DNA of 64,000 nt from Xenorhabdus mauleonii (GTDB taxonomy: Bacteria > Pseudomonadota > Gammaproteobacteria > Enterobacterales > Enterobacteriaceae), in assembly GCF_900113945.1 (NCBI RefSeq), contig NZ_FORG01000011.1:1-64000 (forward strand), in the 5' to 3' direction. The translations under genes and the position numbers were made by a program. The notes under the pieces are model-generated. The model saw only the letters and a list, made by a program, of their open reading frames with translations. It was not told where the DNA came from and did no database searches. Each line of letters starts with the position of its first letter. Position 1 is the first letter of the stretch. This document shows, piece by piece, positions 1 through 64,000 of this stretch.

Positions 1-110
1 TAGGCGCCGACATCGGCGGCGGTCAGACTGATGTCCCCGGCTAATGGTTTGCCGTTGACCCGGCGCCCGCTGGGCACCGCATTCCTGGCCTTGTCCCGCA
101 CTTCCACCAA
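1..110 (-). CDS. Phage tail-fibre protein, partial (runs off the left edge)
   Basis: Read on the minus strand, this stretch encodes a typical tail-fibre segment containing VRDKARNAVPSGRRVNGKPL followed by AGDISLTAADVGA. This is the repeated junction motif of P1/Mu/lambda-type side tail fibres, which bind the host surface. The frame stays open up to about position 185, inside the direct repeat, but no convincing start codon or ribosome binding site is visible, so the true N-terminus may be elsewhere or lost. The same GRRVN block occurs on the plus strand at about 19218-19244, in opposite orientation. Family recognition is by motif only, and the rest of the gene is outside the window. Confidence 0.6.
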   Translation of the reverse strand, partial: MVEVRDKARNAVPSGRRVNGKPLAGDISLTAADVGA

Positions 111-480
111 ACCAACGAATAACGTTGGCTTTCGTGCCAGAGTCACTGATGAATACGTGACGCTCTTAACGCTACCAAGGATGCTTTAACGTGACCACAA
201 ATATTTCAGTTAACAGCCAACCAATAGAAATTAACAGAAAGAAACCCAATTAAATTATCCGCTAACTTTAATAAAATCAAACAAGAATTGAGAAATAACA
301 CATTAAAAATATAGACATTTATTTTATTAAAAATAAATACAACAAGAAAATGCGATTTATTTTTTAATAATAAATACCACCCATTAAATTCAGGCTTAAT
401 TATTGATAATACAGCTTACTCTGCTAAAAAATCATCATTTTCAATTTAAATACCAAAGATAAGTTCTGTTATTCTGTCGA
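109..480. repeat. Left copy of a 372-bp direct repeat flanking the biosynthetic cluster
   Basis: This segment matches 19477-19848 base for base at a constant offset of 19,368, with scattered substitutions (roughly nine in ten bases identical by eye) and compensating small indels. It starts with a short hairpin (CCAAC...GTTGG at about 112-128) and is otherwise AT-rich and non-coding. The right copy lies directly before the lysis gene at 19879, so the repeat is probably the native phage intergenic segment between tail-fibre and lysis genes, duplicated when the cluster was inserted. Confidence 0.85.
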
Positions 481-619
481 TGGCGCCAGGCCTGGTAGCT
501 ACTGCGATAGACTCTGAACAGTTAGCAAGGAAAGCCACAGGATAAAGCACTCTTAATTGCTGGATTAACGAGAACTGTTCAGGTAATCCTGACATCAAGA
601 GTGTTGAGGGTTGTTATAA

Positions 620-870
620 GGGTCCATTCTCCATTTCAATCAGTTGCAGTTTCTTTTTCAATTCACGTATTTCAATTTGCTCCGGAGTATTATGCAGGGC
701 GCTGGGGGATTTACCTTGCCTCTTCCGGATCAACTGTAGAACTTAGCGGCCCAAGGCTGATTGACTGACATTCATCGCTCTGACGGCTTCGGCAATATTG
801 TAGTTTTGGTCAAGCACCAACTGAGCTGGCTCTAATTTTAATTCAGGACTAAAACCTTTTTCATTTTGTC
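620..870 (-). pseudogene. IS3-family OrfA transposase remnant
   Basis: Minus-strand translation gives a degraded IS3-type OrfA: the helix-turn-helix part (FSPELKLEPAQLVLDQNYNI, then AEAVRAMNVSQSALGR), an in-frame stop, then [20 protein letters not shown] and [15 protein letters not shown]. The spacing of these blocks and the leucine-zipper-like end are characteristic of OrfA of IS3-group elements. The OrfB catalytic half is absent and no terminal repeats were found. It lies between the direct repeat and the first cluster gene and marks past transposition at this boundary. Confidence 0.75.
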
Positions 871-1116
871 ACCGGTTGAATTATCGAAGTGAGAGTATCA
901 CCTCTATGACGGTGGCCAAAATCATTGAACCACATCACTATTTATTGCTCATAGTGGAATTTTGTTCGGTTTTATATTGAGCGTCAAAGATGTTTCTATT
1001 TTGTATTTTTTTGGTTATTTAAAGTGATAGTAATGTAACTATATTGTTGACCGTGAAATTATTACCATGTATATTTTTCCGCTATGAGACTGGAGATTGA
1101 GTCATAAAGTTACATC

Positions 1117-1269
1117 AGGTTGTGTCCCTTAACTCATTTTCGTAGTCGAACGATGGGCAAGACACACGAATTCCGTTCCTTTATTTGAACTGTTTTTGTC
1201 GTTTTTTATCATTATTGCCTGTAAGTAATGTTCGATTTTTCAGTGGAAAACAATTAAGGGACACAACCT
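1117..1269. repeat. 153-bp inverted-repeat element (MITE-like)
   Basis: The segment is bounded by a perfect 16-bp inverted repeat, AGGTTGTGTCCCTTAA at 1117-1132 and its complement at 1254-1269. Partial symmetry continues a few bases inward. The interior is AT-rich and non-coding. The size and structure fit a miniature inverted-repeat element or the deleted remains of an IS. No clear target-site duplication was found. Confidence 0.55.
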
Positions 1270-1562
1270 AAAACTTTATCTTCGCCAATATCAATTCTGG
1301 TGCTCATTCTAAATGGGAAATAATCAAATTTAAGCTTTGGAAGGTCTCAGAATTATACAAACACAAGGAAGGGGAGGTTAGGATTTCAAATATCCTTCCC
1401 CTCACTACCCTTTGGTTTGAAACGCTTTTGTCATTATTATTTCGTTGTAATGTAATAATTACATTAGTTAATAGGATCAGGTTTTAAATTAAAAATTCGT
1501 ATCTGTAAATGGAGCGTCCAGAAGGACACTTTTCTCACCTGCGTGCAATTCTCGAGGATATT

Positions 1563-1829
1563 ATGTCTAGTAATGTGGAACTGATTGTAACCATCAAAAA
1601 TATTTTGGCGAAAGAATTAAACATTAATTCTCTAGATGTATTGAATGAATCGACATCATTGCGTGATGATTTAGGTCTTGATTCAATGGCCACGCTGACA
1701 TTTCTGATGTCTCTTGAAGATAATGTCGATAACTTCACTATTGATGCCAATACCCTCGAGGGACATCACGTAGAAACAATTGGAACGATCTGTAACTATG
1801 TGAATGCCCGACTAGAGGAAACGGCATGA
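1563..1829 (+). CDS. Acyl/peptidyl carrier protein
   Basis: An 88-residue discrete carrier protein. The motif DLGLDSMATLTF places the serine that would carry phosphopantetheine at residue 41, and the rest fits the four-helix ACP fold. The start at 1563 is chosen because GAGGA sits about 5 bases upstream; an in-frame ATG at 1509 lacks this and would add an unusual N-terminus. It is the first gene of the cluster and would tether the intermediates handled by the ketosynthases, dehydrogenase and decarboxylase, with the adenylation enzyme at 12528 a likely loader. No phosphopantetheinyl transferase is visible in the window, so a host enzyme would be needed. Its base composition is more AT-rich than the genes after about 2900. 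Confidence 0.85.
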   Translation: MSSNVELIVTIKNILAKELNINSLDVLNESTSLRDDLGLDSMATLTFLMSLEDNVDNFTIDANTLEGHHVETIGTICNYVNARLEETA

Positions 1830-1830
1830 T

Positions 1831-2727
1831 ATGTTCTATATAAATCAGGTTTTTTGTAAGGTCATGGATAGGCGTGAATTAAGGCGAATACCCAGGAATC
1901 GGTTTACTACTTACCAGAAAGATTTACACCGAATAGCCCAAGATGTCCTCACAGAATCAACTCTGTTTGAAGGCGACCAGTATTCATACACTGAGCTTGG
2001 TGATGCAGTACTGGAAGGGATAGAAAATCCCTCAGACCTTGACGATGTTGATATGGCGATATTCTGCTACTGGACACCAGAGTTCGATCCGGATTATTCA
2101 GCGTTCGGCCCCTATTTTATGGATCGATATCAAATAAACGGTCATTCTTTTGATATCTGTGATAACGGAAGCCTGGCATCCTCCACAGCATTAACGATTG
2201 CTGGCAGTTATCTGAAAAATGGCAGTGTGCGGAAAATACTTTTACTTGGTATGGAGCAAAATACTATTCCGCGAAATCTGGCTCAGGGTTTTCACGTTCC
2301 ATCAAGATCATGTTCTGTTGCCGCATTATTAACAGCGGACAAAAGACCTGAAAGCCAATGGGTGCTGATTAATTCCGGCCATCTGACGGAATGGGAATCA
2401 GGACAATGCGAAGACGGCTATGGTTTGTTGGTGGATATTCTTCATCGATCAAATGTTGATGCTGAAGATGTTCTATTACTGACGCAACGCAGCGGATATT
2501 TCTATAAGAAACTCCGTTTTAAGCTGGAAACCACCTCACAGGAATTGCCAATAGACTATGCGTTTCTCCGTCCTGATGTAACAGGAATGAATGCTTTGCT
2601 TACTCTCGCAGGGGAAACTCTTGCGCCACTTAATAAACGAACCGTATTACTTATCGAGCATGATATGGAAAGCCTGAGAATGGCATGGTTAGTTATACAG
2701 AAAATTCAGGGGACGGAGCATGTTTGA
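1831..2727 (+). CDS. Ketosynthase-III-fold protein with Ser in place of the catalytic Cys
   Basis: A 298-residue thiolase-fold protein resembling the KSIII proteins at 11584 and 16288. Hand alignment of the nucleophile-elbow region (DNGSLASSTALTIAGSYL) with the NNCAS segment of the 11584 protein puts Ser114 where the active-site cysteine should be. KSIII homologues with Ser at this position are known (DpsC of daunorubicin synthesis), and they act as acyltransferase or starter-unit enzymes. The gene starts 2 bases after the carrier-protein stop and overlaps the next gene by 8 bases, so the three are co-translated. No PHN motif like that of the other two was found at the expected place, so it may be a non-condensing or regulatory partner. 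The exact role is unknown. Confidence 0.6.
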   Translation: MFYINQVFCKVMDRRELRRIPRNRFTTYQKDLHRIAQDVLTESTLFEGDQYSYTELGDAVLEGIENPSDLDDVDMAIFCYWTPEFDPDYSAFGPYFMDRYQINGHSFDICDNGSLASSTALTIAGSYLKNGSVRKILLLGMEQNTIPRNLAQGFHVPSRSCSVAALLTADKRPESQWVLINSGHLTEWESGQCEDGYGLLVDILHRSNVDAEDVLLLTQRSGYFYKKLRFKLETTSQELPIDYAFLRPDVTGMNALLTLAGETLAPLNKRTVLLIEHDMESLRMAWLVIQKIQGTEHV

Positions 2728-3367
2728 TATTTATCATCCCTTCGGGTCTAAGTATTACCAGCCATTTTCCTGGAATACGGAAGAAATATCTTTCAACGCC
2801 TATTCCAGCCGACAAAAAGTTGCTGTCCGCAGCGGATTTGCTGTGCTCTCAGAACATCAGTTAGCCCATCCACAGTTAAGTTTTATTACAGAAAACGGAA
2901 TTGACTGGCAGGACACGGCAGCGCTGAAGATTCACCAGAGCAGTGAAGTGATGAAACTCCATAACCTGGTGATATGTGAACTACCTCAGCTGGCGACTGA
3001 ATCGGCTGCATCGGGCGAACTGACGCTGTTGTCAGCCTGGCAACTCGAAATCGTGCGCAGCCAGCTGGAGTGGATTGAACGCTGGACACAGGTACTGATG
3101 GAACATGCTGCACAGCGCAAAGTCGGGGCATCCACCCTGTTGTCTGTCCCCTCCATTCGCGTGCGCCTTGGCCAGATCATGCAGCATCATGCCTTGCTTG
3201 TGCAATGTCTGGCTCTGGGCAACTGGTCAGCGCAGCAGGCGCTCACTGATATCGAAGGCATAGTTGATGCCCTGATCAAGACTGCGGGTGGGCGTGCCAT
3301 GCTGCAACACGGACTGGTAGAAATGAACAGCTTATTCGCCGTGTTAAACCTCATTTATCTCGGATAA
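2720..3367 (+). CDS. Small acyl-CoA-dehydrogenase-like helical protein
   Basis: A 215-residue protein whose second half (about residues 100-215) is helical and resembles the C-terminal four-helix domain of acyl-CoA dehydrogenases, ending in LIKTAGGRAMLQHGLVEMNS. The N-terminal flavin-binding part of a full dehydrogenase is missing. It overlaps the upstream ketosynthase-like gene by 8 bases and is 8 bases before the complete dehydrogenase gene, which suggests a heteromeric or accessory partner. Its function is inferred from resemblance and context only. It could also be an unrelated helical protein. Confidence 0.45.
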   Translation: MFDIYHPFGSKYYQPFSWNTEEISFNAYSSRQKVAVRSGFAVLSEHQLAHPQLSFITENGIDWQDTAALKIHQSSEVMKLHNLVICELPQLATESAASGELTLLSAWQLEIVRSQLEWIERWTQVLMEHAAQRKVGASTLLSVPSIRVRLGQIMQHHALLVQCLALGNWSAQQALTDIEGIVDALIKTAGGRAMLQHGLVEMNSLFAVLNLIYLG

Positions 3368-3375
3368 CGCCCATT

Positions 3376-4464
3376 ATGAATTTTGACCGTTCAGTCGCCC
3401 TCACTCACTACGATGAAAAATGGCTCGATCTGGCGCAGCTGTTTCGTTCTCTCTCTCTGGAAGTACTTAACGATCGCGATGTGGTACTGGAACATCTGGA
3501 CAGGCCGTATTTCGACGAGATCTATGCTGACCGTACCAGCACCTGCTTCGAACGCGCCCGCATGTATGAGGGCTTGTCATATGGCGATCCAAGCGTATTA
3601 CTCTCCTGTCCAGGACCTTCTCTTTCCGGCATCGTGCTGCGTGAATTAGGTTCGCAGGAACAACAGGATCAGTTCTTCGACCACGTTTCCCGCCAGCGGG
3701 CACGCACTTGCATGGCGGTGACGGAACCGGAAAAGGGATCGGATGCCGGTAATCCGACGTCCAACCTGAACGGTGACCATCAGCTCCAGGCGGAAAAGTG
3801 GCTGGTGGGGAATGGGCGTGAAGCCACGATGGGTACCATCGTGGTGAGAACCGGTCCAGGCCCCTACAGCATCGTCGTTGTGATGCTCACGCCTGAAACC
3901 CTCTCGCATGCCGGCACGTTCCGCCAGCTCCTGCCTCTGGCGGGCCTGCAGGGAACTGGTTTAAGCCATCTGTATTTTGACAATGTACCTGTCGAACCAG
4001 AGCAGATACTGGGTATGCACCGCCGCCCGCTGGAACGCGGTATGCATGCCGTCATCAAAACGTTCTATCGTATGCGCCCCTGTGTTTGCGCCATGGCCCT
4101 AGGTAATGCACAGGCGCTGCTGGATCATGCTCTACCGTATCTGAAAACCACGTCGGCACGGGAACTTCATCGTGCTCTACAAAGCCAGACAGACAGCGCG
4201 CGTGCCCTGAACCACCATGCAGCACAACGCATTGACGACCAGATCTTCGACGGAGCCGCCGTGTCACTGGCGAAAGCATGTGCAACGGAACTGGCTGAGA
4301 AAGTGGCTCGCAGCATGCCATTGCTGACCGGCACCGCTCATTTCCTGACGAATACCTGGCTACAGATAGCTACCACTAACGTCCATGGTTATGAATGGAT
4401 GGAAGGCAGTCTAGATATGCAACGTCTGAATATAGTGGCGGGTTATCACTCACCGGCGAAATAG
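3376..4464 (+). CDS. Acyl-CoA dehydrogenase family flavoprotein
   Basis: A 362-residue acyl-CoA dehydrogenase. The signature CMAVTEPEKGSDAG (about residues 115-128) is the flavin-binding TEPxxGSD motif, followed by the beta-domain segment GNGREATMGTIVVRTGPGP and a helical C-terminal domain. The C-terminal YEWMEG segment may supply the catalytic acid, as the Tyr-Glu-Gly element does in many family members. Enzymes of this family oxidise carrier-bound acyl or aminoacyl groups in pathways such as prolyl-PCP to pyrrolyl-PCP conversion (PigA, PltE). With the carrier protein and the adenylation enzyme here, desaturation of a carrier-bound substrate is the likely job. It could instead act on a CoA ester made by the ligase at 5905. 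Confidence 0.8.
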   Translation: MNFDRSVALTHYDEKWLDLAQLFRSLSLEVLNDRDVVLEHLDRPYFDEIYADRTSTCFERARMYEGLSYGDPSVLLSCPGPSLSGIVLRELGSQEQQDQFFDHVSRQRARTCMAVTEPEKGSDAGNPTSNLNGDHQLQAEKWLVGNGREATMGTIVVRTGPGPYSIVVVMLTPETLSHAGTFRQLLPLAGLQGTGLSHLYFDNVPVEPEQILGMHRRPLERGMHAVIKTFYRMRPCVCAMALGNAQALLDHALPYLKTTSARELHRALQSQTDSARALNHHAAQRIDDQIFDGAAVSLAKACATELAEKVARSMPLLTGTAHFLTNTWLQIATTNVHGYEWMEGSLDMQRLNIVAGYHSPAK

Positions 4465-4486
4465 CCCAAACATACGGATAAACGCG

Positions 4487-5857
4487 ATGTCAATGCAACC
4501 TGTGCTCAACCAACAACCAGCCCGTTGTTATCAGGGGTTGAAGTTGTTGAACACGCTCTGGGACACCACCTTTACACTCTGGGTCACGATGCTGGTGTCG
4601 TCCATTGCGGTGTTAATCAATATTGGCGTCATCAGCCAGAATGCACCCCAGACGCTCTACGCCTTAGGGTTATTTCTGCCGCTAAACTACATAATGATAG
4701 CCATCCATGAAGGATTGCGTATTCCTGCGTTGCGCTACAGCTCACAACATTACACCGACGCGCGCAACGTGATAGGCACGCGTCTGGTATTGCTGTTCAG
4801 CGCGATGGTGGTATTGATGGTTCTGCTTGTCGGCTCTGTCTGGCTGTTTCAACCAGGCATTGCCGGGCTGTTCCATATTGCTACCGAACGTCAGCACGAT
4901 GTCATGAGCTTCATTCTACCAATGTTGCTGGTAGGCATCCCTATTGGCTGCGCAACGCTGATTCTCTCCACCCTGTTCGGGAGTGGAGTTAATCGTTTTG
5001 CCAGCCTGTTGGGTATCAGCGGAACCGGCCTTAACCTAGCGGCGACATGGCTGGCAGCCATGCACTGGCACCAGGGGTTACAGAGCCTGATCTGGGGTGC
5101 GATGATCGGCAGCAGCTACTTGACGCTCAGCGGTGGCGCACTGCTTTACAGTCGAGGGATCCGGTTCTCACTCATTGGCGCCCGGCGTGAAGCTATTCAG
5201 GTATTGAATGATATTGCTTTTATTGGCGTACCGGTGGCGGGGAGTTTCCTGTTGCTGTTTGGTTTCTTGTTCTCTTTCAGCTACCTGGTGTCGTTTTACG
5301 GTGCCAGTGAAATCGCCGGTTTTGGTATTGCTTTCCGGATCCAGTCATTCGTCATTCTGCCCGCAATTGCACTCGGAACGGCCATGGCGATACACACCAA
5401 TAACGCGATAGCAGGGCAGAATTTTTCTCTTATTCGCCAGATCCTCTTTATCGGTGTGGGTCTTTCGGCCGCACTTTACCTAGTTATCAGCGTAGTGGTG
5501 TTCCTGCTACAGGAGCGCATGGTGATACTGTTCACGCGAGATGAAAACGTCATTATCCCAGCGTTGCGTTATCTGAACTGTGTTTCGCCGTCCTATCTCA
5601 GTCTGGGTGTGATGCTGGTGCTGATGACAGCGCAGGAACAGACCGGACAGGGGCTTCGAATATTGCTGATTAATACCGTCTTTTATGCGCTGGAAATTGG
5701 CGTTGCTGCCCTGCTAGGGCTTAACCACGAAGATGCGACGCGACTTTATCTGGTTATCGCCGTTATGAACTGGTTATCGGCACTGTACGTGGTTTACGAA
5801 TTGAATAAACGCCTGACCGCTCAGGTCAGATTGCCCCCACAGGAAATGCAATCTTAA
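4487..5857 (+). CDS. MATE-family efflux protein
   Basis: A 456-residue, strongly hydrophobic inner-membrane protein with about twelve predicted membrane segments in two halves, the expected size for the MATE (NorM/MatE) cation-coupled drug exporter family. It begins 22 bases after the dehydrogenase stop and is on the same strand as the cluster. Placed among biosynthetic genes and next to an RND pump, it most likely exports the product or confers self-resistance. The family call comes from hydropathy and overall pattern. No substrate can be read from the sequence. Confidence 0.75.
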   Translation: MSMQPVLNQQPARCYQGLKLLNTLWDTTFTLWVTMLVSSIAVLINIGVISQNAPQTLYALGLFLPLNYIMIAIHEGLRIPALRYSSQHYTDARNVIGTRLVLLFSAMVVLMVLLVGSVWLFQPGIAGLFHIATERQHDVMSFILPMLLVGIPIGCATLILSTLFGSGVNRFASLLGISGTGLNLAATWLAAMHWHQGLQSLIWGAMIGSSYLTLSGGALLYSRGIRFSLIGARREAIQVLNDIAFIGVPVAGSFLLLFGFLFSFSYLVSFYGASEIAGFGIAFRIQSFVILPAIALGTAMAIHTNNAIAGQNFSLIRQILFIGVGLSAALYLVISVVVFLLQERMVILFTRDENVIIPALRYLNCVSPSYLSLGVMLVLMTAQEQTGQGLRILLINTVFYALEIGVAALLGLNHEDATRLYLVIAVMNWLSALYVVYELNKRLTAQVRLPPQEMQS

Positions 5858-5904
5858 ACCAGATGGAACAGGTTCTTACTCACAAAATGCACTAGGAGTT
5901 ATGC

Positions 5905-7479
5905 ATGAAGCACAGCTTGGCAGAATTGATTCGCGATGCAGATACAAATTATCCAGATAAAACCGCCCTAATATTCAAAGATCATCACTACAGTTACCGT
6001 GATATCTGGATGCGGGTATGCGCTATCGCCGCAGGGATGCGCCAGCGTGGATTACAGGCCAGTGAAAGGGTGGTGATCTGCCTCGGCAACCATCCGGACA
6101 GCATCGCTGCGTTCTGGGCGGCACAGAAGCTTGGTGCCTGTCCATCTCTGGTCGCGACAGATACCCCTGTGAATAAACTGGCTTATATTATCAACAACAG
6201 CGGAGCCAGACAGCTACTGACTTCTCCGGCGATGTCCGGTGCGCTGATTGCATTTGGTCTGCAACAGATCCCAGAACTCAGCACCGTTATCGTGGCGGGA
6301 GAGCAGAGCAAAACAGAATTCTGTGTATCGCTGGATGATTTCACTGGCGATGCAGCAGCCGAAGCTCTTATCCCATTGCAGGCTATCAGCGTTGACCTTG
6401 CATCCATCATTTATACCTCAGGTTCGACCGGTGAACCCAAGGGGGTCATGCTGAACCATCAAAACATGCTAGCTGCTACTGATTCCTTAGCGACCTATCT
6501 GGGCTATCGCCATGACGATGTGATTATTACCGTCCTTCCGGTCGCGTTTGATTACGGCCTCTATCAACTCATTCTGAGCTGCTACGTCGGTGCCACAGTG
6601 GTGCTGGAACCCGATGGTATTTTACCCACTCTGGTGCTACGCCATATCCAGCAATACGCCTGCACTGTCATGCCAGGTCTGTCCTCGCTGTACAGTTTGC
6701 TGGATACCTACGCCAGCAGAGGCACATTTGACTTCAGTCGCGTGCGTCTGGTTTCCAATACCGGTATGGCATTACGCAAGCAACATATCGGGATGGTTAA
6801 GCGCCTGTTCCCGCAGGCTGAAATCTTTTCAATGTACGGCCTGACGGAGTGCAAACGCTGTACATGGCTTCCGCCTGCCGACCTTGAGCGCAAACCTGAC
6901 AGCGTCGGCATTGCCATTCCCAACACGCAAATATTGGTCGTGGATGAACAAAACCAACCTTATCCCCCAGGTGAAGTGGGGCAGCTAGTCATACGCGGTG
7001 CTACCGTGATGCAGGGTTACTGGCGTAATCCCGAAGCGACTGCGAAGAAGATTGGTGAGCATCCGCTGTATGGTGACCGTTGTCTATATACCGGTGACTA
7101 CGGCTGGCTGGATGAAGAAGGCTATTTTTACTTTGCCGGGCGCATGGACGAAGTCGCCAAAATTCGTGGTCGTAAGGTTATTTTCAGTGAAGTGGAAAAA
7201 GCGTTGTTCCGCCATGAGGCAGTCATCGAAGCGGCCGTCATTGTCCACAGTGATGAACAGGATCCTGAAGATCGTATCGTTGCGTTTGTTGCCACATCAT
7301 CGCCAGCCGCACTGACTGAAGCCGAACTACACCAGTTCTGCCTGACGCAGCTGGAACAGTATCAGGTCCCTCATGTCTTTGTGCTGCTGCCGCGGTTACC
7401 GAAAAACGCCAACGGTAAGTTTGACAAGCATAAGCTGCGCTCAGACTTTAAGGATGCCGCGCGGAGGTTACTGGCATGA
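5905..7479 (+). CDS. AMP-forming acyl-CoA/acyl-ACP ligase
   Basis: A 524-residue ANL-superfamily ligase. Visible motifs in order are the P-loop IIYTSGSTGEPKGVMLNH (A3), the aromatic substrate-pocket region VAFDYGLYQLIL (A4), SMYGLTECKR (A5), YTGDYGWLDEEGYFYFAGR (A7), KIRGRKVIFSEVE (A8) and the C-terminal lysine in NANGKFDKHKL (A10). A4 lacks the aspartate usual in amino-acid-activating domains, so a carboxylic acid rather than an amino acid is the likelier substrate. It resembles ligases found with stand-alone carrier proteins and PLP decarboxylases, including the exosortase-A-associated group. The start ATG at 5905 is preceded by AGGAG at 5894-5898. The next gene overlaps its stop by 4 bases. 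Confidence 0.8.
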   Translation: MKHSLAELIRDADTNYPDKTALIFKDHHYSYRDIWMRVCAIAAGMRQRGLQASERVVICLGNHPDSIAAFWAAQKLGACPSLVATDTPVNKLAYIINNSGARQLLTSPAMSGALIAFGLQQIPELSTVIVAGEQSKTEFCVSLDDFTGDAAAEALIPLQAISVDLASIIYTSGSTGEPKGVMLNHQNMLAATDSLATYLGYRHDDVIITVLPVAFDYGLYQLILSCYVGATVVLEPDGILPTLVLRHIQQYACTVMPGLSSLYSLLDTYASRGTFDFSRVRLVSNTGMALRKQHIGMVKRLFPQAEIFSMYGLTECKRCTWLPPADLERKPDSVGIAIPNTQILVVDEQNQPYPPGEVGQLVIRGATVMQGYWRNPEATAKKIGEHPLYGDRCLYTGDYGWLDEEGYFYFAGRMDEVAKIRGRKVIFSEVEKALFRHEAVIEAAVIVHSDEQDPEDRIVAFVATSSPAALTEAELHQFCLTQLEQYQVPHVFVLLPRLPKNANGKFDKHKLRSDFKDAARRLLA

Positions 7480-8549
7480 GGAACAAGCAGTCAATGATAT
7501 TGTTGTGCGCTGTCTTGGCGGTGATTTTCGCAGGCATTTCCGTCAGCATCACGACCGCTGGCACAACGGGATCGGCCAAAACGGGCAGTAGGGTACCCCC
7601 TGCTTCTTTACAGGGCCCCCCACCCGCGTTGGTTGAAACTGCGCAGGTTAAGACTTTGTCTTGGCAGGATAAAAAGAATGTGGTGGCAACCGTAAAAGCA
7701 GTGCATTACCTCGATGTACGCACTGAAGTGTCGGGAACGATTCTGCAGGTAGCACCAGCAGGTGGCCAGATCGCAGCGAATGACGTGTTGTTTCGTATTG
7801 ATGACCGTGCTGAACGCGCACAGCTGAAGCAAAAAGAGGCTAACCTGGCAATGGTGCAGCAAAACGCGCACCGTGCCGATCTGCTGGTCAATAAAGCCAT
7901 TTCACAGGCCGATCAGCAAGCTGCTCATGTCAACCTTGCCCAGGCCATTAGCGATCTGGAAGAATTGCGCAGTACGCTGCGTAAAATGACGATCACAACG
8001 CCCTTCTCCGGTGTGGTCAGTTTGCACGATTTGGCACCGGGCCAGTTCATCCAGGTAGGGCAGACCCTGTTTTCGTTCTATGATCCCGATAAACTTTATG
8101 TTGAATTCAGCGTACCGGAAGCCGATATTAGTGCACTGCATCCCGGTGTGAAAGTCACCGTTGATGATGCGGTATCTGGTTACACCGGTAGTGCGATCAT
8201 CACTCTGATAAATACCGAAGTGAATATCACCAACCGCACGCTCACGCTACGTGCGCGACTGGAGAATGGCAAGTTTCGCCATGGTTCCAGCGTGCGTGTC
8301 ACCTACCCAACCATGACGCCGCAGTCCAGCCTAGTGCTGCCTAAAATCGCGGTGAATTACTCTGCCTGGGGACAATCAGTATTTGTGGTGCAGAATCATC
8401 GTGTGAAATTACGCTCTATTGTCACCGGTGATGAGCGTGACGGTCTGGTGCAGGTACTGCAAGGTCTGGATGCGGATGAAATGGTGGTTACCGCTGGACA
8501 GATTCGCCTTTATCCTGATGCCCCGGTACGTCTGGGGGATAAATCGTGA
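7476..8549 (+). CDS. RND efflux periplasmic adaptor (membrane fusion protein)
   Basis: A 357-residue membrane-fusion protein. Residues 1-30 form an N-terminal membrane anchor or signal segment. They are followed by a lipoyl-like half-motif (DVRTEVSGTILQVAPAGGQI), a coiled-coil hairpin of about 60 residues rich in Ala/Gln/Leu, the second lipoyl half (ITTPFSGVVSLHDLAPGQFI) and beta-barrel domains. It links the inner-membrane pump encoded next to an outer-membrane channel. It overlaps the ligase gene upstream by 4 bases and the RND gene downstream by 4 bases, so it is translationally coupled to both. No outer-membrane factor gene is in the cluster, and a host TolC would have to serve. Confidence 0.9.
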   Translation: MRNKQSMILLCAVLAVIFAGISVSITTAGTTGSAKTGSRVPPASLQGPPPALVETAQVKTLSWQDKKNVVATVKAVHYLDVRTEVSGTILQVAPAGGQIAANDVLFRIDDRAERAQLKQKEANLAMVQQNAHRADLLVNKAISQADQQAAHVNLAQAISDLEELRSTLRKMTITTPFSGVVSLHDLAPGQFIQVGQTLFSFYDPDKLYVEFSVPEADISALHPGVKVTVDDAVSGYTGSAIITLINTEVNITNRTLTLRARLENGKFRHGSSVRVTYPTMTPQSSLVLPKIAVNYSAWGQSVFVVQNHRVKLRSIVTGDERDGLVQVLQGLDADEMVVTAGQIRLYPDAPVRLGDKS

Positions 8550-11500
8550 AGATCACTGAACTCTGTTTACGACGGCCGGTAATTGCCACCGCGCTGAGCA
8601 TTTTGCTGTTTATCAGCGGGTTATTTTCCCTTGGCCAGTTATCGGTGGGGCTCTATCCCACAGTCGATGCAGATGCTATCAGCATCAGCGCTTGGTATCC
8701 CGGGGCGTCCGCGGAACTGATGGATGGCCGTGTGACGTCTGAGGTACTCTCGGCCGTATCGGGCGTGGAAGATGTCAGTTACGTCACCAGTAACTCTGAA
8801 ACGGGTCACAGCGAAGTGGTGCTCAACCTGCGCCTGGGAAGTGATACACAAAAGGCACTGACGAATATCATGGAACGCGTTAACACCATCTCGCGTTTTC
8901 CCGCAGATATGGATCCACCGCAGATTCTGCATAAAGAACCGGAGCGTGCACCCGACTTCGCATTAACCTTCACCAGTGATACCATGCAGAATGCTCAGAT
9001 GTCTGATTATCTGACCCGGGTAGTAAAGCCGCGTCTGGAAGCCCTGCACGGGGTTGGCAGTGTCGAGATCCTGGGCAGTGGATATGCGATGCGCATCTGG
9101 CTGGATCCGCAGAGGATGGAACGTTACGGCGTCACTGCTGTAGATGTCAGCTCCAGCCTGAAGTCTGAAAATATCCAGCTTAATGCGGGCGTGCTGCGGG
9201 AGAATAACCAGCGATTTCAGCTGGTGCCCCGCACTGGCTTATCCACGGTCAGCGACTTTACCCGTCTGCCTATAGTAACGTCGGCAAATACAGCGCCGGT
9301 ACATCTTGGAGATGTAGCGAGGGTCGAACTGGGAGGCACCCAGCCACAGGTAAAATCTGTCTTCAATGGCAAGCCAGCCACCGTGGTGTTTATTCACTGG
9401 AAACACGGCAGTAATCCGCTGTTGGTGGGTGAAGAATTGCGCCGCACTATCGACGAACTGAGACTCAACTTTCCCTATGATTTAAAGGCTAATTTACTCA
9501 TCGACAGCAGCGAATACATCAGCGGTGCAGTCCATGAAGTCTTTCTGACCATTCTGCTTACCTGTGTTGCGGTGACACTGGCAATCTTCTTTGGCACCGG
9601 CACATTGCGGGCAGTCAGCATACCGATGGTAGCTATTCCGCTGTCTCTGGTCAGCGTTTGCCTACTGATCTGGCTGTGCGGCTTCTCGATCAATACGCTG
9701 ACACTGCTGGCAATGGTACTGGCAACCGGGCTGGTGGTGGATGATGCCATAATTGTACTAGATGTGGCTCTCCACCGGATACGGGAGGGTGACTCTCCCT
9801 GGCAAGCCACGTTAAAAGGCGTGCACGAGATCTCCAGTTCACTGGTGACCATGACACTGACGCTGGCCATCGCCTACCTGCCGTTAGCATTTATCGGCGG
9901 CATTGTTGGCAAGCTGTTCTCTGAGTTTGCCGTGACGCTGGCGGGGGCAGTCATCATCTCCGGCGTACTGGCGCTGACGCTGACACCGGTAATGTGCGCT
10001 CGACTGCTGTCGCAAAACCATCAGCAGTCCCGAATGGTCATGCATGTTGAGAGCCTGTTCGTAGTGCTGCGTCGCCGCTATGAGCGCTACCTAGTGAAAG
10101 TATTACGAACCGGTAATTTTCCACTGTGGATCTGGGCAATGACGCTTATTGGTGGTGTCTCACTGTTTTTGATGCTGCCACATGAACTGGCACCGAAAGA
10201 GGATCAGGGCAGCCTGATGGTGATAGCCGAAGGTCCGAGTGCGATGGATACCTCATATCTTGAAAAGCAGGCGCCCGCGCTTGAAGCAATCTATCACTCG
10301 ATCGCTGAAATCAGCAATTTCAACTATGTGCTTGGTGTACCAAATGATAACCAGTTGATCTCCTTTGCCCGTCTGACTGACTGGTCACAGCGCCAAAGGT
10401 CGGCGATGGAACTGCAACCAGAGCTACAGCGCAAACTAGCGACCATTCCTGCATTACAGTCCGTTGCCATCCTGCCATCTTCATTACCCGGCGTGGGAGG
10501 GCTGCCTTTCCAGTTTGTACTCAAGCACGAAGATAAGGATTACACCAAACTGGATGCACTCAGTAACGCCATGCTGCGTCGCATGCGAACCAGCGGCCTG
10601 TTCCTGTTTGTCACCAAAGATCTCAAATATGACGCCCCGCAAATTATTCTGCAGCTTGATCGTGAACAACTGGCTAAGTCAGGGATTACCTCAGCGGATG
10701 TCGGATACACCCTCAACCTGGCGTATGCCAACACCAAGTTGCAACCTTTCACCTACGAAGGCCGCAGCTATGATGTCATCCTCGGCCTCGATAAATCCAC
10801 CCAGCCAGCCATGCAAACTTTGCTGGATCTGCAAGTAAGAAGCACTAACGGCAGCCTGAGTCGTCTGGGAAGCTTTATGACACCGCAAAATCAGGTCGTG
10901 CCTACATCGCTGAAAACCTTCCAGAAACAGGCTGCTGTCACGCTTCAGGGCGTATTGATGCCCGGCGTCGGTCAGTCGCAGGCAGTGGAATTCAGCCGTC
11001 AGATACTGGCTGACTTTAAAGCGCGCGGTGTTTCATACGACCTGGCGGGTGAAACCCGGCAAAGCGAAGAAGAGGGGCAACGCCTGTTGATCGCCTTTGC
11101 GGTTGCCCTGGTAGGTATTTACTGCCTACTCACGTTACAACTGACCAGCCTCTGGGATCCGTTAATTGTGTTGTTTGGCAGCATTCCCTTCTCGGTCTTT
11201 GGCGCACTGCTGGCGTTACTCTGGTTCGGGATACCACTGGATTTGTTCACCCAAGTCGGCATCCTGACGCTGGTCGGCCTGATCAGTAAACAGGGTATCC
11301 TAATGGTGCACACGGCCAACACCCTGAGTGAACGTGGGGTAAAAAACATCTGGTTAGCGATAACTCGTGCTTCCGCGTCCCGTCTGCGCGCTATCATTCT
11401 GACCTCGTTGACGATGGTACTGGGTGCGATGCCGTTGCTGTTCGCCTCAGGTCCCGCAGCAAAATCGCGTTTTGAGCTGGGACTGGTCATTGTCTCAGGG

Positions 11501-11587
11501 ATGCTGTTGGGATCGTTCCTGACACTCTTCCTGTTGCCATCACTCTATCTTTTCGTGCACAGAAATCGAATGGAGCCACGTCAGTGA
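8546..11587 (+). CDS. RND-family inner-membrane efflux transporter (AcrB/HAE-1 type)
   Basis: A 1013-residue RND pump, the usual length for the AcrB/MexB family. It has the N-terminal membrane helix after RRPVIATALSILLF, two large periplasmic loops, and the central membrane block with the conserved GLVVDDAIIVLD motif (about residue 395), which carries the paired aspartates of the proton relay. The second half repeats the architecture and ends with TLVGLISKQGILMVH and a final membrane helix. It works as a trimer with the adaptor encoded upstream. Overlaps of 4 bases on both sides place it in one operon with the biosynthetic genes, so product export is the likely function. Confidence 0.92.
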   Translation: MKITELCLRRPVIATALSILLFISGLFSLGQLSVGLYPTVDADAISISAWYPGASAELMDGRVTSEVLSAVSGVEDVSYVTSNSETGHSEVVLNLRLGSDTQKALTNIMERVNTISRFPADMDPPQILHKEPERAPDFALTFTSDTMQNAQMSDYLTRVVKPRLEALHGVGSVEILGSGYAMRIWLDPQRMERYGVTAVDVSSSLKSENIQLNAGVLRENNQRFQLVPRTGLSTVSDFTRLPIVTSANTAPVHLGDVARVELGGTQPQVKSVFNGKPATVVFIHWKHGSNPLLVGEELRRTIDELRLNFPYDLKANLLIDSSEYISGAVHEVFLTILLTCVAVTLAIFFGTGTLRAVSIPMVAIPLSLVSVCLLIWLCGFSINTLTLLAMVLATGLVVDDAIIVLDVALHRIREGDSPWQATLKGVHEISSSLVTMTLTLAIAYLPLAFIGGIVGKLFSEFAVTLAGAVIISGVLALTLTPVMCARLLSQNHQQSRMVMHVESLFVVLRRRYERYLVKVLRTGNFPLWIWAMTLIGGVSLFLMLPHELAPKEDQGSLMVIAEGPSAMDTSYLEKQAPALEAIYHSIAEISNFNYVLGVPNDNQLISFARLTDWSQRQRSAMELQPELQRKLATIPALQSVAILPSSLPGVGGLPFQFVLKHEDKDYTKLDALSNAMLRRMRTSGLFLFVTKDLKYDAPQIILQLDREQLAKSGITSADVGYTLNLAYANTKLQPFTYEGRSYDVILGLDKSTQPAMQTLLDLQVRSTNGSLSRLGSFMTPQNQVVPTSLKTFQKQAAVTLQGVLMPGVGQSQAVEFSRQILADFKARGVSYDLAGETRQSEEEGQRLLIAFAVALVGIYCLLTLQLTSLWDPLIVLFGSIPFSVFGALLALLWFGIPLDLFTQVGILTLVGLISKQGILMVHTANTLSERGVKNIWLAITRASASRLRAIILTSLTMVLGAMPLLFASGPAAKSRFELGLVIVSGMLLGSFLTLFLLPSLYLFVHRNRMEPRQ

Positions 11588-12531
11588 ACCTCACCATAAA
11601 TGATATTGGTATTTATCTGCCAGAAACCACGATTGCGCTGGATCAGATTCGCATGGAACCGCGGTTGTCAGACGCAGAGATCAAAGTCTATCAACGCTTC
11701 TATGGCCTTAAGCGCGTCGCGATCAGTGATATCTCGCTGGAAGATATGATGTTCCGTGCAGCCCAAGACGCCCTAGCACGAAGCCACGTGGCAGCAGTAA
11801 ACATCAGGCTGCTGGCGCACATCCATACTTCCCCGGAAACGCATATCTGGCCTAACGATTTGTTGGCCCGATTGTGCCGTCGTCTGAAGTTGCAGAATGC
11901 CACTGTACTGGCAGTTCATACCAATAACTGCGCATCCACTTTGAGCGGATTGATGCTCAGTCAAAACTACCTTGCGGGAACTGGGGGGGACGGCTATGCG
12001 CTGTTACTGACAGCTGATCTTACTTTCAGCGGTATTTTACAACAGATCCCAAATACTACTCTGTGCGGCGACGCAGCCACGGCCTGTATCATTAGCCTGA
12101 ATGGCAGCGGGGCAGTGATGAAATCTGTTGAGCTGGACTATTTCGGCGAACATGCTAAAGGACCTTGGCAGTCGGAAGAGGAGCAAGCCCGTTTCGAAAG
12201 CGGCTACACGCAGCGCCTTGCCGCCATCATGCAACGCAGTCGTCAACAGGCGGGACTCAAATGGGATCAAATTCGCTGGATTTTTCCCCACAATGTCAAT
12301 GTCATCTCCTGGCGTAATGTCGCCGCCAAACTGAATGTACCATTAAGCAAAATCTATCTGGAAAAGTTGCCTGAACTGGGTCACTGCTTCGGGGCGGATA
12401 TCTTTATTAACTGGCGTTTTGCCAGCCAGACACTTCAACCCGGGGATCACATTATGGTGGCCACGGTAGGGTTAGGCGCAATATTTGGCTCGGCCGTCTT
12501 TCAGCTTGCGGAACAGGAACCTTCATCATGA
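11584..12531 (+). CDS. Ketosynthase III (FabH-like) with Cys-His-His active site
   Basis: A 315-residue KSIII. The nucleophile Cys116 lies in HTNNCASTLSGL, the first catalytic His236 in IFPHNVNVISWR, and the position normally held by Asn is His267 in LGHCFGADIFINW. The resulting Cys-His-His set departs from the Cys-His-Asn triad of housekeeping FabH and is shared with the paralogue at 16288. Such KSIII enzymes condense or transfer acyl groups between CoA and carrier proteins. The gene overlaps the RND gene upstream and the adenylation gene downstream by 4 bases each. The substrate is unknown. Residue assignments come from hand alignment. Confidence 0.8.
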   Translation: MNLTINDIGIYLPETTIALDQIRMEPRLSDAEIKVYQRFYGLKRVAISDISLEDMMFRAAQDALARSHVAAVNIRLLAHIHTSPETHIWPNDLLARLCRRLKLQNATVLAVHTNNCASTLSGLMLSQNYLAGTGGDGYALLLTADLTFSGILQQIPNTTLCGDAATACIISLNGSGAVMKSVELDYFGEHAKGPWQSEEEQARFESGYTQRLAAIMQRSRQQAGLKWDQIRWIFPHNVNVISWRNVAAKLNVPLSKIYLEKLPELGHCFGADIFINWRFASQTLQPGDHIMVATVGLGAIFGSAVFQLAEQEPSS

Positions 12532-14126
12532 CAACGTGCCACCATTTAGGGCAATTACTGCAGGCTGCAGCCACGAAATATGAGGATTCTGAAGCGCTAT
12601 CGATAAAAGATGACAGCTGGAGTTACCAGCAGCTACATGAATTTGCTGCGCTGCTGGCCAGAGGCTTTGCTTTGTCGCAGGGAAAATATTGCGCGCTACT
12701 CGGACCGCGCCACATCGGCACGCTGGCCGGTGTGATAGCCGCTTTATGCTACGGCAAAACCTATCTACCGCTTAATGAAGAGGATCCTGCGGAACGGTTT
12801 GAACTACTGGCACGCAGTACAGGTTTCGATCTTCTGGTCACGCGTGAGCAGGAGCGTGGGCTGCTGCAAACACTGCTGGCGCAGAGTGAACCGCCGCTGG
12901 TAGTCATTCTCACAGATTGCCAGCGCATTCCGGACTGGTGTCGTGACTATCCGCAGCATCATTTCCTCGGAATAGATGATCTTGCTGTACTGCCTGTCGC
13001 AGAGCCATGCAGTGATAATCCACATGCCTACCTGATGTTCACCTCTGGCAGTACCGGTACGCCCAAGGGTGTTGAGGTTTCCCACGCCAATGTGGTTCGT
13101 TACGTCGAAAATACCGTAGCGCTGTATGAACCCAACCATAACGACCGTTTTTCCCAGCTGGCGCCATTAAGTTTCGATTTTTCTGTGCATGACCTGTTTG
13201 TCCCCTGGGCTGTCGGTGCATCAACACACGTATTCGACGGTAGCCAGAGTATGGCGTTGGGTCGATTAATTGATGAGAAACGGCTGACGTTCTGGGCTTC
13301 AGTACCATCAACTGCGCTCTGGCTAAAGCGATTGCGCCAGCTGACGCCGGGGGCATTCCCGTATTTGCGGCAGTCGCTGTTCTGCGGGGAACCCCTGTTA
13401 CATGGCGCTGCAGAAAGCTGGCAGGAAGCCGCACCATACTCGCGTATTGACAACATCTATGGCCCCACCGAAGCCACCGTCGCAGTATGCGGTTACCGCT
13501 GGAAAAGAGATCCCTCTCAGGCTGCAGGCGCAGTGGTGCCGATTGGTTATCCCTATCCGGGAACCCTACTGAAAATTGGCCGCTCACGTCAGGATGGTCG
13601 TGTCAGCGATGAAGGTGAACTGTGGATCGGCGGTGAACAGGTCGTGCAGGGCTATTGGCTTGGTTTGCCAGTGAAGACAGACAACTTCGTTATCGAAAAT
13701 GGTGAAGCCTGGTATCGCACGGGGGACTGGGCAATGCTGGATTCCGGGGGATGCCTACATTTTCTTGGCCGCTGTGACGATCAGCTGAAAATTCAGGGGC
13801 AACGGATCGAACGGCTGGAAATTGAATCCATGCTGCGACAGGTATCAGGAACCGAAGATGTTGCAGTGGTGGGCTGGCCGGTCATTGAAGGCAACAGTGT
13901 CGAGCGGCTGGTGTTTTTTGTTGGCGCACACCACAAAAGCAATCTGGAGTTACGCAAATTATGCCAAGAAACAATGCCACGCATTATGTGGCCAGGCAAG
14001 CTGGTGCTAGGCGCGATCCCGAAAAACCGCAATGGCAAAACTGACTATAAACAACTGCGCGTTGAACTGGAGGCAGATAGTCATACCTGCTGCGGCGCAG
14101 AACAACGTGTCACCGGACAAAGGTAA
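12528..14126 (+). CDS. Stand-alone amino-acid adenylation enzyme
   Basis: A 532-residue stand-alone adenylation domain. Motifs are YLMFTSGSTGTPKGVEVSH (A3), LAPLSFDFSVHDLFVPWAVG (A4, with the aspartate that binds the alpha-amino group in NRPS domains), NIYGPTEATV (A5), the YRTGDWAM segment (A7), FLGRCDDQLKIQGQRIE (A8) and NRNGKTDYKQL (A10). The A4 core resembles that of prolyl-AMP ligases of pyrrole pathways (PigI, PltF), so activation of an amino acid, possibly proline, and loading of the carrier protein at 1563 is the most reasonable reading. It overlaps the KSIII gene by 4 bases. The substrate call is tentative. Confidence 0.75.
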   Translation: MTTCHHLGQLLQAAATKYEDSEALSIKDDSWSYQQLHEFAALLARGFALSQGKYCALLGPRHIGTLAGVIAALCYGKTYLPLNEEDPAERFELLARSTGFDLLVTREQERGLLQTLLAQSEPPLVVILTDCQRIPDWCRDYPQHHFLGIDDLAVLPVAEPCSDNPHAYLMFTSGSTGTPKGVEVSHANVVRYVENTVALYEPNHNDRFSQLAPLSFDFSVHDLFVPWAVGASTHVFDGSQSMALGRLIDEKRLTFWASVPSTALWLKRLRQLTPGAFPYLRQSLFCGEPLLHGAAESWQEAAPYSRIDNIYGPTEATVAVCGYRWKRDPSQAAGAVVPIGYPYPGTLLKIGRSRQDGRVSDEGELWIGGEQVVQGYWLGLPVKTDNFVIENGEAWYRTGDWAMLDSGGCLHFLGRCDDQLKIQGQRIERLEIESMLRQVSGTEDVAVVGWPVIEGNSVERLVFFVGAHHKSNLELRKLCQETMPRIMWPGKLVLGAIPKNRNGKTDYKQLRVELEADSHTCCGAEQRVTGQR

Positions 14127-14128
14127 AC

Positions 14129-14439
14129 ATGTGCGGGCAAGGGCACGAGCTGCTGGCATATTGTTTACACACCCATGGCCAGTATGCCCAGGATGTCTGG
14201 CTTAAAGGGGCAATCTGTGCCAGTTACGAGACCCGCTATCCCACCATGATGCTGCAGATGATTGAGCAGGCACTCGGGCAGGCCGGGATGTGCGCAAGCG
14301 CTGCCATCATTTTCTGCTTGATTACCTTTTTCCCAGGCAAATTACTGAGATGTCGCTGCTGTGCAGCCGTAATATGAAAACGACTATCTTGCGCTACAGC
14401 ACCTTATAACACCGGCTGCCTGTATCGTGAAGAAGTAGG
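14129..14439 (+). pseudogene. Decayed C-terminal fragment of another ketosynthase III
   Basis: The first frame (AYCLHTHGQYAQDVWL...YETRYPTMMLQMIEQALGQAG) aligns by eye with the AHAIHTWPGYAHGIWL...LGQTG region of the 16288 ketosynthase. After about 14290 the similarity moves to another frame, giving LDYLFPRQITEMSLLCSRNM, the equivalent of the (I/V)PHN segment but with the catalytic His changed to Arg. After a further shift the frame reads on to a stop at about 14439. The N-terminal two-thirds, including the cysteine region, is missing. The piece is therefore a frameshifted remnant of a third family copy lying between intact genes, probably left by a tandem duplication and deletion. Confidence 0.6.
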
Positions 14440-14448
14440 AGGTACGTA

Positions 14449-15381
14449 ATGCAACATACTTTAACCGACACCCTTCCTGATCAGGGATGTGGTGTGGCGC
14501 ACTATTGCTGGAATTCAGTGCTGGGGGAGGTATCAGCCAGCCTATGGTACCCCGCCTTCATCGGTACGGGTAAGGCAGTACATTACCTGCGTGTACTGCA
14601 GGCCCAGGCCGAAGAGGGGGCGATCCCCAGCAGTGAGTGCTGGCCGTTGGTCATCATGTCACATGGCGCAGGCGGGTCGCGCTTTGATCAGTACTATCTG
14701 GCTGAATGCCTGGCAGCGCGGGGATTTGCGGTGTTAACCGTCGATCACCGGGATATTCAGGACGGGCAACAACGCTGGCGGAATCTGCTGACGCGGCCAT
14801 TGCGTCTGACTCTCGCTCAGCAAGCATTACGGCATGAAGTCCTAGCGGAAAATATCGACTTCTCGCGACCGCTGTTAATCGGCCATTCTGCTGGTGCGTA
14901 CGATGTGCTGGTGAAATGCGGTTGTACACCGCGTTTCGAACTGGAAGAAGAGTTCAGTTCGGTGTTAACCGAACTGGCGGCCTTTGACAGTGCGGTATGT
15001 CGCCTGGCTTCGCCACTTGGCGTCGTGTTAATGGCTCCTGCGCTCTCTAACCTGTTCCCGTCAGAGTCATTGTCCTCGCTGGAGATCCCAGCGCTGATTA
15101 TTTCAGCAGACCAGGATGGCGTGCGCATGCTGGGAACTCCCGCGGATTATGCGGCGCGTCTACCAACCGTCATTCACCACACGCTGTCGGGTGCCGGTCA
15201 CTATGCTTTTGTTCATGAAAATCCTCCGATACTCCAGGCGCTGAACCCCGTGGTGAGCAGCGGGGACGTGCGGCCGCGCAAACAACTGCATGAAGAGATC
15301 ATCAACCATTTAATGGCTTTCTGCGATCGGTTATGCCATGGGGAGCTAACACTTACACAAGGAGCAACACAATATGTTTGA
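14449..15381 (+). CDS. Alpha/beta hydrolase (dienelactone-hydrolase/PAF-acetylhydrolase-like)
   Basis: A 310-residue alpha/beta hydrolase. The oxyanion-loop motif VIMSHGAGGSRFDQY and VLTVDHRD precede the nucleophile elbow LLIGHSAGAYD (Ser147). The acid is probably the Asp in IISADQDG and the base the His in SGAGHYAF. It resembles esterases of the platelet-activating-factor acetylhydrolase group and could act as a thioesterase or esterase that releases or tailors the product. AGGAGG lies 7 bases before the ATG. It overlaps the transglutaminase-like gene by 8 bases. No signal peptide is visible, so it is probably cytoplasmic. Confidence 0.8.
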   Translation: MQHTLTDTLPDQGCGVAHYCWNSVLGEVSASLWYPAFIGTGKAVHYLRVLQAQAEEGAIPSSECWPLVIMSHGAGGSRFDQYYLAECLAARGFAVLTVDHRDIQDGQQRWRNLLTRPLRLTLAQQALRHEVLAENIDFSRPLLIGHSAGAYDVLVKCGCTPRFELEEEFSSVLTELAAFDSAVCRLASPLGVVLMAPALSNLFPSESLSSLEIPALIISADQDGVRMLGTPADYAARLPTVIHHTLSGAGHYAFVHENPPILQALNPVVSSGDVRPRKQLHEEIINHLMAFCDRLCHGELTLTQGATQYV

Positions 15382-16300
15382 TCCAGTCTGTCACTACAGG
15401 CAGCACACAGCTGTGACCCAGCCGGGACGTTTTGCCGCAGCGCTGGATGCATTACCTGACGATGTGGATGGATTAATTGGTGCGGTGCAGAATCTGCTGA
15501 TTCATTATCAGACGGATAAAGCCAAACTGTCGCCAGAGATCATCGCTGCCCGCAGCGCAGAAGTGGATTTGCGCTGGACAGAGACGATGCTTGCCCGTCT
15601 GATTCAATTACAGGACGGAAACTTGCTTTATCCCCGTGAACCAGTGAAACGCCTGCTATGTACCTGCCGCGATTTTGCTGTATTGCTGTGCGCTTTCATG
15701 CGCCATAAGCAGATCTCGGCCCGCGTTCGTTATGGCTTTGCGCACGATCAATACAAGCCTGAACGGCCGATGCATGACCATGTACTGGTGGAATACTGGG
15801 ATGGACAGCAGTGGCGTTATGCCGAAAGCCGTCTGCATGTGCTGCCGGAACCTCTGCTGGATATTGAACAGACAAATTTTCCGCATGAACTGTTCTTTAG
15901 CGGCGGAGAAATATGGCGTCAGATCCGGACCGGCTCTCTCAGAGAGCGTGCTTTCAGTGGTTACCACTTTGATGACGACTATGGCCAGTGGACCGTGCGT
16001 AACCTGTTTCTGCTCGATATGACCTCACTATGCGACTACGAACCTCTCATGTGGGATGCATGGGGAGTATTGCTGGAGGAAAAACCCGGCGCACGTGTTA
16101 CGCATGCTGACCAGTTGGCGTTGCTCGACAGCCTAGCTCAACGGGATCCTTGTGATGCCTCAGACTGTGAGGCACTGCGTAACGCTTTGCTGGCCTGTCC
16201 TGAACTCTGTTGCCAGCAAGATGTTCACAGCTTCAGCCCGGTGAAAGGTGCTTACCGCGTCAATCTCCATAAGAACAGGGAGGAGCCATGCGTCATATGA
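15374..16300 (+). CDS. Transglutaminase-fold protein
   Basis: A 308-residue protein with a papain/transglutaminase-like core. Cys98 lies in LLCTCRDFAVLLCAF, the histidine in MHDHVLVEYW (His134 or His136), and an acidic residue follows in WRYAESRLHV. This order and spacing is that of bacterial transglutaminase-like domains, which can act as amidases, amide synthases or acyltransferases. The open frame overlaps the hydrolase gene upstream by 8 bases and the KSIII gene downstream by 13 bases. In a cluster with a carrier protein it could form or cleave an amide or thioester bond; that role is inference. The C-terminal 100 residues show no recognisable domain. Confidence 0.7.
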   Translation: MFDPVCHYRQHTAVTQPGRFAAALDALPDDVDGLIGAVQNLLIHYQTDKAKLSPEIIAARSAEVDLRWTETMLARLIQLQDGNLLYPREPVKRLLCTCRDFAVLLCAFMRHKQISARVRYGFAHDQYKPERPMHDHVLVEYWDGQQWRYAESRLHVLPEPLLDIEQTNFPHELFFSGGEIWRQIRTGSLRERAFSGYHFDDDYGQWTVRNLFLLDMTSLCDYEPLMWDAWGVLLEEKPGARVTHADQLALLDSLAQRDPCDASDCEALRNALLACPELCCQQDVHSFSPVKGAYRVNLHKNREEPCVI

Positions 16301-17229
16301 CCCTAGATAGACTGTCCAGCTATCTGCCCGCCACGACTCTGGTGCTTGAGCGCGATTATGAGCGCCTCGGCATTTCGCAGAATCAGGCACGGGTGTTCAG
16401 CCGTATGTATGAACTACCCAATTGCCCGATAGAAGAGGGGGATGAACTTAACATGCTGCAGCAAACCTGCGAGGAGTTGCTGGAAGACGATGACCAGTTG
16501 CGTCAAAAAATCGGCATCGTGATATATGCTCATACTGGCGCCGTCAGCGGTGTGTGGGGGCAAAGCATTGTTACTCAACTAGTGCGAGCTCTGGGGCTGC
16601 AGCATGCAATGCCGCTGGCTACCTGCAGCAATAACTGCGTGGCGATTTTTTCCGCATTGGATATAGCGAGACACTATCTGCAGGGTACAACCCCTGATAC
16701 AAAAGCACTGATAGTGGTGGGCGAAATTGCTGACAATGTTGAGCTACGTGTAGTGGCAAACGTAGCGATTGTTGGCGACGGTGCAGGAGCAGGTATCTTC
16801 TCGCTGGCCGGTTCTGGTCCAAAGGTGCTGGCTCACGCCATTCATACCTGGCCAGGCTATGCCCATGGTATCTGGCTTCCTACAAACTCTGAATGCTACA
16901 AAGATTTTGAACTGCACTATCAGTTTCGCCTGAAGGCTGTGATTGACGATGTGCTGGGACAAACGGGAACAACACTGGATCAGATTAGCTGGGTTGTGCC
17001 CCATAACGTCAATATCTGGATGTGGCGAAGGGCAGCAACGTATCTTGGCTTCTCGCTGGAGAAAATATTCCTGAGTAATATCCGCCGAACGGCTCACTGT
17101 TTAGGTGCAGATATGTTCATCAATTTTCATTCGTTGCAGGAAGGTGTTGAATTTCAGGGCGGCGATAAAGTGCTGATGGTTTCCACAGGGGTGGGTGGGG
17201 TATTTGGCGCTGCGTTGTTTCAGTATTAA
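16288..17229 (+). CDS. Ketosynthase III (FabH-like), second Cys-His-His copy
   Basis: A 313-residue paralogue of the 11584 enzyme. Cys117 lies in TCSNNCVAIFSAL, the first His in WVVPHNVNIWMWR, and a His occupies the usual Asn position in RTAHCLGADMFINF. The shared HCxGAD block suggests both belong to one subfamily. An ATG occurs at 16288 and another at 16297; a GGAGG at 16279-16283 favours the first. Two KSIII enzymes, one Ser variant and one remnant in a single cluster suggest successive condensations or a heterodimer. The natural substrate is unknown. Confidence 0.8.
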   Translation: MRHMTLDRLSSYLPATTLVLERDYERLGISQNQARVFSRMYELPNCPIEEGDELNMLQQTCEELLEDDDQLRQKIGIVIYAHTGAVSGVWGQSIVTQLVRALGLQHAMPLATCSNNCVAIFSALDIARHYLQGTTPDTKALIVVGEIADNVELRVVANVAIVGDGAGAGIFSLAGSGPKVLAHAIHTWPGYAHGIWLPTNSECYKDFELHYQFRLKAVIDDVLGQTGTTLDQISWVVPHNVNIWMWRRAATYLGFSLEKIFLSNIRRTAHCLGADMFINFHSLQEGVEFQGGDKVLMVSTGVGGVFGAALFQY

Positions 17230-17254
17230 TTCACTATCTTATGAGGATCTGATA

Positions 17255-17518
17255 ATGACTTATGAAATCAGCCAGGTGGCAATTTACGGGCTAACCACAC
17301 TGACAATTACAAAATTATTTACGTCGGTATGGTTATTCGGTGAGGTAATTATTGTCACCTTATTATTTACCGTCAGATCACGCAAATTAATGCGAATTTC
17401 GCTGCCTGGTGGCGTCAATGTTGATAACGCCAGCCGTACGAGATCGTTGCACGTATTATCACTCTTTTCACTGCTTGCTTCGGCAAGACTGGTACTGTGC
17501 CTGATAATGGGGCAGTAG
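17255..17518 (+). CDS. Small two-helix membrane protein, unknown function
   Basis: An 87-residue hydrophobic protein with one long membrane segment near residues 8-36 (VAIYGLTTLTITKLFTSVW and onward) and a second at the C-terminus (SLFSLLASARLVLCLIMG), separated by a basic, polar stretch. The start at 17255 is preferred because GAGGA lies 7 bases upstream. An upstream in-frame extension would overlap the ketosynthase gene. It is the last gene before a weak hairpin. No family was recognised. A role linked to export or product immunity is possible but unsupported. Confidence 0.55.
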   Translation: MTYEISQVAIYGLTTLTITKLFTSVWLFGEVIIVTLLFTVRSRKLMRISLPGGVNVDNASRTRSLHVLSLFSLLASARLVLCLIMGQ

Positions 17519-17520
17519 TT

Positions 17521-17555
17521 ACTGACATTAATCACTTCGATTGACGTCAGTTTTT
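17521..17555 (+). terminator. Hairpin followed by five T
   Basis: ACTGAC pairs with GTCAGT and, inside it, AATC pairs with GATT. TTTTT follows the hairpin. It lies between the small membrane protein gene and the decarboxylase gene, which has its own AAGGA site, so it may partly separate their transcription. Confidence 0.45.
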
Positions 17556-17616
17556 ATCTGTAAGCATTTTATTACCAATGACGTCACTGATATTTACGTT
17601 AATTTAAGGATAAATT

Positions 17617-18876
17617 ATGGCTCAGAACCACAACGACACATCATTAAGCCTTTCCCTGCAAATTGCTGACAAATTTATTATTGAGAATGATTGCTTAACC
17701 ATTGGCGGCATCCCGCTTCCCCGCCTGGCACAACAGGTAGGGCAGACGCCTTTTTTTGCCTATTCTCGTGAGCTCATTAACCGTCAGGCGCAGTTATTAA
17801 GAGCTCATATTCCAGAAAAAGTCAGTATTCACTATGCCATTAAAGCGAACCCGTTTGTTCCCGTCATTCATCACCTATCGCGACTAGTAGAAGGGTTTGA
17901 TGTGGCCTCAGCGAATGAAATGGCGCTGGCATTAAACAGTGGCGTTTCGCCGGAAGATATCAGTTTTGCTGGACCTGGGAAGACGGTAGAAGAACTGCAA
18001 CGTGCTGTGGCAGCACAGGTATTACTAAATGTCGAATCAATCACCGAGTTGCAACGAATTAAAGCTATTGCAGCGGAATACGGTTTCGCAGCGCGCATCT
18101 CACTCCGTATCAACCCGGATTACAACCTCAATTCATCCGGTATGAAAATGGGCGGTGGGCCGCGTCAGTTCGGTATGGATGTGTCCTGTGTACAAGACGC
18201 CATGATGGTGATCCGTGACAACCCTGAACAATTATATTTCGAAGGATTTCAGATCTTTCCCGGCTCGCAAAACTTACGGGCTGATTTCCTGATCGAAGCA
18301 CAGAGCAAGGCGCTAGATCTGGTGATTGAGTTAGCGAAAATAGCGCCCAGCCCAGTACGCCGTTTTAACCTCGGTGGTGGATTTGGTGTGCCTTACTTCC
18401 AGGGGAATAAAGAGCTGGATGTAGCTGCTGTAGGGAAGGCCATGCATGCCCTGGTTGCTAAAGCAGAACAGCATCTGCCGGAGGCGGAAATTATTCTGGA
18501 ACTTGGGCGCTTTCTCGTTGCCCCTGCAGGTATCTATGTAGCGAAGATCATTGACCGTAAGGTCTCGCATGACGTGACTTATCTGGTCGCTGATGGCGGC
18601 ATGAACCACCACCTTGCCGCTTCGGGCAACTTAGGCCAGCTTATCCGCCGAAACTATCCTGCTGTCATCGGTAACAAAGTACAGGGGCAGCAGCGCGAAG
18701 TAGTCAATGTGGTCGGTCCGTTATGCACGCCGCTGGATATTCTGCTGAACCAAGGAGATATCGCTGTAGCAGAACCGGGGGACTATATTGTCATTTTCCA
18801 GTCCGGAGCTTACGGTCTGACCGCCAGCCCGAATGGTTTTCTTAGCCAGAAAATCGCGGCAGAAGTGTTAGTTTGA
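17617..18876 (+). CDS. PLP-dependent fold-III decarboxylase (diaminopimelate/ornithine type)
   Basis: A 419-residue alanine-racemase-fold decarboxylase. The PLP lysine is Lys76 in HYAIKANPF. GFDVASANEM, the glycine-rich phosphate loop FNLGGGFGVPY and the C-terminal GPLCTPLDIL, with the partner-subunit cysteine, are all present. It is closer in style to carrier-linked or exosortase-associated decarboxylases, and to BtrK (glutamyl-ACP decarboxylase of butirosin synthesis), than to housekeeping LysA. This suggests decarboxylation of an amino acid on the cluster's carrier protein, but that is inference. The start has AAGGA 7 bases upstream. It is the last recognisable gene of the cluster. Confidence 0.85.
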   Translation: MAQNHNDTSLSLSLQIADKFIIENDCLTIGGIPLPRLAQQVGQTPFFAYSRELINRQAQLLRAHIPEKVSIHYAIKANPFVPVIHHLSRLVEGFDVASANEMALALNSGVSPEDISFAGPGKTVEELQRAVAAQVLLNVESITELQRIKAIAAEYGFAARISLRINPDYNLNSSGMKMGGGPRQFGMDVSCVQDAMMVIRDNPEQLYFEGFQIFPGSQNLRADFLIEAQSKALDLVIELAKIAPSPVRRFNLGGGFGVPYFQGNKELDVAAVGKAMHALVAKAEQHLPEAEIILELGRFLVAPAGIYVAKIIDRKVSHDVTYLVADGGMNHHLAASGNLGQLIRRNYPAVIGNKVQGQQREVVNVVGPLCTPLDILLNQGDIAVAEPGDYIVIFQSGAYGLTASPNGFLSQKIAAEVLV

Positions 18877-18915
18877 ATTAGGACAAATTTGATTGAACAA
18901 AAGGTGATGATTTTA

Positions 18916-19302
18916 ATGAGTAAATTACTCAGCGGTGTACTTCAGTTTATTAGCCATATCGCTCTATGTACCCTCTTTTCGGGGTATCTTGTTTCTGCCT
19001 GTGCCCAACCCGCTCATGAAGCGGGTTTCCGGCGAGTAAGTACACATCTTGCGGACCATGGCTCCCTGAGTGATTTCCTTCAGCTCCAGCGTCGCAGCGA
19101 TTTGAGCCAGTGGAGGTGTCTGGATTTAGCATACCCCTACATTACCAACCAACTGAGAAAAGAATTGCTTGGTAATACAAACAAACGTGTTACCGATGTC
19201 AATGGACGTGTTCCTTCCGGGCGCCGGGTCAACGACAAACCAAGTTTTATAAAAACTGTACGCATCAATCCCTTGTACTCATTTGCGGACATATCTCGAT
19301 AA
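18916..19302 (+). CDS. Composite ORF: secretion-signal-like start joined to a tail-fibre fragment
   Basis: 128 residues from ATG 18916, which has AGGTG upstream. Residues 1-33 are hydrophobic and end in LVSAC, which fits a lipoprotein signal. The middle is not recognised, and the nucleotides at about 19008-19029 form a GC-rich hairpin. Residues from about 92 on (VTDVNGRVPSGRRVNDKP) are clearly a phage tail-fibre junction motif in the opposite orientation to the copy at 1-110. Similarity stops abruptly after KP. The ORF therefore looks like a fusion created by recombination at the right edge of the cluster insertion, and it may not encode a functional protein. Confidence 0.4.
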   Translation: MSKLLSGVLQFISHIALCTLFSGYLVSACAQPAHEAGFRRVSTHLADHGSLSDFLQLQRRSDLSQWRCLDLAYPYITNQLRKELLGNTNKRVTDVNGRVPSGRRVNDKPSFIKTVRINPLYSFADISR

Positions 19303-19476
19303 AAGGCAACTAATAACAGGCTGTTTTTTTATTCTGTTAACCCGTTTTTATGGTGAAAAAATAGCCTCAAGATGAGGCCATAAAAATAAACACCAACAAG
19401 CACAAAACAAGAACAGATTCACATAACAAATATAAGCATTGGGAAAGAGAAAGGGATTGGATAAATAAAAACAAAA

Positions 19477-19848
19477 AAACCAACAAATAACGTTGGCTTT
19501 CGTGCCAGAGTCACTGATGAATACGTGACGCTCTTAACGCTACCAAGGATACTTTAACGTGGCCACAAATATTTCAGTTAACAACCAACCAATAGAAATT
19601 AACAGAAAGAAACCCAATTAGATTATCCGCTAACTTTAACAAAATCAAACAAAAATTGATAATTAACACATTAAAAATATAGGCATTTATTTTATTAAAA
19701 ATAAATACAGCAATAAAATTGCGGTTTATTTTTAATAAAAAATACCACCCATCAAATTCTTATTTAATTATTTATAAACCCGCTTACCCTGCTAAAAAAG
19801 CATTATTTTCAATTTAAATCCCAAAGAGAAGTTTTGTTATTCTGCCGA
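19477..19848. repeat. Right copy of the 372-bp direct repeat
   Basis: It corresponds to 109-480 at a constant offset of 19,368 and is in the same orientation. It ends 30 bases before the lysis-gene start, so it probably holds the native promoter region of the lysis operon. The 175 bases before it (19303-19476) are AT-rich with no gene. Confidence 0.85.
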
Positions 19849-19878
19849 CATCATGTTTCCAATCGGGGAGAGTGCTCA

Positions 19879-20184
19879 GTGCAACCAGAAACTGAGGCTT
19901 TGGCACTAGCGATTGCCTTTTCTGTGTTCAGCGGCATTGGCGTCTATCTGCAAGGGATCCGTGAAAAACGGATTTCTGGCCATGCTATGGATTTGCTGAC
20001 TGAACTCATCATGTCAGTCAGTGCGGGGCTTGTCGCTTATTACCTCGCGCAGCACCAACAATGGGATGACCCTCTGATGTTTATCGCGGTCATCGGTGCC
20101 AGCAATAACGGGCAAGAACTGCTGACCGGCATAAGAAATAAATTAGTTCAACTATTTGATTACGCATTTGGGAGTAAAAAATGA
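19879..20184 (+). CDS. lydA: Phage holin, LydA-like
   Basis: 101 residues from GTG 19879, chosen because GGGGAG lies about 8 bases upstream and because the longer in-frame extension has no similarity to holins. The protein has a first hydrophobic segment (LALAIAFSVFSGIGVYL), a basic stretch and a second hydrophobic region (ELIMSVSAGLVAYYLA, then PLMFIAVIGAS), typical of small phage holins that permeabilise the inner membrane at the end of infection. P1 has its LydA holin in a similar place, next to an antiholin and the DarA-type operon. Assignment to LydA rests on size, hydropathy and gene order. Confidence 0.65.
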   Translation: MQPETEALALAIAFSVFSGIGVYLQGIREKRISGHAMDLLTELIMSVSAGLVAYYLAQHQQWDDPLMFIAVIGASNNGQELLTGIRNKLVQLFDYAFGSKK

Positions 20185-20612
20185 TGTTAACGCCGTCTGT
20201 GATCACAACGGCCTCACTGGCTTTGGCCGTCATTGACCGGATTTTTCTGCAACGAAAGCAAGTCATTATCCTGAACCTTGGCGATTTGATTGATCGCGGC
20301 CGTGCCATTGCTTTTCCTGTCATGTTCGAAAACAAAGTGAAGCATTTAAAAGGTGCATTAATCGAGTATTGGCTGCGCGACACCAATAACCCCACCACCG
20401 TGATAAACGGCAAGGCACGCACCTTGGACATCTCGAAAAAAGGCGTAAACGAGGAATACCTGCTGATTGATAAAAAACACCTGACGTCAGGCGCGTGGGA
20501 GTTGCACGTCCGCGTCACGCACGGTAACTGCCGCTGGAACCCGTTATACCGGCTTTTTCCCGTGCAAAGTCACCGCCAAAAATCGTGTTCAATTCAATTA
20601 AGGGATGTGTAA
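20181..20612 (+). CDS. LydB-like candidate (putative antiholin)
   Basis: 143 residues. It overlaps the holin gene by 4 bases (ATGA) and the next gene by 1 base (TAATG). An N-terminal hydrophobic segment (VITTASLALAVIDRIFL) precedes a soluble basic domain with no recognised motif. P1 LydB, the protein that delays lysis by LydA, is of nearly the same length and follows lydA, so a LydB-like role is proposed from position and size. I could not confirm sequence homology. Confidence 0.45.
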   Translation: MMLTPSVITTASLALAVIDRIFLQRKQVIILNLGDLIDRGRAIAFPVMFENKVKHLKGALIEYWLRDTNNPTTVINGKARTLDISKKGVNEEYLLIDKKHLTSGAWELHVRVTHGNCRWNPLYRLFPVQSHRQKSCSIQLRDV

Positions 20613-21265
20613 TGGCGCTCAACCTAATGTCCCAGAACGGGAAGAAATACACGGTACTCAACTATGACCAGCTGAATGAGAAGGGGTTGAAAAAACTGAC
20701 CACCGCCCTTGCCAGTACCGATTGCAAGATAGTGAAACTGGTGCCCGCAGACACCGCCCGAAAGAAAGACGGTATTCCCACCAAAACATTTTCATTGCAT
20801 GCCGAAGACGGGCAAGAAATGGCCATCCAAGTCAATAATACGGGCGACATTTCCGCCGTGAAGCTAAACGGAAAAATCATCCCCTTCACCTCTCCCAGCA
20901 CCCTCCCCGATTTGGCACGCCAAATAGCCGCGGCATTCAAGGCCGCCGCCCCGGCATTCGCCAGTTCGTTAGCCAAAAAGCTGGCAAGGGCAAACCGGGA
21001 CGACGCCAAAAAAAGTCAGGCACTGGCAGTAAAATCCAATGCACAGCGTTTGCAGGAGGCAAAAGAGAAGACCAGTCGTTTTGAAGCCGATATCGCGCAA
21101 TTAAATACGGCTCTTTCTGACCATCAAAACACCCTTTCAACGAGGCAATCTGACCTCGAAAATACCCGTACTGCCCTTAAAGTAGAGCAAGCCACCACCC
21201 GGCAGCTGAAAGAAGAAATACACCACCGAGGACGGGAAATCGCGACAGAGAAGGGGGAGCGATGA
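20612..21265 (+). CDS. DarA/Hdf-type internal head protein candidate
   Basis: 217 residues from ATG 20612, which overlaps the previous stop. An N-terminal beta-rich domain of about 90 residues begins MALNLMSQNGKKYTVLNYDQ and resembles, from memory, the defence-against-restriction (DarA N-terminal) domain of P1 head proteins. It is followed by an Ala-rich helix and a coiled coil at about residues 135-215. In P1, Hdf and DarA are internal head proteins that enter the cell with the DNA and counter type I restriction; the operon order here (holin, antiholin, then this) fits. Homology is unverified. Confidence 0.45.
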   Translation: MALNLMSQNGKKYTVLNYDQLNEKGLKKLTTALASTDCKIVKLVPADTARKKDGIPTKTFSLHAEDGQEMAIQVNNTGDISAVKLNGKIIPFTSPSTLPDLARQIAAAFKAAAPAFASSLAKKLARANRDDAKKSQALAVKSNAQRLQEAKEKTSRFEADIAQLNTALSDHQNTLSTRQSDLENTRTALKVEQATTRQLKEEIHHRGREIATEKGER

Positions 21266-22428
21266 TAACTGACTATTCCGTAAAAAAGGCCATCCGTGTT
21301 ATCGATAAAATGGATTTTATGCTCAGCATCCCCACCGACATCCAGTTCAATGCGCTTTTCGAAGGCCGCGGAGCTGACCTGATGCTGGAAAGCGTCTCCC
21401 TGGATGAAATCGAGCAGGTTTATTTAGGCCAGGAATGCGTATCAAGTGATACCGCCATGTTTGAGAGCATTACGACGACCAGGATACGTTTATCCCAGAC
21501 GATGAGGGCGTTTGTGCGCAAACTGAACCAGGGCTTGTCGGGCACGGGGATTTTAGCCGGGACAAACGATAGCGGGAACACGGACAACAGTATGCCGTCA
21601 ATTGGCGGGGCTGAAATTGGCCGCGTGCGTAAGGTCGGAATGATCCCGGTGATGGCCGCTAAAATCCCCCTGTCAGACGGTCAAAGCGTCTCGATTATTC
21701 TCCATAGCCCAACCAGCGACAATGGACGCATCCAGAATAATGACGTGTTGACAGCATTCCGGTTTTTGCTGAACAAGCGTGATGTCTCTCATGTTATCGC
21801 GCCCATGAACGGCCGCGATATTTCACTCCCCCAAGTGTGCCAGTCTCTGTCCAACCTGATTGAACGCAACTCAGGTAAGTTTCAACGACAGGCTGCCAAC
21901 GCCGCCAAATTAAGAGCAGACATTGAGGCCGAACTGGAACGGGCTGAGGCACTGGAAAAGCAAAAAGTTGAATTGATTGAAAAGGGGGATCAGCTGCAAC
22001 GGGGCATAGAGATAAAACAATCTGAACACGCCAACCTGCGAAGACGCTTATCTCAGCAAATTGCTATCAACGATAAGTTACGCAGCCAGTTAGCGCCATT
22101 GAAAAACCAACAGACAAGTCCAACAACCCCCGTAGATAACGACACTACGGACATTTCTGTGAATGATATTGGTAACACAGAGAATGAACTTAACGCAGTG
22201 GATAAAGCGGCGTCAGACGCTATCACTTTCCTGCAATCAATACTGAGTCTTGAGAGTAACAATATTCAGGAGCTTACCGGCGTTCGGGCAAAAACCCGTG
22301 AAGCCATTTCTGCCCTCAACGCGGCCACTGTTTACGAAGAAAACGCAGGACTTGTCGCTGATGCGGTGAACCATCTGTCAGGGCTTCTGGTAGCCATCGC
22401 CAAATCCGCAATGGCCGGAGGTAAATAA
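21262..22428 (+). CDS. DarA-operon-type protein with coiled coil
   Basis: 388 residues, overlapping the previous gene by 4 bases. An N-terminal globular half carries a conserved-looking segment, VGMIPVMAAKIPLSDGQSVS, then FRFLLNKRDVSHVIAPMNGR. Residues about 205-280 form a strong coiled coil (repeated Glu/Leu/Lys heptads), and the C-terminus is again helical. No catalytic motif is visible. Operon position suggests an injected head or defence protein of the kind P1 makes from its darA operon (DdrA/DdrB), or a structural partner. The function is not established. Confidence 0.4.
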   Translation: MITDYSVKKAIRVIDKMDFMLSIPTDIQFNALFEGRGADLMLESVSLDEIEQVYLGQECVSSDTAMFESITTTRIRLSQTMRAFVRKLNQGLSGTGILAGTNDSGNTDNSMPSIGGAEIGRVRKVGMIPVMAAKIPLSDGQSVSIILHSPTSDNGRIQNNDVLTAFRFLLNKRDVSHVIAPMNGRDISLPQVCQSLSNLIERNSGKFQRQAANAAKLRADIEAELERAEALEKQKVELIEKGDQLQRGIEIKQSEHANLRRRLSQQIAINDKLRSQLAPLKNQQTSPTTPVDNDTTDISVNDIGNTENELNAVDKAASDAITFLQSILSLESNNIQELTGVRAKTREAISALNAATVYEENAGLVADAVNHLSGLLVAIAKSAMAGGK

Positions 22429-22429
22429 C

Positions 22430-22813
22430 ATGACATTATCCCCGCTTGAGATTTTAGACCTTCAGGATCGACTGTCAGATCGGTTAGGCGAACTGGTGAC
22501 AGCTGACCCGCTCACTCAGCTCGATATCCAGGATGAGATCACTGCCATCATGGAGAAATTAGGCTACGGCATGGTACTGGTGTCTACGGAGAAAATCGAC
22601 GAAACGGAGCCAGTTCAAGAACAAACGAACACAGATATTCCCCAGATAGTGGCTGATTATCTGGCTGGAGAATACGTTACACGAAATACCGATGAATTTA
22701 TCACTATTCTGGAAAGCCTTGAGCCTTATGTATCGACATACATCACCATGCCCCAAATTTGCGATGGGGCAGGTAGTTGGTGGGAAAAAACAGGCAAACA
22801 GTTAACTGCGTGA
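22430..22813 (+). CDS. Hypothetical phage protein
   Basis: 127 residues, acidic, starting 1 base after the upstream stop and clearly in the same operon. The N-terminal 50 residues are helical (ILDLQDRLSDRLGELVTAD), followed by a Glu/Gln-rich linker and a second helical part. No family was recognised. Its place between the coiled-coil protein and the endolysin gene suggests a late function. Confidence 0.5.
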   Translation: MTLSPLEILDLQDRLSDRLGELVTADPLTQLDIQDEITAIMEKLGYGMVLVSTEKIDETEPVQEQTNTDIPQIVADYLAGEYVTRNTDEFITILESLEPYVSTYITMPQICDGAGSWWEKTGKQLTA

Positions 22814-22827
22814 CGATGGAATGAAAT

Positions 22828-23331
22828 ATGACAGTGGAAAATGTCAGTAAAGAATGCGATCCGAAATGGATCGAAGAAGGGTACAAGTATATTGGGGTGC
22901 ATGAAATCAAGGGCGAGTCGCATCATCCCAATATCTTGCAATGGTGGAAAGACATTAAACGCGGTGGAATCCGTGATGATGAAACGCCCTGGTGTGCAGC
23001 CTATGTGGGGGCTATGTTGGAACGCGCCGGTATCCGATCAACCCGATTTGAATCTGCCAAGTCTTATCTTGATTGGGGAATGCCCTTAAAAGAGCCTCAT
23101 TATGGCTGTGTAGCCGTTTTCTCTCGTACAGGTGGGGGGCACGTTGGTTTTGTAGTTGGAGTGGCTGAAAATGGCGATGTGATGGTTTTAGGCGGTAATC
23201 AGTCTGATGAAGTGAACATTCGATCATTTCCGCGATCAAGGGTGTCAGGTTATCGATGGCCGCCGAATGAGCCATTAAGTGGTAGACCGCTTTCTTTGAT
23301 GGTTGCTTGTCGAGCAAAAAATGAGAAATGA
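22828..23331 (+). CDS. TIGR02594/CHAP-like peptidoglycan hydrolase (endolysin candidate)
   Basis: 167 residues. An N-terminal segment, ECDPKWIEEGYKYIGVHEIK, and the catalytic features Cys56 in TPWCAAYVGAMLE, His105 in GGGHVGFVVG and Asn in LGGNQSDEVNI give the Cys-His-Asn order of NlpC/P60/CHAP-type amidases of the TIGR02594 group. No signal peptide is seen, so a holin would release it, and one is encoded upstream in the same operon. A strong terminator follows. A degraded second copy of this gene lies at 24917-25290. Confidence 0.75.
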   Translation: MTVENVSKECDPKWIEEGYKYIGVHEIKGESHHPNILQWWKDIKRGGIRDDETPWCAAYVGAMLERAGIRSTRFESAKSYLDWGMPLKEPHYGCVAVFSRTGGGHVGFVVGVAENGDVMVLGGNQSDEVNIRSFPRSRVSGYRWPPNEPLSGRPLSLMVACRAKNEK

Positions 23332-23542
23332 TATTGTTATTTTGGATCAAAGATAGGATCTTATTCATATGGTACGGTTTTTTACAGCATAGAAACGATT
23401 ATGAGCGATTTTTGTTGATATGATGATAAAACATACCTACAAATTAAAATCTCCCACAGTGCTCTATAGTTAGTTTTAAAGTGTATCTATCCAGCAACAG
23501 ACAATGCATTGGTCAAACAAATTTTTATATTTAATTAACATT

Positions 23543-23584
23543 AAGCAAAGGCGGTGAAACCGTCTTTGCTTGTTTTTTTTTTTG
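23543..23584 (+). terminator. Strong rho-independent terminator of the lysis operon
   Basis: AAGCAAAGGCGGT pairs with ACCGTCTTTGCTT, with one mismatch, around a GAA loop and runs into a long T tract. It ends the plus-strand lysis operon. The rest of 23332-23786 is AT-rich and holds nothing else recognisable. Confidence 0.85.
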
Positions 23585-23786
23585 TTTTTGTTCTATTTCA
23601 TTTTCTTTTTGATTCAAAAATCAATTAATTTTAAATCTTAAAAAACACTATATGTGGGCAGTTTTATTATGGATAAAATAAGCTACACAGACTTTTTTAT
23701 CTTGCAGAGCCATCATCAGAGTAGTCTCGCCTTTTAAAACTAACAGGATAGATTCGGTGCGATCACGAATTCGATAGTCACATGAG

Positions 23787-24572
23787 TTATTCAAATGGAG
23801 GAGTATCTAACTCATGTCCGTTGCGGAATGATACCGCTTTAGTATTTTTATTATCTTCGGTTTTGCGTTTGAATATGCAAGTAGTTGCTTGATTTTCTAT
23901 CTTGACAACAGCTCGATTAAACGCCTCTTTTCTTTCCGTAAATTCTTTTGGAAAACCTTTGTCTTTATATTTGTCTTCATATCCAAAAAAAAATTGGTGT
24001 ATATGATCAGTATAAAACTGACTATATGTAATCTGTTTATTATGTTCATAAAACCTAACGTTAAATTCTTTTTTTTCTTTTTCATACAGAGTCGTTCTAT
24101 TGTTTAACACTCCTTTGTATCCTTGGATTATAATACTTGGCATGAGTTTAGATAGCTCTTTAGCAAGAGAATATACTTTTTCCAAATTTTCATAATCTTC
24201 AGTTTTTGTATTATCTGGTGCTGATGTTGATTTTTTTTGCTCCAGCATTTTTTTAATTTTTTCTTTATCTTCTAAATCATCAGCTGAATGGCAACTGGCT
24301 AAACGAATATATTTGTAGTCATTTAATGTCCTTCCATCTGAAAGATAGTTTCTCTCTATTATATCCATTAGTTCTGATGCTGTTATCCATTCGTATATTC
24401 TAGGGCGAAGTGGCGCTATTGGATCATTGGGATAATTTTTGTTATATGTTTTTAAAGTTAAATGCCCATAATTTCCATGGGAGTGTATATTAAGACGCAA
24501 TTCATCGTTGAAATAATCTTCAAAAGCAAGGAGTTGCTTATCAATTATTTTAAGATATCTTATTTTACTCAT
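23787..24572 (-). CDS. Clan CD (caspase-fold, C80-like) cysteine peptidase candidate
   Basis: 261 residues, very AT-rich. The pattern LRLNIHSHG (His32) followed about 60 residues later by YIRLASCHSADD (Cys94) and then IIIQGYKGVL fits the His-Gly and hydrophobic-strand-Cys signatures of clan CD peptidases, especially the C80 cysteine-protease domain of MARTX and Mcf-type toxins. The C-terminal half is charged and not recognised. The protein is a shorter relative of the one encoded at 41323. It is a lone domain, so it may be an effector, a toxin fragment or a regulator. It sits between the endolysin gene and its decayed copy, so it arrived as cargo. Confidence 0.5.
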   Translation of the reverse strand: MSKIRYLKIIDKQLLAFEDYFNDELRLNIHSHGNYGHLTLKTYNKNYPNDPIAPLRPRIYEWITASELMDIIERNYLSDGRTLNDYKYIRLASCHSADDLEDKEKIKKMLEQKKSTSAPDNTKTEDYENLEKVYSLAKELSKLMPSIIIQGYKGVLNNRTTLYEKEKKEFNVRFYEHNKQITYSQFYTDHIHQFFFGYEDKYKDKGFPKEFTERKEAFNRAVVKIENQATTCIFKRKTEDNKNTKAVSFRNGHELDTPPFE

Positions 24573-24916
24573 AATAAAAAACCTCGAATAATTTAATCTG
24601 TTGTCAATTAGTGATTTCTAATTTACTACACATAGATAATATTAATTTAATTATTATAGTTTATAACTATATATGAAATATAAATGTTTATTAAACATGC
24701 ATAATATATGCCCAAATTTTTTCTTGAATTTGATATATTTTTTTATATATACGATAAGGCATATGGTTGAAAAATTGGAATAAATTGAGATTTTTTAAAA
24801 CTTGGATAACATAAATATATTTTAGAATGGAAGAAGGGTGTATATCGCTCTTGAAGATTCTAATATGAGAAAAACCATAAGGTAGATAACGGATGCTTAG
24901 GGTTTTACCGTATTAT

Positions 24917-25290
24917 TAACAATGGTGGAAGGACATCAAACGGGGTGGTATACGTGATGATGAAACACCTTGGTGTGCTGCCCATGCGGGGGCTATGTTG
25001 GAACGCGCTGATAACCGTTCAACCCAATTTGAATCTGCCAAGTCTTATCTTGATTGGGGAATGCCCTTAAAAGAGCCTCATTACGACTGTGTAGCCGTTT
25101 TCTCCTGTACAGGCGTTTCGTTGGTTTTGTAGTTAGTGTGGCTGAGAATGGCGATGTGATGGTTTTAGGCGGTAATCAGTCTGATGGAGTTAATATTCGA
25201 TCATTTCTGTGAGCAAAGGTGTCTAGTCATCGATGACCTTCTAATCAACCATTTAATAACATTTCATTTTCTTTGATGGAAGCTAAGCAT
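24917..25290 (+). pseudogene. Decayed duplicate of the TIGR02594 endolysin gene
   Basis: From WWKDIKRGGIRDDETPWCAA onward, the translation repeats residues 39 to about 100 of the intact protein at 22828 with few changes. A deletion near the GGGHVG motif then shifts the frame and causes a stop, and nucleotide similarity fades out near 25290. The first 38 codons are missing. The offset between copies is 1,981 bases. Together the copies bracket the caspase-like gene. Confidence 0.85.
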
Positions 25291-25391
25291 TCTGAAAATG
25301 CTGTGTAAGAAGAATATTTTTCTTAAAACTTATTAGATGACCGTTCACTTAATGTTCACTTGCGAGCGTTTTAATAAGAGCTAAATAAAAG

Positions 25392-25612
25392 TTATCCACA
25401 TATCCTATAATTAGATCCTTAATAGATCCTAATATGATCCTAATATAAACCCAACTGATCCCCGATCATCGCAGGCCAGATATAACAAGGCCTTCAGGCG
25501 ATCAGGGTGTGTTGAAACGGGAAAAAGGTGTGTTGAAACGGGAAAAAGGTGTGTCCAAAAGGGATAAAGGTGGGTAGTATTGGGAATACAGGTGTGTCGA
25601 AGTGGGAACCGC
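25392..25612 (+). other. oriR: P1-type replication origin (oriR)
   Basis: In order: a perfect DnaA box TTATCCACA (25392-25400); a cluster of five GATC sites (25414, 25425, 25436, 25457, 25464), most in the context AGATCCT or TGATCC; and five tandem iterons, 25506, 25527, 25548, 25569 and 25591, of about 21 bp with consensus GGTGTGTTGAAACGGGAAAA. P1 oriR has the same order (DnaA boxes, Dam-methylated heptamers, five RepA iterons, then repA). Dam methylation and DnaA are therefore expected to control initiation. Confidence 0.9.
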
Positions 25613-25663
25613 CGGGAGTTATTCATTATTAATTAAATTGAATATCAAATATGGTTTAACTAT

Positions 25664-26533
25664 ATGAGTAATAATGTTTTTTTTGATGATGGTGTTAACT
25701 GTGATGCTGAAGATGATAACAATAAACTCACAGTTACTAATCGTGCCACAATACAACCTGTAGCTTTGATGAGATTAAATGTTTTCGTGCCTTCCAGCCG
25801 CCCGGCAAAAGGTGTACAAACAACGATTGATGCAACCGCAGAACTCAAGAATTTAGAATTTTCACGGCGTGAAGGATATAACAATGTGAAGATTACAGGT
25901 GAGCGCTTGAATATGGCGCTTGATTTTAAAATTTGGGTTGGGATTATACAATCATTCAGTAAATATGGCCTGAAATCAAACACTATTCAGCTACCATTCC
26001 ATGAATTTGCTGCTATGTGTCTTTTCGAATCCAAAAGGTTTGATAAAAAACTACGCCAGAATATAGCCGATTCGTTGACGCGCATACGTGGTAAAACGAT
26101 CACATTTACTAAATCTGGCTCAGAAGGGATAAAAGATATTGTATCAACGGGGTTGCTAAAAACAGGGCGGTTTTCCTTTGAAAATGACCTTGTTGAGTTG
26201 GAAGCTGATGAACGATTGTGGGAACTGTATCAGGTTGATTATAAAGTATTATTACGCCATAAACCAATAAACGCATTGCCGCGTAAAGAAGTCGCACAAG
26301 CCCTATACACCTACATTGAAAGTCTACCTTCTAATCCTGCTCCAATATCACGCGAGAGAATTAGAAAGAGATTAGCATTACTATCCCCAATTAAAGAGCA
26401 AAATAGAATCATCAAGCAAGCTCTGGAGCAGTTAGAGAAGATTGGATATTTAACGTATTCTACTGTTATTCGTGAGAAAGAAACTTACTTTATTATCCAT
26501 TCTAGAAATTCGAAACTGAAGCCTTACTCTTAG
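25664..26533 (+). CDS. repA: Replication initiator RepA, P1 family (Rep_3-like)
   Basis: 289 residues, close in length and sequence style to P1 RepA (286 residues). Recognisable blocks are IQPVALMRLNVFVPS, FKIWVGIIQSFSKYGLKSNTI, TGLLKTGRFSFENDLVELEA and the C-terminal FIIHSRNSKLKP. It should bind the upstream iterons as a monomer to open oriR, repress its own promoter (which overlaps the iterons), and be titrated by the downstream iterons. It is the main replicon of the element. Iterons also follow its stop codon. Confidence 0.92.
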   Translation: MSNNVFFDDGVNCDAEDDNNKLTVTNRATIQPVALMRLNVFVPSSRPAKGVQTTIDATAELKNLEFSRREGYNNVKITGERLNMALDFKIWVGIIQSFSKYGLKSNTIQLPFHEFAAMCLFESKRFDKKLRQNIADSLTRIRGKTITFTKSGSEGIKDIVSTGLLKTGRFSFENDLVELEADERLWELYQVDYKVLLRHKPINALPRKEVAQALYTYIESLPSNPAPISRERIRKRLALLSPIKEQNRIIKQALEQLEKIGYLTYSTVIREKETYFIIHSRNSKLKPYS

Positions 26534-26546
26534 GCATAGAGAGTAA

Positions 26547-26585
26547 GGTGTGTCGAAATGGGAAGAGGTGTGTTGTATAAGTCGC
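26547..26585 (+). repeat. Iterons just after repA
   Basis: One full iteron (GGTGTGTCGAAATGGGAAGA) and a degenerate second (GGTGTGTTGTATAAG) follow the repA stop directly. They are separate from the large iteron field at 27642 and add to RepA titration. Confidence 0.75.
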
Positions 26586-26670
26586 GATTATTTCAGGTAA
26601 ATCATATAGAAAAATTTCGGCAGTTATACTGGTTCGCTTATTGAGTCAGATAAAACAATCAGTTAAAGTA

Positions 26671-26860
26671 GCCCCGCCATTGGCAAAATCCAATGGTCAA
26701 GGCGTCGCGGCCTTGTTAAGAACGATCCACTGGTAGGAAGTTTCTGCCAGTGTGCTTGCTATCGCCCTCTCTATGGCGGTTCAGGCAGGGAAGGCTAACG
26801 CCTTGCCGGAAGATCGTTCCCGGTCCGCGAACCCTGTCTTGAATCGCCACCAATAACTAA
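26671..26860 (+). ncRNA. Highly structured non-coding segment (C4-like antisense RNA candidate or leader)
   Basis: Within 150 bases there are five perfect stem-loops: CCATTGG/CCAATGG (26677-26696), CAAGGC/GCCTTG (26698-26715), CACTGG/CCAGTG (26728-26752), CGCC/GGCG (26763-26778) and AAGGC/GCCTT (26791-26804). A long-range pair, GAACGATC (26720) with GATCGTTC (26812), encloses the last three. The segment is GC-rich in an AT-rich region and lies just before the Ner-like gene, which suggests a regulatory RNA. P1 and P7 use the C4 antisense RNA in their immI region; whether this is a relative was not tested. The transcribed strand is not certain. Confidence 0.45.
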
Positions 26861-26876
26861 TGGAAGGGGTAGCAGG

Positions 26877-27167
26877 ATGATTAATCATAAAAAAGACTGG
26901 CATCAAGCCGACATTATTGCTGCATTACGTAGGCGTGGAACAACCTTAGCAGCAGTCTCTCGTGAAGCAGGGCTCAGCTCATCAACATTAGCAAACACAC
27001 TGTCACGACCGTGGCCTAAAGGCGAATGGATTATTGCCAACTACCTTAAGCTACATCCCTCAGAGATTTGGCCGAGCCGATATTTCGATCTGAATGGCCA
27101 ACTACTAGAACGTACACCTCGCAGTATTACTCAAAATCAATCACTAAATTGTTACAACGTGCAGTAA
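26877..27167 (+). CDS. Ner/Nlp-family DNA-binding regulator
   Basis: 96 residues. KKDWHQADIIAALRRRGTTL followed by AVSREAGLSSSTLANTL and RPWPKGEWIIANYLKLHPSEIWPSRY is the full Ner/SfsB (Nlp) helix-turn-helix signature of Mu-like phages and enterobacterial regulators. The C-terminal 25 residues are extra. GGAAGGGG lies 10-15 bases before the ATG. It follows the structured segment and precedes a gene 15 bases downstream, with which it is probably co-transcribed. It may regulate phage or plasmid functions. Confidence 0.85.
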   Translation: MINHKKDWHQADIIAALRRRGTTLAAVSREAGLSSSTLANTLSRPWPKGEWIIANYLKLHPSEIWPSRYFDLNGQLLERTPRSITQNQSLNCYNVQ

Positions 27168-27182
27168 CTGTAGAGGTAAACT

Positions 27183-27584
27183 GTGAGTAATAACTCTATC
27201 TCACTAAAACAAGCGGCATATCGCTCAGGCCTAGCCACGTCTCTGTTCAAATTCATTTTCGAAAAAACGAAAAGTGAATGTACAACAGATTTCAATAACC
27301 TGATCGCATTAGCAAGTGATATCAATCAAGAGGTTCATCACGCCCTTTTGAAATATTCACCGACACCATTAACACTGAGGTTATTGAGTTACATAAAACA
27401 TCGGCGGCCTGTCCCATTAACTCAGGCGATGCATCTGACTGGAGTAGGAATTTCTTTGTATGAGGTTATTCTCGATCAAGCCAGTAAGGATTGTTCAATT
27501 GAATCACGCGATATGCTCTCATTAGCTTGTGATATCAACCAGGAAGTTTATCGCGCTCTTCTGGCTGTGATTTATGATGAATAA
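27183..27584 (+). CDS. Internally duplicated protein of unknown function
   Basis: 133 residues from GTG 27183, with GAGG upstream. The sequence consists of two copies of a module of about 50 residues: residues 7-60 end in LASDINQEVHHALLKY and residues 79-130 end in LACDINQEVYRALLAV, both opening with an LxQA segment. The modules are helical and could bind DNA or protein. It forms an operon with the Ner-like regulator. No known family was recognised. Confidence 0.6.
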   Translation: MSNNSISLKQAAYRSGLATSLFKFIFEKTKSECTTDFNNLIALASDINQEVHHALLKYSPTPLTLRLLSYIKHRRPVPLTQAMHLTGVGISLYEVILDQASKDCSIESRDMLSLACDINQEVYRALLAVIYDE

Positions 27585-27641
27585 GCTATCGCTTTGCGAT
27601 GTAAGAATCGCATGCAAAGTAGTATGAGGTTCTTGATTTAT

Positions 27642-28620
27642 GGTGTGCCGAAATGGGAAATGGTGTGGTGTATGGATATAATTCATCAAATTCTATATCA
27701 ACTGCAGTAGTGCACTTGCCGTAATGTTTATCTCCCATTTCGACACACCTGAGATTGATTGTCATCATTTTCCCACTACGACACACTGCTGTGAATGTTT
27801 ACCTGTACTGGGCGTAGTAGTGTGTCGTAACGGGATGAATAGGTGATAGGGCATCAATTTTCAAAATACAAGGCGATATGACTACCCGTAATACCTGATT
27901 CAGCGGTTTTCCCGTTTCGACACACCTGAGATTGATTTATCATCTTTCTCCCGCTATGACACACTACTGAGAATGTTTTAGCTGTACCAGACGTAGTAGG
28001 TTTAAGTGTGTCGTAATGGGGTGAATGGGTGATAGGGCATCAATTTTCAAAATACAAGACGATATTACTACCCGTAATACCTGATTCAGCGGTTTTCCCG
28101 TTTCGACACACCTCCGGTTGATGAGCCTTCTTGCTCCCACTTCGGCACACCGCTGAGGATATCTGTGCGGATGGTTGCGTATTATCTGTATCAAGTTTTG
28201 TAGGTTCGGGTGTGTTGTAATGGGATGAATGGATGATAAGGCATCTACTGTTCAAAATAAATGATGATGTGGTTATCCAGAATGCCTCATTCAGCGTCCT
28301 CCCGTTTCGACACACCTCAGAATAGTTTGCGATCTTTGTCCCACTTCGGCACACCGCTGAGGATATTTGTGCGGATGGTTACGTATTATCTGTACCGAAT
28401 TTTGTAGGTTCGGGTGTGTCGTAATGGGATGAACGAGTGACCAGGCGCCTGTTTTCAAGATAGAAGGTGATATGACTACCCGTAATTCCTGATTCAGCGG
28501 TTTTCCCGTTTCGACACACCTCCGGTTGATGAACCCTCTTGCTCCCACTTCGGCACACAGCTGAGAATGCCCAGATTAATGGCTATGTATCTGTACCGAT
28601 TTTTGTAGGTGTAATGAGGT
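27642..28620. repeat. incA: incA-like field of about 15 RepA iterons in five higher-order units
   Basis: Iterons related to GGTGTGTCGAAACGGGAAAA occur at 27642(+), 27731(-), 27769(-), 27819(+), 27907(-), 27946(-), 28004(+), 28093(-), 28133(-), 28209(+), 28298(-), 28337(-), 28413(+), 28501(-) and 28541(-), with a partial plus copy near 28606. After the first, they form repeated units of about 190-205 bp with the order minus, minus, plus, and the spacers are also similar. P1 has a nine-iteron incA locus after repA that limits copy number by binding and pairing RepA. The minus-strand ORFs running through this field are repeat artefacts. Confidence 0.9.
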
Positions 28621-28798
28621 GAATGGGTGATAAGGCATCAGTTTTCAAAATACTAGGCGGTATGGTCATCCGTAATGGTTGATTCGGTTGTTTCCCCTTT
28701 TGGAGCTTTTCGATGAAAAGGACACAATGCCCCAACATGCGCTGAAATAGCGTTACGAGCAGCTTCAAAATTACTTTTGGTGGATTATCGGGGGAGTA

Positions 28799-29017
28799 AT
28801 GCTGGCTGCAATAATTTTTACTGGTGTTAGTACCAAGTGTTTCTTCAGTAAAGACGCATACAGAAACATCAATGCTATTTACAACACTTATCGGTTGGTT
28901 GAAGGGCTTAAAAAACAATGTATTATTATAACAAATAAACTTGATACTGCTCCCAATACTTTTAAAAATTTAAAGAAAAAATATCTGAACCCGATAAAAT
29001 ATGAAACAAAGTATTAA
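28799..29017 (+). CDS. Hypothetical small protein
   Basis: 72 residues with a good ribosome binding site (GGGGGAG) 5 bases before the ATG. The N-terminus is mildly hydrophobic (MLAAIIFTGVSTKCFF) and the rest is basic. It precedes the toxin-like gene by 36 bases and may be the tail of a decayed gene or a leader. No family was recognised. Confidence 0.3.
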   Translation: MLAAIIFTGVSTKCFFSKDAYRNINAIYNTYRLVEGLKKQCIIITNKLDTAPNTFKNLKKKYLNPIKYETKY

Positions 29018-29053
29018 TAAATTTTCATGCGATATAATCTTATGGAGTGTTAG

Positions 29054-29945
29054 ATGAGTAGAAGACTTTCAAATAAATTTATGGATGGGCAATTAGTATT
29101 TGATAATGGGGAGTTCAAACCTCTTACTCATATGAAGGAGTATAGGAAAAAGCAATACGCTGAACTTGAAAGAAAATTAAATGATATAAGAAATAAAGAG
29201 CGTTATGCACTAATAACTCTATCTAGAAGAAGCTATTGGCTTTTTAAAAGCTGCTTTATGTAAAGATGGCACGCATAACTCATGGAAAGATAAACTATTT
29301 TCATGTACTGATCTTGCGTCTTCGTTTGCTGGAACTATACTGGAATTAGTTGGTGTTGCTAAAATAATTAATGAGGTTAAAACTCTAGGTATTAAAGCCA
29401 AAGAATATAAAGGTAGAGGAGGAGCTACGCACATTAAAATTACTGGTAAACAAAGTGTTAGAAAATTTATCACAGGTACTAATTATCGTCTTGATAATCA
29501 AAAAATAGTGAAAATGGGGATTGGCACCAAAGGCATCATGAATGGCATAATTTCAGGTGCTAAAATTTGTATATATTTTTCCCTTGCTTATCGAACAGTT
29601 GAATTTATGTTAAAAGATGAATATGCTCTAGCTGATTTCTTGGGAAATATAGCAGTTGACACTGCAAAATTATTGATTACCACATTAATCACTGCTGGTA
29701 TTGGTAAAATAGCATCTCAGTATTTTTTAACAGCAGGAATCAGCATAATTGGTGTTTCTGCTGGGTTGTTTCTAGCTGGAGTTGGAGTAGCTATTGCTTT
29801 ATATTATCTTGATAATGAACTAGGGATATCAGAAAAAGTAATAAATGCTATTAGAGAGAGTGATGAGAAAATACAAGGAGATTATTATGATATCAATCGT
29901 CAACAAATGGGGGTGAGTAACCCAGCCATTTGGCCGTGGAACTAA
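29054..29945 (+). pseudogene. Frameshifted membrane-active toxin/effector candidate
   Basis: Two frames together encode about 297 residues. The first runs from ATG 29054 to about 29217 (to KERYALITL). The second continues without a break from LEEAIGFLKAALCKDGTHN to the stop at 29945, so a single extra base near 29215-29222 separates them. The N-terminus is charged and helical. The C-terminal half has long hydrophobic helices (LLITTLITAGIGKIASQYFL, then IIGVSAGLFLAGVGVAIALY), as in pore-forming effectors. A DUF1240-like membrane protein is encoded right after it, the usual arrangement of effector and immunity. The toxin role is inferred from architecture and neighbour. Confidence 0.5.
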
Positions 29946-29990
29946 GTAATATACTAATATTTTTAATAATGATTTATAATGAGGTTCCTA

Positions 29991-30433
29991 ATGTCAAATA
30001 AAGCTAAAAGTAAATATCAAAAAAAATAACCTTACCTTTTTGGTATAGATTTTTGTATGTAATATTTCTATTGCTAGTCATAACTATTATGTCAATAGTG
30101 GTTTTTTTTTCTTGGCGTGATTTTAATTCACTAATTAATTTTAACGAGAGAGTATTTTTTTCTTGGCGGGTATTTTTTATTTCATTTGGATTTCCAATAG
30201 TTTTTCATATGCTATTTACTCTTATTCTAGCTTGTCTTTCAGATACCCCTAGACCATATAAAGGTCGTGTTGTTGATTTCTTTGTATGGGTGTTTTTGGG
30301 GGCTTTAATTCTTAGTGTTCCTGTATCCTTATATGTTGATAATAAATTGAAAGACTCTGGATATGTAACATGTGATAAAAAATCGTTAATTGCACCAAAC
30401 GAATATGTGAGAGATATAAATTTATGTCGCTAA
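29991..30433 (+). pseudogene. DUF1240-like membrane protein (immunity candidate), frame broken at a poly-A run
   Basis: From 30053 the frame encodes a four-helix membrane protein ending in YVDNKLKDSGYVTCDKKS and a YVRDINLCR terminus, the pattern I associate with DUF1240 proteins of Xenorhabdus and Proteus. A well-placed start with GAGG lies at 29991 (MSNKAKSKYQKK), but its frame ends at 30029. An eight-A run at 30019-30026 separates the two frames, and a one-base slip would join them into a protein of about 146 residues. The gene is therefore either inactivated, expressed from a later start, or expressed by slippage. It follows the toxin-like gene by 45 bases. Confidence 0.55.
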
Positions 30434-30800
30434 GCATATATTAAAAAATAATGTAGGAAGAGAAGGCTATAAACAAATAAAGATCCCAAGTGAGCAATTA
30501 GGAATAGAAATTGTAGAGCTGAATGCTCAAATAGATCATGTTCATTTGTTGGTAAAAATCCCGCCGAAACTCGTCATATCACACGTTTTAGGGCACTTGA
30601 AAGGTAAAACAACCCTACGCTTGTTTAATAAATTTCCCTATTTAAGAAAGAAGAAATGGTACGGAATCACGTGAATTATCAAGAAAAACATGAGAATGAA
30701 GATAATCAGCTTTCTTTAACAGGAATGTGAAGTGAAGGCTCTAAGAGTCTGAACTTATAATGCCCCTTCAGGGTAAAATCAATGCCCCCTTCTATGAAGG
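30434..30800 (+). pseudogene. IS200/IS605-family TnpA transposase remnant
   Basis: Fragments DHVHLLVKIPPKLVISHVLG, then HLKGKTTLRLFNKFPYLRKKKW, and the end segment ENEDNQLSLTGM are characteristic of IS200-type TnpA (Y1 HUH transposase; the HVHLL block carries the HUH motif). Frame changes and a gap after KKKWYG show that it is broken. A hairpin (GCCCCCTTC...GAAGGGGG) at 30782-30805 is the typical end structure and may also terminate hcp transcription from the other side. Confidence 0.8.
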
Positions 30801-30811
30801 GGGATTTTTAC

Positions 30812-31291
30812 TTAATACACCCTCTCGTCCCATATGCTATAGGCTGATGTACCTGCTGTCATATGGTTCCATGAAATTGATTTATAATTGAGTATAACTC
30901 TTTCATATGGCATAGCATCAAAATCATTTATAGAATTAGGGTAAGTACAAGAAACTTCAGAGATTGTGGCCTCTGTAATTTTGACTTCATAGAAAAGCTC
31001 TAAATGCCCTAGTTGTCCAGTTCTGTAAAAAATAAATTTACCATCTAATGATTCGTTAGAATCTATCGCCATCGCCAATAATGGTGATGATTTATCTATG
31101 GGTTTGATAAATTGTATGGGTTGGTGACTGACATTTTGGTTACGGGATATAGTATGATCTAAACTGAGTATCTGTATTTTACCTTCGTGTCCTTTTTGAT
31201 ATCTATTTCCTATTGACTCTGGAGTTGAGCATCCAGAAGATATTAGGCCTTGCTTTTTCCCATTTAAAGTTAAATAGATCATGTATGACAT
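30812..31291 (-). CDS. hcp: Hcp-family type VI secretion tube/effector-carrier protein
   Basis: About 159 residues from the ATG at 31291, preferred over 31303 because AAGGATGG lies 8 bases before it. IYLTLNGKKQGLISSGCS, IGNRYQKGHEGKIQILSLDH, QPIQFIKPIDKSSPLLAMAI and the C-terminal TAGTSAYSIWDERVY are diagnostic of the Hcp family widespread in Enterobacterales. Hcp hexamers form the inner tube of the T6SS and carry effectors. There are no other T6SS structural genes in the window, so this would be an orphan acting with a chromosomal system. IS200 remnants directly downstream may have removed a linked effector gene. Confidence 0.9.
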   Translation of the reverse strand: MSYMIYLTLNGKKQGLISSGCSTPESIGNRYQKGHEGKIQILSLDHTISRNQNVSHQPIQFIKPIDKSSPLLAMAIDSNESLDGKFIFYRTGQLGHLELFYEVKITEATISEVSCTYPNSINDFDAMPYERVILNYKSISWNHMTAGTSAYSIWDERVY

Positions 31292-31430
31292 AAAATTTAC
31301 CATCCTTTTTATCTAAAGATGGCTAACATTTGATCTCGAATACATAACTTAACATATTAAAAATCATGCCGATAGTTATATGACAAAGACCTTTCACCTG
31401 ATTTTATGTAATTAGCTGTTTTAGATCTGT

Positions 31431-31889
31431 TTAATTTCTTCTAAAATTACACCCCGAGGGGTCAGTGCACACTATATTTTGCAAGTAAATTTTCTCTCTT
31501 TCTTTACTTGGGATTTTTGCACATTCTTTTGTTAAAAATAATCTTCTTTTTGTTGATTTCGTTGAGGTTTTTCCTTCAGGAATATAGAAGTTAATATCTA
31601 TATTACCTTCATGTTTCCCGAACCAGCCAATAGTTCCTCTGGCTGATACCATTTCATTTCCACTCTTTTCAAACACGTAAAATGCACCTTTGCCAGCTCT
31701 GCTTTCAATGATGCTTATGTTATTAGCGGCTAAACCATTTTTTAATTCATCTTCTTTTTTCCACATAGTTGCAACTCAGTATGCCATACTTTCAGTTCCG
31801 CTTGACGCAGAAAAACGGTCATATAATTTATTGGTACTGCGTCCACTAATGAAAAAGGGAGATAAAGTAGCTATCATTATTTTTTTCAT
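31431..31889 (-). pseudogene. Lipoprotein-like gene with a stop codon and a lost lipobox cysteine
   Basis: One reading frame runs from MKKIMIATLSPFFISG (31889) through an in-frame TGA at 31776-31778 into MWKKEDELKNGLAANNISII and on to 31431. The N-terminus looks like a lipoprotein signal in which the expected Cys after ISG is Arg (CGC, one base from TGC). The stop could likewise derive from TGT or TGC. Two point mutations thus explain the present state. The mature part is polar, with no family recognised. It lies upstream of hcp on the same strand and may once have been a periplasmic immunity or accessory protein. The downstream 111-residue ORF could still be translated on its own. Confidence 0.45.
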
Positions 31890-32013
31890 ATTTCGAATTG
31901 TTCCGATTTTTCTAGACTGGTATTCGCCTTTACAATACCTTAACCGTGAACCAATTGAATGATCACGTTGAGTTACAATTTCCATTGCAGTAATGTACAG
32001 TCTTTACGCTAAT

Positions 32014-33066
32014 CTAACTATCTTCATCTTTATGGCTAAGCTCGGCTTCCAGTTCTTCAATACTTGGCAAACTGGATTTCAAATCTTCTGGCAAAGTGCG
32101 GGTTAATTCATAGTCTGAAATCCCAATGGGTTTTTGTATGCCACGTAATGCGTATTCCGCCAATATCCGATCCTTAGTTTGGCACAAAATCAAACCAATA
32201 GTAGGTTGATCGGTAGGATGCCGTAACTTGTCATCGACTACAGAACAATAAAAATTCATCTTACCTGCATGTTCAGGTTTAAACTCTCCTCGCTTCAGTT
32301 CAATAACAACAAAAGCTCGCAGCCTCAGATGGTAAAAGAGTAAATCGATATAGTAATCTTGATCACCTACAGTTATTGGATACTGTCGCCCAACAAAAGC
32401 AAATCCCTCGCCAAGTTCAAGCAGGAATTTTTCAAGGTGTTTGAGTAGCTCCGTTTCCAATTCACGTTCTTTAAAGGGCTCTGACAGAGTGAGAAAATCA
32501 AAAATATAAGGATCTTTTAGGGTCTGTTGTACCAACTCGGATTGAGAAACAGGTAACAGATTTTTGAAGTTACTGACAATTGCACCTTGTCGGGTATAGG
32601 CCTTATTTTTTATCATTTGTAACAGAGAATCACGGCTCCAACCCTGTATCAACACTTGTTCTGCATACCAAAATCGCTCAGTTTGATCTTTTATCTTCTC
32701 AATGAGAAGAATATTGTGTCCCCAAGGCAATTGTGCCACAGGTTGTGGCACAATTTCTGAAGTGGCGTTTTCATCCCCATTTGATAGAAAGGCGTATTCT
32801 CGGTAAAACCGCAGCATCCGTTTTAGATTTCGTTCGGAGAAACCTTTTACTTCAGGTAATTCATTAGCAATATCTCGTGCTAGTTTAGGAATGATCCCGG
32901 CTCCCCATCCCTGTAGCATTTGGCGCTTATGGAGTAGTTGACCAATATCCCAATACATTTGAATGAGTTCCGCATTAACGGCTTGAACAGCCCTCAACTG
33001 GCCGCAGCGGATACGTTCTTTTACATCAATGAGTAATGAGGTATAAACTTGTAGTTCTAATGTCAT
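32014..33066 (-). CDS. YhcG/DUF1016 PDDEXK nuclease-domain protein
   Basis: 350 residues. The N-terminal DUF1016 domain includes MYWDIGQLLHKRQM, GWGAGIIPKLARDIANELPE and GFSERNLKRMLRFYREY. The C-terminal PDDEXK nuclease fold is visible as DYYIDLLFYHLRLRAFVVIE followed by LKRGEFKPEHAGKM, with the D...ExK metal-binding arrangement. Family members (YhcG, Rpn-related) occur in accessory DNA, and roles in DNA cleavage, recombination or defence have been suggested. It is a single gene with no operon partner. The following 33067-33448 is non-coding and shows nothing recognisable. Confidence 0.85.
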   Translation of the reverse strand: MTLELQVYTSLLIDVKERIRCGQLRAVQAVNAELIQMYWDIGQLLHKRQMLQGWGAGIIPKLARDIANELPEVKGFSERNLKRMLRFYREYAFLSNGDENATSEIVPQPVAQLPWGHNILLIEKIKDQTERFWYAEQVLIQGWSRDSLLQMIKNKAYTRQGAIVSNFKNLLPVSQSELVQQTLKDPYIFDFLTLSEPFKERELETELLKHLEKFLLELGEGFAFVGRQYPITVGDQDYYIDLLFYHLRLRAFVVIELKRGEFKPEHAGKMNFYCSVVDDKLRHPTDQPTIGLILCQTKDRILAEYALRGIQKPIGISDYELTRTLPEDLKSSLPSIEELEAELSHKDEDS

Positions 33067-33403
33067 AATCTGCTTTCTTTTTTAATGGCTTATAAACAGC
33101 ATAAGTATTCAATTCTTTATTTATTTTAGAATCTTTAGCGTGCGTATACATCATAAAAATGACGAAATTTGGCGAATTTTCAGCTGGTAGTGTCCAGTAC
33201 ACATGACTAAACAGTCATGGATAACAATGAACTATGAATAACAGCTCCATGTTAATGTGTAATTACCCCGTATTCATATATTAGAGATCTTCCAGCATAC
33301 TGAGAGCACTTACTCACTGAGAAAACAGCTAGCTATGAAAAAAGCCTGACTTGCCGAATATCAGAATATTGCGGTCTGGAAATGTCAGCTCCTAAGACAT
33401 TAA

Positions 33404-33973
<570 letters not shown>

Positions 33974-34159
33974 AATGGAAAATGGGGTCGTGATCTTACC
34001 CTATTTGCACAGCCTGAGTATCACCTATGGTGGTTCAGGGATGACATATAGCGTGTTATAGAGGTACGAGTCAGACCGTCTGTTGAAGCAGGCCTCCCCT
34101 AATATAAGCAAGGCTATCATCTGAAAACAGTAGGAATCTTCGCCCATTAGGGCGGAGAG

Positions 34160-34222
34160 AATGCCAACTAGTTTGCACCATTCCTTTAGTAATTCTTCTC
34201 AGAATTTTATCTTATAACTCAC
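34160..34222 (-). pseudogene. StbE/RelE-type toxin remnant
   Basis: On the minus strand the bases read SYKIKF, stop, EELLKEWCKLV, matching the beginning of StbE/RelE toxins (YKLKF followed by an ALKEW segment). Only about 20 codons survive, with an in-frame TGA. It lies downstream of the StbD-like antitoxin gene, where the toxin gene belongs. Confidence 0.5.
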
Positions 34223-34266
34223 AGATAATCGTCCAAATTAACATCAGTTAACTGCTGTTTTTTGCG

Positions 34267-34455
34267 TTATGTCACTAATCTGGCAAGTTCTTGCTCGTCA
34301 ACTAAGTCAAGCATCCTTTCATAGAGTTCAACGGAAACATAATAAAATGCAGGCTGGTTCCTGTTCAGGATAACGGCTGTATGGCCAACTCTCGCATTCA
34401 CCGCTGGCATTGGACTTTTCTTTAACTCACGGATACCTGCACTTGTATCACTCAA
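34267..34455 (-). CDS. StbD-like antitoxin (Phd/YefM family), orphan
   Basis: 62 residues, slightly shorter than typical StbD (about 80). IRELKKSPMPAVNARVGHTA is the N-terminal DNA-binding element, and VILNRNQPAFYYVSVELYER followed by MLDLVDEQELARLV completes the family pattern. The antitoxin would repress its own promoter and neutralise an StbE/RelE toxin. The toxin gene downstream is a remnant, so the pair is no longer functional here, although the antitoxin could still block related toxins. Confidence 0.7.
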   Translation of the reverse strand: MSDTSAGIRELKKSPMPAVNARVGHTAVILNRNQPAFYYVSVELYERMLDLVDEQELARLVT

Positions 34456-34563
34456 GATTATATTTGGTATAAAGCCTCACAAATAAGGCCAGTTGACAAG
34501 CCTCTTTATCAAAGGGATTAATCATTAGCCTCATAAAAAGGAAAATAATCAACTTATCGCATC

Positions 34564-35286
34564 TTAAACTGATTTCAGATGACCTAAGTGTGCTTTCATG
34601 ACTTTGCGGACTGTATCCAAGGGGTTAAATCTTCTTTCTTTTACTGCTGCAAAACGCAATTCTGATTCTTGTCTTGCCTGTTCAGCTTCTCTATCAATAC
34701 GCAATACCGGGTCCAGCGGAAGAGTCCTTGAAAATGACGAATTAGGAAGCCCCATCTTTCCAAAAATGTTTTTCACATGCTCCTCCAACAGTAAGGACAT
34801 GGCTTCAACATCTATTTCACCCTTACTTTTCTTTAGATTGTAGCGTCCAGTCAATAGGGTATGGCTCCAGGCTATTGGCGATATTCGGATAAATTCATCC
34901 ATGATTTCCTGAGACACTCCGTTGGCCAGCATCCTTTCATAAACTGAATTCAGGACAAGGCTATTGTAGGCGATAATGCTGTTAGCGATTAATCTGGCAG
35001 CATGGGCACTGATCCGATTATCAACAATCTTTTTCCCCTGAAAAATGCCATGATAGGTTTTCCTGATGTTACTCTGGAGCTGATGGTAAGCTTCAGTGCG
35101 ATTTCTGGCACTTCGTATGGCTTTTCTGAGTTGCATGTCATCGATCAGGTTCAATACGTGGAGACTTTTAAAAACTTCATTGTATTCAAACTGAGCTGCT
35201 TTTAATCTGACATACCGGGTATGGGAATTAAGTTTGCGAATGATGTTACTTTGCTTATTTTCCTGCAAGATGAGTGACAATAACAC
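34564..35286 (-). pseudogene. Chimera: Tn3-family transposase C-terminus joined to a replication-protein tail
   Basis: About residues 1-180 are the C-terminal end of a Tn3-family TnpA (AHAARLIANSIIAYNSLVLN, then ISPIAWSHTLLTGRYNL). Residues about 190-240, from RIDREAEQARQESEL to the end, closely match the C-terminus of the replication-type protein at 39232 at both protein and DNA level. The first codons come from the end of the inserted IS982 element (from 35278). The ORF is therefore a product of an IS insertion at one end and a deletion or recombination at the other. It is unlikely to be active. Confidence 0.7.
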
Positions 35287-36062
35287 CCGTATTATCCCCC
35301 GTTTTTGAGAACGGATACGTTCAACATTGATGATGGATTTAGGTTTAATTAACCTTATATCTTGATTATCACGTTTGCAGAGCGATAATCCCCTGACTGA
35401 TCATCAGAGATTGAATTTATTGATTCGACAAGCATTAAAGTGTGTCACAACCTCAGAATACCCAGACATCAAGTGGTTAAAGAGACGGCGGCAAGAGGGA
35501 AAGGCACGATGGGATGGTTTTACGGTTTTAAGCTTCATATGATTGTTAATAATCAGGGTGAAATCGTTGCCGTAAAACTGACGCCCGCCAATATTGATGA
35601 TAGAGCGCCTGTTAAAGCGCTCTCAAAAGGGCTTTTAGATAAACTTTATGCGGATAAGGGTTATATCAGCAAAGCATTAGCAGAAGACTTAGAAGCAGAA
35701 GGGATAACGTTGGTGACAGGACAACGAAAGAATATGAAGCCCAAACTGCTAGCCGCGTGGGATAGGGCCATGTTAGCAAAGCGATTTATTATTGAAACAA
35801 TCAATGATCAGCTCAAGAACATTACCCAAATTGAGTATTCGCGTCACCGCAGTTTACACGGTTTTATGCTGAACTTACTGGGCGGGTTAATTGCTTATTG
35901 TCTGAAACCGAAAAAGCCATCACTCAATATCACCCATGCTGAAAAAACAGAACTTCAGGTGATGGCTTAAACCGATCTCAGGTTATTTACCGTTGTCTTG
36001 AAAACATTCATTCCAAACATCAGGTATTTTTTAACCGTTATCGAGCAAGAACGGTGTTATTG
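35278..36062 (+). mobile_element. IS982-family element, internally deleted
   Basis: The ends CAATAACACC (35278-35287) and GGTGTTATTG (36053-36062) are inverted repeats, and the inner end sequences are also related. The element has interrupted the Tn3-type gene at 34564. At 785 bp it is shorter than a complete IS982 (about 1 kb), because the first part of the transposase gene is missing. Confidence 0.7.
35440..35970 (+). pseudogene. IS982 transposase, C-terminal part
   Basis: The frame encodes about 176 residues beginning in the middle of the catalytic domain: VCHNLRIPRHQVVKE, GTMGWFYGFKLHMIVNN, LYADKGYIS and the end TQIEYSRHRSLHGFMLNLLG. These are characteristic of IS982-family DDE transposases. 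The N-terminal 100 or so residues, with the first catalytic Asp, are missing. The element is not autonomous. Confidence 0.85.
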
Positions 36063-36123
36063 CAGGTTTGTTTACTCTTACGCGGTGCATCTGCACTCTG
36101 CACTACGCATTCCTGCTATTTCA

Positions 36124-37017
36124 TCATTCCGCTGTCTTCTGGTGAGCAATCCGTAGCAGCCAGTTCTCCACGGTAGTGGCAGCCTCAGAGACTGGATACT
36201 GACTGCTTTTGAGCACATGGTAAGTCATACCTTTTAATGTGGGTTCAGTAACGACCTGTAATACCCCCAGCCGTAGTTCCTCCTGAATCAATAGCAGACT
36301 CAGTAGTGCAACACCCTGACCTGCAATAGCCGCCTGAATCGCGTGACTTTCTTCGTAATACCGAATACCACGAGGCAGGTCAGCAGGTTTCAGTCCAGAG
36401 GCTTGAGCCCAGACACTCCATGTGAGGTCTACAGGCAGAGAATGATGCCAATCGAAATGAATTAGAGGCCATTGTGATGCATCCCTGCTTATCGATGTAA
36501 GGAGTGTTGGACTGGCGACAGGAGCAAAATGATCCTCCAGAAGCAACGTAGCAATTTCACCTGTGTATTGCCCAATACCATATCTAACCGCCAAATCAAC
36601 TGTTCCACTGTAAAGATCTACCGGTGTGTTGGATGCGTGGATATGCAGATCAATATCGGGGTATATCTCCTGAAAGGATGCCAGCCGGGGTATTAACCAT
36701 TTGGTAGCAAAGGCAGGAGTTGTAGATAACATCACTGATTGCCTGCGCGGCTTTTGTATTTGCTTAATAGCCACAGCGATGGTTTCAAAGCCACTATGCA
36801 CAGCAGTAAACAGCGTCAACCCATCCGGCGTCAATTCAACCGCCCGCACTTTGCGCAGGAATAAGGGGTGTTCGAGGAATTCTTCTAAGGCACGGATCCT
36901 GTGGCTAACCGCAGTCGCAGTGACAGACAATTCCTCAGCCGCCTTCTTGAAACTGCGTAAACGTGCTGCGGCCTCAAAAGCACGCAGTGATGTTAATGAA
37001 GGAAGTCGTATAGTCAT
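36124..37017 (-). CDS. LysR-family transcriptional regulator
   Basis: 297 residues, standard for LysR regulators. The N-terminal winged helix-turn-helix runs LTSLRAFEAAARLRSFKKAA followed by EELSVTATAVSHRIRALEEF, in the GcvA-like style. The remainder is the periplasmic-binding-like effector domain. It is divergently transcribed from the quinone-reductase gene at 37133, with 115 bases between starts, the classic LysR arrangement, so it probably controls that gene in response to an aromatic or electrophilic compound. Confidence 0.9.
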   Translation of the reverse strand: MTIRLPSLTSLRAFEAAARLRSFKKAAEELSVTATAVSHRIRALEEFLEHPLFLRKVRAVELTPDGLTLFTAVHSGFETIAVAIKQIQKPRRQSVMLSTTPAFATKWLIPRLASFQEIYPDIDLHIHASNTPVDLYSGTVDLAVRYGIGQYTGEIATLLLEDHFAPVASPTLLTSISRDASQWPLIHFDWHHSLPVDLTWSVWAQASGLKPADLPRGIRYYEESHAIQAAIAGQGVALLSLLLIQEELRLGVLQVVTEPTLKGMTYHVLKSSQYPVSEAATTVENWLLRIAHQKTAE

Positions 37018-37132
37018 TGATGGATGATATCATATCATCTATTGGTTGATAATATATCGTTTGTTAGGCCGTACGATTAAATAGAGACTAACTGCACTTG
37101 ATTAAATATTATCTGTAAGGGTTTAACTTAAT

Positions 37133-37810
37133 ATGACTATGTTATTACACATTGATGCAAGTGCACGTTACGGTTGTTCTGACAAAATTTCCCACGGATC
37201 GCATACACGTAGACTAACCGCTCGTTTTGTAAAACAGTGGATATCATTACATCCCAAAACAAAAGTGCTATACCGCGATGTAGGTCAGGATGCTCCACCG
37301 CCCGTTACTGGCAAATGGATACAGGCGGCTTTCACCCCCGAACATGCACGTGAAGATTGGATGAAAAAAGCACTTAGCATGAGTGATACCCTGGTCGATG
37401 AGATACTACAAGCGGATCTCATTGTCGCTGGCGTACCGATGTATAACTTTGGCCCCCCTGCACAATTTAAGGCATACATTGACAATATCGTGCGAGTAGG
37501 ACGCACATTCGGGTTTGATCGAAACCGGGATGGTGAACCTTATTGGCCACTACTGGCAGACTCAGGAAAACGCTTAGTCATTCTCTCTTCTCGTGGCGAT
37601 TACGGATACCAATTGGGTAACCGCCTTGGTGATAGCAACCATGTGGAAGCATCGGTACGTACTGCTTTCGCGTACATAGGTGTCACTGATGTTTATGAAG
37701 CGGCCATTGAATATGACGAGTTTGCGGATCATAGATTGACCGATTCAATCAGACAGGCTGAGAGGAACGTGGATGATCTTGTGTCGATGTTAGGAACCCA
37801 CGCTATCTAA
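37133..37810 (+). CDS. FMN-dependent NAD(P)H:quinone/azo reductase (AzoR-like)
   Basis: 225 residues with the flavodoxin-like fold of AzoR. The N-terminal LLHIDASARYG strand and phosphate loop, ADLIVAGVPMYNFGPPAQFK (the conserved PMYNF motif that contacts FMN) and LVILSSRGDYGYQ are visible. The enzyme reduces quinones or azo compounds and protects against thiol and quinone stress. It is divergent from the LysR regulator. Whether it has any link to the biosynthetic cluster 18 kb away is unknown. Confidence 0.85.
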   Translation: MTMLLHIDASARYGCSDKISHGSHTRRLTARFVKQWISLHPKTKVLYRDVGQDAPPPVTGKWIQAAFTPEHAREDWMKKALSMSDTLVDEILQADLIVAGVPMYNFGPPAQFKAYIDNIVRVGRTFGFDRNRDGEPYWPLLADSGKRLVILSSRGDYGYQLGNRLGDSNHVEASVRTAFAYIGVTDVYEAAIEYDEFADHRLTDSIRQAERNVDDLVSMLGTHAI

Positions 37811-37943
37811 AGCAGGTTTAGGGTGGATACCCCTTCTCGTGGCTTATATATACCAAAGCTCATGGATGAGTAAAACATTACTCTATTCGTAATCTGATAT
37901 CACCAAAGAATAATTGGCTAATTGATATTATTTTACTTCTTAG

Positions 37944-38948
37944 TACTACAGTCGTAACTGTTCTGTAATCATCAGGTTATCCCGGCGGCGATAATGACAT
38001 TGTTGGGCGGAGTATTGATGTCGTCGTCGCCAACATGACCAATGTAAAACCTGTTCGACAGTCTCTCCGGCCTTTTCCATCAATTTTGACAGTAACTTAC
38101 GCAGTTCCGCCACACTGAGCGCGATCAGCCCCACTGGCGTTTTTTTTCTCCCATATTCGTAAGACCGCCAGCACCGCATGGGCCAATAACGACGGTGTGA
38201 TGTGCCGATACCCACTGTGCCATTGCCGGACTTCATAATGATCCAGGCCGTATTCTCCCTTCGTTTCCTCAAAACCACATTCAATTTCCCAGCGACGACC
38301 TGCCACCTGCGCCAGGGTTTTCAGATCGGCCTGCTCTCGGGGGGCATACACCACATAGTAAGCCCGTTCCTGTTTTTCACCCTGGCTACGCCGGACCAGT
38401 AAATAATGGCCATATGACCGTTCTTGCTCACTCAGTTGTAAACGCCAGAGTGGCACCAAACCCCAGTCATACTGACGTTAGCCTTTCGCTCCCTGCCCTG
38501 CGGAGTGTTGTTCCCATTGTTGAGGCGTCAGGCTGTCCACAATCTTGTCGGCGCGGACAGAGGTCGCCCTTGCCACCACAACGGCTCACTTTTAGGGATC
38601 GCCACTACAAACGGTTGATATCGGGACTCCAGCCAGCAGCGCAGACGACGATCCTGACCATAAACAGCATCGGCCGTCACCCAGCGGCAGGGCACACTGG
38701 CCTCGAATGCCCGTTCCAGCATCTGCCGGGCAAGCTGCGGTTTGGTGGCAAAGGGAACAGAGTCAGGAATGCCGACGGCTTCACAACGGGGCCGGTCATC
38801 CGTCCATTGTTTGGGCAGGTATAAGACACGGTCAATAAAAGCATGGCCGCCCTGACCGGCATAACAGAGAAAGACGCCTATCTGACTGTTTTCTATGCGC
38901 CCGGCGCCGGGATAACCTGATGATTACAGAACAGTTACGATTGTAGTA
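37944..38948 (-). mobile_element. IS701-family element, internally deleted, with TTAG target duplication
   Basis: Near-perfect terminal inverted repeats of about 40 bp begin TACTACAGTCGTAACTG at the left and end with CAGTTACGATTGTAGTA at the right. They are flanked on both sides by TTAG (37940-37943 and 38949-38952), which fits the YTAR target of IS701. At 1,005 bp it is shorter than a full element because the start of the transposase gene has been deleted. Confidence 0.8.
37985..38900 (-). pseudogene. IS701-type transposase fragments
   Basis: Minus-strand frames give, in order, FIDRVLYLPKQWTDDRPRCE, CRWVTADAVYGQDRRLRCWL and then, after a frame break near 38460-38530, VPLWRLQLSEQERSYGHYLL, WEIECGFEETKGEYGLDHYE and HSGYRHITPSLLAHAVLAVL. 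These are the DDE catalytic parts of IS701-family transposases. The N-terminus is missing and at least one frameshift is present. Confidence 0.8.
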
Positions 38949-38952
38949 TTAG

Positions 38953-39231
38953 ACCTAAAACAGACAAATGCTAAAAAGCAAATCAGTCATCGGCCTGAAC
39001 GCGATGTCTAAAAATTAACCTATTCAGGATAGGTTATTGAGCTTATAAATTCATGCCATTGATTAGAGTTACCGTGTTTTAGGTCAAAATTTAGAACTAG
39101 AAAAATGATCCGTAATTACGCTGTTCATGGTTTCATTCAATCCATTGTTTCGTATGGATATAGCACCTACATCTGAGGGGGTAGTCAAGCGCGATGTCTA
39201 GAAATCATTTTTATCCTGCTATTTACAGCGT
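38953..39231. other. Non-coding segment with two short direct repeats
   Basis: There is no gene. GCGATGTCTAAAAAT (39002) and GCGATGTCTAGAAAT (39192) are near-identical direct repeats about 190 bases apart, and AACCTA...TAGGTT forms a small palindrome at about 39018-39036. The segment follows the replication-type gene at 39232 and could hold remains of its origin or resolution site. Confidence 0.3.
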
Positions 39232-40167
39232 TCATGAAGTGAATTTACGATGGCTGAAATGAAGGCTCATGATATCGTGTACGGTATTTAGCGGATCGAA
39301 TCCTCTTCCTTTTGCCTCTGCAAAACTTAATTCCGATTCTTGTCTTGCCTGTTCGGCTTCTCTGTCAATTCGGTCACGATAAGATGCACTGGCAGCCTGA
39401 TTTTTGCTATTGGATTGCCATGCAGTATTGGCGCATAAAAATGTTTGCCGCTTAGCAAGGTTGTAGAGTTTATTCCTAACCTCACTACGCTCAACGTGTT
39501 TAATGTTCTCACTTTCTGCGTGATCAAGTGCTTTCGTTTTTGCCCGTTCCGCCATGGCGGTTGCACTTGTTTTTACATTGACAGAATGTTGTTCCGGTTT
39601 AGCCGGAATACTCTTTTTCTTTTCTTCTTGGTCTATTACTTTTACTTTTCTTTGTCGATCATTTTGATCTGGGGAGCCCTGTTCATTTTGATCAGGGGGA
39701 GCAGGTTGCGCTTGGGCTTTAAATTTGCGCTGAAATACCTCTGTAATGCAGTTGATGACCTTGCGGATATCCTTGCGCGCAAATTCTTTTATCGCTTGTA
39801 TGCAGTCGAGAGCAACATTGAGAAATGAAACTGTAAATTTGTATTCTGTCGCTTGTTGGCCGGCATGGGGATCAAACACATACGTTTTCGTCAGTATGCC
39901 TGCAGATACGGCCTTGTCTAAGTTACGACGTACGGTTGCGATGGAGGTGCCACATTCCATACTGAGATTACGTTTTGTTTTGTAGATTTTGTATTCTGAT
40001 GTGGATGAAGCAACACCCGAGACGACGGACAAGATTTGTTTTGCCGGGCGGGAAAGGATATCAATGGGTAAGTAATTGATAACAATATTTAAGCCATAGC
40101 CTGAAATCTGCCCATTTTTCTTGATGTATGGAGTGCGTGAGTTTATAATGGTTCGTGAAATTTGCAT
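39232..40167 (-). CDS. Winged-helix plasmid replication-type protein
   Basis: 311 residues. Residues about 20-125 contain a helix-turn-helix or winged-helix region (YLPIDILSRPAKQILSVVSG, then GTSIATVRRNLDKAVSAGIL) as in initiators of small theta plasmids. A charged, low-complexity middle (about residues 170-230) and a helical tail containing DREAEQARQESEL follow. The tail is duplicated in the chimera at 34564. The protein is unrelated to P1 RepA at 25664 and so suggests remnants of a second, fused replicon. The initiator role is inferred. An alternative is a plasmid-borne regulator. Confidence 0.5.
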   Translation of the reverse strand: MQISRTIINSRTPYIKKNGQISGYGLNIVINYLPIDILSRPAKQILSVVSGVASSTSEYKIYKTKRNLSMECGTSIATVRRNLDKAVSAGILTKTYVFDPHAGQQATEYKFTVSFLNVALDCIQAIKEFARKDIRKVINCITEVFQRKFKAQAQPAPPDQNEQGSPDQNDRQRKVKVIDQEEKKKSIPAKPEQHSVNVKTSATAMAERAKTKALDHAESENIKHVERSEVRNKLYNLAKRQTFLCANTAWQSNSKNQAASASYRDRIDREAEQARQESELSFAEAKGRGFDPLNTVHDIMSLHFSHRKFTS

Positions 40168-40242
40168 ATTTAGTTTCCGATCTAAATTGTAATTGCTTCC
40201 TTGTTTGTAGACGAGAAAGCGCCACCTTTTCGGTGAAAAAAG

Positions 40243-40272
40243 AGCGCCAGCTGTGAACTGGTGCTTTTTTTT
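40243..40272 (+). terminator. Hairpin with T tract
   Basis: AGCGCCAG pairs with CTGGTGCT (one G-T wobble) around a seven-base loop and runs into eight T. It lies upstream of the replication-type gene and points towards the AT-rich gap. 40273-40642 holds no recognisable gene. Confidence 0.6.
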
Positions 40273-40642
40273 GCCTGTATATTTTAAACTGGATTTCTAT
40301 ACAGTGTTGTGATAGGTGAGCTTGTCTAACGAGGGCGATCCTACACGCGATTTGACTCTAAGATCAATATGTTAAATTTATTTCAAGTTAGATATTACTT
40401 TTAAATTATTTATAACATATTGATTTAACTTTTATTTTTTTAAATTAATTTTTTATTTTTAGTTAGAATTTTTATTTATTTCATGATGCATGAAGCCAAT
40501 GAAATGTTGATATGACCCCTTTGGTAAGCGTTATGTGTAAAAAAACAGTAGTAAATCCTACTGTTGGGATTGTAACTTCGATGGTGGTGATTAGAATATT
40601 CTCTACAGAGAGATTACCATCATGATCAATGATAATCATTGA

Positions 40643-40825
40643 ATCTATCCTCATAGAAAATTCTATGAATTCCGGTTTTATGTGCATTTGCGTGCTGACC
40701 AACAGTCAAAGCCTGAGCGTGTAACCATCAAAGCGGTTTCACTGCATGAAACCCGCTATATTCTTGCTCCACACTATGTGTTTTCATATGTTGGTTGCGT
40801 ACCTATTAATGAGCACAATGCTTAA
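40643..40825 (+). pseudogene. Icd-like (host cell-division inhibitor-like) C-terminal fragment
   Basis: The open frame reads FYVHLRADQQSKPERVTIKA, then VSLHETRYILAPHYVFSYVG and a CVPINEHNA end. This matches the C-terminal pattern of Icd-like and related phage immunity-region proteins, with the (L/I)LAPxxVxSxxG block. No start codon or ribosome binding site is present and the N-terminal part is missing. P1 encodes icd in its immunity region. The piece is probably a leftover of such a region. Confidence 0.4.
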
Positions 40826-41322
40826 TCAGCCTTGTATTTATTACTATCAGTTTATAGAAAGGTATACAATGTTTGCGCACATACAAAAAACAGATAAAGA
40901 AATCCGGGGTTAAAAACAGGTGGCATGAAGATCCTTGCTAGTATATTGAAGGTAGTGAAGGTTTTTAAGTTCACTATGCTAACTTACTGACTTATATCAT
41001 GGAATGACAAAAAAGTGGTATGAAGAAGATCAAAAACGCCTAGCTGAGGAATAAGAAAAATTAGTTGCTGAAGCTTGTAAATTAGGAATTATTGGGATTT
41101 TTAGACGTATTCGTTATCTGGAATATGTGCTACAAAAAGTACGAATTTTTACAAAGTAATGGTTATTTTTAATGGTTAATAAACGGATTTTAAAAAAATG
41201 TGATGTAAATTAATTGCTATAATATTATGTATGGAAGTGATTGTTGATTCTATTTTGTTTCAGTTAATAGGTTTGATGTTATTTAATAATGTTTAATTTA
41301 AACATAAACTGGAGTTAAAATC
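40826..41322. other. AT-rich gap with a possible gene remnant
   Basis: A broken frame near 41002-41160 (MTKKWYEEDQKRLAEE, stop, EKLVAEACKLGIIGIF) looks like a fragment of a helical protein. There is nothing else recognisable before the gene at 41323. Confidence 0.25.
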
Positions 41323-42066
41323 ATGCTGAATAATGATCCTTTTAAATTTACAATCTGTACGGGCGAAATTAACGTTTTTGATGATAACTTTAATGGGAAA
41401 CTACGCTTAAATATACATGCTCATGGAGAAAAAGGTTATTTGCTTATGTCTTTAGGTGGGATGTCTTCGCAATTAGATGCCGAAGATTTAATCAAAGAAA
41501 TAGAAGAGGAGGCTGAAGTTTTAGATAAAATTAAATTAAATCATTATGGGTATGTTCGCCTACTCTCATGCTCATCAGCGGATGATGGTCCATCAGGAGA
41601 AGAGTCTATTGCAAGTAGTCTTTCTAAATATTTAAATCAATATTGCAAAGAAATAATTATTCAGGGTTATCGTGGGATAATTAATATTAGAAGTATGGGG
41701 TTTTATCCAAACGCCGGGATACAGGGAAATGGATTATTCAGGTTTAATCTAGATAAAAATAATAGAGAGTTAAAGAGTTTGCCTAATTTGGAACAATCAC
41801 ACGGTTTAAAAAATATACTTGGTAAAAATCATTACATGAATAAACATAGCATTAGTGAAGTTGAATATGAAAAAATGGGTACTGCGTTTGACAAAATGCA
41901 GAAGGTTTTAGCTGGTGAAGTGGATAGAGTTGAACCTACTCGTGTAGGAATAATTCAACATGAACATAGTGATGGTTTTGATATAGCCCCTATTGATGAA
42001 GTATGGTTTTGCAATGGAAAAATAACTAATAAAATTTACATCGATTCTAATATAAATAGATCATGA
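41323..42066 (+). CDS. Clan CD (caspase-fold, C80-like) cysteine peptidase candidate, second copy
   Basis: 247 residues. LRLNIHAHGEKGYLLM (His34) and YVRLLSCSSADDG (Cys83), followed by an IIIQGYRGIIN strand, give the His-Gly and Cys signatures of clan CD, with a DAEDLIKEIE helix between them as in C80 toxin self-processing domains. It is related to the protein at 23787 throughout the first half but differs in its C-terminus, which contains RVGIIQHEHSDGFDIAP. The ATG has CTGGAGT upstream. Both copies are AT-rich single-domain proteins. A secreted or translocated effector, or a part of a defence system, are possible readings. Neither is proven. Confidence 0.5.
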   Translation: MLNNDPFKFTICTGEINVFDDNFNGKLRLNIHAHGEKGYLLMSLGGMSSQLDAEDLIKEIEEEAEVLDKIKLNHYGYVRLLSCSSADDGPSGEESIASSLSKYLNQYCKEIIIQGYRGIINIRSMGFYPNAGIQGNGLFRFNLDKNNRELKSLPNLEQSHGLKNILGKNHYMNKHSISEVEYEKMGTAFDKMQKVLAGEVDRVEPTRVGIIQHEHSDGFDIAPIDEVWFCNGKITNKIYIDSNINRS

Positions 42067-42241
42067 AGGTTTTCAAACTAAATTTGATATTTTTTAATAA
42101 AAGGAGTTTATATTAATACTTCATATTTATTATGAATGGTCATCAATTTAATTATCATATTTGCATTCAAATTTATTAACATGAAAATAAGATGGTTATT
42201 TTTTAATTTATTCATGTCGTTTATGAGTTTAATAAAGGCAA

Positions 42242-42263
42242 CCTCGCCTAATATAAGGCGAGG
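42242..42263. terminator. Perfect 8-bp hairpin downstream of the head-gene operon
   Basis: CCTCGCCT and AGGCGAGG surround AATATA, just beyond the 3' end of the minus-strand head-processing gene and after the plus-strand accessory gene. It probably works as a terminator in one or both directions. Confidence 0.6.
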
Positions 42264-42275
42264 CATACATCATTT

Positions 42276-43307
42276 TCAGCTAAATTTCGGTGGTTTTGAG
42301 GTCTTGAGCGAAAAGATGGGGGCTTGGCTGAGCGCAGTTGAAGCCCGTTTATGGGGTGCTGGTTGATAGCCGGTCATCTGGCCTAATGGCAGTTTACCGA
42401 AATCAACATGGCCAACGGATTCGAAAATGGCTTCAACCATCTGCAAATCACGTTCTGTTTCCATCTGTAACAGGGCATTTTTCTGTTCTTGGGACAAGAA
42501 TACCGGCAGTTTGTCTATGGCGGACTGGAGATACCGTTTACGAAGATCATCTTTGCGCTGTACGGCTTCCAGCATCGCATCCTGCGTTTCAATTTTTTGG
42601 TTAAGCTCCAACAACCGACCAGATAACATCAATAATTCCCCTTCTGCCGTCTGCGCGCGGTTCACGGATTCAATCATCATTTCGTGTTCACGCATTTTTT
42701 CAAAATGCGCAGAGAGGTCAAGGGCGGCGCTTTCACTAAAACCCGCGTCGGTGAACGTCTGGACAATGTGGTTTTGTCGGTCTGAAACGGATTCCGCCAT
42801 CATGATTTCACGGTCAAGGCTGATGTAGTTTGGCGTCGTGACATAATCAAAGCCATAAAAACGGCGAACAACGGATTTCCAGGGACTGTCAGAGCCCCCG
42901 GTAACCCAACTCCACCCGCCGGCACGGGATCGCTCCATGCCTTTAACTATGCGCCCGGTATCCGTGTCCAACAGCTCCTGCGTATGGGTCACAATCCCGG
43001 TATCATCGATACTGATAGCAACGGTGCGGTTAGACGGAACATTATCCAACGCAACCGGCTTACCCTCGACCATGATAAAGCTGGTTTCCGGCAAGCGTAG
43101 TTCGCCCGTGCGCTTGTAATATTCTTCACGGCGGTTGTGGCCATAAAAGCCATAGAGTTCCCCTAATGCCATCCGTTCTTTCACTTCGTTGCTTTCCAGT
43201 GAGGCTTTCACGGAGCTGAGCACATAGTTTCGGGCATTCTGTGGGGTGTGTTTTCGCACATTCTCAATCACTGAAAAGCGGTCAGTGACAGTGGTTAAAT
43301 GATTCAT
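42276..43307 (-). CDS. Head-processing (prohead protease/scaffold-type) protein, P1 Pro-like
   Basis: 343 residues from the ATG at 43307, preferred because AAGGAA lies 5 bases before it. An N-terminal domain with LGELYGFYGHNRREEYYKRT and EGKPVALDNVPSNRTVAISI is followed by a helical, coiled-coil-rich C-terminal half (about residues 200-310). This order of protease-like domain then scaffold-like helix is common in phage maturation proteins. In P1, pro is adjacent to prt, the portal gene, as here. The protease role is inferred from position, and catalytic residues could not be assigned. Confidence 0.5.
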   Translation of the reverse strand: MNHLTTVTDRFSVIENVRKHTPQNARNYVLSSVKASLESNEVKERMALGELYGFYGHNRREEYYKRTGELRLPETSFIMVEGKPVALDNVPSNRTVAISIDDTGIVTHTQELLDTDTGRIVKGMERSRAGGWSWVTGGSDSPWKSVVRRFYGFDYVTTPNYISLDREIMMAESVSDRQNHIVQTFTDAGFSESAALDLSAHFEKMREHEMMIESVNRAQTAEGELLMLSGRLLELNQKIETQDAMLEAVQRKDDLRKRYLQSAIDKLPVFLSQEQKNALLQMETERDLQMVEAIFESVGHVDFGKLPLGQMTGYQPAPHKRASTALSQAPIFSLKTSKPPKFS

Positions 43308-43338
43308 GGTTTTCCTTAAAAATCGGTACAAAGGCGAG

Positions 43339-45012
43339 TTAGTTCGTAATCAGGGTGAAAAATTTTTTTAATTCGTCATGACTCATGGAGTCGATATCGA
43401 TCCCAGAGGAAGCGGGGGTGGATTCCATCATTTCATTGTCCCCGCTATCGTCTTGTGTGGCCTTGAATTCTTTCATCATGGCCTTTGCGGTCTCGGGATC
43501 AATTTCCATGGTGTCGGCCAATGTGTACTGCATAAAGGTGTCTGAACCGCTCATTTTCGGGTTATTGAGCAAGGCATCAACAATGGTCACCACCTGGGCA
43601 GAGTAGTTAGCCCGGCTGTCGAGTTCACGGTTTCGCTGCTCCTGAATGGCGGTGTTCAGGGAGTTGAAAGTGATCTGGTAGGGGCGGTCATTGGGTGGAA
43701 AGACCTTGCCGTATTTGAAGGCGCAATGAATATCAATAATGCGATAGATGGCCTCTGAACAGCCATGCCGTATCCAGTCACTGCGTTCAGCCGCGCTGCT
43801 GGAGGTTTGTTGCCATCCCCCTTCACCAAGACCGCCGCTCATTTGATCTGCCCAGCCCAGCAGGGTGGCATCGATACCCAGCGAAGCCGCCAGCTGACGC
43901 AGGTGAAACATCACATCTTCAATGCCGGTAATATCGGCGGGAATGGTTTGGGTATCAACCACAATGCCGCCTTTCCCGTCACCCATCACCGGGATCACAT
44001 GGTTCATCACCGTCGGCAAGGCGTTGCCGTTCAGCATACGGCGCTGAATTTCTACGGCGTTGCGTTTTAATCCCTGCGTCACGGAGCGTGTGTAATTGGC
44101 GGCTTGGGCGGGGTCTAAGGTGTTGGTGGTCAGGGCAACCAGACGGTCAATTTTGGCCGCGTTATTGCGGGTGGCTTTCAGTGCCTTTAAGGCATCACAC
44201 AGGTTAACAAAGGCCTCATAGGAATGTTCAAGAAAACTGGCGCCGTAATTTTGGGTTTCGCGTAAGGGGGAATGCTCGATTGACGCCAGCAAGCTAAACC
44301 CTTTGCTGCCATAAATCATCGGGCGGTGGTCATAGCTGGGCACCCACGTGGGTAATTTCATGGCAATGAGATCCCACGGTTGCGCCAGGACGCGTTGATG
44401 CGTCTCAGGGTGCAATAAATAATCACCGGTAAATCCGGCCAGCTGGCCGCCGCGCACAAATTCCTGCACAAAATGCGGCAGGGTATGGAAGTCACTTTCC
44501 AGCGCAATGATGCCTTTCCCTTTTTCGGCATAGGGACGAATATAGGACGTGCCGAAAATGGTCATGATGCGCGCCCAGTTGGGCAGATTGGCGTTGATTA
44601 ATTTCCCCAGGTCGCCTTGCAGTTCTTTGCAGTGTTGGCGGAGCGCATTATCGGAGGTGTCTTTGGGTTCAATCGTAATGATGGAACGCGACTTTTTGTC
44701 CATGCTTAGGGCATTGGCAATATGGATATTCAGTGCCGCAGCCACGGTCGGGGATTTGGCCATCATGCTTAAAAGCGCATACCTCGACAGCCGTTCTTCA
44801 GGCAGCTGAACACTGGCATGGATTTCATCGCCGGTGGCGGTAAACACCTCGGCGTCATCGTGATTGTTTTTGTAGGGCGCGATCCCCGAACGGGAAACGA
44901 TAGCCCCGTTACTGCCTGAAATAGGGATACCATGCAGGTCATCACGATCAGCATGCGCGGGCAATAACTTGCGCAGGATGTCTATTGGTGACCACGACGT
45001 TTTGGATTTCAC
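43339..45012 (-). CDS. prt: Portal protein, P1 Prt-like
   Basis: 557 residues. The opening SWSPIDILRKLLPAHADRDD and the body features of portal proteins are present: RYALLSMMAKSPTVAAALNI, the repeated helical stem region and the IDATLLGWADQMSGGLGEGG loop. An acidic tail follows. Portals form the dodecameric DNA gate of the capsid. The gene is followed at once by the head-processing gene and diverges from darB at 45092, matching the P1 arrangement of darB, prt and pro. Its length is in the normal portal range. Confidence 0.75.
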   Translation of the reverse strand: MKSKTSWSPIDILRKLLPAHADRDDLHGIPISGSNGAIVSRSGIAPYKNNHDDAEVFTATGDEIHASVQLPEERLSRYALLSMMAKSPTVAAALNIHIANALSMDKKSRSIITIEPKDTSDNALRQHCKELQGDLGKLINANLPNWARIMTIFGTSYIRPYAEKGKGIIALESDFHTLPHFVQEFVRGGQLAGFTGDYLLHPETHQRVLAQPWDLIAMKLPTWVPSYDHRPMIYGSKGFSLLASIEHSPLRETQNYGASFLEHSYEAFVNLCDALKALKATRNNAAKIDRLVALTTNTLDPAQAANYTRSVTQGLKRNAVEIQRRMLNGNALPTVMNHVIPVMGDGKGGIVVDTQTIPADITGIEDVMFHLRQLAASLGIDATLLGWADQMSGGLGEGGWQQTSSSAAERSDWIRHGCSEAIYRIIDIHCAFKYGKVFPPNDRPYQITFNSLNTAIQEQRNRELDSRANYSAQVVTIVDALLNNPKMSGSDTFMQYTLADTMEIDPETAKAMMKEFKATQDDSGDNEMMESTPASSGIDIDSMSHDELKKFFTLITN

Positions 45013-45032
45013 GGTTATTCCCCGCCAGTCAT

Positions 45033-45079
45033 AAATTAAAGGTTTACTAGAATCGCCAATTCTAATGAACCTTTATTTC
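45033..45079. promoter_or_regulatory. Inverted repeat with back-to-back TAGAAT elements between portal and darB
   Basis: ATTCTAATGAACCTTTA on the plus strand (from 45059) is mirrored on the minus strand by ATTCTAGTAAACCTTTA (read leftwards from 45053), with 5 bases between the arms. Each arm contains TAGAAT, a good -10 hexamer, reading towards one of the divergent genes. It may be a pair of divergent promoters, a double operator, or both. The half-site resembles the dispersed TTAGAATT motif elsewhere in the phage region. Confidence 0.55.
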
Positions 45080-45091
45080 GAGACGTAAACA

Positions 45092-48000
45092 TTGGGCGAT
45101 AAATTAACCGCGACGAAAAATGGCACCGCGTTATTTTTGGGCGTGACCAGTATAGCTGAACTGATCCGGGTTATCCGGTCAGCCTCATTAACCCGATCTC
45201 CGGCCGTCTTTGGCATTACCAAAGCCGAGGGGGTCAGTATTGAACGAACACGAAAACAGGCCAATGCGGAAGCGATGGCGCTGCTTGATGCGCTCCCGCC
45301 TGATTTTGACGGATATCAGCTCACGGATGAACAGCGCCAGACTCTGGCCGGTTATACGGGACTGGGGGGCATTGGTGGCTCGGAATACGAATATTACACC
45401 CCCCAGCATGTGGCCGCCGGCATGTGGGACATGATGAAAGCCTATGGTGCCGATACCGGCAATATGCTTGAGCCGTCAGCGGCGACCGGGGTCTTTCAGG
45501 AAACCAAACCGAAAGGGGTTATTTGTACGTCCACCGAAATCAGCGACATCTCCGGCCGCATTAACCAGCTGTTGCACCCGGAAGACCAGGTTTCCCTCTC
45601 CCCGTTTGAAAAGCTCGCCGCCAGTACCCCGGATGATTATTTCGATAGCTGCCTCGGCAATGTGCCCTTTGGCGCCAGCCGTGGCGGGTTTGGCCATTTT
45701 GATCCGGCCTATTCCGACGTGAAAAACGTGGGCGTGTATTTTGTTTTGCGTATTTTGGACAAAATCAAGCCGAACGGGCTGGCCTGTATTGTGGTGCCCT
45801 ACGGCATGACCAGTGGGAAGACGTACACCAAATTACGTGAACAGGTTTCCCGTAAGGCGGAGTTTTTAGGGGCGCACCGTTTGCCGTCAGGCACCTTTGA
45901 AGAAAACGGCACTGCCACCGCGGTGGATATTTGGGTGCTGAGAAAACACCCCGTCGAGCTGGCCGAAAAAATCCTGATGGCAGAGGAGGCGGCTCTGAAA
46001 TCGGCCAATGTGTTATGGCATACCTATCTGACCGGAAAATGGTTTGAACAGGACGGGCGCAAATTCCAACACGGCGAGTCCAGCATTGAAGGTTCAGGCA
46101 AGTTTAAGCGGCTGGTGGTGAAAAATGACCAGATAACCGCCGATGAGATGAAGAAAAACTTGGCGCATAAGTTTGCATCGCGGATCGACTGGGACGCCCT
46201 GAATCTGATAGAACCGGCTTTCTCACCCCTGGCGGAAGGCGAAAAACGGTTTATCAATGGCCGTTGGTATCAAATGGAATCAGGCCGGTTGGTTTATGAT
46301 GCCAGTGCCAAGACCACGAAACTCGATCCCGATCGTTACGGTGTCACGACGTATGAAGAACTGTCGACGTTGTTGTCCACGCCCGAAGCGTTGTTAACGC
46401 TCAACTTTGAGCAGGTTTCTGCTATCGCTCAAGATTATCCAGAAACGTTCCCGTCGGAATACCGTGCAATCATCACCTTCTCTCAAGGCCAATCGCCGTC
46501 TGTGCGTGAAAAAGCCTGGCGCGGCTCCCTCATCGGGAAGCGTATCGCGGTCATGCAGGATTTAATGGCGTCAGGTGCCGATGGTGAACACTTAGAGGCT
46601 ATTCGCGCCCAGGTCGAACAGCTCATCAAGCATGAGATGGCGCGCGGGGGCAATCCGCACGGTGGCCGTCGCGTGAAAGTGTCCGGCAGCGGCGGGGCAG
46701 ACTGGCTGAAATTTAAAGCTAGTGTGACCAAAGAGGGCAATTTATCAGACCTGATCCAGGGCACACTGGATATCGGTGCTCGGGAGGCGTATGACAGTAC
46801 CGATCCCGAAGCGGTTATCCGACACTTGTTTAATCAAATTGATTTAGATCCGATTACCCTGGCTGCGTTTCGGGCGCATTACACCGGGGAGTTACCGTCG
46901 AATGATGACGAATTGCTGGCATTGCTTGCCGGCAAAGACGGGATAGCGATTTCTGCCGACGGCCATGTGTTGCCGATGGACAGAGCCACCTGTGGTGACA
47001 TTGGCCTGATGAACAGCCAAATCATGGCGGTATTGCCGTATGCCCGTGAAGGTGCCGTCAAAGAAAACTATCTGCGCCAGCTGGAAGAAATCCAGCGTAA
47101 GCGCAACTGGACGGAGGTTGATAACATCTCGTTCTCGCTGAACTCGCGCTGGATGGATCGCCGCCTGATGCTGGAGTTTTTAAACGAGCAAGGCTATGAC
47201 GCGCTGAAATATATCGAAAAAGTGGAAGTGGAAGACGGGCAACTCGTCTCCGATCTGGATTATCGCGGCAAGAATGGGGTCTTTGTTGGGTACCGACACA
47301 AAACGGTCATGACCAAAGACAAGGAAACAGGGACGGTCATTCCACAGTATAAGCGGGTCAGGGGCAAAGACGGGTTTGCCGATCAGCTGGAGAATTACCT
47401 GAACGGCATCAAACCGCGCGGGCAGCACGAAGCGGCACATCTGGCGCGGATCAAACGGCTGGAGGACGATTTTAACGTTTGGATCCGACAGCATGATGAA
47501 ATTGACGGCCTGGTTCAGCAATATAACGATGCGTTCAATGCCTATATCCCTTATGAACATTCCGGCGCGAGCCTGAACCTCAGTGGCATTTCGGGTAAAC
47601 GCATTCCCTTTGGTTATCAAAACGCCGAAGTCAGGCGGTTATCGGAAGACGGGCGGGGCATACTGGGTTTTGGTACCGGATTGGGCAAGACCACCACCGG
47701 CATGGCCTTGGAAGCGTTTAACTTCGAAAACGGCCGCAGCAAGCGGACGCCGATTGTGGTGCCGAAAGCCGTGCTGGAGAACTGGTATCACGAAGCCCAG
47801 TCTTTCTACAGCAAAGAGGCGTTAAAAGGCTTCTTGTTTGTGGGGTTGGATGAAATCTTTGATGACGAGGGACATCATCGCCAGGTACCGGTGCTGGACG
47901 CCACCGGCCAGCCGGAATTGGACAAGGCTACCGGCCAGCCGCGCTACCGTAACGCCATCAAAATCGCCAGTAGCGCCACGATTAAAGAACGGATGAACCT

Positions 48001-51000
48001 GATCCCGCAGTCCAATTACCGGGCGGTGGTCATGACCAAAGAGCAGTATGCGGCCATTCCCCTGCGGGCAGAGACGATCAATGACCACGCGCATGATGTG
48101 CTGTTTGCGATGGCCGAGGCGGGGCGCGTCAATCTCGACGGGCAAAAGCACCGGGATGCGAAGAAGAAAAACAGCATCTTGGCCGATGGCAGTGATACCG
48201 GCAGCCAGAAAAAGCCGGATTTTCCCTATTTTGAAGACATGGGCTTTGATAATGCGATTATCGATGAAGGCCATAACTACCGCAACAGCTATTCTGCCGG
48301 TCGGGAGGCATCACAACTGGCGTATCTGCCGACCTCAGCATTAGCGAAATCCGCCCGTGATATGGCCGTCAAGAATGCTTATCTGATGCGGCGCAATAAT
48401 GGCCGGGGTGCGGTGATGCTCACGGCGACGCCCCTGGTGAACAGCCCGATTGATGCGTTTAATATGCTTTCCCATATCGTGCCCATGGAGGAATGGCAAC
48501 GCATGGGGATCTACACGCCGGATGATTTTGTGAAGGTGTTCGGGATGACCGAATATGTGGATGTCCAAAAGATATCGGGGGAGATTGAAACCAAGCTGGG
48601 GTTAGTCGGGTTCCAGAATTTGGACGGCTTACGCGGCATTTTCCACCGCTGGGCGACGCTGAAAGAGGCGAAGGACGTGTCCAGTGAAGTCGCTATCCCG
48701 GCGGTAGTGCCGCAGACGGAATCCGTGCCGATGACGGCGTATCAGCAAGCGGTGTATGAAGAGCTGCGCAAACGGGCGGACGCATTATCCAAACCGACAC
48801 TACCGGGGTTGGGAGGAGACGAAGAAAAACCCGAAGATTCCATTTTTGCGATTATCCGGGACATGGACAGGGTGTGTACGGATCCCGATTTGTATAACCG
48901 CACCGTCACCTTCCGGTTTAAGCAATCCCATCGGGAGGCCGTTAACGCGCTGCGGGACGATTTGCCCGTCAGTGTGACGGAATTGGATGAGGATGAAGAC
49001 GAAACCCTCACGGCCAACGCCGAGGCAGTGGTGCGCGAAGAGGGGGAATTTGTAGCATTGGTTGTCTCCGAGTTATACGAGGCGGAAGTGATTAAGCGCT
49101 TGGCGATGTTTGGTTTGCGTGAAGAGGACATTTCGCACCCCATTCCGCCCAAATATTCGAAGTTGATTGCGAACCTGAAAACAGAAATGGCCGGCGGGGG
49201 CAAACAAATCATCTTTTCGGACGAAAAAACTCAGCATGAAAAATTGCGCCGTATTCTCGCCCAGGCGCTGGGCATGAAACGGGAAGACATCGGTATCTTG
49301 AATGCCACCACGGTAGCGCAGGCATCCAAAGCCAACAGTAAGAAGCTGAAGAAGGTGAAACGTCCCGCGGAACCGAAAGAAGACGCGACCCCAGAGCAGT
49401 TGGAGAAGTATTACGCGCAACAAGCCGCGTTTGATGAGTATGTGGCTGCCCAAAATGAGATTTCGCTGAGCGGGATAGAAAAGATTGCCTCGGACTACAA
49501 CGAAGGCCGAACGCCGATCATTATCTGCAATAAGAAGGCGGAGGTGGGCATTAACTTGCACATTGGCACCACGGCGATGCACCACTTAACCCTTCCCTGG
49601 ACACCGGCCTCACTGAACCAACGAAACGGCCGCGGCGCCCGCGTGGGTTCCAGCAGTGAGAGCGTCAAGGCGTATTACTATTGCGGTACAGGGTCATTTG
49701 ATGAGTTCCGTTTGGACACGATGCAACGCAAGGCCAATTGGATCACCGATATTCTCACGTCGGATGCAGCAAAAATGGCGAATGCCGATGCCAACAGTGC
49801 AGAGGAAATGCGGTTATTGTTGGCCTCAGATCCCGAAGAGCGGGAGCGTGTCCGCCGTGAACAAGTTGAGAAAGCCGAAACCTTAGCCCGCGAAAAAGCC
49901 AAACAGCGGGCAGAGATTGATCTGGCAAATTATTTGAAGGCGCAACACGCCAGCAAAGGCAATGCGCAGTCAGTCGAAGACACGATTCAGGCCAGCCAAG
50001 CCAACATGGCAGCAACACAAGCCAAACTGAACCAGGAGGCGTATCAGTCGGCAGAATGGCAGAAAGAACTTAAAACAGAGATTGCCCAATACAAGGACGT
50101 CATCACGAAACAAGAACGTTTGCTGACCCGGATGCGCAAATCGGAGAACCTCATTAAACGCTTGCGGCCAGAAATCAAACATGCGATTGAGGCCGGCTAT
50201 CTGGAGGTTGAACCGGATATTGTCGATCATGGGGCTGAATATTATGTGGCGAAAGATAAACGACTCTTTCGCACCGGGCGGGTTTATCACTGCCGGATGT
50301 TGAGGAGTAAATACAGTTATCGCAAAGATAACTATTTGGTTCGCCTCAAGGCCATCAATATTGATAGCGGTATCGCTACCGTCGAGCAATTATGGTGTGA
50401 TGAATATGATGCCACACTCCAGCCGTCGGTAACCCTGCCAGTGACCAATTTAGGTGCAGAGACTGATTTTTCAGAGAGCGAAGTGGCATTAAAATCCTGG
50501 ATGTTTGGGGGATTACGCATTGAAGAGGCGGTATCACGGCTGAATCAGCAGCAATTTGCCGCCTACCTCAAATCGGGTGATCTGCGATTCAAAAATGACG
50601 GGGTGGTCTACCGGGCAGAGGGCGGTTTCGCTCTCAAAAGATTATTGTATTCCTATGGGGTGCCGCCTGAGCTTAGAGACTGGCTAAAGGAGAATGCGGA
50701 CACTATCATCTATCCCGACACGGCCGATGATGTGTTGAAAACAAAAGTGGCTGAGTATTATCGTCAACACGGCCGCTATTATGTGGATAGAGGGTTTTTA
50801 ATCGCCTTGTTCGGTGCCAACTACGAAACCGCGATGGCCAGTTATGGGGAAAGCGCCAGTCAGTCATTTGTCACTGAATTTGTTGCAGAATATATTTCAA
50901 AAACGTTAGAAGAAGCCAGCACCGGAATTGCCAACATATCAGGAACGGGCTCCAGACAGTTACGTCATTTTATTCAAGATGGGCATTACAATGCTCAGGA

Positions 51001-51841
51001 GTTTATCAACCACGCTTTTGGTCGTCTTGCCCGCAGAGGAAGTGCATTCCCTGCTCCCAGCCAATACCAAAACACCGAGGATTTTGATAAGGCATTTCAT
51101 GAGCAATGTCAGGTAATAGTCACACGTTTGAACGAGGCTATTGCTACACACGGTAAAGCAGAGGTGCATAACGCCTATCGGGTGTTTACATCTGCGTTAA
51201 ATGCGAATTTGGCTACAGTGATAGAACGTGTGCAGGCGTTTCCGGGCTATCGCCGTTTCGAAGAAAATTATTCGCTGTCTGATGGGATATTTGTAACGGA
51301 TTTCGCCAATTTATTTGCCGATGCGGTGGCGTTGGGCTTTATTGAAGCACATGAAATCACCGAATCCTTGTTTCTGGCCGTTCAGCAACGTGATGAATTG
51401 CTTGATACAATTCACTCACTCTACAGCAAATCACGCTATGAGGACGCATTCTGGGATACAATCAAGGTGAAGGCCGGCCTTATCTCTCAGGAGAGAGTGG
51501 ATCATGCCAACGCGGAGAAAGCCAGAATAGAACAGGAAGCCCAAGACATCCGCGTCGCTCAGTTGGAAAAAAACATCCTTGTGAAAACTAACGGCACGCA
51601 TATTCGCGGCGGTAAAGGTGCTAACCGTTATGATTACGCGCCGGATGGCTGTTATTGCTTGAATGATACCCGAGGCAAAGCGGGTGCGCTGTTCGAAGCA
51701 AAAGAGGAATTGAAAGCGGATTTTAACGCCAAATATTATAATGGCCGCAACCCGGGTGACGAGTTAGCCGGCAGCTGGTGGCTTATTTCAAAAGACCATG
51801 CGTTGGATGATATTTTATCCGTTATTCAAAAGCACGAATAA
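45092..51841 (+). CDS. darB: DarB-type antirestriction methylase-helicase
   Basis: 2249 residues from TTG 45092, almost the size of P1 DarB (about 2255). An N-terminal N6-adenine methyltransferase-like domain has motif I LEPSAATGVF (about residue 127) and a motif IV variant GNVPFGAS. The SNF2/DEAD-like helicase core has Walker A FGTGLGKTT (about 863), DEGHNY (about 1057) and the motif VI-like NQRNGRGARVGS (about 1509), followed by a coiled coil and a long C-terminus. P1 DarB is packaged and injected, and in cis protects incoming DNA from type I restriction. The start is uncertain: the next ATG is about 60 codons inside. It diverges from the portal gene. Confidence 0.85.
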   Translation: MGDKLTATKNGTALFLGVTSIAELIRVIRSASLTRSPAVFGITKAEGVSIERTRKQANAEAMALLDALPPDFDGYQLTDEQRQTLAGYTGLGGIGGSEYEYYTPQHVAAGMWDMMKAYGADTGNMLEPSAATGVFQETKPKGVICTSTEISDISGRINQLLHPEDQVSLSPFEKLAASTPDDYFDSCLGNVPFGASRGGFGHFDPAYSDVKNVGVYFVLRILDKIKPNGLACIVVPYGMTSGKTYTKLREQVSRKAEFLGAHRLPSGTFEENGTATAVDIWVLRKHPVELAEKILMAEEAALKSANVLWHTYLTGKWFEQDGRKFQHGESSIEGSGKFKRLVVKNDQITADEMKKNLAHKFASRIDWDALNLIEPAFSPLAEGEKRFINGRWYQMESGRLVYDASAKTTKLDPDRYGVTTYEELSTLLSTPEALLTLNFEQVSAIAQDYPETFPSEYRAIITFSQGQSPSVREKAWRGSLIGKRIAVMQDLMASGADGEHLEAIRAQVEQLIKHEMARGGNPHGGRRVKVSGSGGADWLKFKASVTKEGNLSDLIQGTLDIGAREAYDSTDPEAVIRHLFNQIDLDPITLAAFRAHYTGELPSNDDELLALLAGKDGIAISADGHVLPMDRATCGDIGLMNSQIMAVLPYAREGAVKENYLRQLEEIQRKRNWTEVDNISFSLNSRWMDRRLMLEFLNEQGYDALKYIEKVEVEDGQLVSDLDYRGKNGVFVGYRHKTVMTKDKETGTVIPQYKRVRGKDGFADQLENYLNGIKPRGQHEAAHLARIKRLEDDFNVWIRQHDEIDGLVQQYNDAFNAYIPYEHSGASLNLSGISGKRIPFGYQNAEVRRLSEDGRGILGFGTGLGKTTTGMALEAFNFENGRSKRTPIVVPKAVLENWYHEAQSFYSKEALKGFLFVGLDEIFDDEGHHRQVPVLDATGQPELDKATGQPRYRNAIKIASSATIKERMNLIPQSNYRAVVMTKEQYAAIPLRAETINDHAHDVLFAMAEAGRVNLDGQKHRDAKKKNSILADGSDTGSQKKPDFPYFEDMGFDNAIIDEGHNYRNSYSAGREASQLAYLPTSALAKSARDMAVKNAYLMRRNNGRGAVMLTATPLVNSPIDAFNMLSHIVPMEEWQRMGIYTPDDFVKVFGMTEYVDVQKISGEIETKLGLVGFQNLDGLRGIFHRWATLKEAKDVSSEVAIPAVVPQTESVPMTAYQQAVYEELRKRADALSKPTLPGLGGDEEKPEDSIFAIIRDMDRVCTDPDLYNRTVTFRFKQSHREAVNALRDDLPVSVTELDEDEDETLTANAEAVVREEGEFVALVVSELYEAEVIKRLAMFGLREEDISHPIPPKYSKLIANLKTEMAGGGKQIIFSDEKTQHEKLRRILAQALGMKREDIGILNATTVAQASKANSKKLKKVKRPAEPKEDATPEQLEKYYAQQAAFDEYVAAQNEISLSGIEKIASDYNEGRTPIIICNKKAEVGINLHIGTTAMHHLTLPWTPASLNQRNGRGARVGSSSESVKAYYYCGTGSFDEFRLDTMQRKANWITDILTSDAAKMANADANSAEEMRLLLASDPEERERVRREQVEKAETLAREKAKQRAEIDLANYLKAQHASKGNAQSVEDTIQASQANMAATQAKLNQEAYQSAEWQKELKTEIAQYKDVITKQERLLTRMRKSENLIKRLRPEIKHAIEAGYLEVEPDIVDHGAEYYVAKDKRLFRTGRVYHCRMLRSKYSYRKDNYLVRLKAINIDSGIATVEQLWCDEYDATLQPSVTLPVTNLGAETDFSESEVALKSWMFGGLRIEEAVSRLNQQQFAAYLKSGDLRFKNDGVVYRAEGGFALKRLLYSYGVPPELRDWLKENADTIIYPDTADDVLKTKVAEYYRQHGRYYVDRGFLIALFGANYETAMASYGESASQSFVTEFVAEYISKTLEEASTGIANISGTGSRQLRHFIQDGHYNAQEFINHAFGRLARRGSAFPAPSQYQNTEDFDKAFHEQCQVIVTRLNEAIATHGKAEVHNAYRVFTSALNANLATVIERVQAFPGYRRFEENYSLSDGIFVTDFANLFADAVALGFIEAHEITESLFLAVQQRDELLDTIHSLYSKSRYEDAFWDTIKVKAGLISQERVDHANAEKARIEQEAQDIRVAQLEKNILVKTNGTHIRGGKGANRYDYAPDGCYCLNDTRGKAGALFEAKEELKADFNAKYYNGRNPGDELAGSWWLISKDHALDDILSVIQKHE

Positions 51842-51879
51842 TTAATTATGGAGCTGCGCCCTATTTGGGCGCATTGAAA

Positions 51880-52326
51880 TCAATGACGACACTGATTGAC
51901 ACTATTCAACCCCCAGAAGCCTACCTGGAAAGCCTGTTGGCTGAAGCCATTGGCACAAAGACAGAGCAGGCGTATGTGGAATTTTACCTAACGAACCTGA
52001 TCACCCGCCTGAAAAAAGAGCCGAGATTGTATCGGGCTTTCGGTGCCTGGTGGCCGGGTATGAAATCGCTGATGATTGCGCAGGGAGAGCAAGCGTTTGG
52101 TGCCCTTGTGGATACCGATGTTGCCGCGATTTATAGCATGAATCGCCCTGCGTTGACCGTGGTGGCGGCACACCTGTATTCGAATGAACGCGTTGAAAAC
52201 GGGGCGGTGTATTCCCAGTGCCATACGTTTGAGGTGAGTGAGGCGTCTGGGGATACCGAACCTTATCTGTGGTTCAGCGATGACGCTGAGATGGAAACGC
52301 TGATCCAGGCGAGGGGGAAAGGGTGA
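51880..52326 (+). CDS. Ulx-like protein downstream of darB
   Basis: 148 residues from ATG 51880, preferred over an upstream in-frame start for its position. A helical N-terminal domain (DTIQPPEAYLESLLAEAIGT) and a central FGAWWPGMKSLMIAQGEQAF block are seen, with no catalytic motif. In P1, darB is preceded on the map by ulx and lxc, proteins of about 144 and 90 residues. This gene and the next, of 148 and 92 residues, sit in the corresponding order, so a Ulx-like identity is proposed on position and size alone. It overlaps the next gene by 4 bases. Confidence 0.4.
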   Translation, partial: SMTTLIDTIQPPEAYLESLLAEAIGTKTEQAYVEFYLTNLITRLKKEPRLYRAFGAWWPGMKSLMIAQGEQAFGALVDTDVAAIYSMNRPALTVVAAHLYSNERVENGAVYSQCHTFEVSEASGDTEPYLWFSDDAEMETLIQARGKG

Positions 52327-52601
52327 GCAAGGGCAAAAATACCCATAAAAAGACCTATTATACACTGGATGAGTTGAAGGGGCTGGCAGAGGCACGCGGG
52401 TATCTCTTGCATTTTAATCCTTATTTTAAAGTCTTCGAACTGAAGGATAAAAAGCACCCTGAAAATTGGTGTTGGGTTATTCGGCCATCTAATGAGGTGA
52501 AAGTGGGGCAAATCAGGGAATGCCCGATGCAGGAATGGGATGACATGATTGATTTCAATATTGCCCGTCTGAAGAAAAATGCGGTCAGTATTAACCAATG
52601 A
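52323..52601 (+). CDS. Lxc-like small protein
   Basis: 92 residues from GTG 52323, overlapping the upstream stop. It is basic at the N-terminus (MSKGKNTHKKTYYTLDELKG), then contains KVFELKDKKHPENWCWVIRP and a helical end. P1 Lxc is a regulator of similar length in the same neighbourhood and affects expression of phage genes. The identity here is positional only. The gene is followed by an AT-rich gap with two TTAGAATT motifs. Confidence 0.4.
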   Translation: MSKGKNTHKKTYYTLDELKGLAEARGYLLHFNPYFKVFELKDKKHPENWCWVIRPSNEVKVGQIRECPMQEWDDMIDFNIARLKKNAVSINQ

Positions 52602-52650
52602 TTTATCTGGAATAAGTTAGATTTTATTATTGAAGTTTTAAAAATAATGG

Positions 52651-52692
52651 TTAGAATTTATTGTCGAAACTAAAAAATAAATCGTTAGAATT
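52651..52692 (+). promoter_or_regulatory. Two copies of the TTAGAATT motif
   Basis: ATGGTTAGAATTTATT (TTAGAATT at 52651) and ATCGTTAGAATTTTTC (52685), both upstream of the nuclease gene at 52817. A weaker third copy, ATCGATTAGAACTG, lies at 52780-52793. They are AT-rich and identical in orientation. They may be -10 elements or operator sites. Confidence 0.5.
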
Positions 52693-52816
52693 TTTCTCAG
52701 AACATGGGGTTTAAATTCACAAGAAAGAACCCGCCTTCTGGCGGGTATGTCACACACGCGGTGAAAAATAAAAAGTAAAAATCGATTAGAACTGAAATCA
52801 TGTTGTTGGAGTGAGT

Positions 52817-53404
52817 ATGCTTAGGGCTTCCGAGGAATGGTATAGCGATTACTGCGAAAGGACGAAGAAGAAAGGGCAACTCATTAAAGGTAAAAAGACT
52901 ATCCCCAATCACCTCTCTGTCAGGTGGGACAAACCCAATAACACAGTGCGTTCCCCCCATGTTGTCGCGTTGGAAAAGTTAAATAAACATCCCGAATTGC
53001 TGAAGGGGAATCATGAACATTACGCCCAGGTGCGTTTTTTCTATCACTGTGAAATGAATGTGCCCGATATTTATACACTTCTGCATTCAACGCCTAACGG
53101 CGGATTACGCCATAAAAAAACAGGCGAACGCCTCAGAGCAGAGGGACAAAGAAAAGGTTACCCGGACGTTTCTCTCGATTTGGCCAAAGGGTGTTATCAC
53201 GGTATGCGCCTCGAATTTAAGCATGGCGCCAATAAGCCTTCAGCAGAACAAAAGCAATGGCTGAATACCCTCTCTGAAGCGGGTTTTTACTGTGTTGTGG
53301 TTTATGGTGAACACGAAGCGATAGAGGCGGTCACCCAATATGGGGGCTTGGAAACCGGGGCATCACTGAGCGCGCATAAACATGATCATCTATGGAAGAG
53401 GTAG
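52817..53404 (+). CDS. VRR-NUC domain nuclease
   Basis: 195 residues from ATG 52817, with GGAG 5 bases upstream. The second half is a VRR-NUC (PD-(D/E)XK) domain: NHEHYAQVRFFYHCE, LLHSTPNGGLRHKKTGERLR, KGYPDVSLDLAKGCYHGMRL with EFKHG, and KPSAEQKQWLNTLSEAGFYC. The acidic residues of GYPD and EFKHG are the metal ligands. Stand-alone VRR-NUC proteins in phages probably act in replication or recombination as Holliday-junction or flap nucleases. It overlaps the region of the next gene's start closely and shares its operon. Confidence 0.85.
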   Translation: MLRASEEWYSDYCERTKKKGQLIKGKKTIPNHLSVRWDKPNNTVRSPHVVALEKLNKHPELLKGNHEHYAQVRFFYHCEMNVPDIYTLLHSTPNGGLRHKKTGERLRAEGQRKGYPDVSLDLAKGCYHGMRLEFKHGANKPSAEQKQWLNTLSEAGFYCVVVYGEHEAIEAVTQYGGLETGASLSAHKHDHLWKR

Positions 53405-53411
53405 TAGGAAA

Positions 53412-53990
53412 ATGGAATTTAATGAAGAGTTATTTTACACATGGTTACTCGATCAGCCTGCTATCAAACGTCATTCCACAAAATGGAAGATTGCCCACTG
53501 TATGGTCTGCTTGCTTGAATTATCTGTCGAAAATGCAGGAAAAAAGGTGCAGACGCGTCAATTATTTGAACGGGCAAACATCAATAAAGCCGGCCTTCAT
53601 TATGCGGTCGGTGGGATAAAGAACTTATGGACGCTGATCCAGCGGGCTACCACTGATTACGCGCATTGCCTATCCGAGACACAAAAATCCATCATCAACG
53701 CTATTTTCTCGGATAAATTGCATCCGGATTCAGCGAGCAATTCTGTTGAAAACAAGCCGGATGTCCGCTTAATGGATTACCCTTCCGCGTTGAGTCTCAT
53801 GATCCAACGGGACTACAGTATCTATCGGATGAGTTGGGCAGGCGGGCGGGTGAAATTGCACTGTGATAAGCGCAGAAAAGACGAACACGCCGAATTCTTA
53901 TTTATCTCGCCTGAAGGTATTGCTATTTCCTGGAACCCTTCTGTTCAGGATCAGCTGGCCGATAACTGGGCGGTTTACCGTGCACCCTAA
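53412..53990 (+). CDS. Protein with C-terminal DUF2829/Tad2-like (anti-Thoeris) domain
   Basis: 192 residues from ATG 53412, with TAGGAAA upstream. Residues 1-115 form a helical N-terminal part of unknown family. Residues about 121-190 (YPSALSLMIQRDYSIYRMSW, then FLFISPEGIAISWNPSVQDQ and LADNWAVYR) have the order of conserved features of DUF2829, the family of Thoeris anti-defence protein Tad2, which sequesters the cyclic signal of Thoeris defence. Tad2 proteins are usually single-domain, so the N-terminal extension is unusual. It is 7 bases after the nuclease gene. Recognition is by motif only. Confidence 0.6.
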   Translation: MEFNEELFYTWLLDQPAIKRHSTKWKIAHCMVCLLELSVENAGKKVQTRQLFERANINKAGLHYAVGGIKNLWTLIQRATTDYAHCLSETQKSIINAIFSDKLHPDSASNSVENKPDVRLMDYPSALSLMIQRDYSIYRMSWAGGRVKLHCDKRRKDEHAEFLFISPEGIAISWNPSVQDQLADNWAVYRAP

Positions 53991-54279
53991 GATTTATCTC
54001 TCCGTGCCGCTTAATATGCCCATTCGTGAAGTGGCGTTAGTTATCATTGAAGCAAGGTACAAAAATGCCGGCTATGCGGTAAGTAACCCCGTACGGTTTA
54101 GTCACGCCGGGGCGAACTTAGGCTCATTAGGAACACGGGTGTGTATGCTTGTCCTTGCCAGTGAAGTGTGGTTCCCGAAAGATTTTGAACGCGATCCGGT
54201 GTGTGTGGCGGAATACCACTATGCGTATGCACTGGGTAAACACATTATCGTTGATAAACACCGGTTGTTATTGTGCTAG
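53980..54279 (+). CDS. DUF4406/nucleoside-deoxyribosyltransferase-like protein
   Basis: 99 residues from GTG 53980, overlapping the previous stop by 11 bases; an upstream in-frame extension would overlap it much more. KIYLSVPLNMPIREVALVII, NAGYAVSNPV, MLVLASEVWFPKDFERDPVC and EYHYAYALGKHIIV follow the pattern of the DUF4406/nucleoside 2-deoxyribosyltransferase-like fold: a first strand, a GYxVxNP segment, a D/S-E-W loop, and a final E...A..LG helix. Phage members of this group are thought to act in nucleotide metabolism. The function is inferred. Confidence 0.5.
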   Translation: MHPKIYLSVPLNMPIREVALVIIEARYKNAGYAVSNPVRFSHAGANLGSLGTRVCMLVLASEVWFPKDFERDPVCVAEYHYAYALGKHIIVDKHRLLLC

Positions 54280-54310
54280 TTCGTTTCCTCCCTTAAAACT
54301 AAATAATTAG

Positions 54311-54318
54311 TTAGAATG
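54311..54318 (+). promoter_or_regulatory. TTAGAATG motif copy
   Basis: AATTAGTTAGAATGTTATT, 12-20 bases before the ATG at 54330, in the same orientation as the other copies. Confidence 0.45.
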
Positions 54319-54329
54319 TTATTATAAAC

Positions 54330-54539
54330 ATGGCAAAGAAATTCTATTACTTCAATGTCGCCTTTAGTCAGTTAGGGCTGGAGACGCAATCGGTGATCGT
54401 CAAACATCCCACACCAAGAATGACGCATCTTCGGTTATTGGAAGCTCAAACGAGTCTAGGTATCCGAGCGAGTTCAGCGATTATTAGTGTGAGTTTTTTG
54501 GGGAGAATGACAGAAAAACAATGGAATGAAGAAAGATGA
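54330..54539 (+). CDS. Small hypothetical phage protein
   Basis: 69 residues, basic. It starts MAKKFYYFNVAFSQLGLETQ and carries a VIVKHPTPRMTHLRLLEAQT segment. No family was recognised. It is preceded by a TTAGAAT motif and overlaps the next gene by 4 bases, so the two form an operon. Its size and position resemble the many small early genes of P1. Confidence 0.5.
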   Translation: MAKKFYYFNVAFSQLGLETQSVIVKHPTPRMTHLRLLEAQTSLGIRASSAIISVSFLGRMTEKQWNEER

Positions 54540-54799
54540 GTATTCATCAACAACCCACACCAAAAACCCGTGAGATTGCAGTGTTAATTGATGCTGAATG
54601 CGCAGAATATGACGAATTGATCAGCATTATCGAAGCCCGTGATCAGGAGATTGCCCAGCTTAAACTAAGGGTCAATGAGCTGGTGGGCTGCTTGTTGAGT
54701 GGAACACTGAACATGGTACGCCAAATTTGCGCCAGCATGGCGAGGAGCGAGAACAGCCAGCCGTCCGTATTCGAAAAGCACGGCAGGAAAATCGGCTAA
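54536..54799 (+). CDS. Small hypothetical phage protein with coiled coil
   Basis: 87 residues. A helical stretch (IEARDQEIAQLKLRVNELVG, about residues 36-55) suggests a short coiled coil. The C-terminus is basic. It overlaps the upstream gene by 4 bases. No known family and no membrane segment were found. Confidence 0.5.
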   Translation: MSIHQQPTPKTREIAVLIDAECAEYDELISIIEARDQEIAQLKLRVNELVGCLLSGTLNMVRQICASMARSENSQPSVFEKHGRKIG

Positions 54800-54860
54800 A
54801 AAAAGCAAGTTAACGCAGTTTTAGTATCCTTGTTGTTCAGCAACAAGAAATAAAAAATAT

Positions 54861-54868
54861 TTAGAATT
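54861..54868 (+). promoter_or_regulatory. TTAGAATT motif copy
   Basis: AAAATATTTAGAATTTACTT, 60 bases before the gene at 54929. Confidence 0.45.
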
Positions 54869-54928
54869 TACTTTCATGGCTCTAGGTGTGCCAATTTGCC
54901 AGACTTTTAGAAAGGATGAAGTAACGTT

Positions 54929-55153
54929 ATGAGCAAAACAAGACAGCAGCAAAATTCATCGTATATGGCCGGCTATTTTGATGGGTATAGCGGAAATTGC
55001 TACTGCCTTGGTCGTGGCGCATCCAGTTTCCGGTCGTGGTATTACCGAGGATATGTGAAAGGTTCCTGTGATGCCGAGAAACGAACGGCAAGATATAGAA
55101 TCGTAGGTAAGAGCATTCTTGGCCGCGTGTGGCATTCACTTTGGCAGAGGTAA
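54929..55153 (+). CDS. Small basic hypothetical phage protein
   Basis: 74 residues, rich in Arg, Tyr and Gly (MAGYFDGYSGNCYCLGRGAS, then SWYYRGYVKGSCDAEKRTAR). Three cysteines are present but without a clear zinc-binding spacing. It has a TTAGAATT motif upstream. AAGGATG lies about 15 bases before the ATG. The function is unknown. Confidence 0.45.
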   Translation: MSKTRQQQNSSYMAGYFDGYSGNCYCLGRGASSFRSWYYRGYVKGSCDAEKRTARYRIVGKSILGRVWHSLWQR

Positions 55154-55242
55154 CACAATGATTGTGCTGTGATGAGCATACGTATAAATATTGAAGCATT
55201 TTGTTAGCATTAGCTGGCGCATAAAATCCAAGAGAGCACGCG

Positions 55243-55482
55243 ATGAACGAAGACGAAATCCACCGCCTGAAAACAGAAATATCTGAAAGAATGGAAGCAC
55301 TGATATTTTTAAAAGATCACATTGGCTGCTTCCCAAATAATATGGACTCTACATATACCGGACTTATTTTCAAAAAATGGCGGTTTATCAAATCACTTGA
55401 AAACGAAATTATTTTCGCCAATGGTGTACAACCTGCAATCACCGAAAGTGAATTTACTTTGGCGTTTAATGATATGAGTTAA
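55243..55482 (+). CDS. Small hypothetical phage protein
   Basis: 79 residues, mostly helical and acidic (MNEDEIHRLKTEISERMEAL at the N-terminus), with a GAGAG site 9 bases before the start. No family was recognised. It is followed by a non-coding stretch with a strong terminator. Confidence 0.5.
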   Translation: MNEDEIHRLKTEISERMEALIFLKDHIGCFPNNMDSTYTGLIFKKWRFIKSLENEIIFANGVQPAITESEFTLAFNDMS

Positions 55483-55612
55483 CTTCTCTGCCTGCTGGTT
55501 CAGCATCCTGTTCTGGTATCAATATTATCATTGTGATGACCGAATGAATAAATTCCGACCTGTGTTCTATTGGTTCAGCGAATTAGCAGAGTGATATCAG
55601 TTCGACACCCTT

Positions 55613-55658
55613 GACGGCACCAGAATTTTGCTAATCTGGCTGGTGGCCGTCCTTTTTT
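55613..55658 (+). terminator. Rho-independent terminator
   Basis: GACGGCACCAG pairs with CTGGTGGCCGTC (one bulge) and is followed by six T. It ends the run of small plus-strand genes. The rest of 55483-55890 is AT-rich with no gene. Confidence 0.8.
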
Positions 55659-55827
55659 GATGTTCAGTGAATATTCTTCATATGAACAGCTTTCTGTCCT
55701 TCCTTCATATAGAGAACAATTAGATTGTAGGTATTATAAAGGTAGTGTAAATATACCTAACATTATGTATTTAATGTGTTTTTTATGAATTTGTTTTGTT
55801 TGAATTTTCAACGTAATAATGAGAATT

Positions 55828-55834
55828 TTAGAAT
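55828..55834 (+). promoter_or_regulatory. TTAGAAT motif copy upstream of the methyltransferase
   Basis: GAGAATTTTAGAATCATT, 57 bases before the ATG at 55891. Confidence 0.4.
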
Positions 55835-55890
55835 CATTCTTTTTACCTCACGGAAGATTCAGATTTAATAGCAATTATGGAAAATAAATA

Positions 55891-57234
55891 ATGATTCATT
55901 TCGGTTCAGTGTGTTCCGGGATTGAGGCTGCAAGTGTAGCTTGGGAACCGCTGGGTATGTCTCCGGTCTGGTTCAGCGAAATAGAAAAATTTCCCAATGC
56001 GGTACTAAAATACCATTGGCCGCATATCCATAATCTGGGAGATATGACCAGGCTCCCAGCGATGATTGCTGATAATCAGGCAGATGCGCCGGATATTTTG
56101 GTCGGTGGAACACCTTGTCAGGCGTTTAGTCTGGCTGGTCTTCGCAATGGTCTGAAAGACGAGCGAGGACAACTAACATTATCATTCGTGGAATTAGCCA
56201 ATGCCATTGACACAGCTAGAGCCGAAAACGGCAAACCATCGTCTATCATCGTCTGGGAAAATGTACCAGGCGTCTTATCCAGTAAAGATAATGCCTTCGG
56301 CTGTTTTCTTGCAGGGCTTGCCGGAGAGGATGAACCGTTGCAGCCGTCAGGGAAAAAATGGACAAACGCAGGTTATGTGTCTGGATCACAAAGGAACATC
56401 GCATGGCGAGTGCTCGATGCTCAATATTTCGGAGTGGCCCAACGACGCCGACGTGTGTTTGTTGTCGCAAGTGCTCGAAAAAACTTCTGTCCCGCCACGG
56501 TACTTTTTGAGCCAGAAAGCATGCGCAGGGATACTCCGCCGAGCAGAAAGGAGAGGGAAGCCATTACCAGCGATGTTGTTCTCCGCCTTACAAGTGGTGG
56601 TGAAACAACAGGAACCTTGTTAGCTAGCTGTGGTAGCAAACAATTTCTGGGTAATCAGGAAGTTTTTTCTGGTGACTTCCATATTGTGTCATGTCAGCCT
56701 CAAAAATACAGCCATTGGGATTCTACGTTAAATCCACACCCGACCTTGAACCAAAGTCATAGCACAGGCGGGATAGGGATGAGCAATCAGGAAATATTTT
56801 CTCAGCGTGGCAGTGGGCTGATATCCCCCCACCGTCTGCTTTCATTTGGTGAATACCGAGCTGATGATATTGCCTCAACATTGAAGTTACGGGACTGCAA
56901 AAGCGCTACTGATTTGATGGTTTATTCACTGGCAGGAAATACGATAAACCGTGCATCTGGAAATGGTGGTAATGGCAAGGGTTATAAAGCTGAAATTTCT
57001 TACACATTGACTGAAAGCAAAGTTCACAGTGTGAGTCATGGTCATACCGTGCGCCGTCTAACACCAGTTGAATGCGAACGTTTACAGGGGTTTCCTGATA
57101 ATCATACTCAGATTCCGTGGAACAAAAAATCAGAAGAAAACTGTCCCGATGGTCATCGCTATCAGGCGATAGGTAATTCAATGGCCGTGCCTGTCATGGC
57201 ATGGATAGGAAAACGAATTCTGATGCAAAAGTGA
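55891..57234 (+). CDS. DNA C5-cytosine methyltransferase
   Basis: 447 residues. Motif I FGSVCSGIEAASVAW, motif IV GGTPCQAFSLAG with catalytic Cys76, motif VI WENVPGVLSS, motif VIII AQRRRRVFVVA, motif IX RRLTPVECERLQGFPDN and motif X YQAIGNSMAVPVM are all intact. Between VIII and IX, about 190 residues form the target-recognition region. Phage enzymes of this kind protect DNA against restriction. There is no partner endonuclease nearby, so it is an orphan methylase. Its target sequence cannot be read from the protein. Confidence 0.92.
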   Translation: MIHFGSVCSGIEAASVAWEPLGMSPVWFSEIEKFPNAVLKYHWPHIHNLGDMTRLPAMIADNQADAPDILVGGTPCQAFSLAGLRNGLKDERGQLTLSFVELANAIDTARAENGKPSSIIVWENVPGVLSSKDNAFGCFLAGLAGEDEPLQPSGKKWTNAGYVSGSQRNIAWRVLDAQYFGVAQRRRRVFVVASARKNFCPATVLFEPESMRRDTPPSRKEREAITSDVVLRLTSGGETTGTLLASCGSKQFLGNQEVFSGDFHIVSCQPQKYSHWDSTLNPHPTLNQSHSTGGIGMSNQEIFSQRGSGLISPHRLLSFGEYRADDIASTLKLRDCKSATDLMVYSLAGNTINRASGNGGNGKGYKAEISYTLTESKVHSVSHGHTVRRLTPVECERLQGFPDNHTQIPWNKKSEENCPDGHRYQAIGNSMAVPVMAWIGKRILMQK

Positions 57235-57444
57235 TTTGCTTCAACAATAGCAAATAGCATCTTTTTCTTTCCTTTAGCGATCGGTCTTGATGTTATTTGC
57301 ACTTAGCCACTTAGGATATTGTTGACAATGTGAGTGTCTATATCCTTATTTATCTATATAATCACTGCATATTTAATTAATAACTTATTGTAATAATTGA
57401 ATATTTATTTCTCTTTTCTGTTTTTTAGGTAATATAAAAATTAT

Positions 57445-57452
57445 TTAGAATT
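57445..57452 (+). promoter_or_regulatory. TTAGAATT motif copy
   Basis: AAAATTATTTAGAATTTCCTT, 16 bases before the GTG start at 57468. Confidence 0.45.
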
Positions 57453-57467
57453 TCCTTGGGATAGAGC

Positions 57468-57863
57468 GTGAAAGAGAAAATCTCCAATATCCATTTGGCA
57501 GATGTACTTCTGAGAGAAAATCGGCCTCTGACCGCTAAAGAGGTCATGGATTCCATTCGCCGGCACCATCCCCATATAGAAATAGACAAAGACTTTGTTT
57601 ATGCCCGGCTTAACGTGTTTTGTTCGTCAAAAAACATTGTTTGCATCATGGATACCAGCGTTCGGCCAAGAACCTTTGAGATGAAATACATCACACAAGC
57701 ACACTTCAAACCACGCAATGGAGTCTTTATTGATTTCTCTACAACAGTAATCCCTGCTGGTGGGGTTAAAGATGATGAAAAAAAGGCCGCAAAAAATGCA
57801 GCCTTATTATGTAAAATTTGGGATGACATTATCCGTAAGAGAGGAAAGACTAATATTTCATAG
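57468..57863 (+). CDS. Hypothetical protein with winged-helix-like N-terminus
   Basis: 131 residues from GTG 57468. Residues 8-75 (LADVLLRENRPLTAKEVMDS, then HPHIEIDKDFVYARLNVFC) resemble a winged-helix DNA-binding domain. A GVKDDEKKAAKNAALLCKIW helix forms the C-terminus. No exact family was recognised. It carries a TTAGAATT motif just upstream, so it belongs to the same regulatory group as the preceding small genes. Confidence 0.5.
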   Translation: MKEKISNIHLADVLLRENRPLTAKEVMDSIRRHHPHIEIDKDFVYARLNVFCSSKNIVCIMDTSVRPRTFEMKYITQAHFKPRNGVFIDFSTTVIPAGGVKDDEKKAAKNAALLCKIWDDIIRKRGKTNIS

Positions 57864-57977
57864 AACCCATTCAGAATATTTTTAAACCTGAATGTTTTTG
57901 ATGTAATCCGCAGAAATGGGAAGAGGTCATGCCAGTGGCATTAGCCGAAAAGTGTTCATGAAAATTGAAATTCAGGT

Positions 57978-58010
57978 GCCCTATACTGGTCAGTAAGTCA
58001 CGTATAGGGC
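57978..58010. promoter_or_regulatory. Perfect 9-bp inverted repeat
   Basis: GCCCTATAC and GTATAGGGC, with 15 bases between them, lie between the 57468 gene and the partition operon. This could be an operator or terminator stem. There is no T run. Confidence 0.45.
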
Positions 58011-58215
58011 AATAATCACAAAAATTAGCAAGTTTGGCCTCACTCGCCGTCTTTTTCTATCAATTCTCTGTAGTAAAAACCAACCAATCCTACTTTCGTT
58101 TTGACTTTCATTGTTAATGCAGCAGAACCAACTAAGTTTGCCAGTAAAGGAATTTTCTACTGGAATTTGCTTCAAGTTATATCGATAAAAAATTATATGG
58201 ATGATATTTTTGTAA

Positions 58216-58259
58216 ATTGTACATTGTTTTTTTGAAAAAACATAAAAAGTATGTACAAT
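58216..58259 (+). promoter_or_regulatory. parOP: Putative par operator/promoter region
   Basis: ATTGTACAT (58216-58224) and ATGTACAAT (58251-58259) form a perfect inverted repeat around an A/T tract, 38 bases before parA. P1 ParA represses its own operon by binding an inverted repeat in the same place. Confidence 0.65.
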
Positions 58260-58296
58260 CATAATTATCTTACACATTTACATAAGGGTTGTGTAT

Positions 58297-59499
58297 ATGC
58301 AAAAAAATTACGGCGGGATTCCAGATATAGCGAAAAGAGCTGAATTCATGCTACAAGGGCTAAGTGATCAAATTGAACAACAACGAATAGAACTTGATCA
58401 AACTGAATATTACCAGAGATTTACAAAAAACTCTGTTGCCAAGATGCCTATGCTAAATCGGCGATCGGTAGATCAAGCCATAATAGAGATGGAAGAACAA
58501 GGATATGAATTTAGCAGGCGTCAGACTGGTTCTACTTCTCAGTATGCACTAACACTTCAAAATGTTATAGATATCTATAAACACCGTAATATTCCTACTT
58601 ATCGAGAGAAGTGGGGAGATGCCTTCAGTATTTTCGTGGTTAATCTTAAAGGTGGGGTATCAAAAACTGTGTCAACCGTGACACTTGCTCATGGTTTACG
58701 TGCGCATCCATCTTTAATTCATAACGATTTACGTATATTAGTTATTGATATGGATCCACAGGCATCTAGCACAATGTTTTTAAGTCACCACAATAGCATT
58801 GGCTCTGTTTTGGAAACAGCGGCTCAAGCTATGCTTAATAACGTAAGTCGTGAACAACTTTTAGAACAATTTGTCCATCCTACGGTTATGCCTGGCGTAG
58901 ATGTAATGCCAGCTTCTATTGATGATGCCTTTGTAGCAAGCGAGTGGAATCAACTGGTGCAACAATATTTGCCCGGTATGTCTCCGTCTAATGTGTTACG
59001 AAAAACGGTTATTGAGCGCCTTTCTAAAGATTATGATTTTATTTTCATTGATACGGGGCCACATCTGGATGCATTTATGCTTAATGCCATTGCAGCCAGT
59101 AATCTTTTGCTGACTCCAACTCCCCCAGCCCAAGTTGATTTCCATTCAACAATGAAATATCTGACTCGATTGCCTGAAATGATCGAACGTATTGAGGAAG
59201 AGGGAATAGAACTAAATTTGCAGGGTAATATTGGTTTCATGTCGAAAATGGGACTCAAATATGACCATCAAACTTCACAAAGCTATGCCCGTGAAGTTTT
59301 CACTGCTTCAATGCTTGATGCATCACTTCCACGATTAGATGGATTTGAACGTTGTGGTGAAACTTTTGATACGGTAATTAGTGCCAATCCGGCATCGTAT
59401 CCAGGAAGCCCAGATGCATTAAGGAATGCCAAGAACCAGGCGGATATTTTCGTTCGTGCTGTATTCGACAGAATTGAGTATATAAGGAGTCAACAATGA
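58297..59499 (+). CDS. parA: Partition ATPase ParA, P1 type
   Basis: 400 residues from ATG 58297, with AAGGG 8 bases upstream; a GTG two codons earlier is less likely. The N-terminal helix-turn-helix region typical of type Ia ParA (about residues 20-95) is followed by deviant Walker A FVVNLKGGVSKTVSTVTLAH, Walker A' VIDMDPQASSTMFLS and Walker B FIFIDTGPHLDAFML. Blocks such as EQFVHPTVMPGVDVMPASID and PRLDGFERCGETFDTVISAN are close to P1 ParA (398 residues). It moves and positions plasmid copies with ParB and represses the par promoter. parB overlaps its stop by 4 bases. Confidence 0.95.
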   Translation: MQKNYGGIPDIAKRAEFMLQGLSDQIEQQRIELDQTEYYQRFTKNSVAKMPMLNRRSVDQAIIEMEEQGYEFSRRQTGSTSQYALTLQNVIDIYKHRNIPTYREKWGDAFSIFVVNLKGGVSKTVSTVTLAHGLRAHPSLIHNDLRILVIDMDPQASSTMFLSHHNSIGSVLETAAQAMLNNVSREQLLEQFVHPTVMPGVDVMPASIDDAFVASEWNQLVQQYLPGMSPSNVLRKTVIERLSKDYDFIFIDTGPHLDAFMLNAIAASNLLLTPTPPAQVDFHSTMKYLTRLPEMIERIEEEGIELNLQGNIGFMSKMGLKYDHQTSQSYAREVFTASMLDASLPRLDGFERCGETFDTVISANPASYPGSPDALRNAKNQADIFVRAVFDRIEYIRSQQ

Positions 59500-60500
59500 G
59501 CAAAAACAAAACCATTCGGCGACTTGGGCGGACAATGGGAAATTCTCCACTCAATCATATGATGAATTCTCAGGAAGCTGAAAAACGAACCTTTACTCTT
59601 TCCTCTGGAAAAAAAGTGGTTTTTACACGCCAGCATATTCCTGCAAATGAGTTGGAAGAAAAAACATTTGTTGATCCTGCCATTAATGGCCGCGACCAAA
59701 GCACGTTAACTAGAGAATCCTTACAGGATATTATTAGAACGATAATCCTACAGCAGTTTTTCCCGGCCATCGGGCGTGTCATTGATGGGAATATTGAAAT
59801 ACTGGATGGTTCACGCCGTCGTGCCGCCTGTATTTTTCTGAATATAGGGTTGGATGTTCTACTTACTGATGAAAGCATTGACGTGCAAGATGCCCGCCAA
59901 TTGGCCGCGGATTTACAGACAGCTAAAGAACATAATTTACGAGAATTGGGATTGCGTTTTCAGTTCATGCTGGATAGTGGAATGAAACAGCGTGATATTG
60001 CTGAAGTTGAGGGTATTTCAACTGCAAAAGTCACGCGAGCATTGCAAGCAGCGTCAGTTCCAGCAGAAATGATTGCTTTTTTCCCAGTTGTTTCCGAATT
60101 ATCTCTATCAGACTATAAGTTCTTGCTGAGTATGATGGAACAGGTTAAGAAATTAAATCTTTCATTAGACGAAATATTGGATGAAATCCGTGACAAGATG
60201 GAACAGGTTGAAATAAAAGAACAAACTCCAGATGCCATTAAAAACGCTATTATGAGTCATTTCCGTAGTGTAAAACTAACACGGAAATCCAGCCATTCAG
60301 ATCCCGTTACTGTGAGTCAATTGAGGATATTTGAAGATAAACGCACTTATGCACGGCGCAAAGAACACCAGAAAAACAGAACAGTTGTGTATGAATTTTC
60401 GCGCCTTGATAAAGAACTTCAATCACGTATTGATTTAGCTTTAAATGAAATTTTTGAATCATCTGAAAATGAAGAAACATTCTCAGTTGATAATCATTGA
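59496..60500 (+). CDS. parB: Partition site-binding protein ParB, P1 type
   Basis: 334 residues, nearly identical in length to P1 ParB (333). It has an N-terminal ParB/Sulfiredoxin-like segment with GNIEILDGSRRRAACIFLNI, a central helix-turn-helix (SGMKQRDIAEVEGISTAKVT), and a C-terminal dimer domain with the box-B recognition region (SHSDPVTVSQLRIFEDKRTY). It binds parS downstream, spreads and recruits ParA. The gene is translationally coupled to parA. Confidence 0.95.
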   Translation: MSKNKTIRRLGRTMGNSPLNHMMNSQEAEKRTFTLSSGKKVVFTRQHIPANELEEKTFVDPAINGRDQSTLTRESLQDIIRTIILQQFFPAIGRVIDGNIEILDGSRRRAACIFLNIGLDVLLTDESIDVQDARQLAADLQTAKEHNLRELGLRFQFMLDSGMKQRDIAEVEGISTAKVTRALQAASVPAEMIAFFPVVSELSLSDYKFLLSMMEQVKKLNLSLDEILDEIRDKMEQVEIKEQTPDAIKNAIMSHFRSVKLTRKSSHSDPVTVSQLRIFEDKRTYARRKEHQKNRTVVYEFSRLDKELQSRIDLALNEIFESSENEETFSVDNH

Positions 60501-60846
60501 CGCTTACGTACCTTGAAGACAAAAATTCCTACGGTTTCAAGTGTATTCACTCAGACTAGATCTGACACTTCTATTTGAAAAGAAGAGAGTTATTCTCTTT
60601 GGTGAAAGGCTTCGAATCTTAAATCAAAGAGTGTAACTCTCATACTTCATACCAGCAAATCAAGAACCCAAAAAATTCTTAATCTGACTAAAAGATTCGT
60701 TTATGTCTCAAGTGGTTGTAAAATGATGGGTGTTATATCGTTACAGGGAATTCATGGGAAACTGGATTTATTAGTCAATTTTGTAGAATTCTCAATATCA
60801 AAAAAGTGTCGTTGAACAAACGGGACAAACTATCATTGAATATTTC

Positions 60847-60854
60847 TTAGAATT
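60847..60854 (+). promoter_or_regulatory. TTAGAATT motif copy
   Basis: AATATTTCTTAGAATTTCCTG, in the gap between parB and parS. The rest of 60501-60990 holds no gene. GAGAGTTA and TAACTCTC form a loose inverted repeat at about 60585-60640. Confidence 0.35.
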
Positions 60855-60994
60855 TCCTGCTTACTGTCAGATACGTGCCGATAATGAATCATAAAAACAA
60901 GATTTTTGTTTTCAGAAGTGGCATCCAGTCTACTCGATCATTCCTGCGGTAAAATCGAAGAAAAAACAGGTGAAAATCAGATGATTTACTGGGA

Positions 60995-61072
60995 ATTTCA
61001 CTTTGAAATTTTTCTTAAAAATCCTATTAAATCATAATGATATAAATGAATAAAGTTGCGGGGAAATTTCAC
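60995..61072 (+). other. parS: parS-like centromere
   Basis: ATTTCAC (60995-61001) is followed directly by TTTGAAAT (61002-61009), i.e. two heptameric A-boxes head to head, and a third ATTTCAC lies at 61066-61072. The 57 bases between are AT-rich, as expected for an IHF bend site. P1 parS, likewise downstream of parB, is built from ATTTCAC/ATTTCAA boxes around an IHF site within about 85 bp. Clear B-boxes could not be identified. Confidence 0.6.
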
Positions 61073-61234
61073 TTTTTTCTTTCGTCACCCGTTGTTTTTA
61101 TATTTAAGAGATGGTTTCAAGTTGATCTAGTTACTCAGTATAAAGGTTGGATTATGCTGAAATATTACATTAATGGAACATATTAATGCTTGTGTATCAT
61201 CAAGCTCATTGAGGGGTTACTTGAGTCGATAGGG

Positions 61235-62410
61235 ATGAACTGGCAGGAACACGCATCTAATTTCAATAGGCTACGCGCTGAAACTGGAATCAGCATCCGT
61301 GAGTATGCCGAACAGTACAACCTCAATCCCAACACTGCCCGCCGCTATCTGCGTTCGGCCAATTCCGCTCCGGCCGATGATCATGTGAATGATCATACAG
61401 CAAAGCATGATCAACATTCCTCCCCAAAAAAAGCCAGGCAAGAAAAAGAGAACGTGGCTAAAATCCGCACCCACACTGACATCCTGCGGGAAAACAAGAG
61501 GGGGACAAACACCAGCAAGCGAAACCCACAGGTAAAAAACGCCAAAAGTGGGAACGCGAAAATGATCACGTCGCCTGACGTGATCATGATGCATCAAAAA
61601 TTACCGCGGGGGAAAGGCCGTCGCTTGGCAGTGGGCAATGAAATTGCCATGAAACATGGCCGGTATGCGACTCCCCGAAGCATCGATCTAAACAAAGCGG
61701 ATACCTTGATGGACGCCGGGTATTTGGACGTTCTGGAAGTGGATTTAATGCGGCGGGCATTGGCGCATTTCGAACTGGTTGAGCGGGTGCGTGACCGCTC
61801 CATTGAAGAGCTGGAAAAACAGGAGGCGGAGTTTGCCATGAGCGCCGAAGAAGGCGCCCTGCATCCGGCCTTTAAGCAATTGAAGATGTTGAACGATTGT
61901 TCGTATGCCATGACTGATTTCATGCGCACTATGGCAGCCATGAAACAAGGGTTATTGAAAACTCGTCGTGATGAGGAAAAACATGCGGCTAAGATGGGTG
62001 AAACGACGGCGATTGCCACTGCCTACCAACACCAACAAGCGCATGAATGGGGTGCCATGCAAACAGCGATCTACATTGAATCCCAAGGCGGTAAGGTGCC
62101 CCCCGTTTTATTAGAGACATTGCGCCACGAGATGAAACAGGGACAGAACGAGGACGTGGATAATGGAGTGATAGACCAGGACGAACTGGACAGAGAGGCC
62201 AGGGCATATCGGGATAAACAGGCTGGCCGTGATGCCTATATTGCAACAAAGCGCCGGCAAGTGAGTGACATTGTGGATCGGGGGGGGTACGGCGATAAAA
62301 ATCACTACGGCGAGGGACGGGAAGGTGAATTGCTGGAGGCGTTGGATGATGAGCCGGATTATGACTATGAGGCCACGGAAGATGTTTATGTGGATGAGGA
62401 CAACAGTTAG
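61235..62410 (+). CDS. pacA: Terminase small subunit PacA, P1 type
   Basis: 391 residues from ATG 61235, preferred over an upstream in-frame start because the protein then begins [20 protein letters not shown], very like PacA of P1. It continues with a [13 protein letters not shown] helix-turn-helix, a basic linker, helical central blocks and a C-terminal [20 protein letters not shown] segment before an acidic tail. PacA recognises and cuts at pac when the pac hexamers are adenine-methylated. The pac-like hexamers lie inside the gene, as in P1. The terminase large-subunit gene overlaps the stop by 1 base. Confidence 0.88.
61378..61586 (+). other. pac: pac-like packaging site inside pacA
   Basis: TGATCA hexamers occur at 61378, 61390 and 61408 and again at 61563 and 61581, i.e. 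two groups separated by about 150 bases. P1 pac is a segment of about 160 bp within pacA with a cluster of TGATCA/G hexamers at each end. Their GATC must be Dam-methylated for cleavage. The arrangement here is the same, with slightly fewer hexamers. Confidence 0.8.
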
Positions 62411-63924
62411 TGGCCGTCAAACAAAAAAAATCCCGCAGTGTAGTCCGCGATCCCCGCTGGCGAGACATGGTTATCCAATACCGGTACGATTGGGGATTGG
62501 CCGCCGTACAGCTGTTCGGTAAAACCCCGACCTGGCAGCAGGATCTCATTTTGACATCCGTACAGGAATGCGGCAGCAAGACCAGCGTCACTTCGGGTCA
62601 TGGTACGGGAAAGTCGGATATGACCAGTATTATGATCCTGTGTTTTATCCTGTTCCATCCCAATGCCCGCGTGATCATCATTGCCAACAAAATTCAGCAG
62701 GTCATGACGGGGATTTTCAAATACCTGAAGGTGAACTGGCATGAATGTGTCCGGCGTTTTCCGTGGCTGCAAAATTACTTTGTCATAACGGATACATCAT
62801 TTTATGCCGTCGGCGGCAAAGGTGTTTGGACAGTCATTCCCAAAGGCTTTCGGTTAGGTAACGAAGAAGCGTTGGCCGGCGAGCACGCGGAATACCTGTT
62901 TTACATTGTGGATGAAGCATCGGGGGTATCCGATAAAGCCTTTGGCATCATCACCGGCGCCTTAACGCAGAAAGATAACCGTATCCTGTTACTTTCCCAG
63001 CCCACCCGTCCCAGCGGGTATTTTTACGATACTCACCATGGCCTCGCCAAGCACCCTGATAACCCCAATGGCCTGTACGTGGCGATCACGCTGAATTCTG
63101 AAGAGTCTCCCCTGGTAGAACCGGAATTCATTAAAATGAAGTTGGCGGAATACGGCGGTCGTGACAGCATCGAATACCAGATTAAGGTCTTGGGGCAGTT
63201 TCCTAAATCGGTGACGGGGTACCTGTTAGGGCGTGATGAGTGTGACAGGGCGGCCAGACGCAAAGTCTATCTTGAAAAGGGTTGGGGCTGGGTGGCGTTG
63301 TGTGACGTGGGGAACGGGCGGGATAAGTCCATCATTAACCTGTGCAAAGTCTCCGGTACGCGAGGCGATAAGCGCCGGTTGGTGAATTACAAAATGATAG
63401 AAATGGACGGCGCCTGTGATCCGGTGGAGTTTGGGGAGTTTATTCATCTGGAATGTGATCCTGCCATTTACGCCAATATCAGTTTGGTCGTTGACAGTGA
63501 CGGGGTTGGCTCGGATACGGCCAGCATATTGGAGCGGCGGGGGCGTGATGTGCAGCGTATCCGGTGGGGGAAACCGATGTTCAGCAAATATGATCGTAAC
63601 CGGTACCTCAATCAGCGTGCCTATGCCAATGTGGCGGCGCAGCGTGCCATTCGCAGCGGAAGAATGCGGCTGGACAACAGTAGCAAAACCGCTGAGCAGG
63701 CCTCAAAAATACCGGTCAGGATTGATGAAAGCGGGCGCTGGGTTATCATGAAAAAAGAAATGATGAGAGCGAAACTCAATATTCGCTCTCCGGATAGGTG
63801 GGATACGTATTGTTTTGGGATGCTGTGTGACTTTGTCCCCGCTTATGACGAGGTCGGCGTTGAAGACACGTCAACCCGTTCTGCAGCGATGAAATACCTT
63901 GATGACTATGACGATGAAAGCTGA
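62410..63924 (+). CDS. pacB: Terminase large subunit PacB, P1 type
   Basis: 504 residues from GTG 62410. The ATPase domain has Walker [13 protein letters not shown] (residues 62-69 for the core), Walker B FYIVDEAS (Asp168, Glu169) and a [13 protein letters not shown] coupling motif. The nuclease domain begins about residue 285 with [14 protein letters not shown] and contains [13 protein letters not shown], with the acidic metal ligands. It is close to P1 PacB in length (494) and order. It powers headful DNA packaging with PacA. The nuclease acidic residues appear intact. Confidence 0.9.
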
Positions 63925-63981
63925 CAACACATACCGTTGTGCACCCCTCGTCAGCTTCCTGAACTGACGGAAGGATATCTC

Positions 63982-64000
63982 ATGTTATTCAATAATGTAT
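63982..64000 (+). CDS. Start of the next gene (partial)
   Basis: ATG at 63982 with ACGGAAGGAT 7-16 bases upstream, 57 bases after the terminase stop. Only six codons (MLFNNV) are inside the window, so the product cannot be named. Confidence 0.4.

Follow-up and report, generated by a model that had tools for sequence, protein, structure and literature searches.

How a set of biosynthetic genes came to lie inside a phage-plasmid, between two direct repeats, is the question raised by the left end of the window, as we call the whole stretch of 64,000 nucleotides of Xenorhabdus mauleonii DNA that was analysed. We consider it probable (roughly 0.75) that the replicon is a circular, P1-like phage-plasmid of ~156 kb with a horizontally acquired small-molecule cluster, which would have entered by recombination between two related tail-fibre/intergenic copies.

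A P1-like replicon with unusual cargo

Position 1 of the window is the start of a contig of 156,276 bp (C78), whose bases 1-115 recur exactly at the opposite contig end (156162-156276) and, inverted, at 154608-154722; elsewhere in the genome they have one other match, of 25 bases, at 19218-19242. Because these 115 bp are common to both ends and have no full-length match on other contigs, C78 probably closes as a circle of ~156.2 kb.

Matches to 49 of 91 tested P1 proteins (E <= 1e-3) bear out the P1-like phage-plasmid backbone proposed in an earlier note. The 91 proteins were picked by hand, omitting mod, several small genes and c1, and the coordinates of the P1 pacB query were self-assigned rather than taken from an annotation table, with its frame open. 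Genes for P1-type replication and partition (RepA, ParA, ParB), packaging (PacA, PacB) and the virion (portal, capsid, sheath, tube, baseplate, fibre) were matched, with identities to P1 of 61% for PacB, 60% for ParA, 56% for RepA, 50% for the portal, 47% for the capsid, 45% for ParB, 44% for DarB and 42% for the sheath. Those in the window are:

19879-22813, plus strand: lydA, lydB, hdf, darA and ddrA homologues (lysis and anti-restriction), directly after the right-hand repeat
25664-26533, plus strand: RepA, 56% identical to P1 RepA
58291-60500, plus strand: ParA and ParB, by P1 protein matches
61190-63924, plus strand: PacA and PacB terminase, by P1 protein matches

Escherichia phage P1 (NC_005856), P1-like phage-plasmids and C78 have PacAB, ParAB, RepA, a Cre relative, DarB and head, tail and baseplate genes in common, and the order lydA-lydB-hdf-darA-ddrA beside the tail fibres is the same in P1 and C78. 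In contrast to P1, which is 94.8 kb, C78 is ~156 kb, carries a metabolite cluster and a non-ribosomal peptide synthetase (NRPS), and has no match to cin or lydC in its tail-fibre/lysis interval, where P1 has cin. This NRPS, outside the window, has three modules, and a Tn3-family transposase and a resolvase are also encoded elsewhere on the plasmid. The genus is rich in NRPS genes: a 1000-aa piece of the plasmid NRPS was matched in 29/60 genomes (E <= 1e-200), all of its own genus.

The size of 156 kb, the other non-phage cargo, including the NRPS, and the 42 of 91 tested P1 proteins with no match in the plasmid would also fit a P1 relative in decay, laden with cargo and no longer able to form complete phage, in which the cluster is ordinary plasmid cargo. 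Yet it has capsid, portal, terminase, sheath, tube, baseplate, fibre and lysis genes, and many of the missing genes are variable among P1 relatives; we give this explanation appreciable weight, at somewhat less than even odds. P1-like elements average 96 kb, which is not a strict limit (PMC9600943). Because 156 kb is far above that average, one phage particle may not hold the whole plasmid.

The cluster and its predicted pathway

Between the repeats lies a biosynthetic cluster of 17.4 kb (1509-18876; 17 kb in the earlier note), all on one strand. It and the broken gene after it comprise:

1509-1829, plus strand: acyl/peptidyl carrier protein (PF00550)
1831-2727, plus strand: KAS-like protein by resemblance, unmatched in Pfam and NCBIfam
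2720-3367, plus strand: protein of unknown function, kept in three full clusters
3376-4464, plus strand: acyl-CoA dehydrogenase family protein, by family match
4487-5857, plus strand: MATE-family exporter (PF01554 above cut-off, TIGR00797 below)
5905-7479, plus strand: stand-alone AMP-forming ligase (TIGR03098-like, below cut-off)
7476-8549, plus strand: membrane-fusion (HlyD-type) protein of an RND pump (PF13437, PF16576)
8546-11587, plus strand: RND transporter, AcrB family (PF00873, 1.7e-225)
11584-12531, plus strand: KAS-III homologue a, by profile match
12528-14126, plus strand: stand-alone amino-acid adenylation enzyme, by profile match
14129-14377, plus strand: remains of a third KAS-III gene, of which Vibrio ruber has an intact copy (23/56 residues identical)
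14449-15381, plus strand: alpha/beta hydrolase, by Pfam
15374-16300, plus strand: transglutaminase-like protein (PF01841)
16288-17229, plus strand: KAS-III homologue b, by profile match
17195-17518, plus strand: small ORF with no Pfam match, 75% identical to Serratia silvae
17617-18876, plus strand: PLP-dependent decarboxylase (TIGR03099 above cut-off), with BtrK as its closest solved relative
18889-19038, plus strand: broken gene that keeps roughly its first 50 codons; the S. silvae protein has 346 aa

Taken together, the enzymes (stand-alone ligases, KAS-III homologues, a BtrK-like decarboxylase and a transglutaminase-like protein) suggest a carrier-protein pathway, and the MATE and RND genes support the claim that the cluster has its own predicted exporters. 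Amino acids would be loaded on the carrier protein and one of them decarboxylated there, as by BtrK; the KAS-III homologues would join units, an oxidation step would also belong to the pathway, the transglutaminase-like protein would close an amide, and the product would leave through the MATE and RND pumps. The KAS-like protein (1831-2727) appears to have neither the catalytic Cys nor the catalytic His, in a comparison confined to its V. ruber counterparts and known KAS motifs.

BtrK of the butirosin pathway is the closest solved relative of the decarboxylase (1.1e-71, vs 1.9e-44 for the best diaminopimelate decarboxylase, among solved structures only), and carrier-bound action is predicted from this resemblance; nothing else reminiscent of the butirosin genes stood out among the cluster ORFs. 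The Vfm quorum-sensing cluster of Dickeya, which we compared by its published description, likewise has stand-alone adenylation proteins, a carrier protein, a MATE protein and an unidentified product, and is described there as having 26 genes, a two-component system, an ABC permease and three adenylation proteins (PMC9306890). By Pfam, the 17 cluster ORFs include no two-component system and, in place of three stand-alone adenylation proteins, two AMP-binding enzymes (5905-7479 and 12528-14126).

Repeats and joints

The features that flank the cluster are:

1-116, minus strand: beginning of a variable tail-fibre segment (S'), truncated where the contig starts; coding 3-116, 100% identical to residues 1-36 of the C78 S'
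109-480, no strand: direct repeat R1, intergenic, with a terminator-like hairpin (by eye) at its start
495-941, no strand: remains of a repeated sequence, probably an insertion sequence
1118-1268, no strand: MITE-like element with exact 15-bp terminal inverted repeats
19147-19242, plus strand: tail-fibre fragment covering residues 196-238, apart from a gap, up to AAACCA(A), by sequence match
19237-19476, no strand: ancestral spacer, homologous to the spacer before the repeat in the relative G026
19477-19848, no strand: direct repeat R2, ahead of lydA as in the ancestral arrangement

The 372-bp direct repeats at an offset of 19,368 reported earlier were recovered exactly: R1 and R2 are identical at 336/372 bases in a gapless alignment (9.7% diverged, longest identical run 65 bases), a similarity that is not chance. 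Against the whole assembly, R2 found itself, R1 (E 1.4e-148) and one inverted match of 51 bases inside R2, so R1 and R2 are the sole full copies in the genome. The idea that they are a fresh duplication made by the insertion did not hold up. Since the two are about equally distant from both relatives with a single repeat copy, which of them is native cannot be read from the sequence.

Tail-fibre fragments beside the cluster, with lysis genes directly after it, had also been claimed and were seen (3-116, 19147-19242 and 19879-22813). The contig end interrupts the left piece, which resumes at the opposite end, where bases 1-115 recur; a cix/gix-like half-site (~102-116, by pattern match; the name cix follows the P1 annotation) borders it. 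On the right, by contrast, the fragment is a genuine remnant. AAACCA(A), a motif of only 6-7 bases that forms the core of invertase crossover sites, is found at both new joints, which suggests that a Cin-type invertase or short homology may have shaped them. GC content is 51.7% in the cluster vs 43.5% in the window from 19849 to 64000.

That the cluster arrived by transposition, the repeats being incidental phage duplications, is unlikely in our view. With insertion-sequence and MITE-like remnants on the left, a transposition step is conceivable, and the Tn3-family transposase and resolvase elsewhere on the plasmid are in keeping with one; the 495-941 remnant is 68-69% identical to three other places in the genome and 96% identical over 52 bases to a fourth, and the copy of it on C78 overlaps the end of an ORF for an integrase-core (rve) transposase. 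The right side, however, has no matching element, only the cut gene, ~100 bases of unknown origin, the tail-fibre fragment, the spacer and R2. There are no like insertion sequences at both ends, as in a composite transposon, the left remnant DNA having no second match beside the cluster, and Pfam found no transposase among the 17 cluster ORFs.

We think it a little less probable still that the repeats form a live excision module, through which the cluster leaves and re-enters or is amplified. Their direct orientation, the identical stretch of 65 bp and the single-copy sites in relatives would allow it; against it stand the 9.7% divergence, which argues against frequent recombination between them, and an assembly with no recombined third copy. 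No integrase or recombinase gene was found between the repeats by Pfam in the 17 cluster ORFs or with P1 cin and cre, and no tested P1 protein matched within 109-19848.

An assembly error that joined a chromosomal cluster to a phage contig is highly improbable. The draft has 94 contigs and a contig end adjoins a repeat, but wrong assembly through the repeats is unlikely because copies with <=65 identical bases in a row can be told apart, the right joint carries intermediate, partly degraded sequence, and no second copy of KAS-III b above the FabH level occurs elsewhere in the genome except KAS-III a of the same cluster.

The empty site in relatives

The predicted empty site, with one repeat copy between tail fibre and lydA and no cluster, was found in two relatives of the same genus (G023 and G026), on which the empty-site evidence rests. 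One repeat copy is present in the whole G023 contig and one in the 12-kb G026 stretch, where tail-fibre coding stands at the contig end. This supports the earlier identification of the repeats as a phage intergenic segment and of the cluster's place as the tail-fibre/lysis interval. Among 99 relatives searched with the repeat and lysis genes, 10 matched at E <= 1e-3, strongly in G000, G023 and G026 and over stretches of only 31-56 bases in the other seven. A close PacB occurs in 4/30 genomes of the genus (G000, G023, G026 and, split, G001); on the contig of G001, which also bears the phage, lydA, lydB, hdf, the tail fibre and the repeat were not found. A search of viral contigs with PacB and LydB gave two that are probably the G026 contig (L077 and L078, C13) and one independent metagenomic relative (L079), in which cin lies directly before lydA, the interval that cin also occupies in P1.

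Relatives of the cluster outside phages

Clusters of the same type occur in Vibrio ruber DSM 16370 (L037, L056, L057) and in the enterobacterium G307 (contig C26), each matching 14/17 window ORFs in the same order, at 38-71% and 40-74% identity, respectively. The V. ruber cluster exceeds that of C78 by a KAS-III gene and an adenylation gene, and G307 likewise is without these two. Their neighbours differ, with an rRNA methyltransferase, an esterase and an ABC transporter, all ordinary, in V. ruber and a DUF4123 gene and type I-E cas genes in G307; no P1 protein matched in either stretch (40 kb and 34.5 kb). The earlier description of the cluster as complete thus stands in part: it has the same main genes as G307, but the KAS-III and adenylation genes of V. 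ruber are missing, an 82-codon remnant (V. ruber residues 170-225, E 4e-12) lying there, and the last gene is cut after ~50 codons.

A remnant in Serratia silvae Arafor3 (L038) is much closer, at 89.5% DNA identity over 2,030 bp. It keeps the end of KAS-III b, the small ORF, the decarboxylase (dN 0.036, dS 0.376) and the start of the last gene, while the 20-kb stretch holds neither the rest of the cluster nor a P1 protein match. Against genome contigs, KAS-III b found two loci, those of V. ruber and S. silvae; in the 99 relatives it matched 89 at E <= 1e-3, the best two outside G000 (G042 and G018) being 27-30% identical and the remainder scoring lower, at the FabH level. The transglutaminase-like protein was found in 2/392 genomes of the family (G000 and G307), in 19/196 of the Vibrio genus (E <= 1e-8; 58% identity in V. 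ruber, 25-32% in the others) and in 0/7 of the S. silvae genus, where an empty result carries no weight.

A near search of plasmid and phage collections with 1-22000 gave no match. Distant searches with 18600-26500 returned 23 phage records, those listed being endolysin/baseplate-lysozyme genes, and 908 plasmid records, the best 30 listed being repA-type genes; none covered 80% of the query. Candidates set aside were 22 plasmid records for the transglutaminase-like protein and 95 phage records for the AMP ligase (tblastn, all <60% identity; 20 of the latter, as listed, resemble generic ligases). KAS-III a had no match in viral contigs. The titles, abstract openings and passages of open-licence PMC literature that were covered contain no report of this cluster or of an NRPS-type cluster on a P1-like element.

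Origin and implications

Under the recombinational origin that we favour, a cluster of a kind seen in non-phage DNA of Vibrio and an enterobacterium, its most recent donor close to the source of the S. silvae remnant, would have entered between the tail-fibre genes and lydA, where P1 and the metagenomic relative have cin. Recombination between two related tail-fibre/intergenic copies would have left R1 and R2 flanking it, and the right-hand tail-fibre copy would then have decayed. The host would gain the cluster, and perhaps a benefit, by lysogenic conversion. A broader proposal, tentative and in our judgement rather doubtful, is that the phage-plasmid serves as a vehicle for specialised metabolism with two loci, the type-II NRPS/KAS-III-like cluster and the three-module NRPS. 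Crossover-site (cix) chemistry would have brought the first of them into what was once the invertase locus, and both would travel between bacteria with the plasmid in its phage form.

One seldom gets to see how specialised-metabolite clusters move between distant bacteria. In this case a gene set the size of a pathway lies on a phage-plasmid, its empty site can be identified, the cluster has relatives in Serratia, Vibrio and another enterobacterium, and the joints are readable. Phage-borne transfer of a pathway of ~17 kb thereby becomes directly testable, and the genes for the predicted product are open to deletion or expression. A virus might thus take a chemical pathway from one bacterium to another.

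An Empty Site in Related Phage-Plasmids

The biosynthetic cluster and its flanks comprise the following features:

109-480, direct repeat R1, 372 bp
1509-18876, biosynthetic genes, main open reading frames (ORFs) all rightward
11584-12531, KAS-III a, first of two KAS-III homologues
16288-17229, KAS-III b, the second homologue
19477-19848, direct repeat R2, 372 bp, upstream of lydA

The earlier note had predicted an empty site in which one repeat copy joins tail-fibre to lysis genes, and such a site, free of the cluster, is present in two genomes of the same genus (G023 and G026), each with one homologous repeat copy before lydA. In G023 this copy lies between the tail fibre and lydA on a single 57-kb contig; in G026, 291 bases separate the repeat from the upstream contig end, and the 63 at the very start of the contig are tail-fibre coding (E 6e-7 vs. 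G023, 1e-7 vs. C78, the contig bearing the cluster). The repeat occurs once in the whole G023 contig and once in the 12 kb of G026 covered, no cluster genes were found in either stretch, and neither genome has a relative of KAS-III b above FabH level. In P1, lydC and cin, which encodes the invertase, occupy the same interval; in L079, a metagenomic relative, cin directly precedes lydA. No P1 protein matched within 109-19848 of C78.

R1 and R2 were the sole full copies found in a search of the assembly. Because they differ from each other by 9.7% (336/372 identical; longest identical run 65 bases) and are about equally close to the relatives (each ~72% identical to G026 and 68-69% to G023), they are sister sequences rather than a fresh duplication.

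At the left joint, R1 starts with AAACCAA. This motif forms the core of a cix-like half-site where the tail fibre ends; the spacer of ~230 bases is absent here. At the right joint, the last cluster gene is truncated after ~50 codons relative to the remnant cluster of Serratia silvae Arafor3, and is followed by ~100 bases of no assigned origin, a tail-fibre fragment (residues 196-238) that likewise terminates at AAACCA(A), a spacer, R2 and lydA. This spacer is the counterpart of the one preceding the repeat in G026. In the most economical history, two related copies of a tail fibre-spacer-repeat unit would have come to flank the cluster, either by recombination between two related phage-plasmids or by integration of a circle bearing one copy, with deletions at crossover-like sites as a later step. 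A MITE-like element (1118-1268) with exact 15-bp terminal inverted repeats lies upstream of the carrier-protein gene; each terminus occurs once on C78.

The Replicon

C78 is 156,276 bp long, one of 94 contigs in a 5.1-Mb genome, and the window is its bases 1-64000. An assembly-wide search placed an exact copy of its first 115 bases at its last 115 and an inverted copy at 154608-154722; beyond these, the terminal 115 bases had just one 25-base match in the assembly. A tail-fibre segment resembling the P1 C-segment lies between the two inverted 115-bp copies, and inverted repeats bounding such a segment are an expected stopping point for a short-read assembler. Since the terminal 115 bp have no other full-length match, the left end can be extended only into the contig's own right end, and this overlap suggests that the replicon is probably a circle of ~156.2 kb.

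By tblastn, 49 of 91 P1 proteins matched C78 at E <= 1e-3 and the other 42 had no match at that threshold. Among the matched proteins are PacB (61% identity to P1), ParA (60%), RepA (56%), portal (50%), capsid (47%), DarB (44%) and sheath (42%), along with a relative of Cre (37%). Downstream of R2, lydA, lydB, hdf, darA and ddrA follow in the same order as in P1. Weak matches, such as those to isaA and cin, were not accepted as orthologues; the cin match coincides with a gene for a resolvase at 86.7 kb.

Beyond the window, C78 encodes a 3500-aa, three-module NRPS (70778-81280, minus strand; 6778-17280 of locus L004) with three stretches each of the condensation, AMP-binding and carrier types, a thioesterase and no internal stop. 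It had no match on the G023 contig, the G026 stretch or the contig of a further same-genus relative with P1-like genes (G001). It adjoins nitroreductase and carbon-nitrogen hydrolase genes, and over its first 1000 residues it shares 63% identity with the top full-length match from the genus; with G024, identity reaches 71% over 590 residues. Other features of C78 are:

22939-23307 and 24920-25284, endolysin-like gene and partial second copy ~2 kb downstream, two blocks 81-90% identical
32014-33066, minus strand, homologue of candidate defence family PDC-S02 (PADLOC, E 3.1e-147)
83530-87378, Tn3-family transposase and resolvase genes
97520-99097, minus strand, VRR-NUC protein
104926-106785, minus strand, VgrG-type spike protein (Phage_GPD, Gp5 domains)

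Predicted Chemistry and Related Clusters

Cluster ORFs were named from Pfam and NCBIfam, all 17 being run against Pfam. The calls comprise a carrier protein, an acyl-CoA dehydrogenase, a MATE protein, two AMP-binding ligases, HlyD-type and AcrB-type RND subunits, two KAS-III, an alpha/beta hydrolase and a transglutaminase-like protein; five ORFs had no Pfam match (1831-2727, 2720-3367, 14129-14377, 17195-17518, 18889-19302). The decarboxylase belongs to TIGR03099 (598.7 bits vs. a cut-off of 478.45), and among solved proteins BtrK, an L-glutamyl-carrier-protein decarboxylase, is closest to it. Judged by Vibrio ruber homologues and KAS motifs, the KAS-like protein at 1831-2727 seems to lack Cys and His. 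Overall, the gene set reads as a predicted carrier-protein (type II NRPS-like) pathway.

In V. ruber DSM 16370, 14 of the 17 ORFs are matched with order kept (38-71% identity), and its cluster has an additional KAS-III and an additional adenylation gene; an 82-codon ORF of C78 (14129-14377) is what is left of this extra KAS-III (23/56 residues, E 4e-12). An enterobacterial cluster (G307) also matches 14/17 ORFs in order (40-74% identity). Because G307 lacks both additional genes as well, their absence from C78 need not reflect decay. The neighbours are non-phage genes in both cases: an rRNA methyltransferase, an esterase and an ABC transporter in V. ruber, DUF4123 and type I-E cas genes in G307. 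A VgrG identity for the first G307 ORF was dropped, there being no Pfam match. In S. silvae only the cluster end is kept (2,030 bp, 89.5% DNA identity). No P1 protein matches were found in 40 kb (V. ruber), 34.5 kb (G307) or 20 kb (S. silvae) around these loci. With a dN of 0.036 vs. a dS of 0.376, the decarboxylase has been under purifying selection since it and its S. silvae counterpart diverged, whether ahead of capture or after it. More distantly related clusters (G018:C71 and G042:C1; L044-L047) encode adenylation enzymes and KAS-III along with two acyl-CoA dehydrogenases, and their decarboxylase shares 36-37% identity with that of C78; purely by resemblance, their composition is like that of the Vfm cluster (PMC9306890).

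Phage-Borne Clusters and Particle Size

The open-licence literature searched, as far as its text was available, yielded no report of an NRPS/KAS-III type cluster on a P1-like element. Phage-borne clusters as such are already known from this literature. In fresh and salt water, phage-plasmid-like elements tend to encode biosynthetic-pathway components (PMC13221032), and clusters have been reported on plasmids, with two phage-plasmids characterised by phage genes (PMC9648514). The available portions of other sources name resistance, virulence and defence as accessory genes (PMC11652158), describe actinobacterial prophages as free of clusters for known antiphage molecules (PMC10023795), or mention phage-plasmids solely within the references (PMC11619367). 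P1-like elements average 96 kb, and phage packaging surplus is limited to a few per cent of genome size, according to the accessible text of PMC9600943. The 156-kb element would either have a larger capsid or be too big as a whole for one particle.
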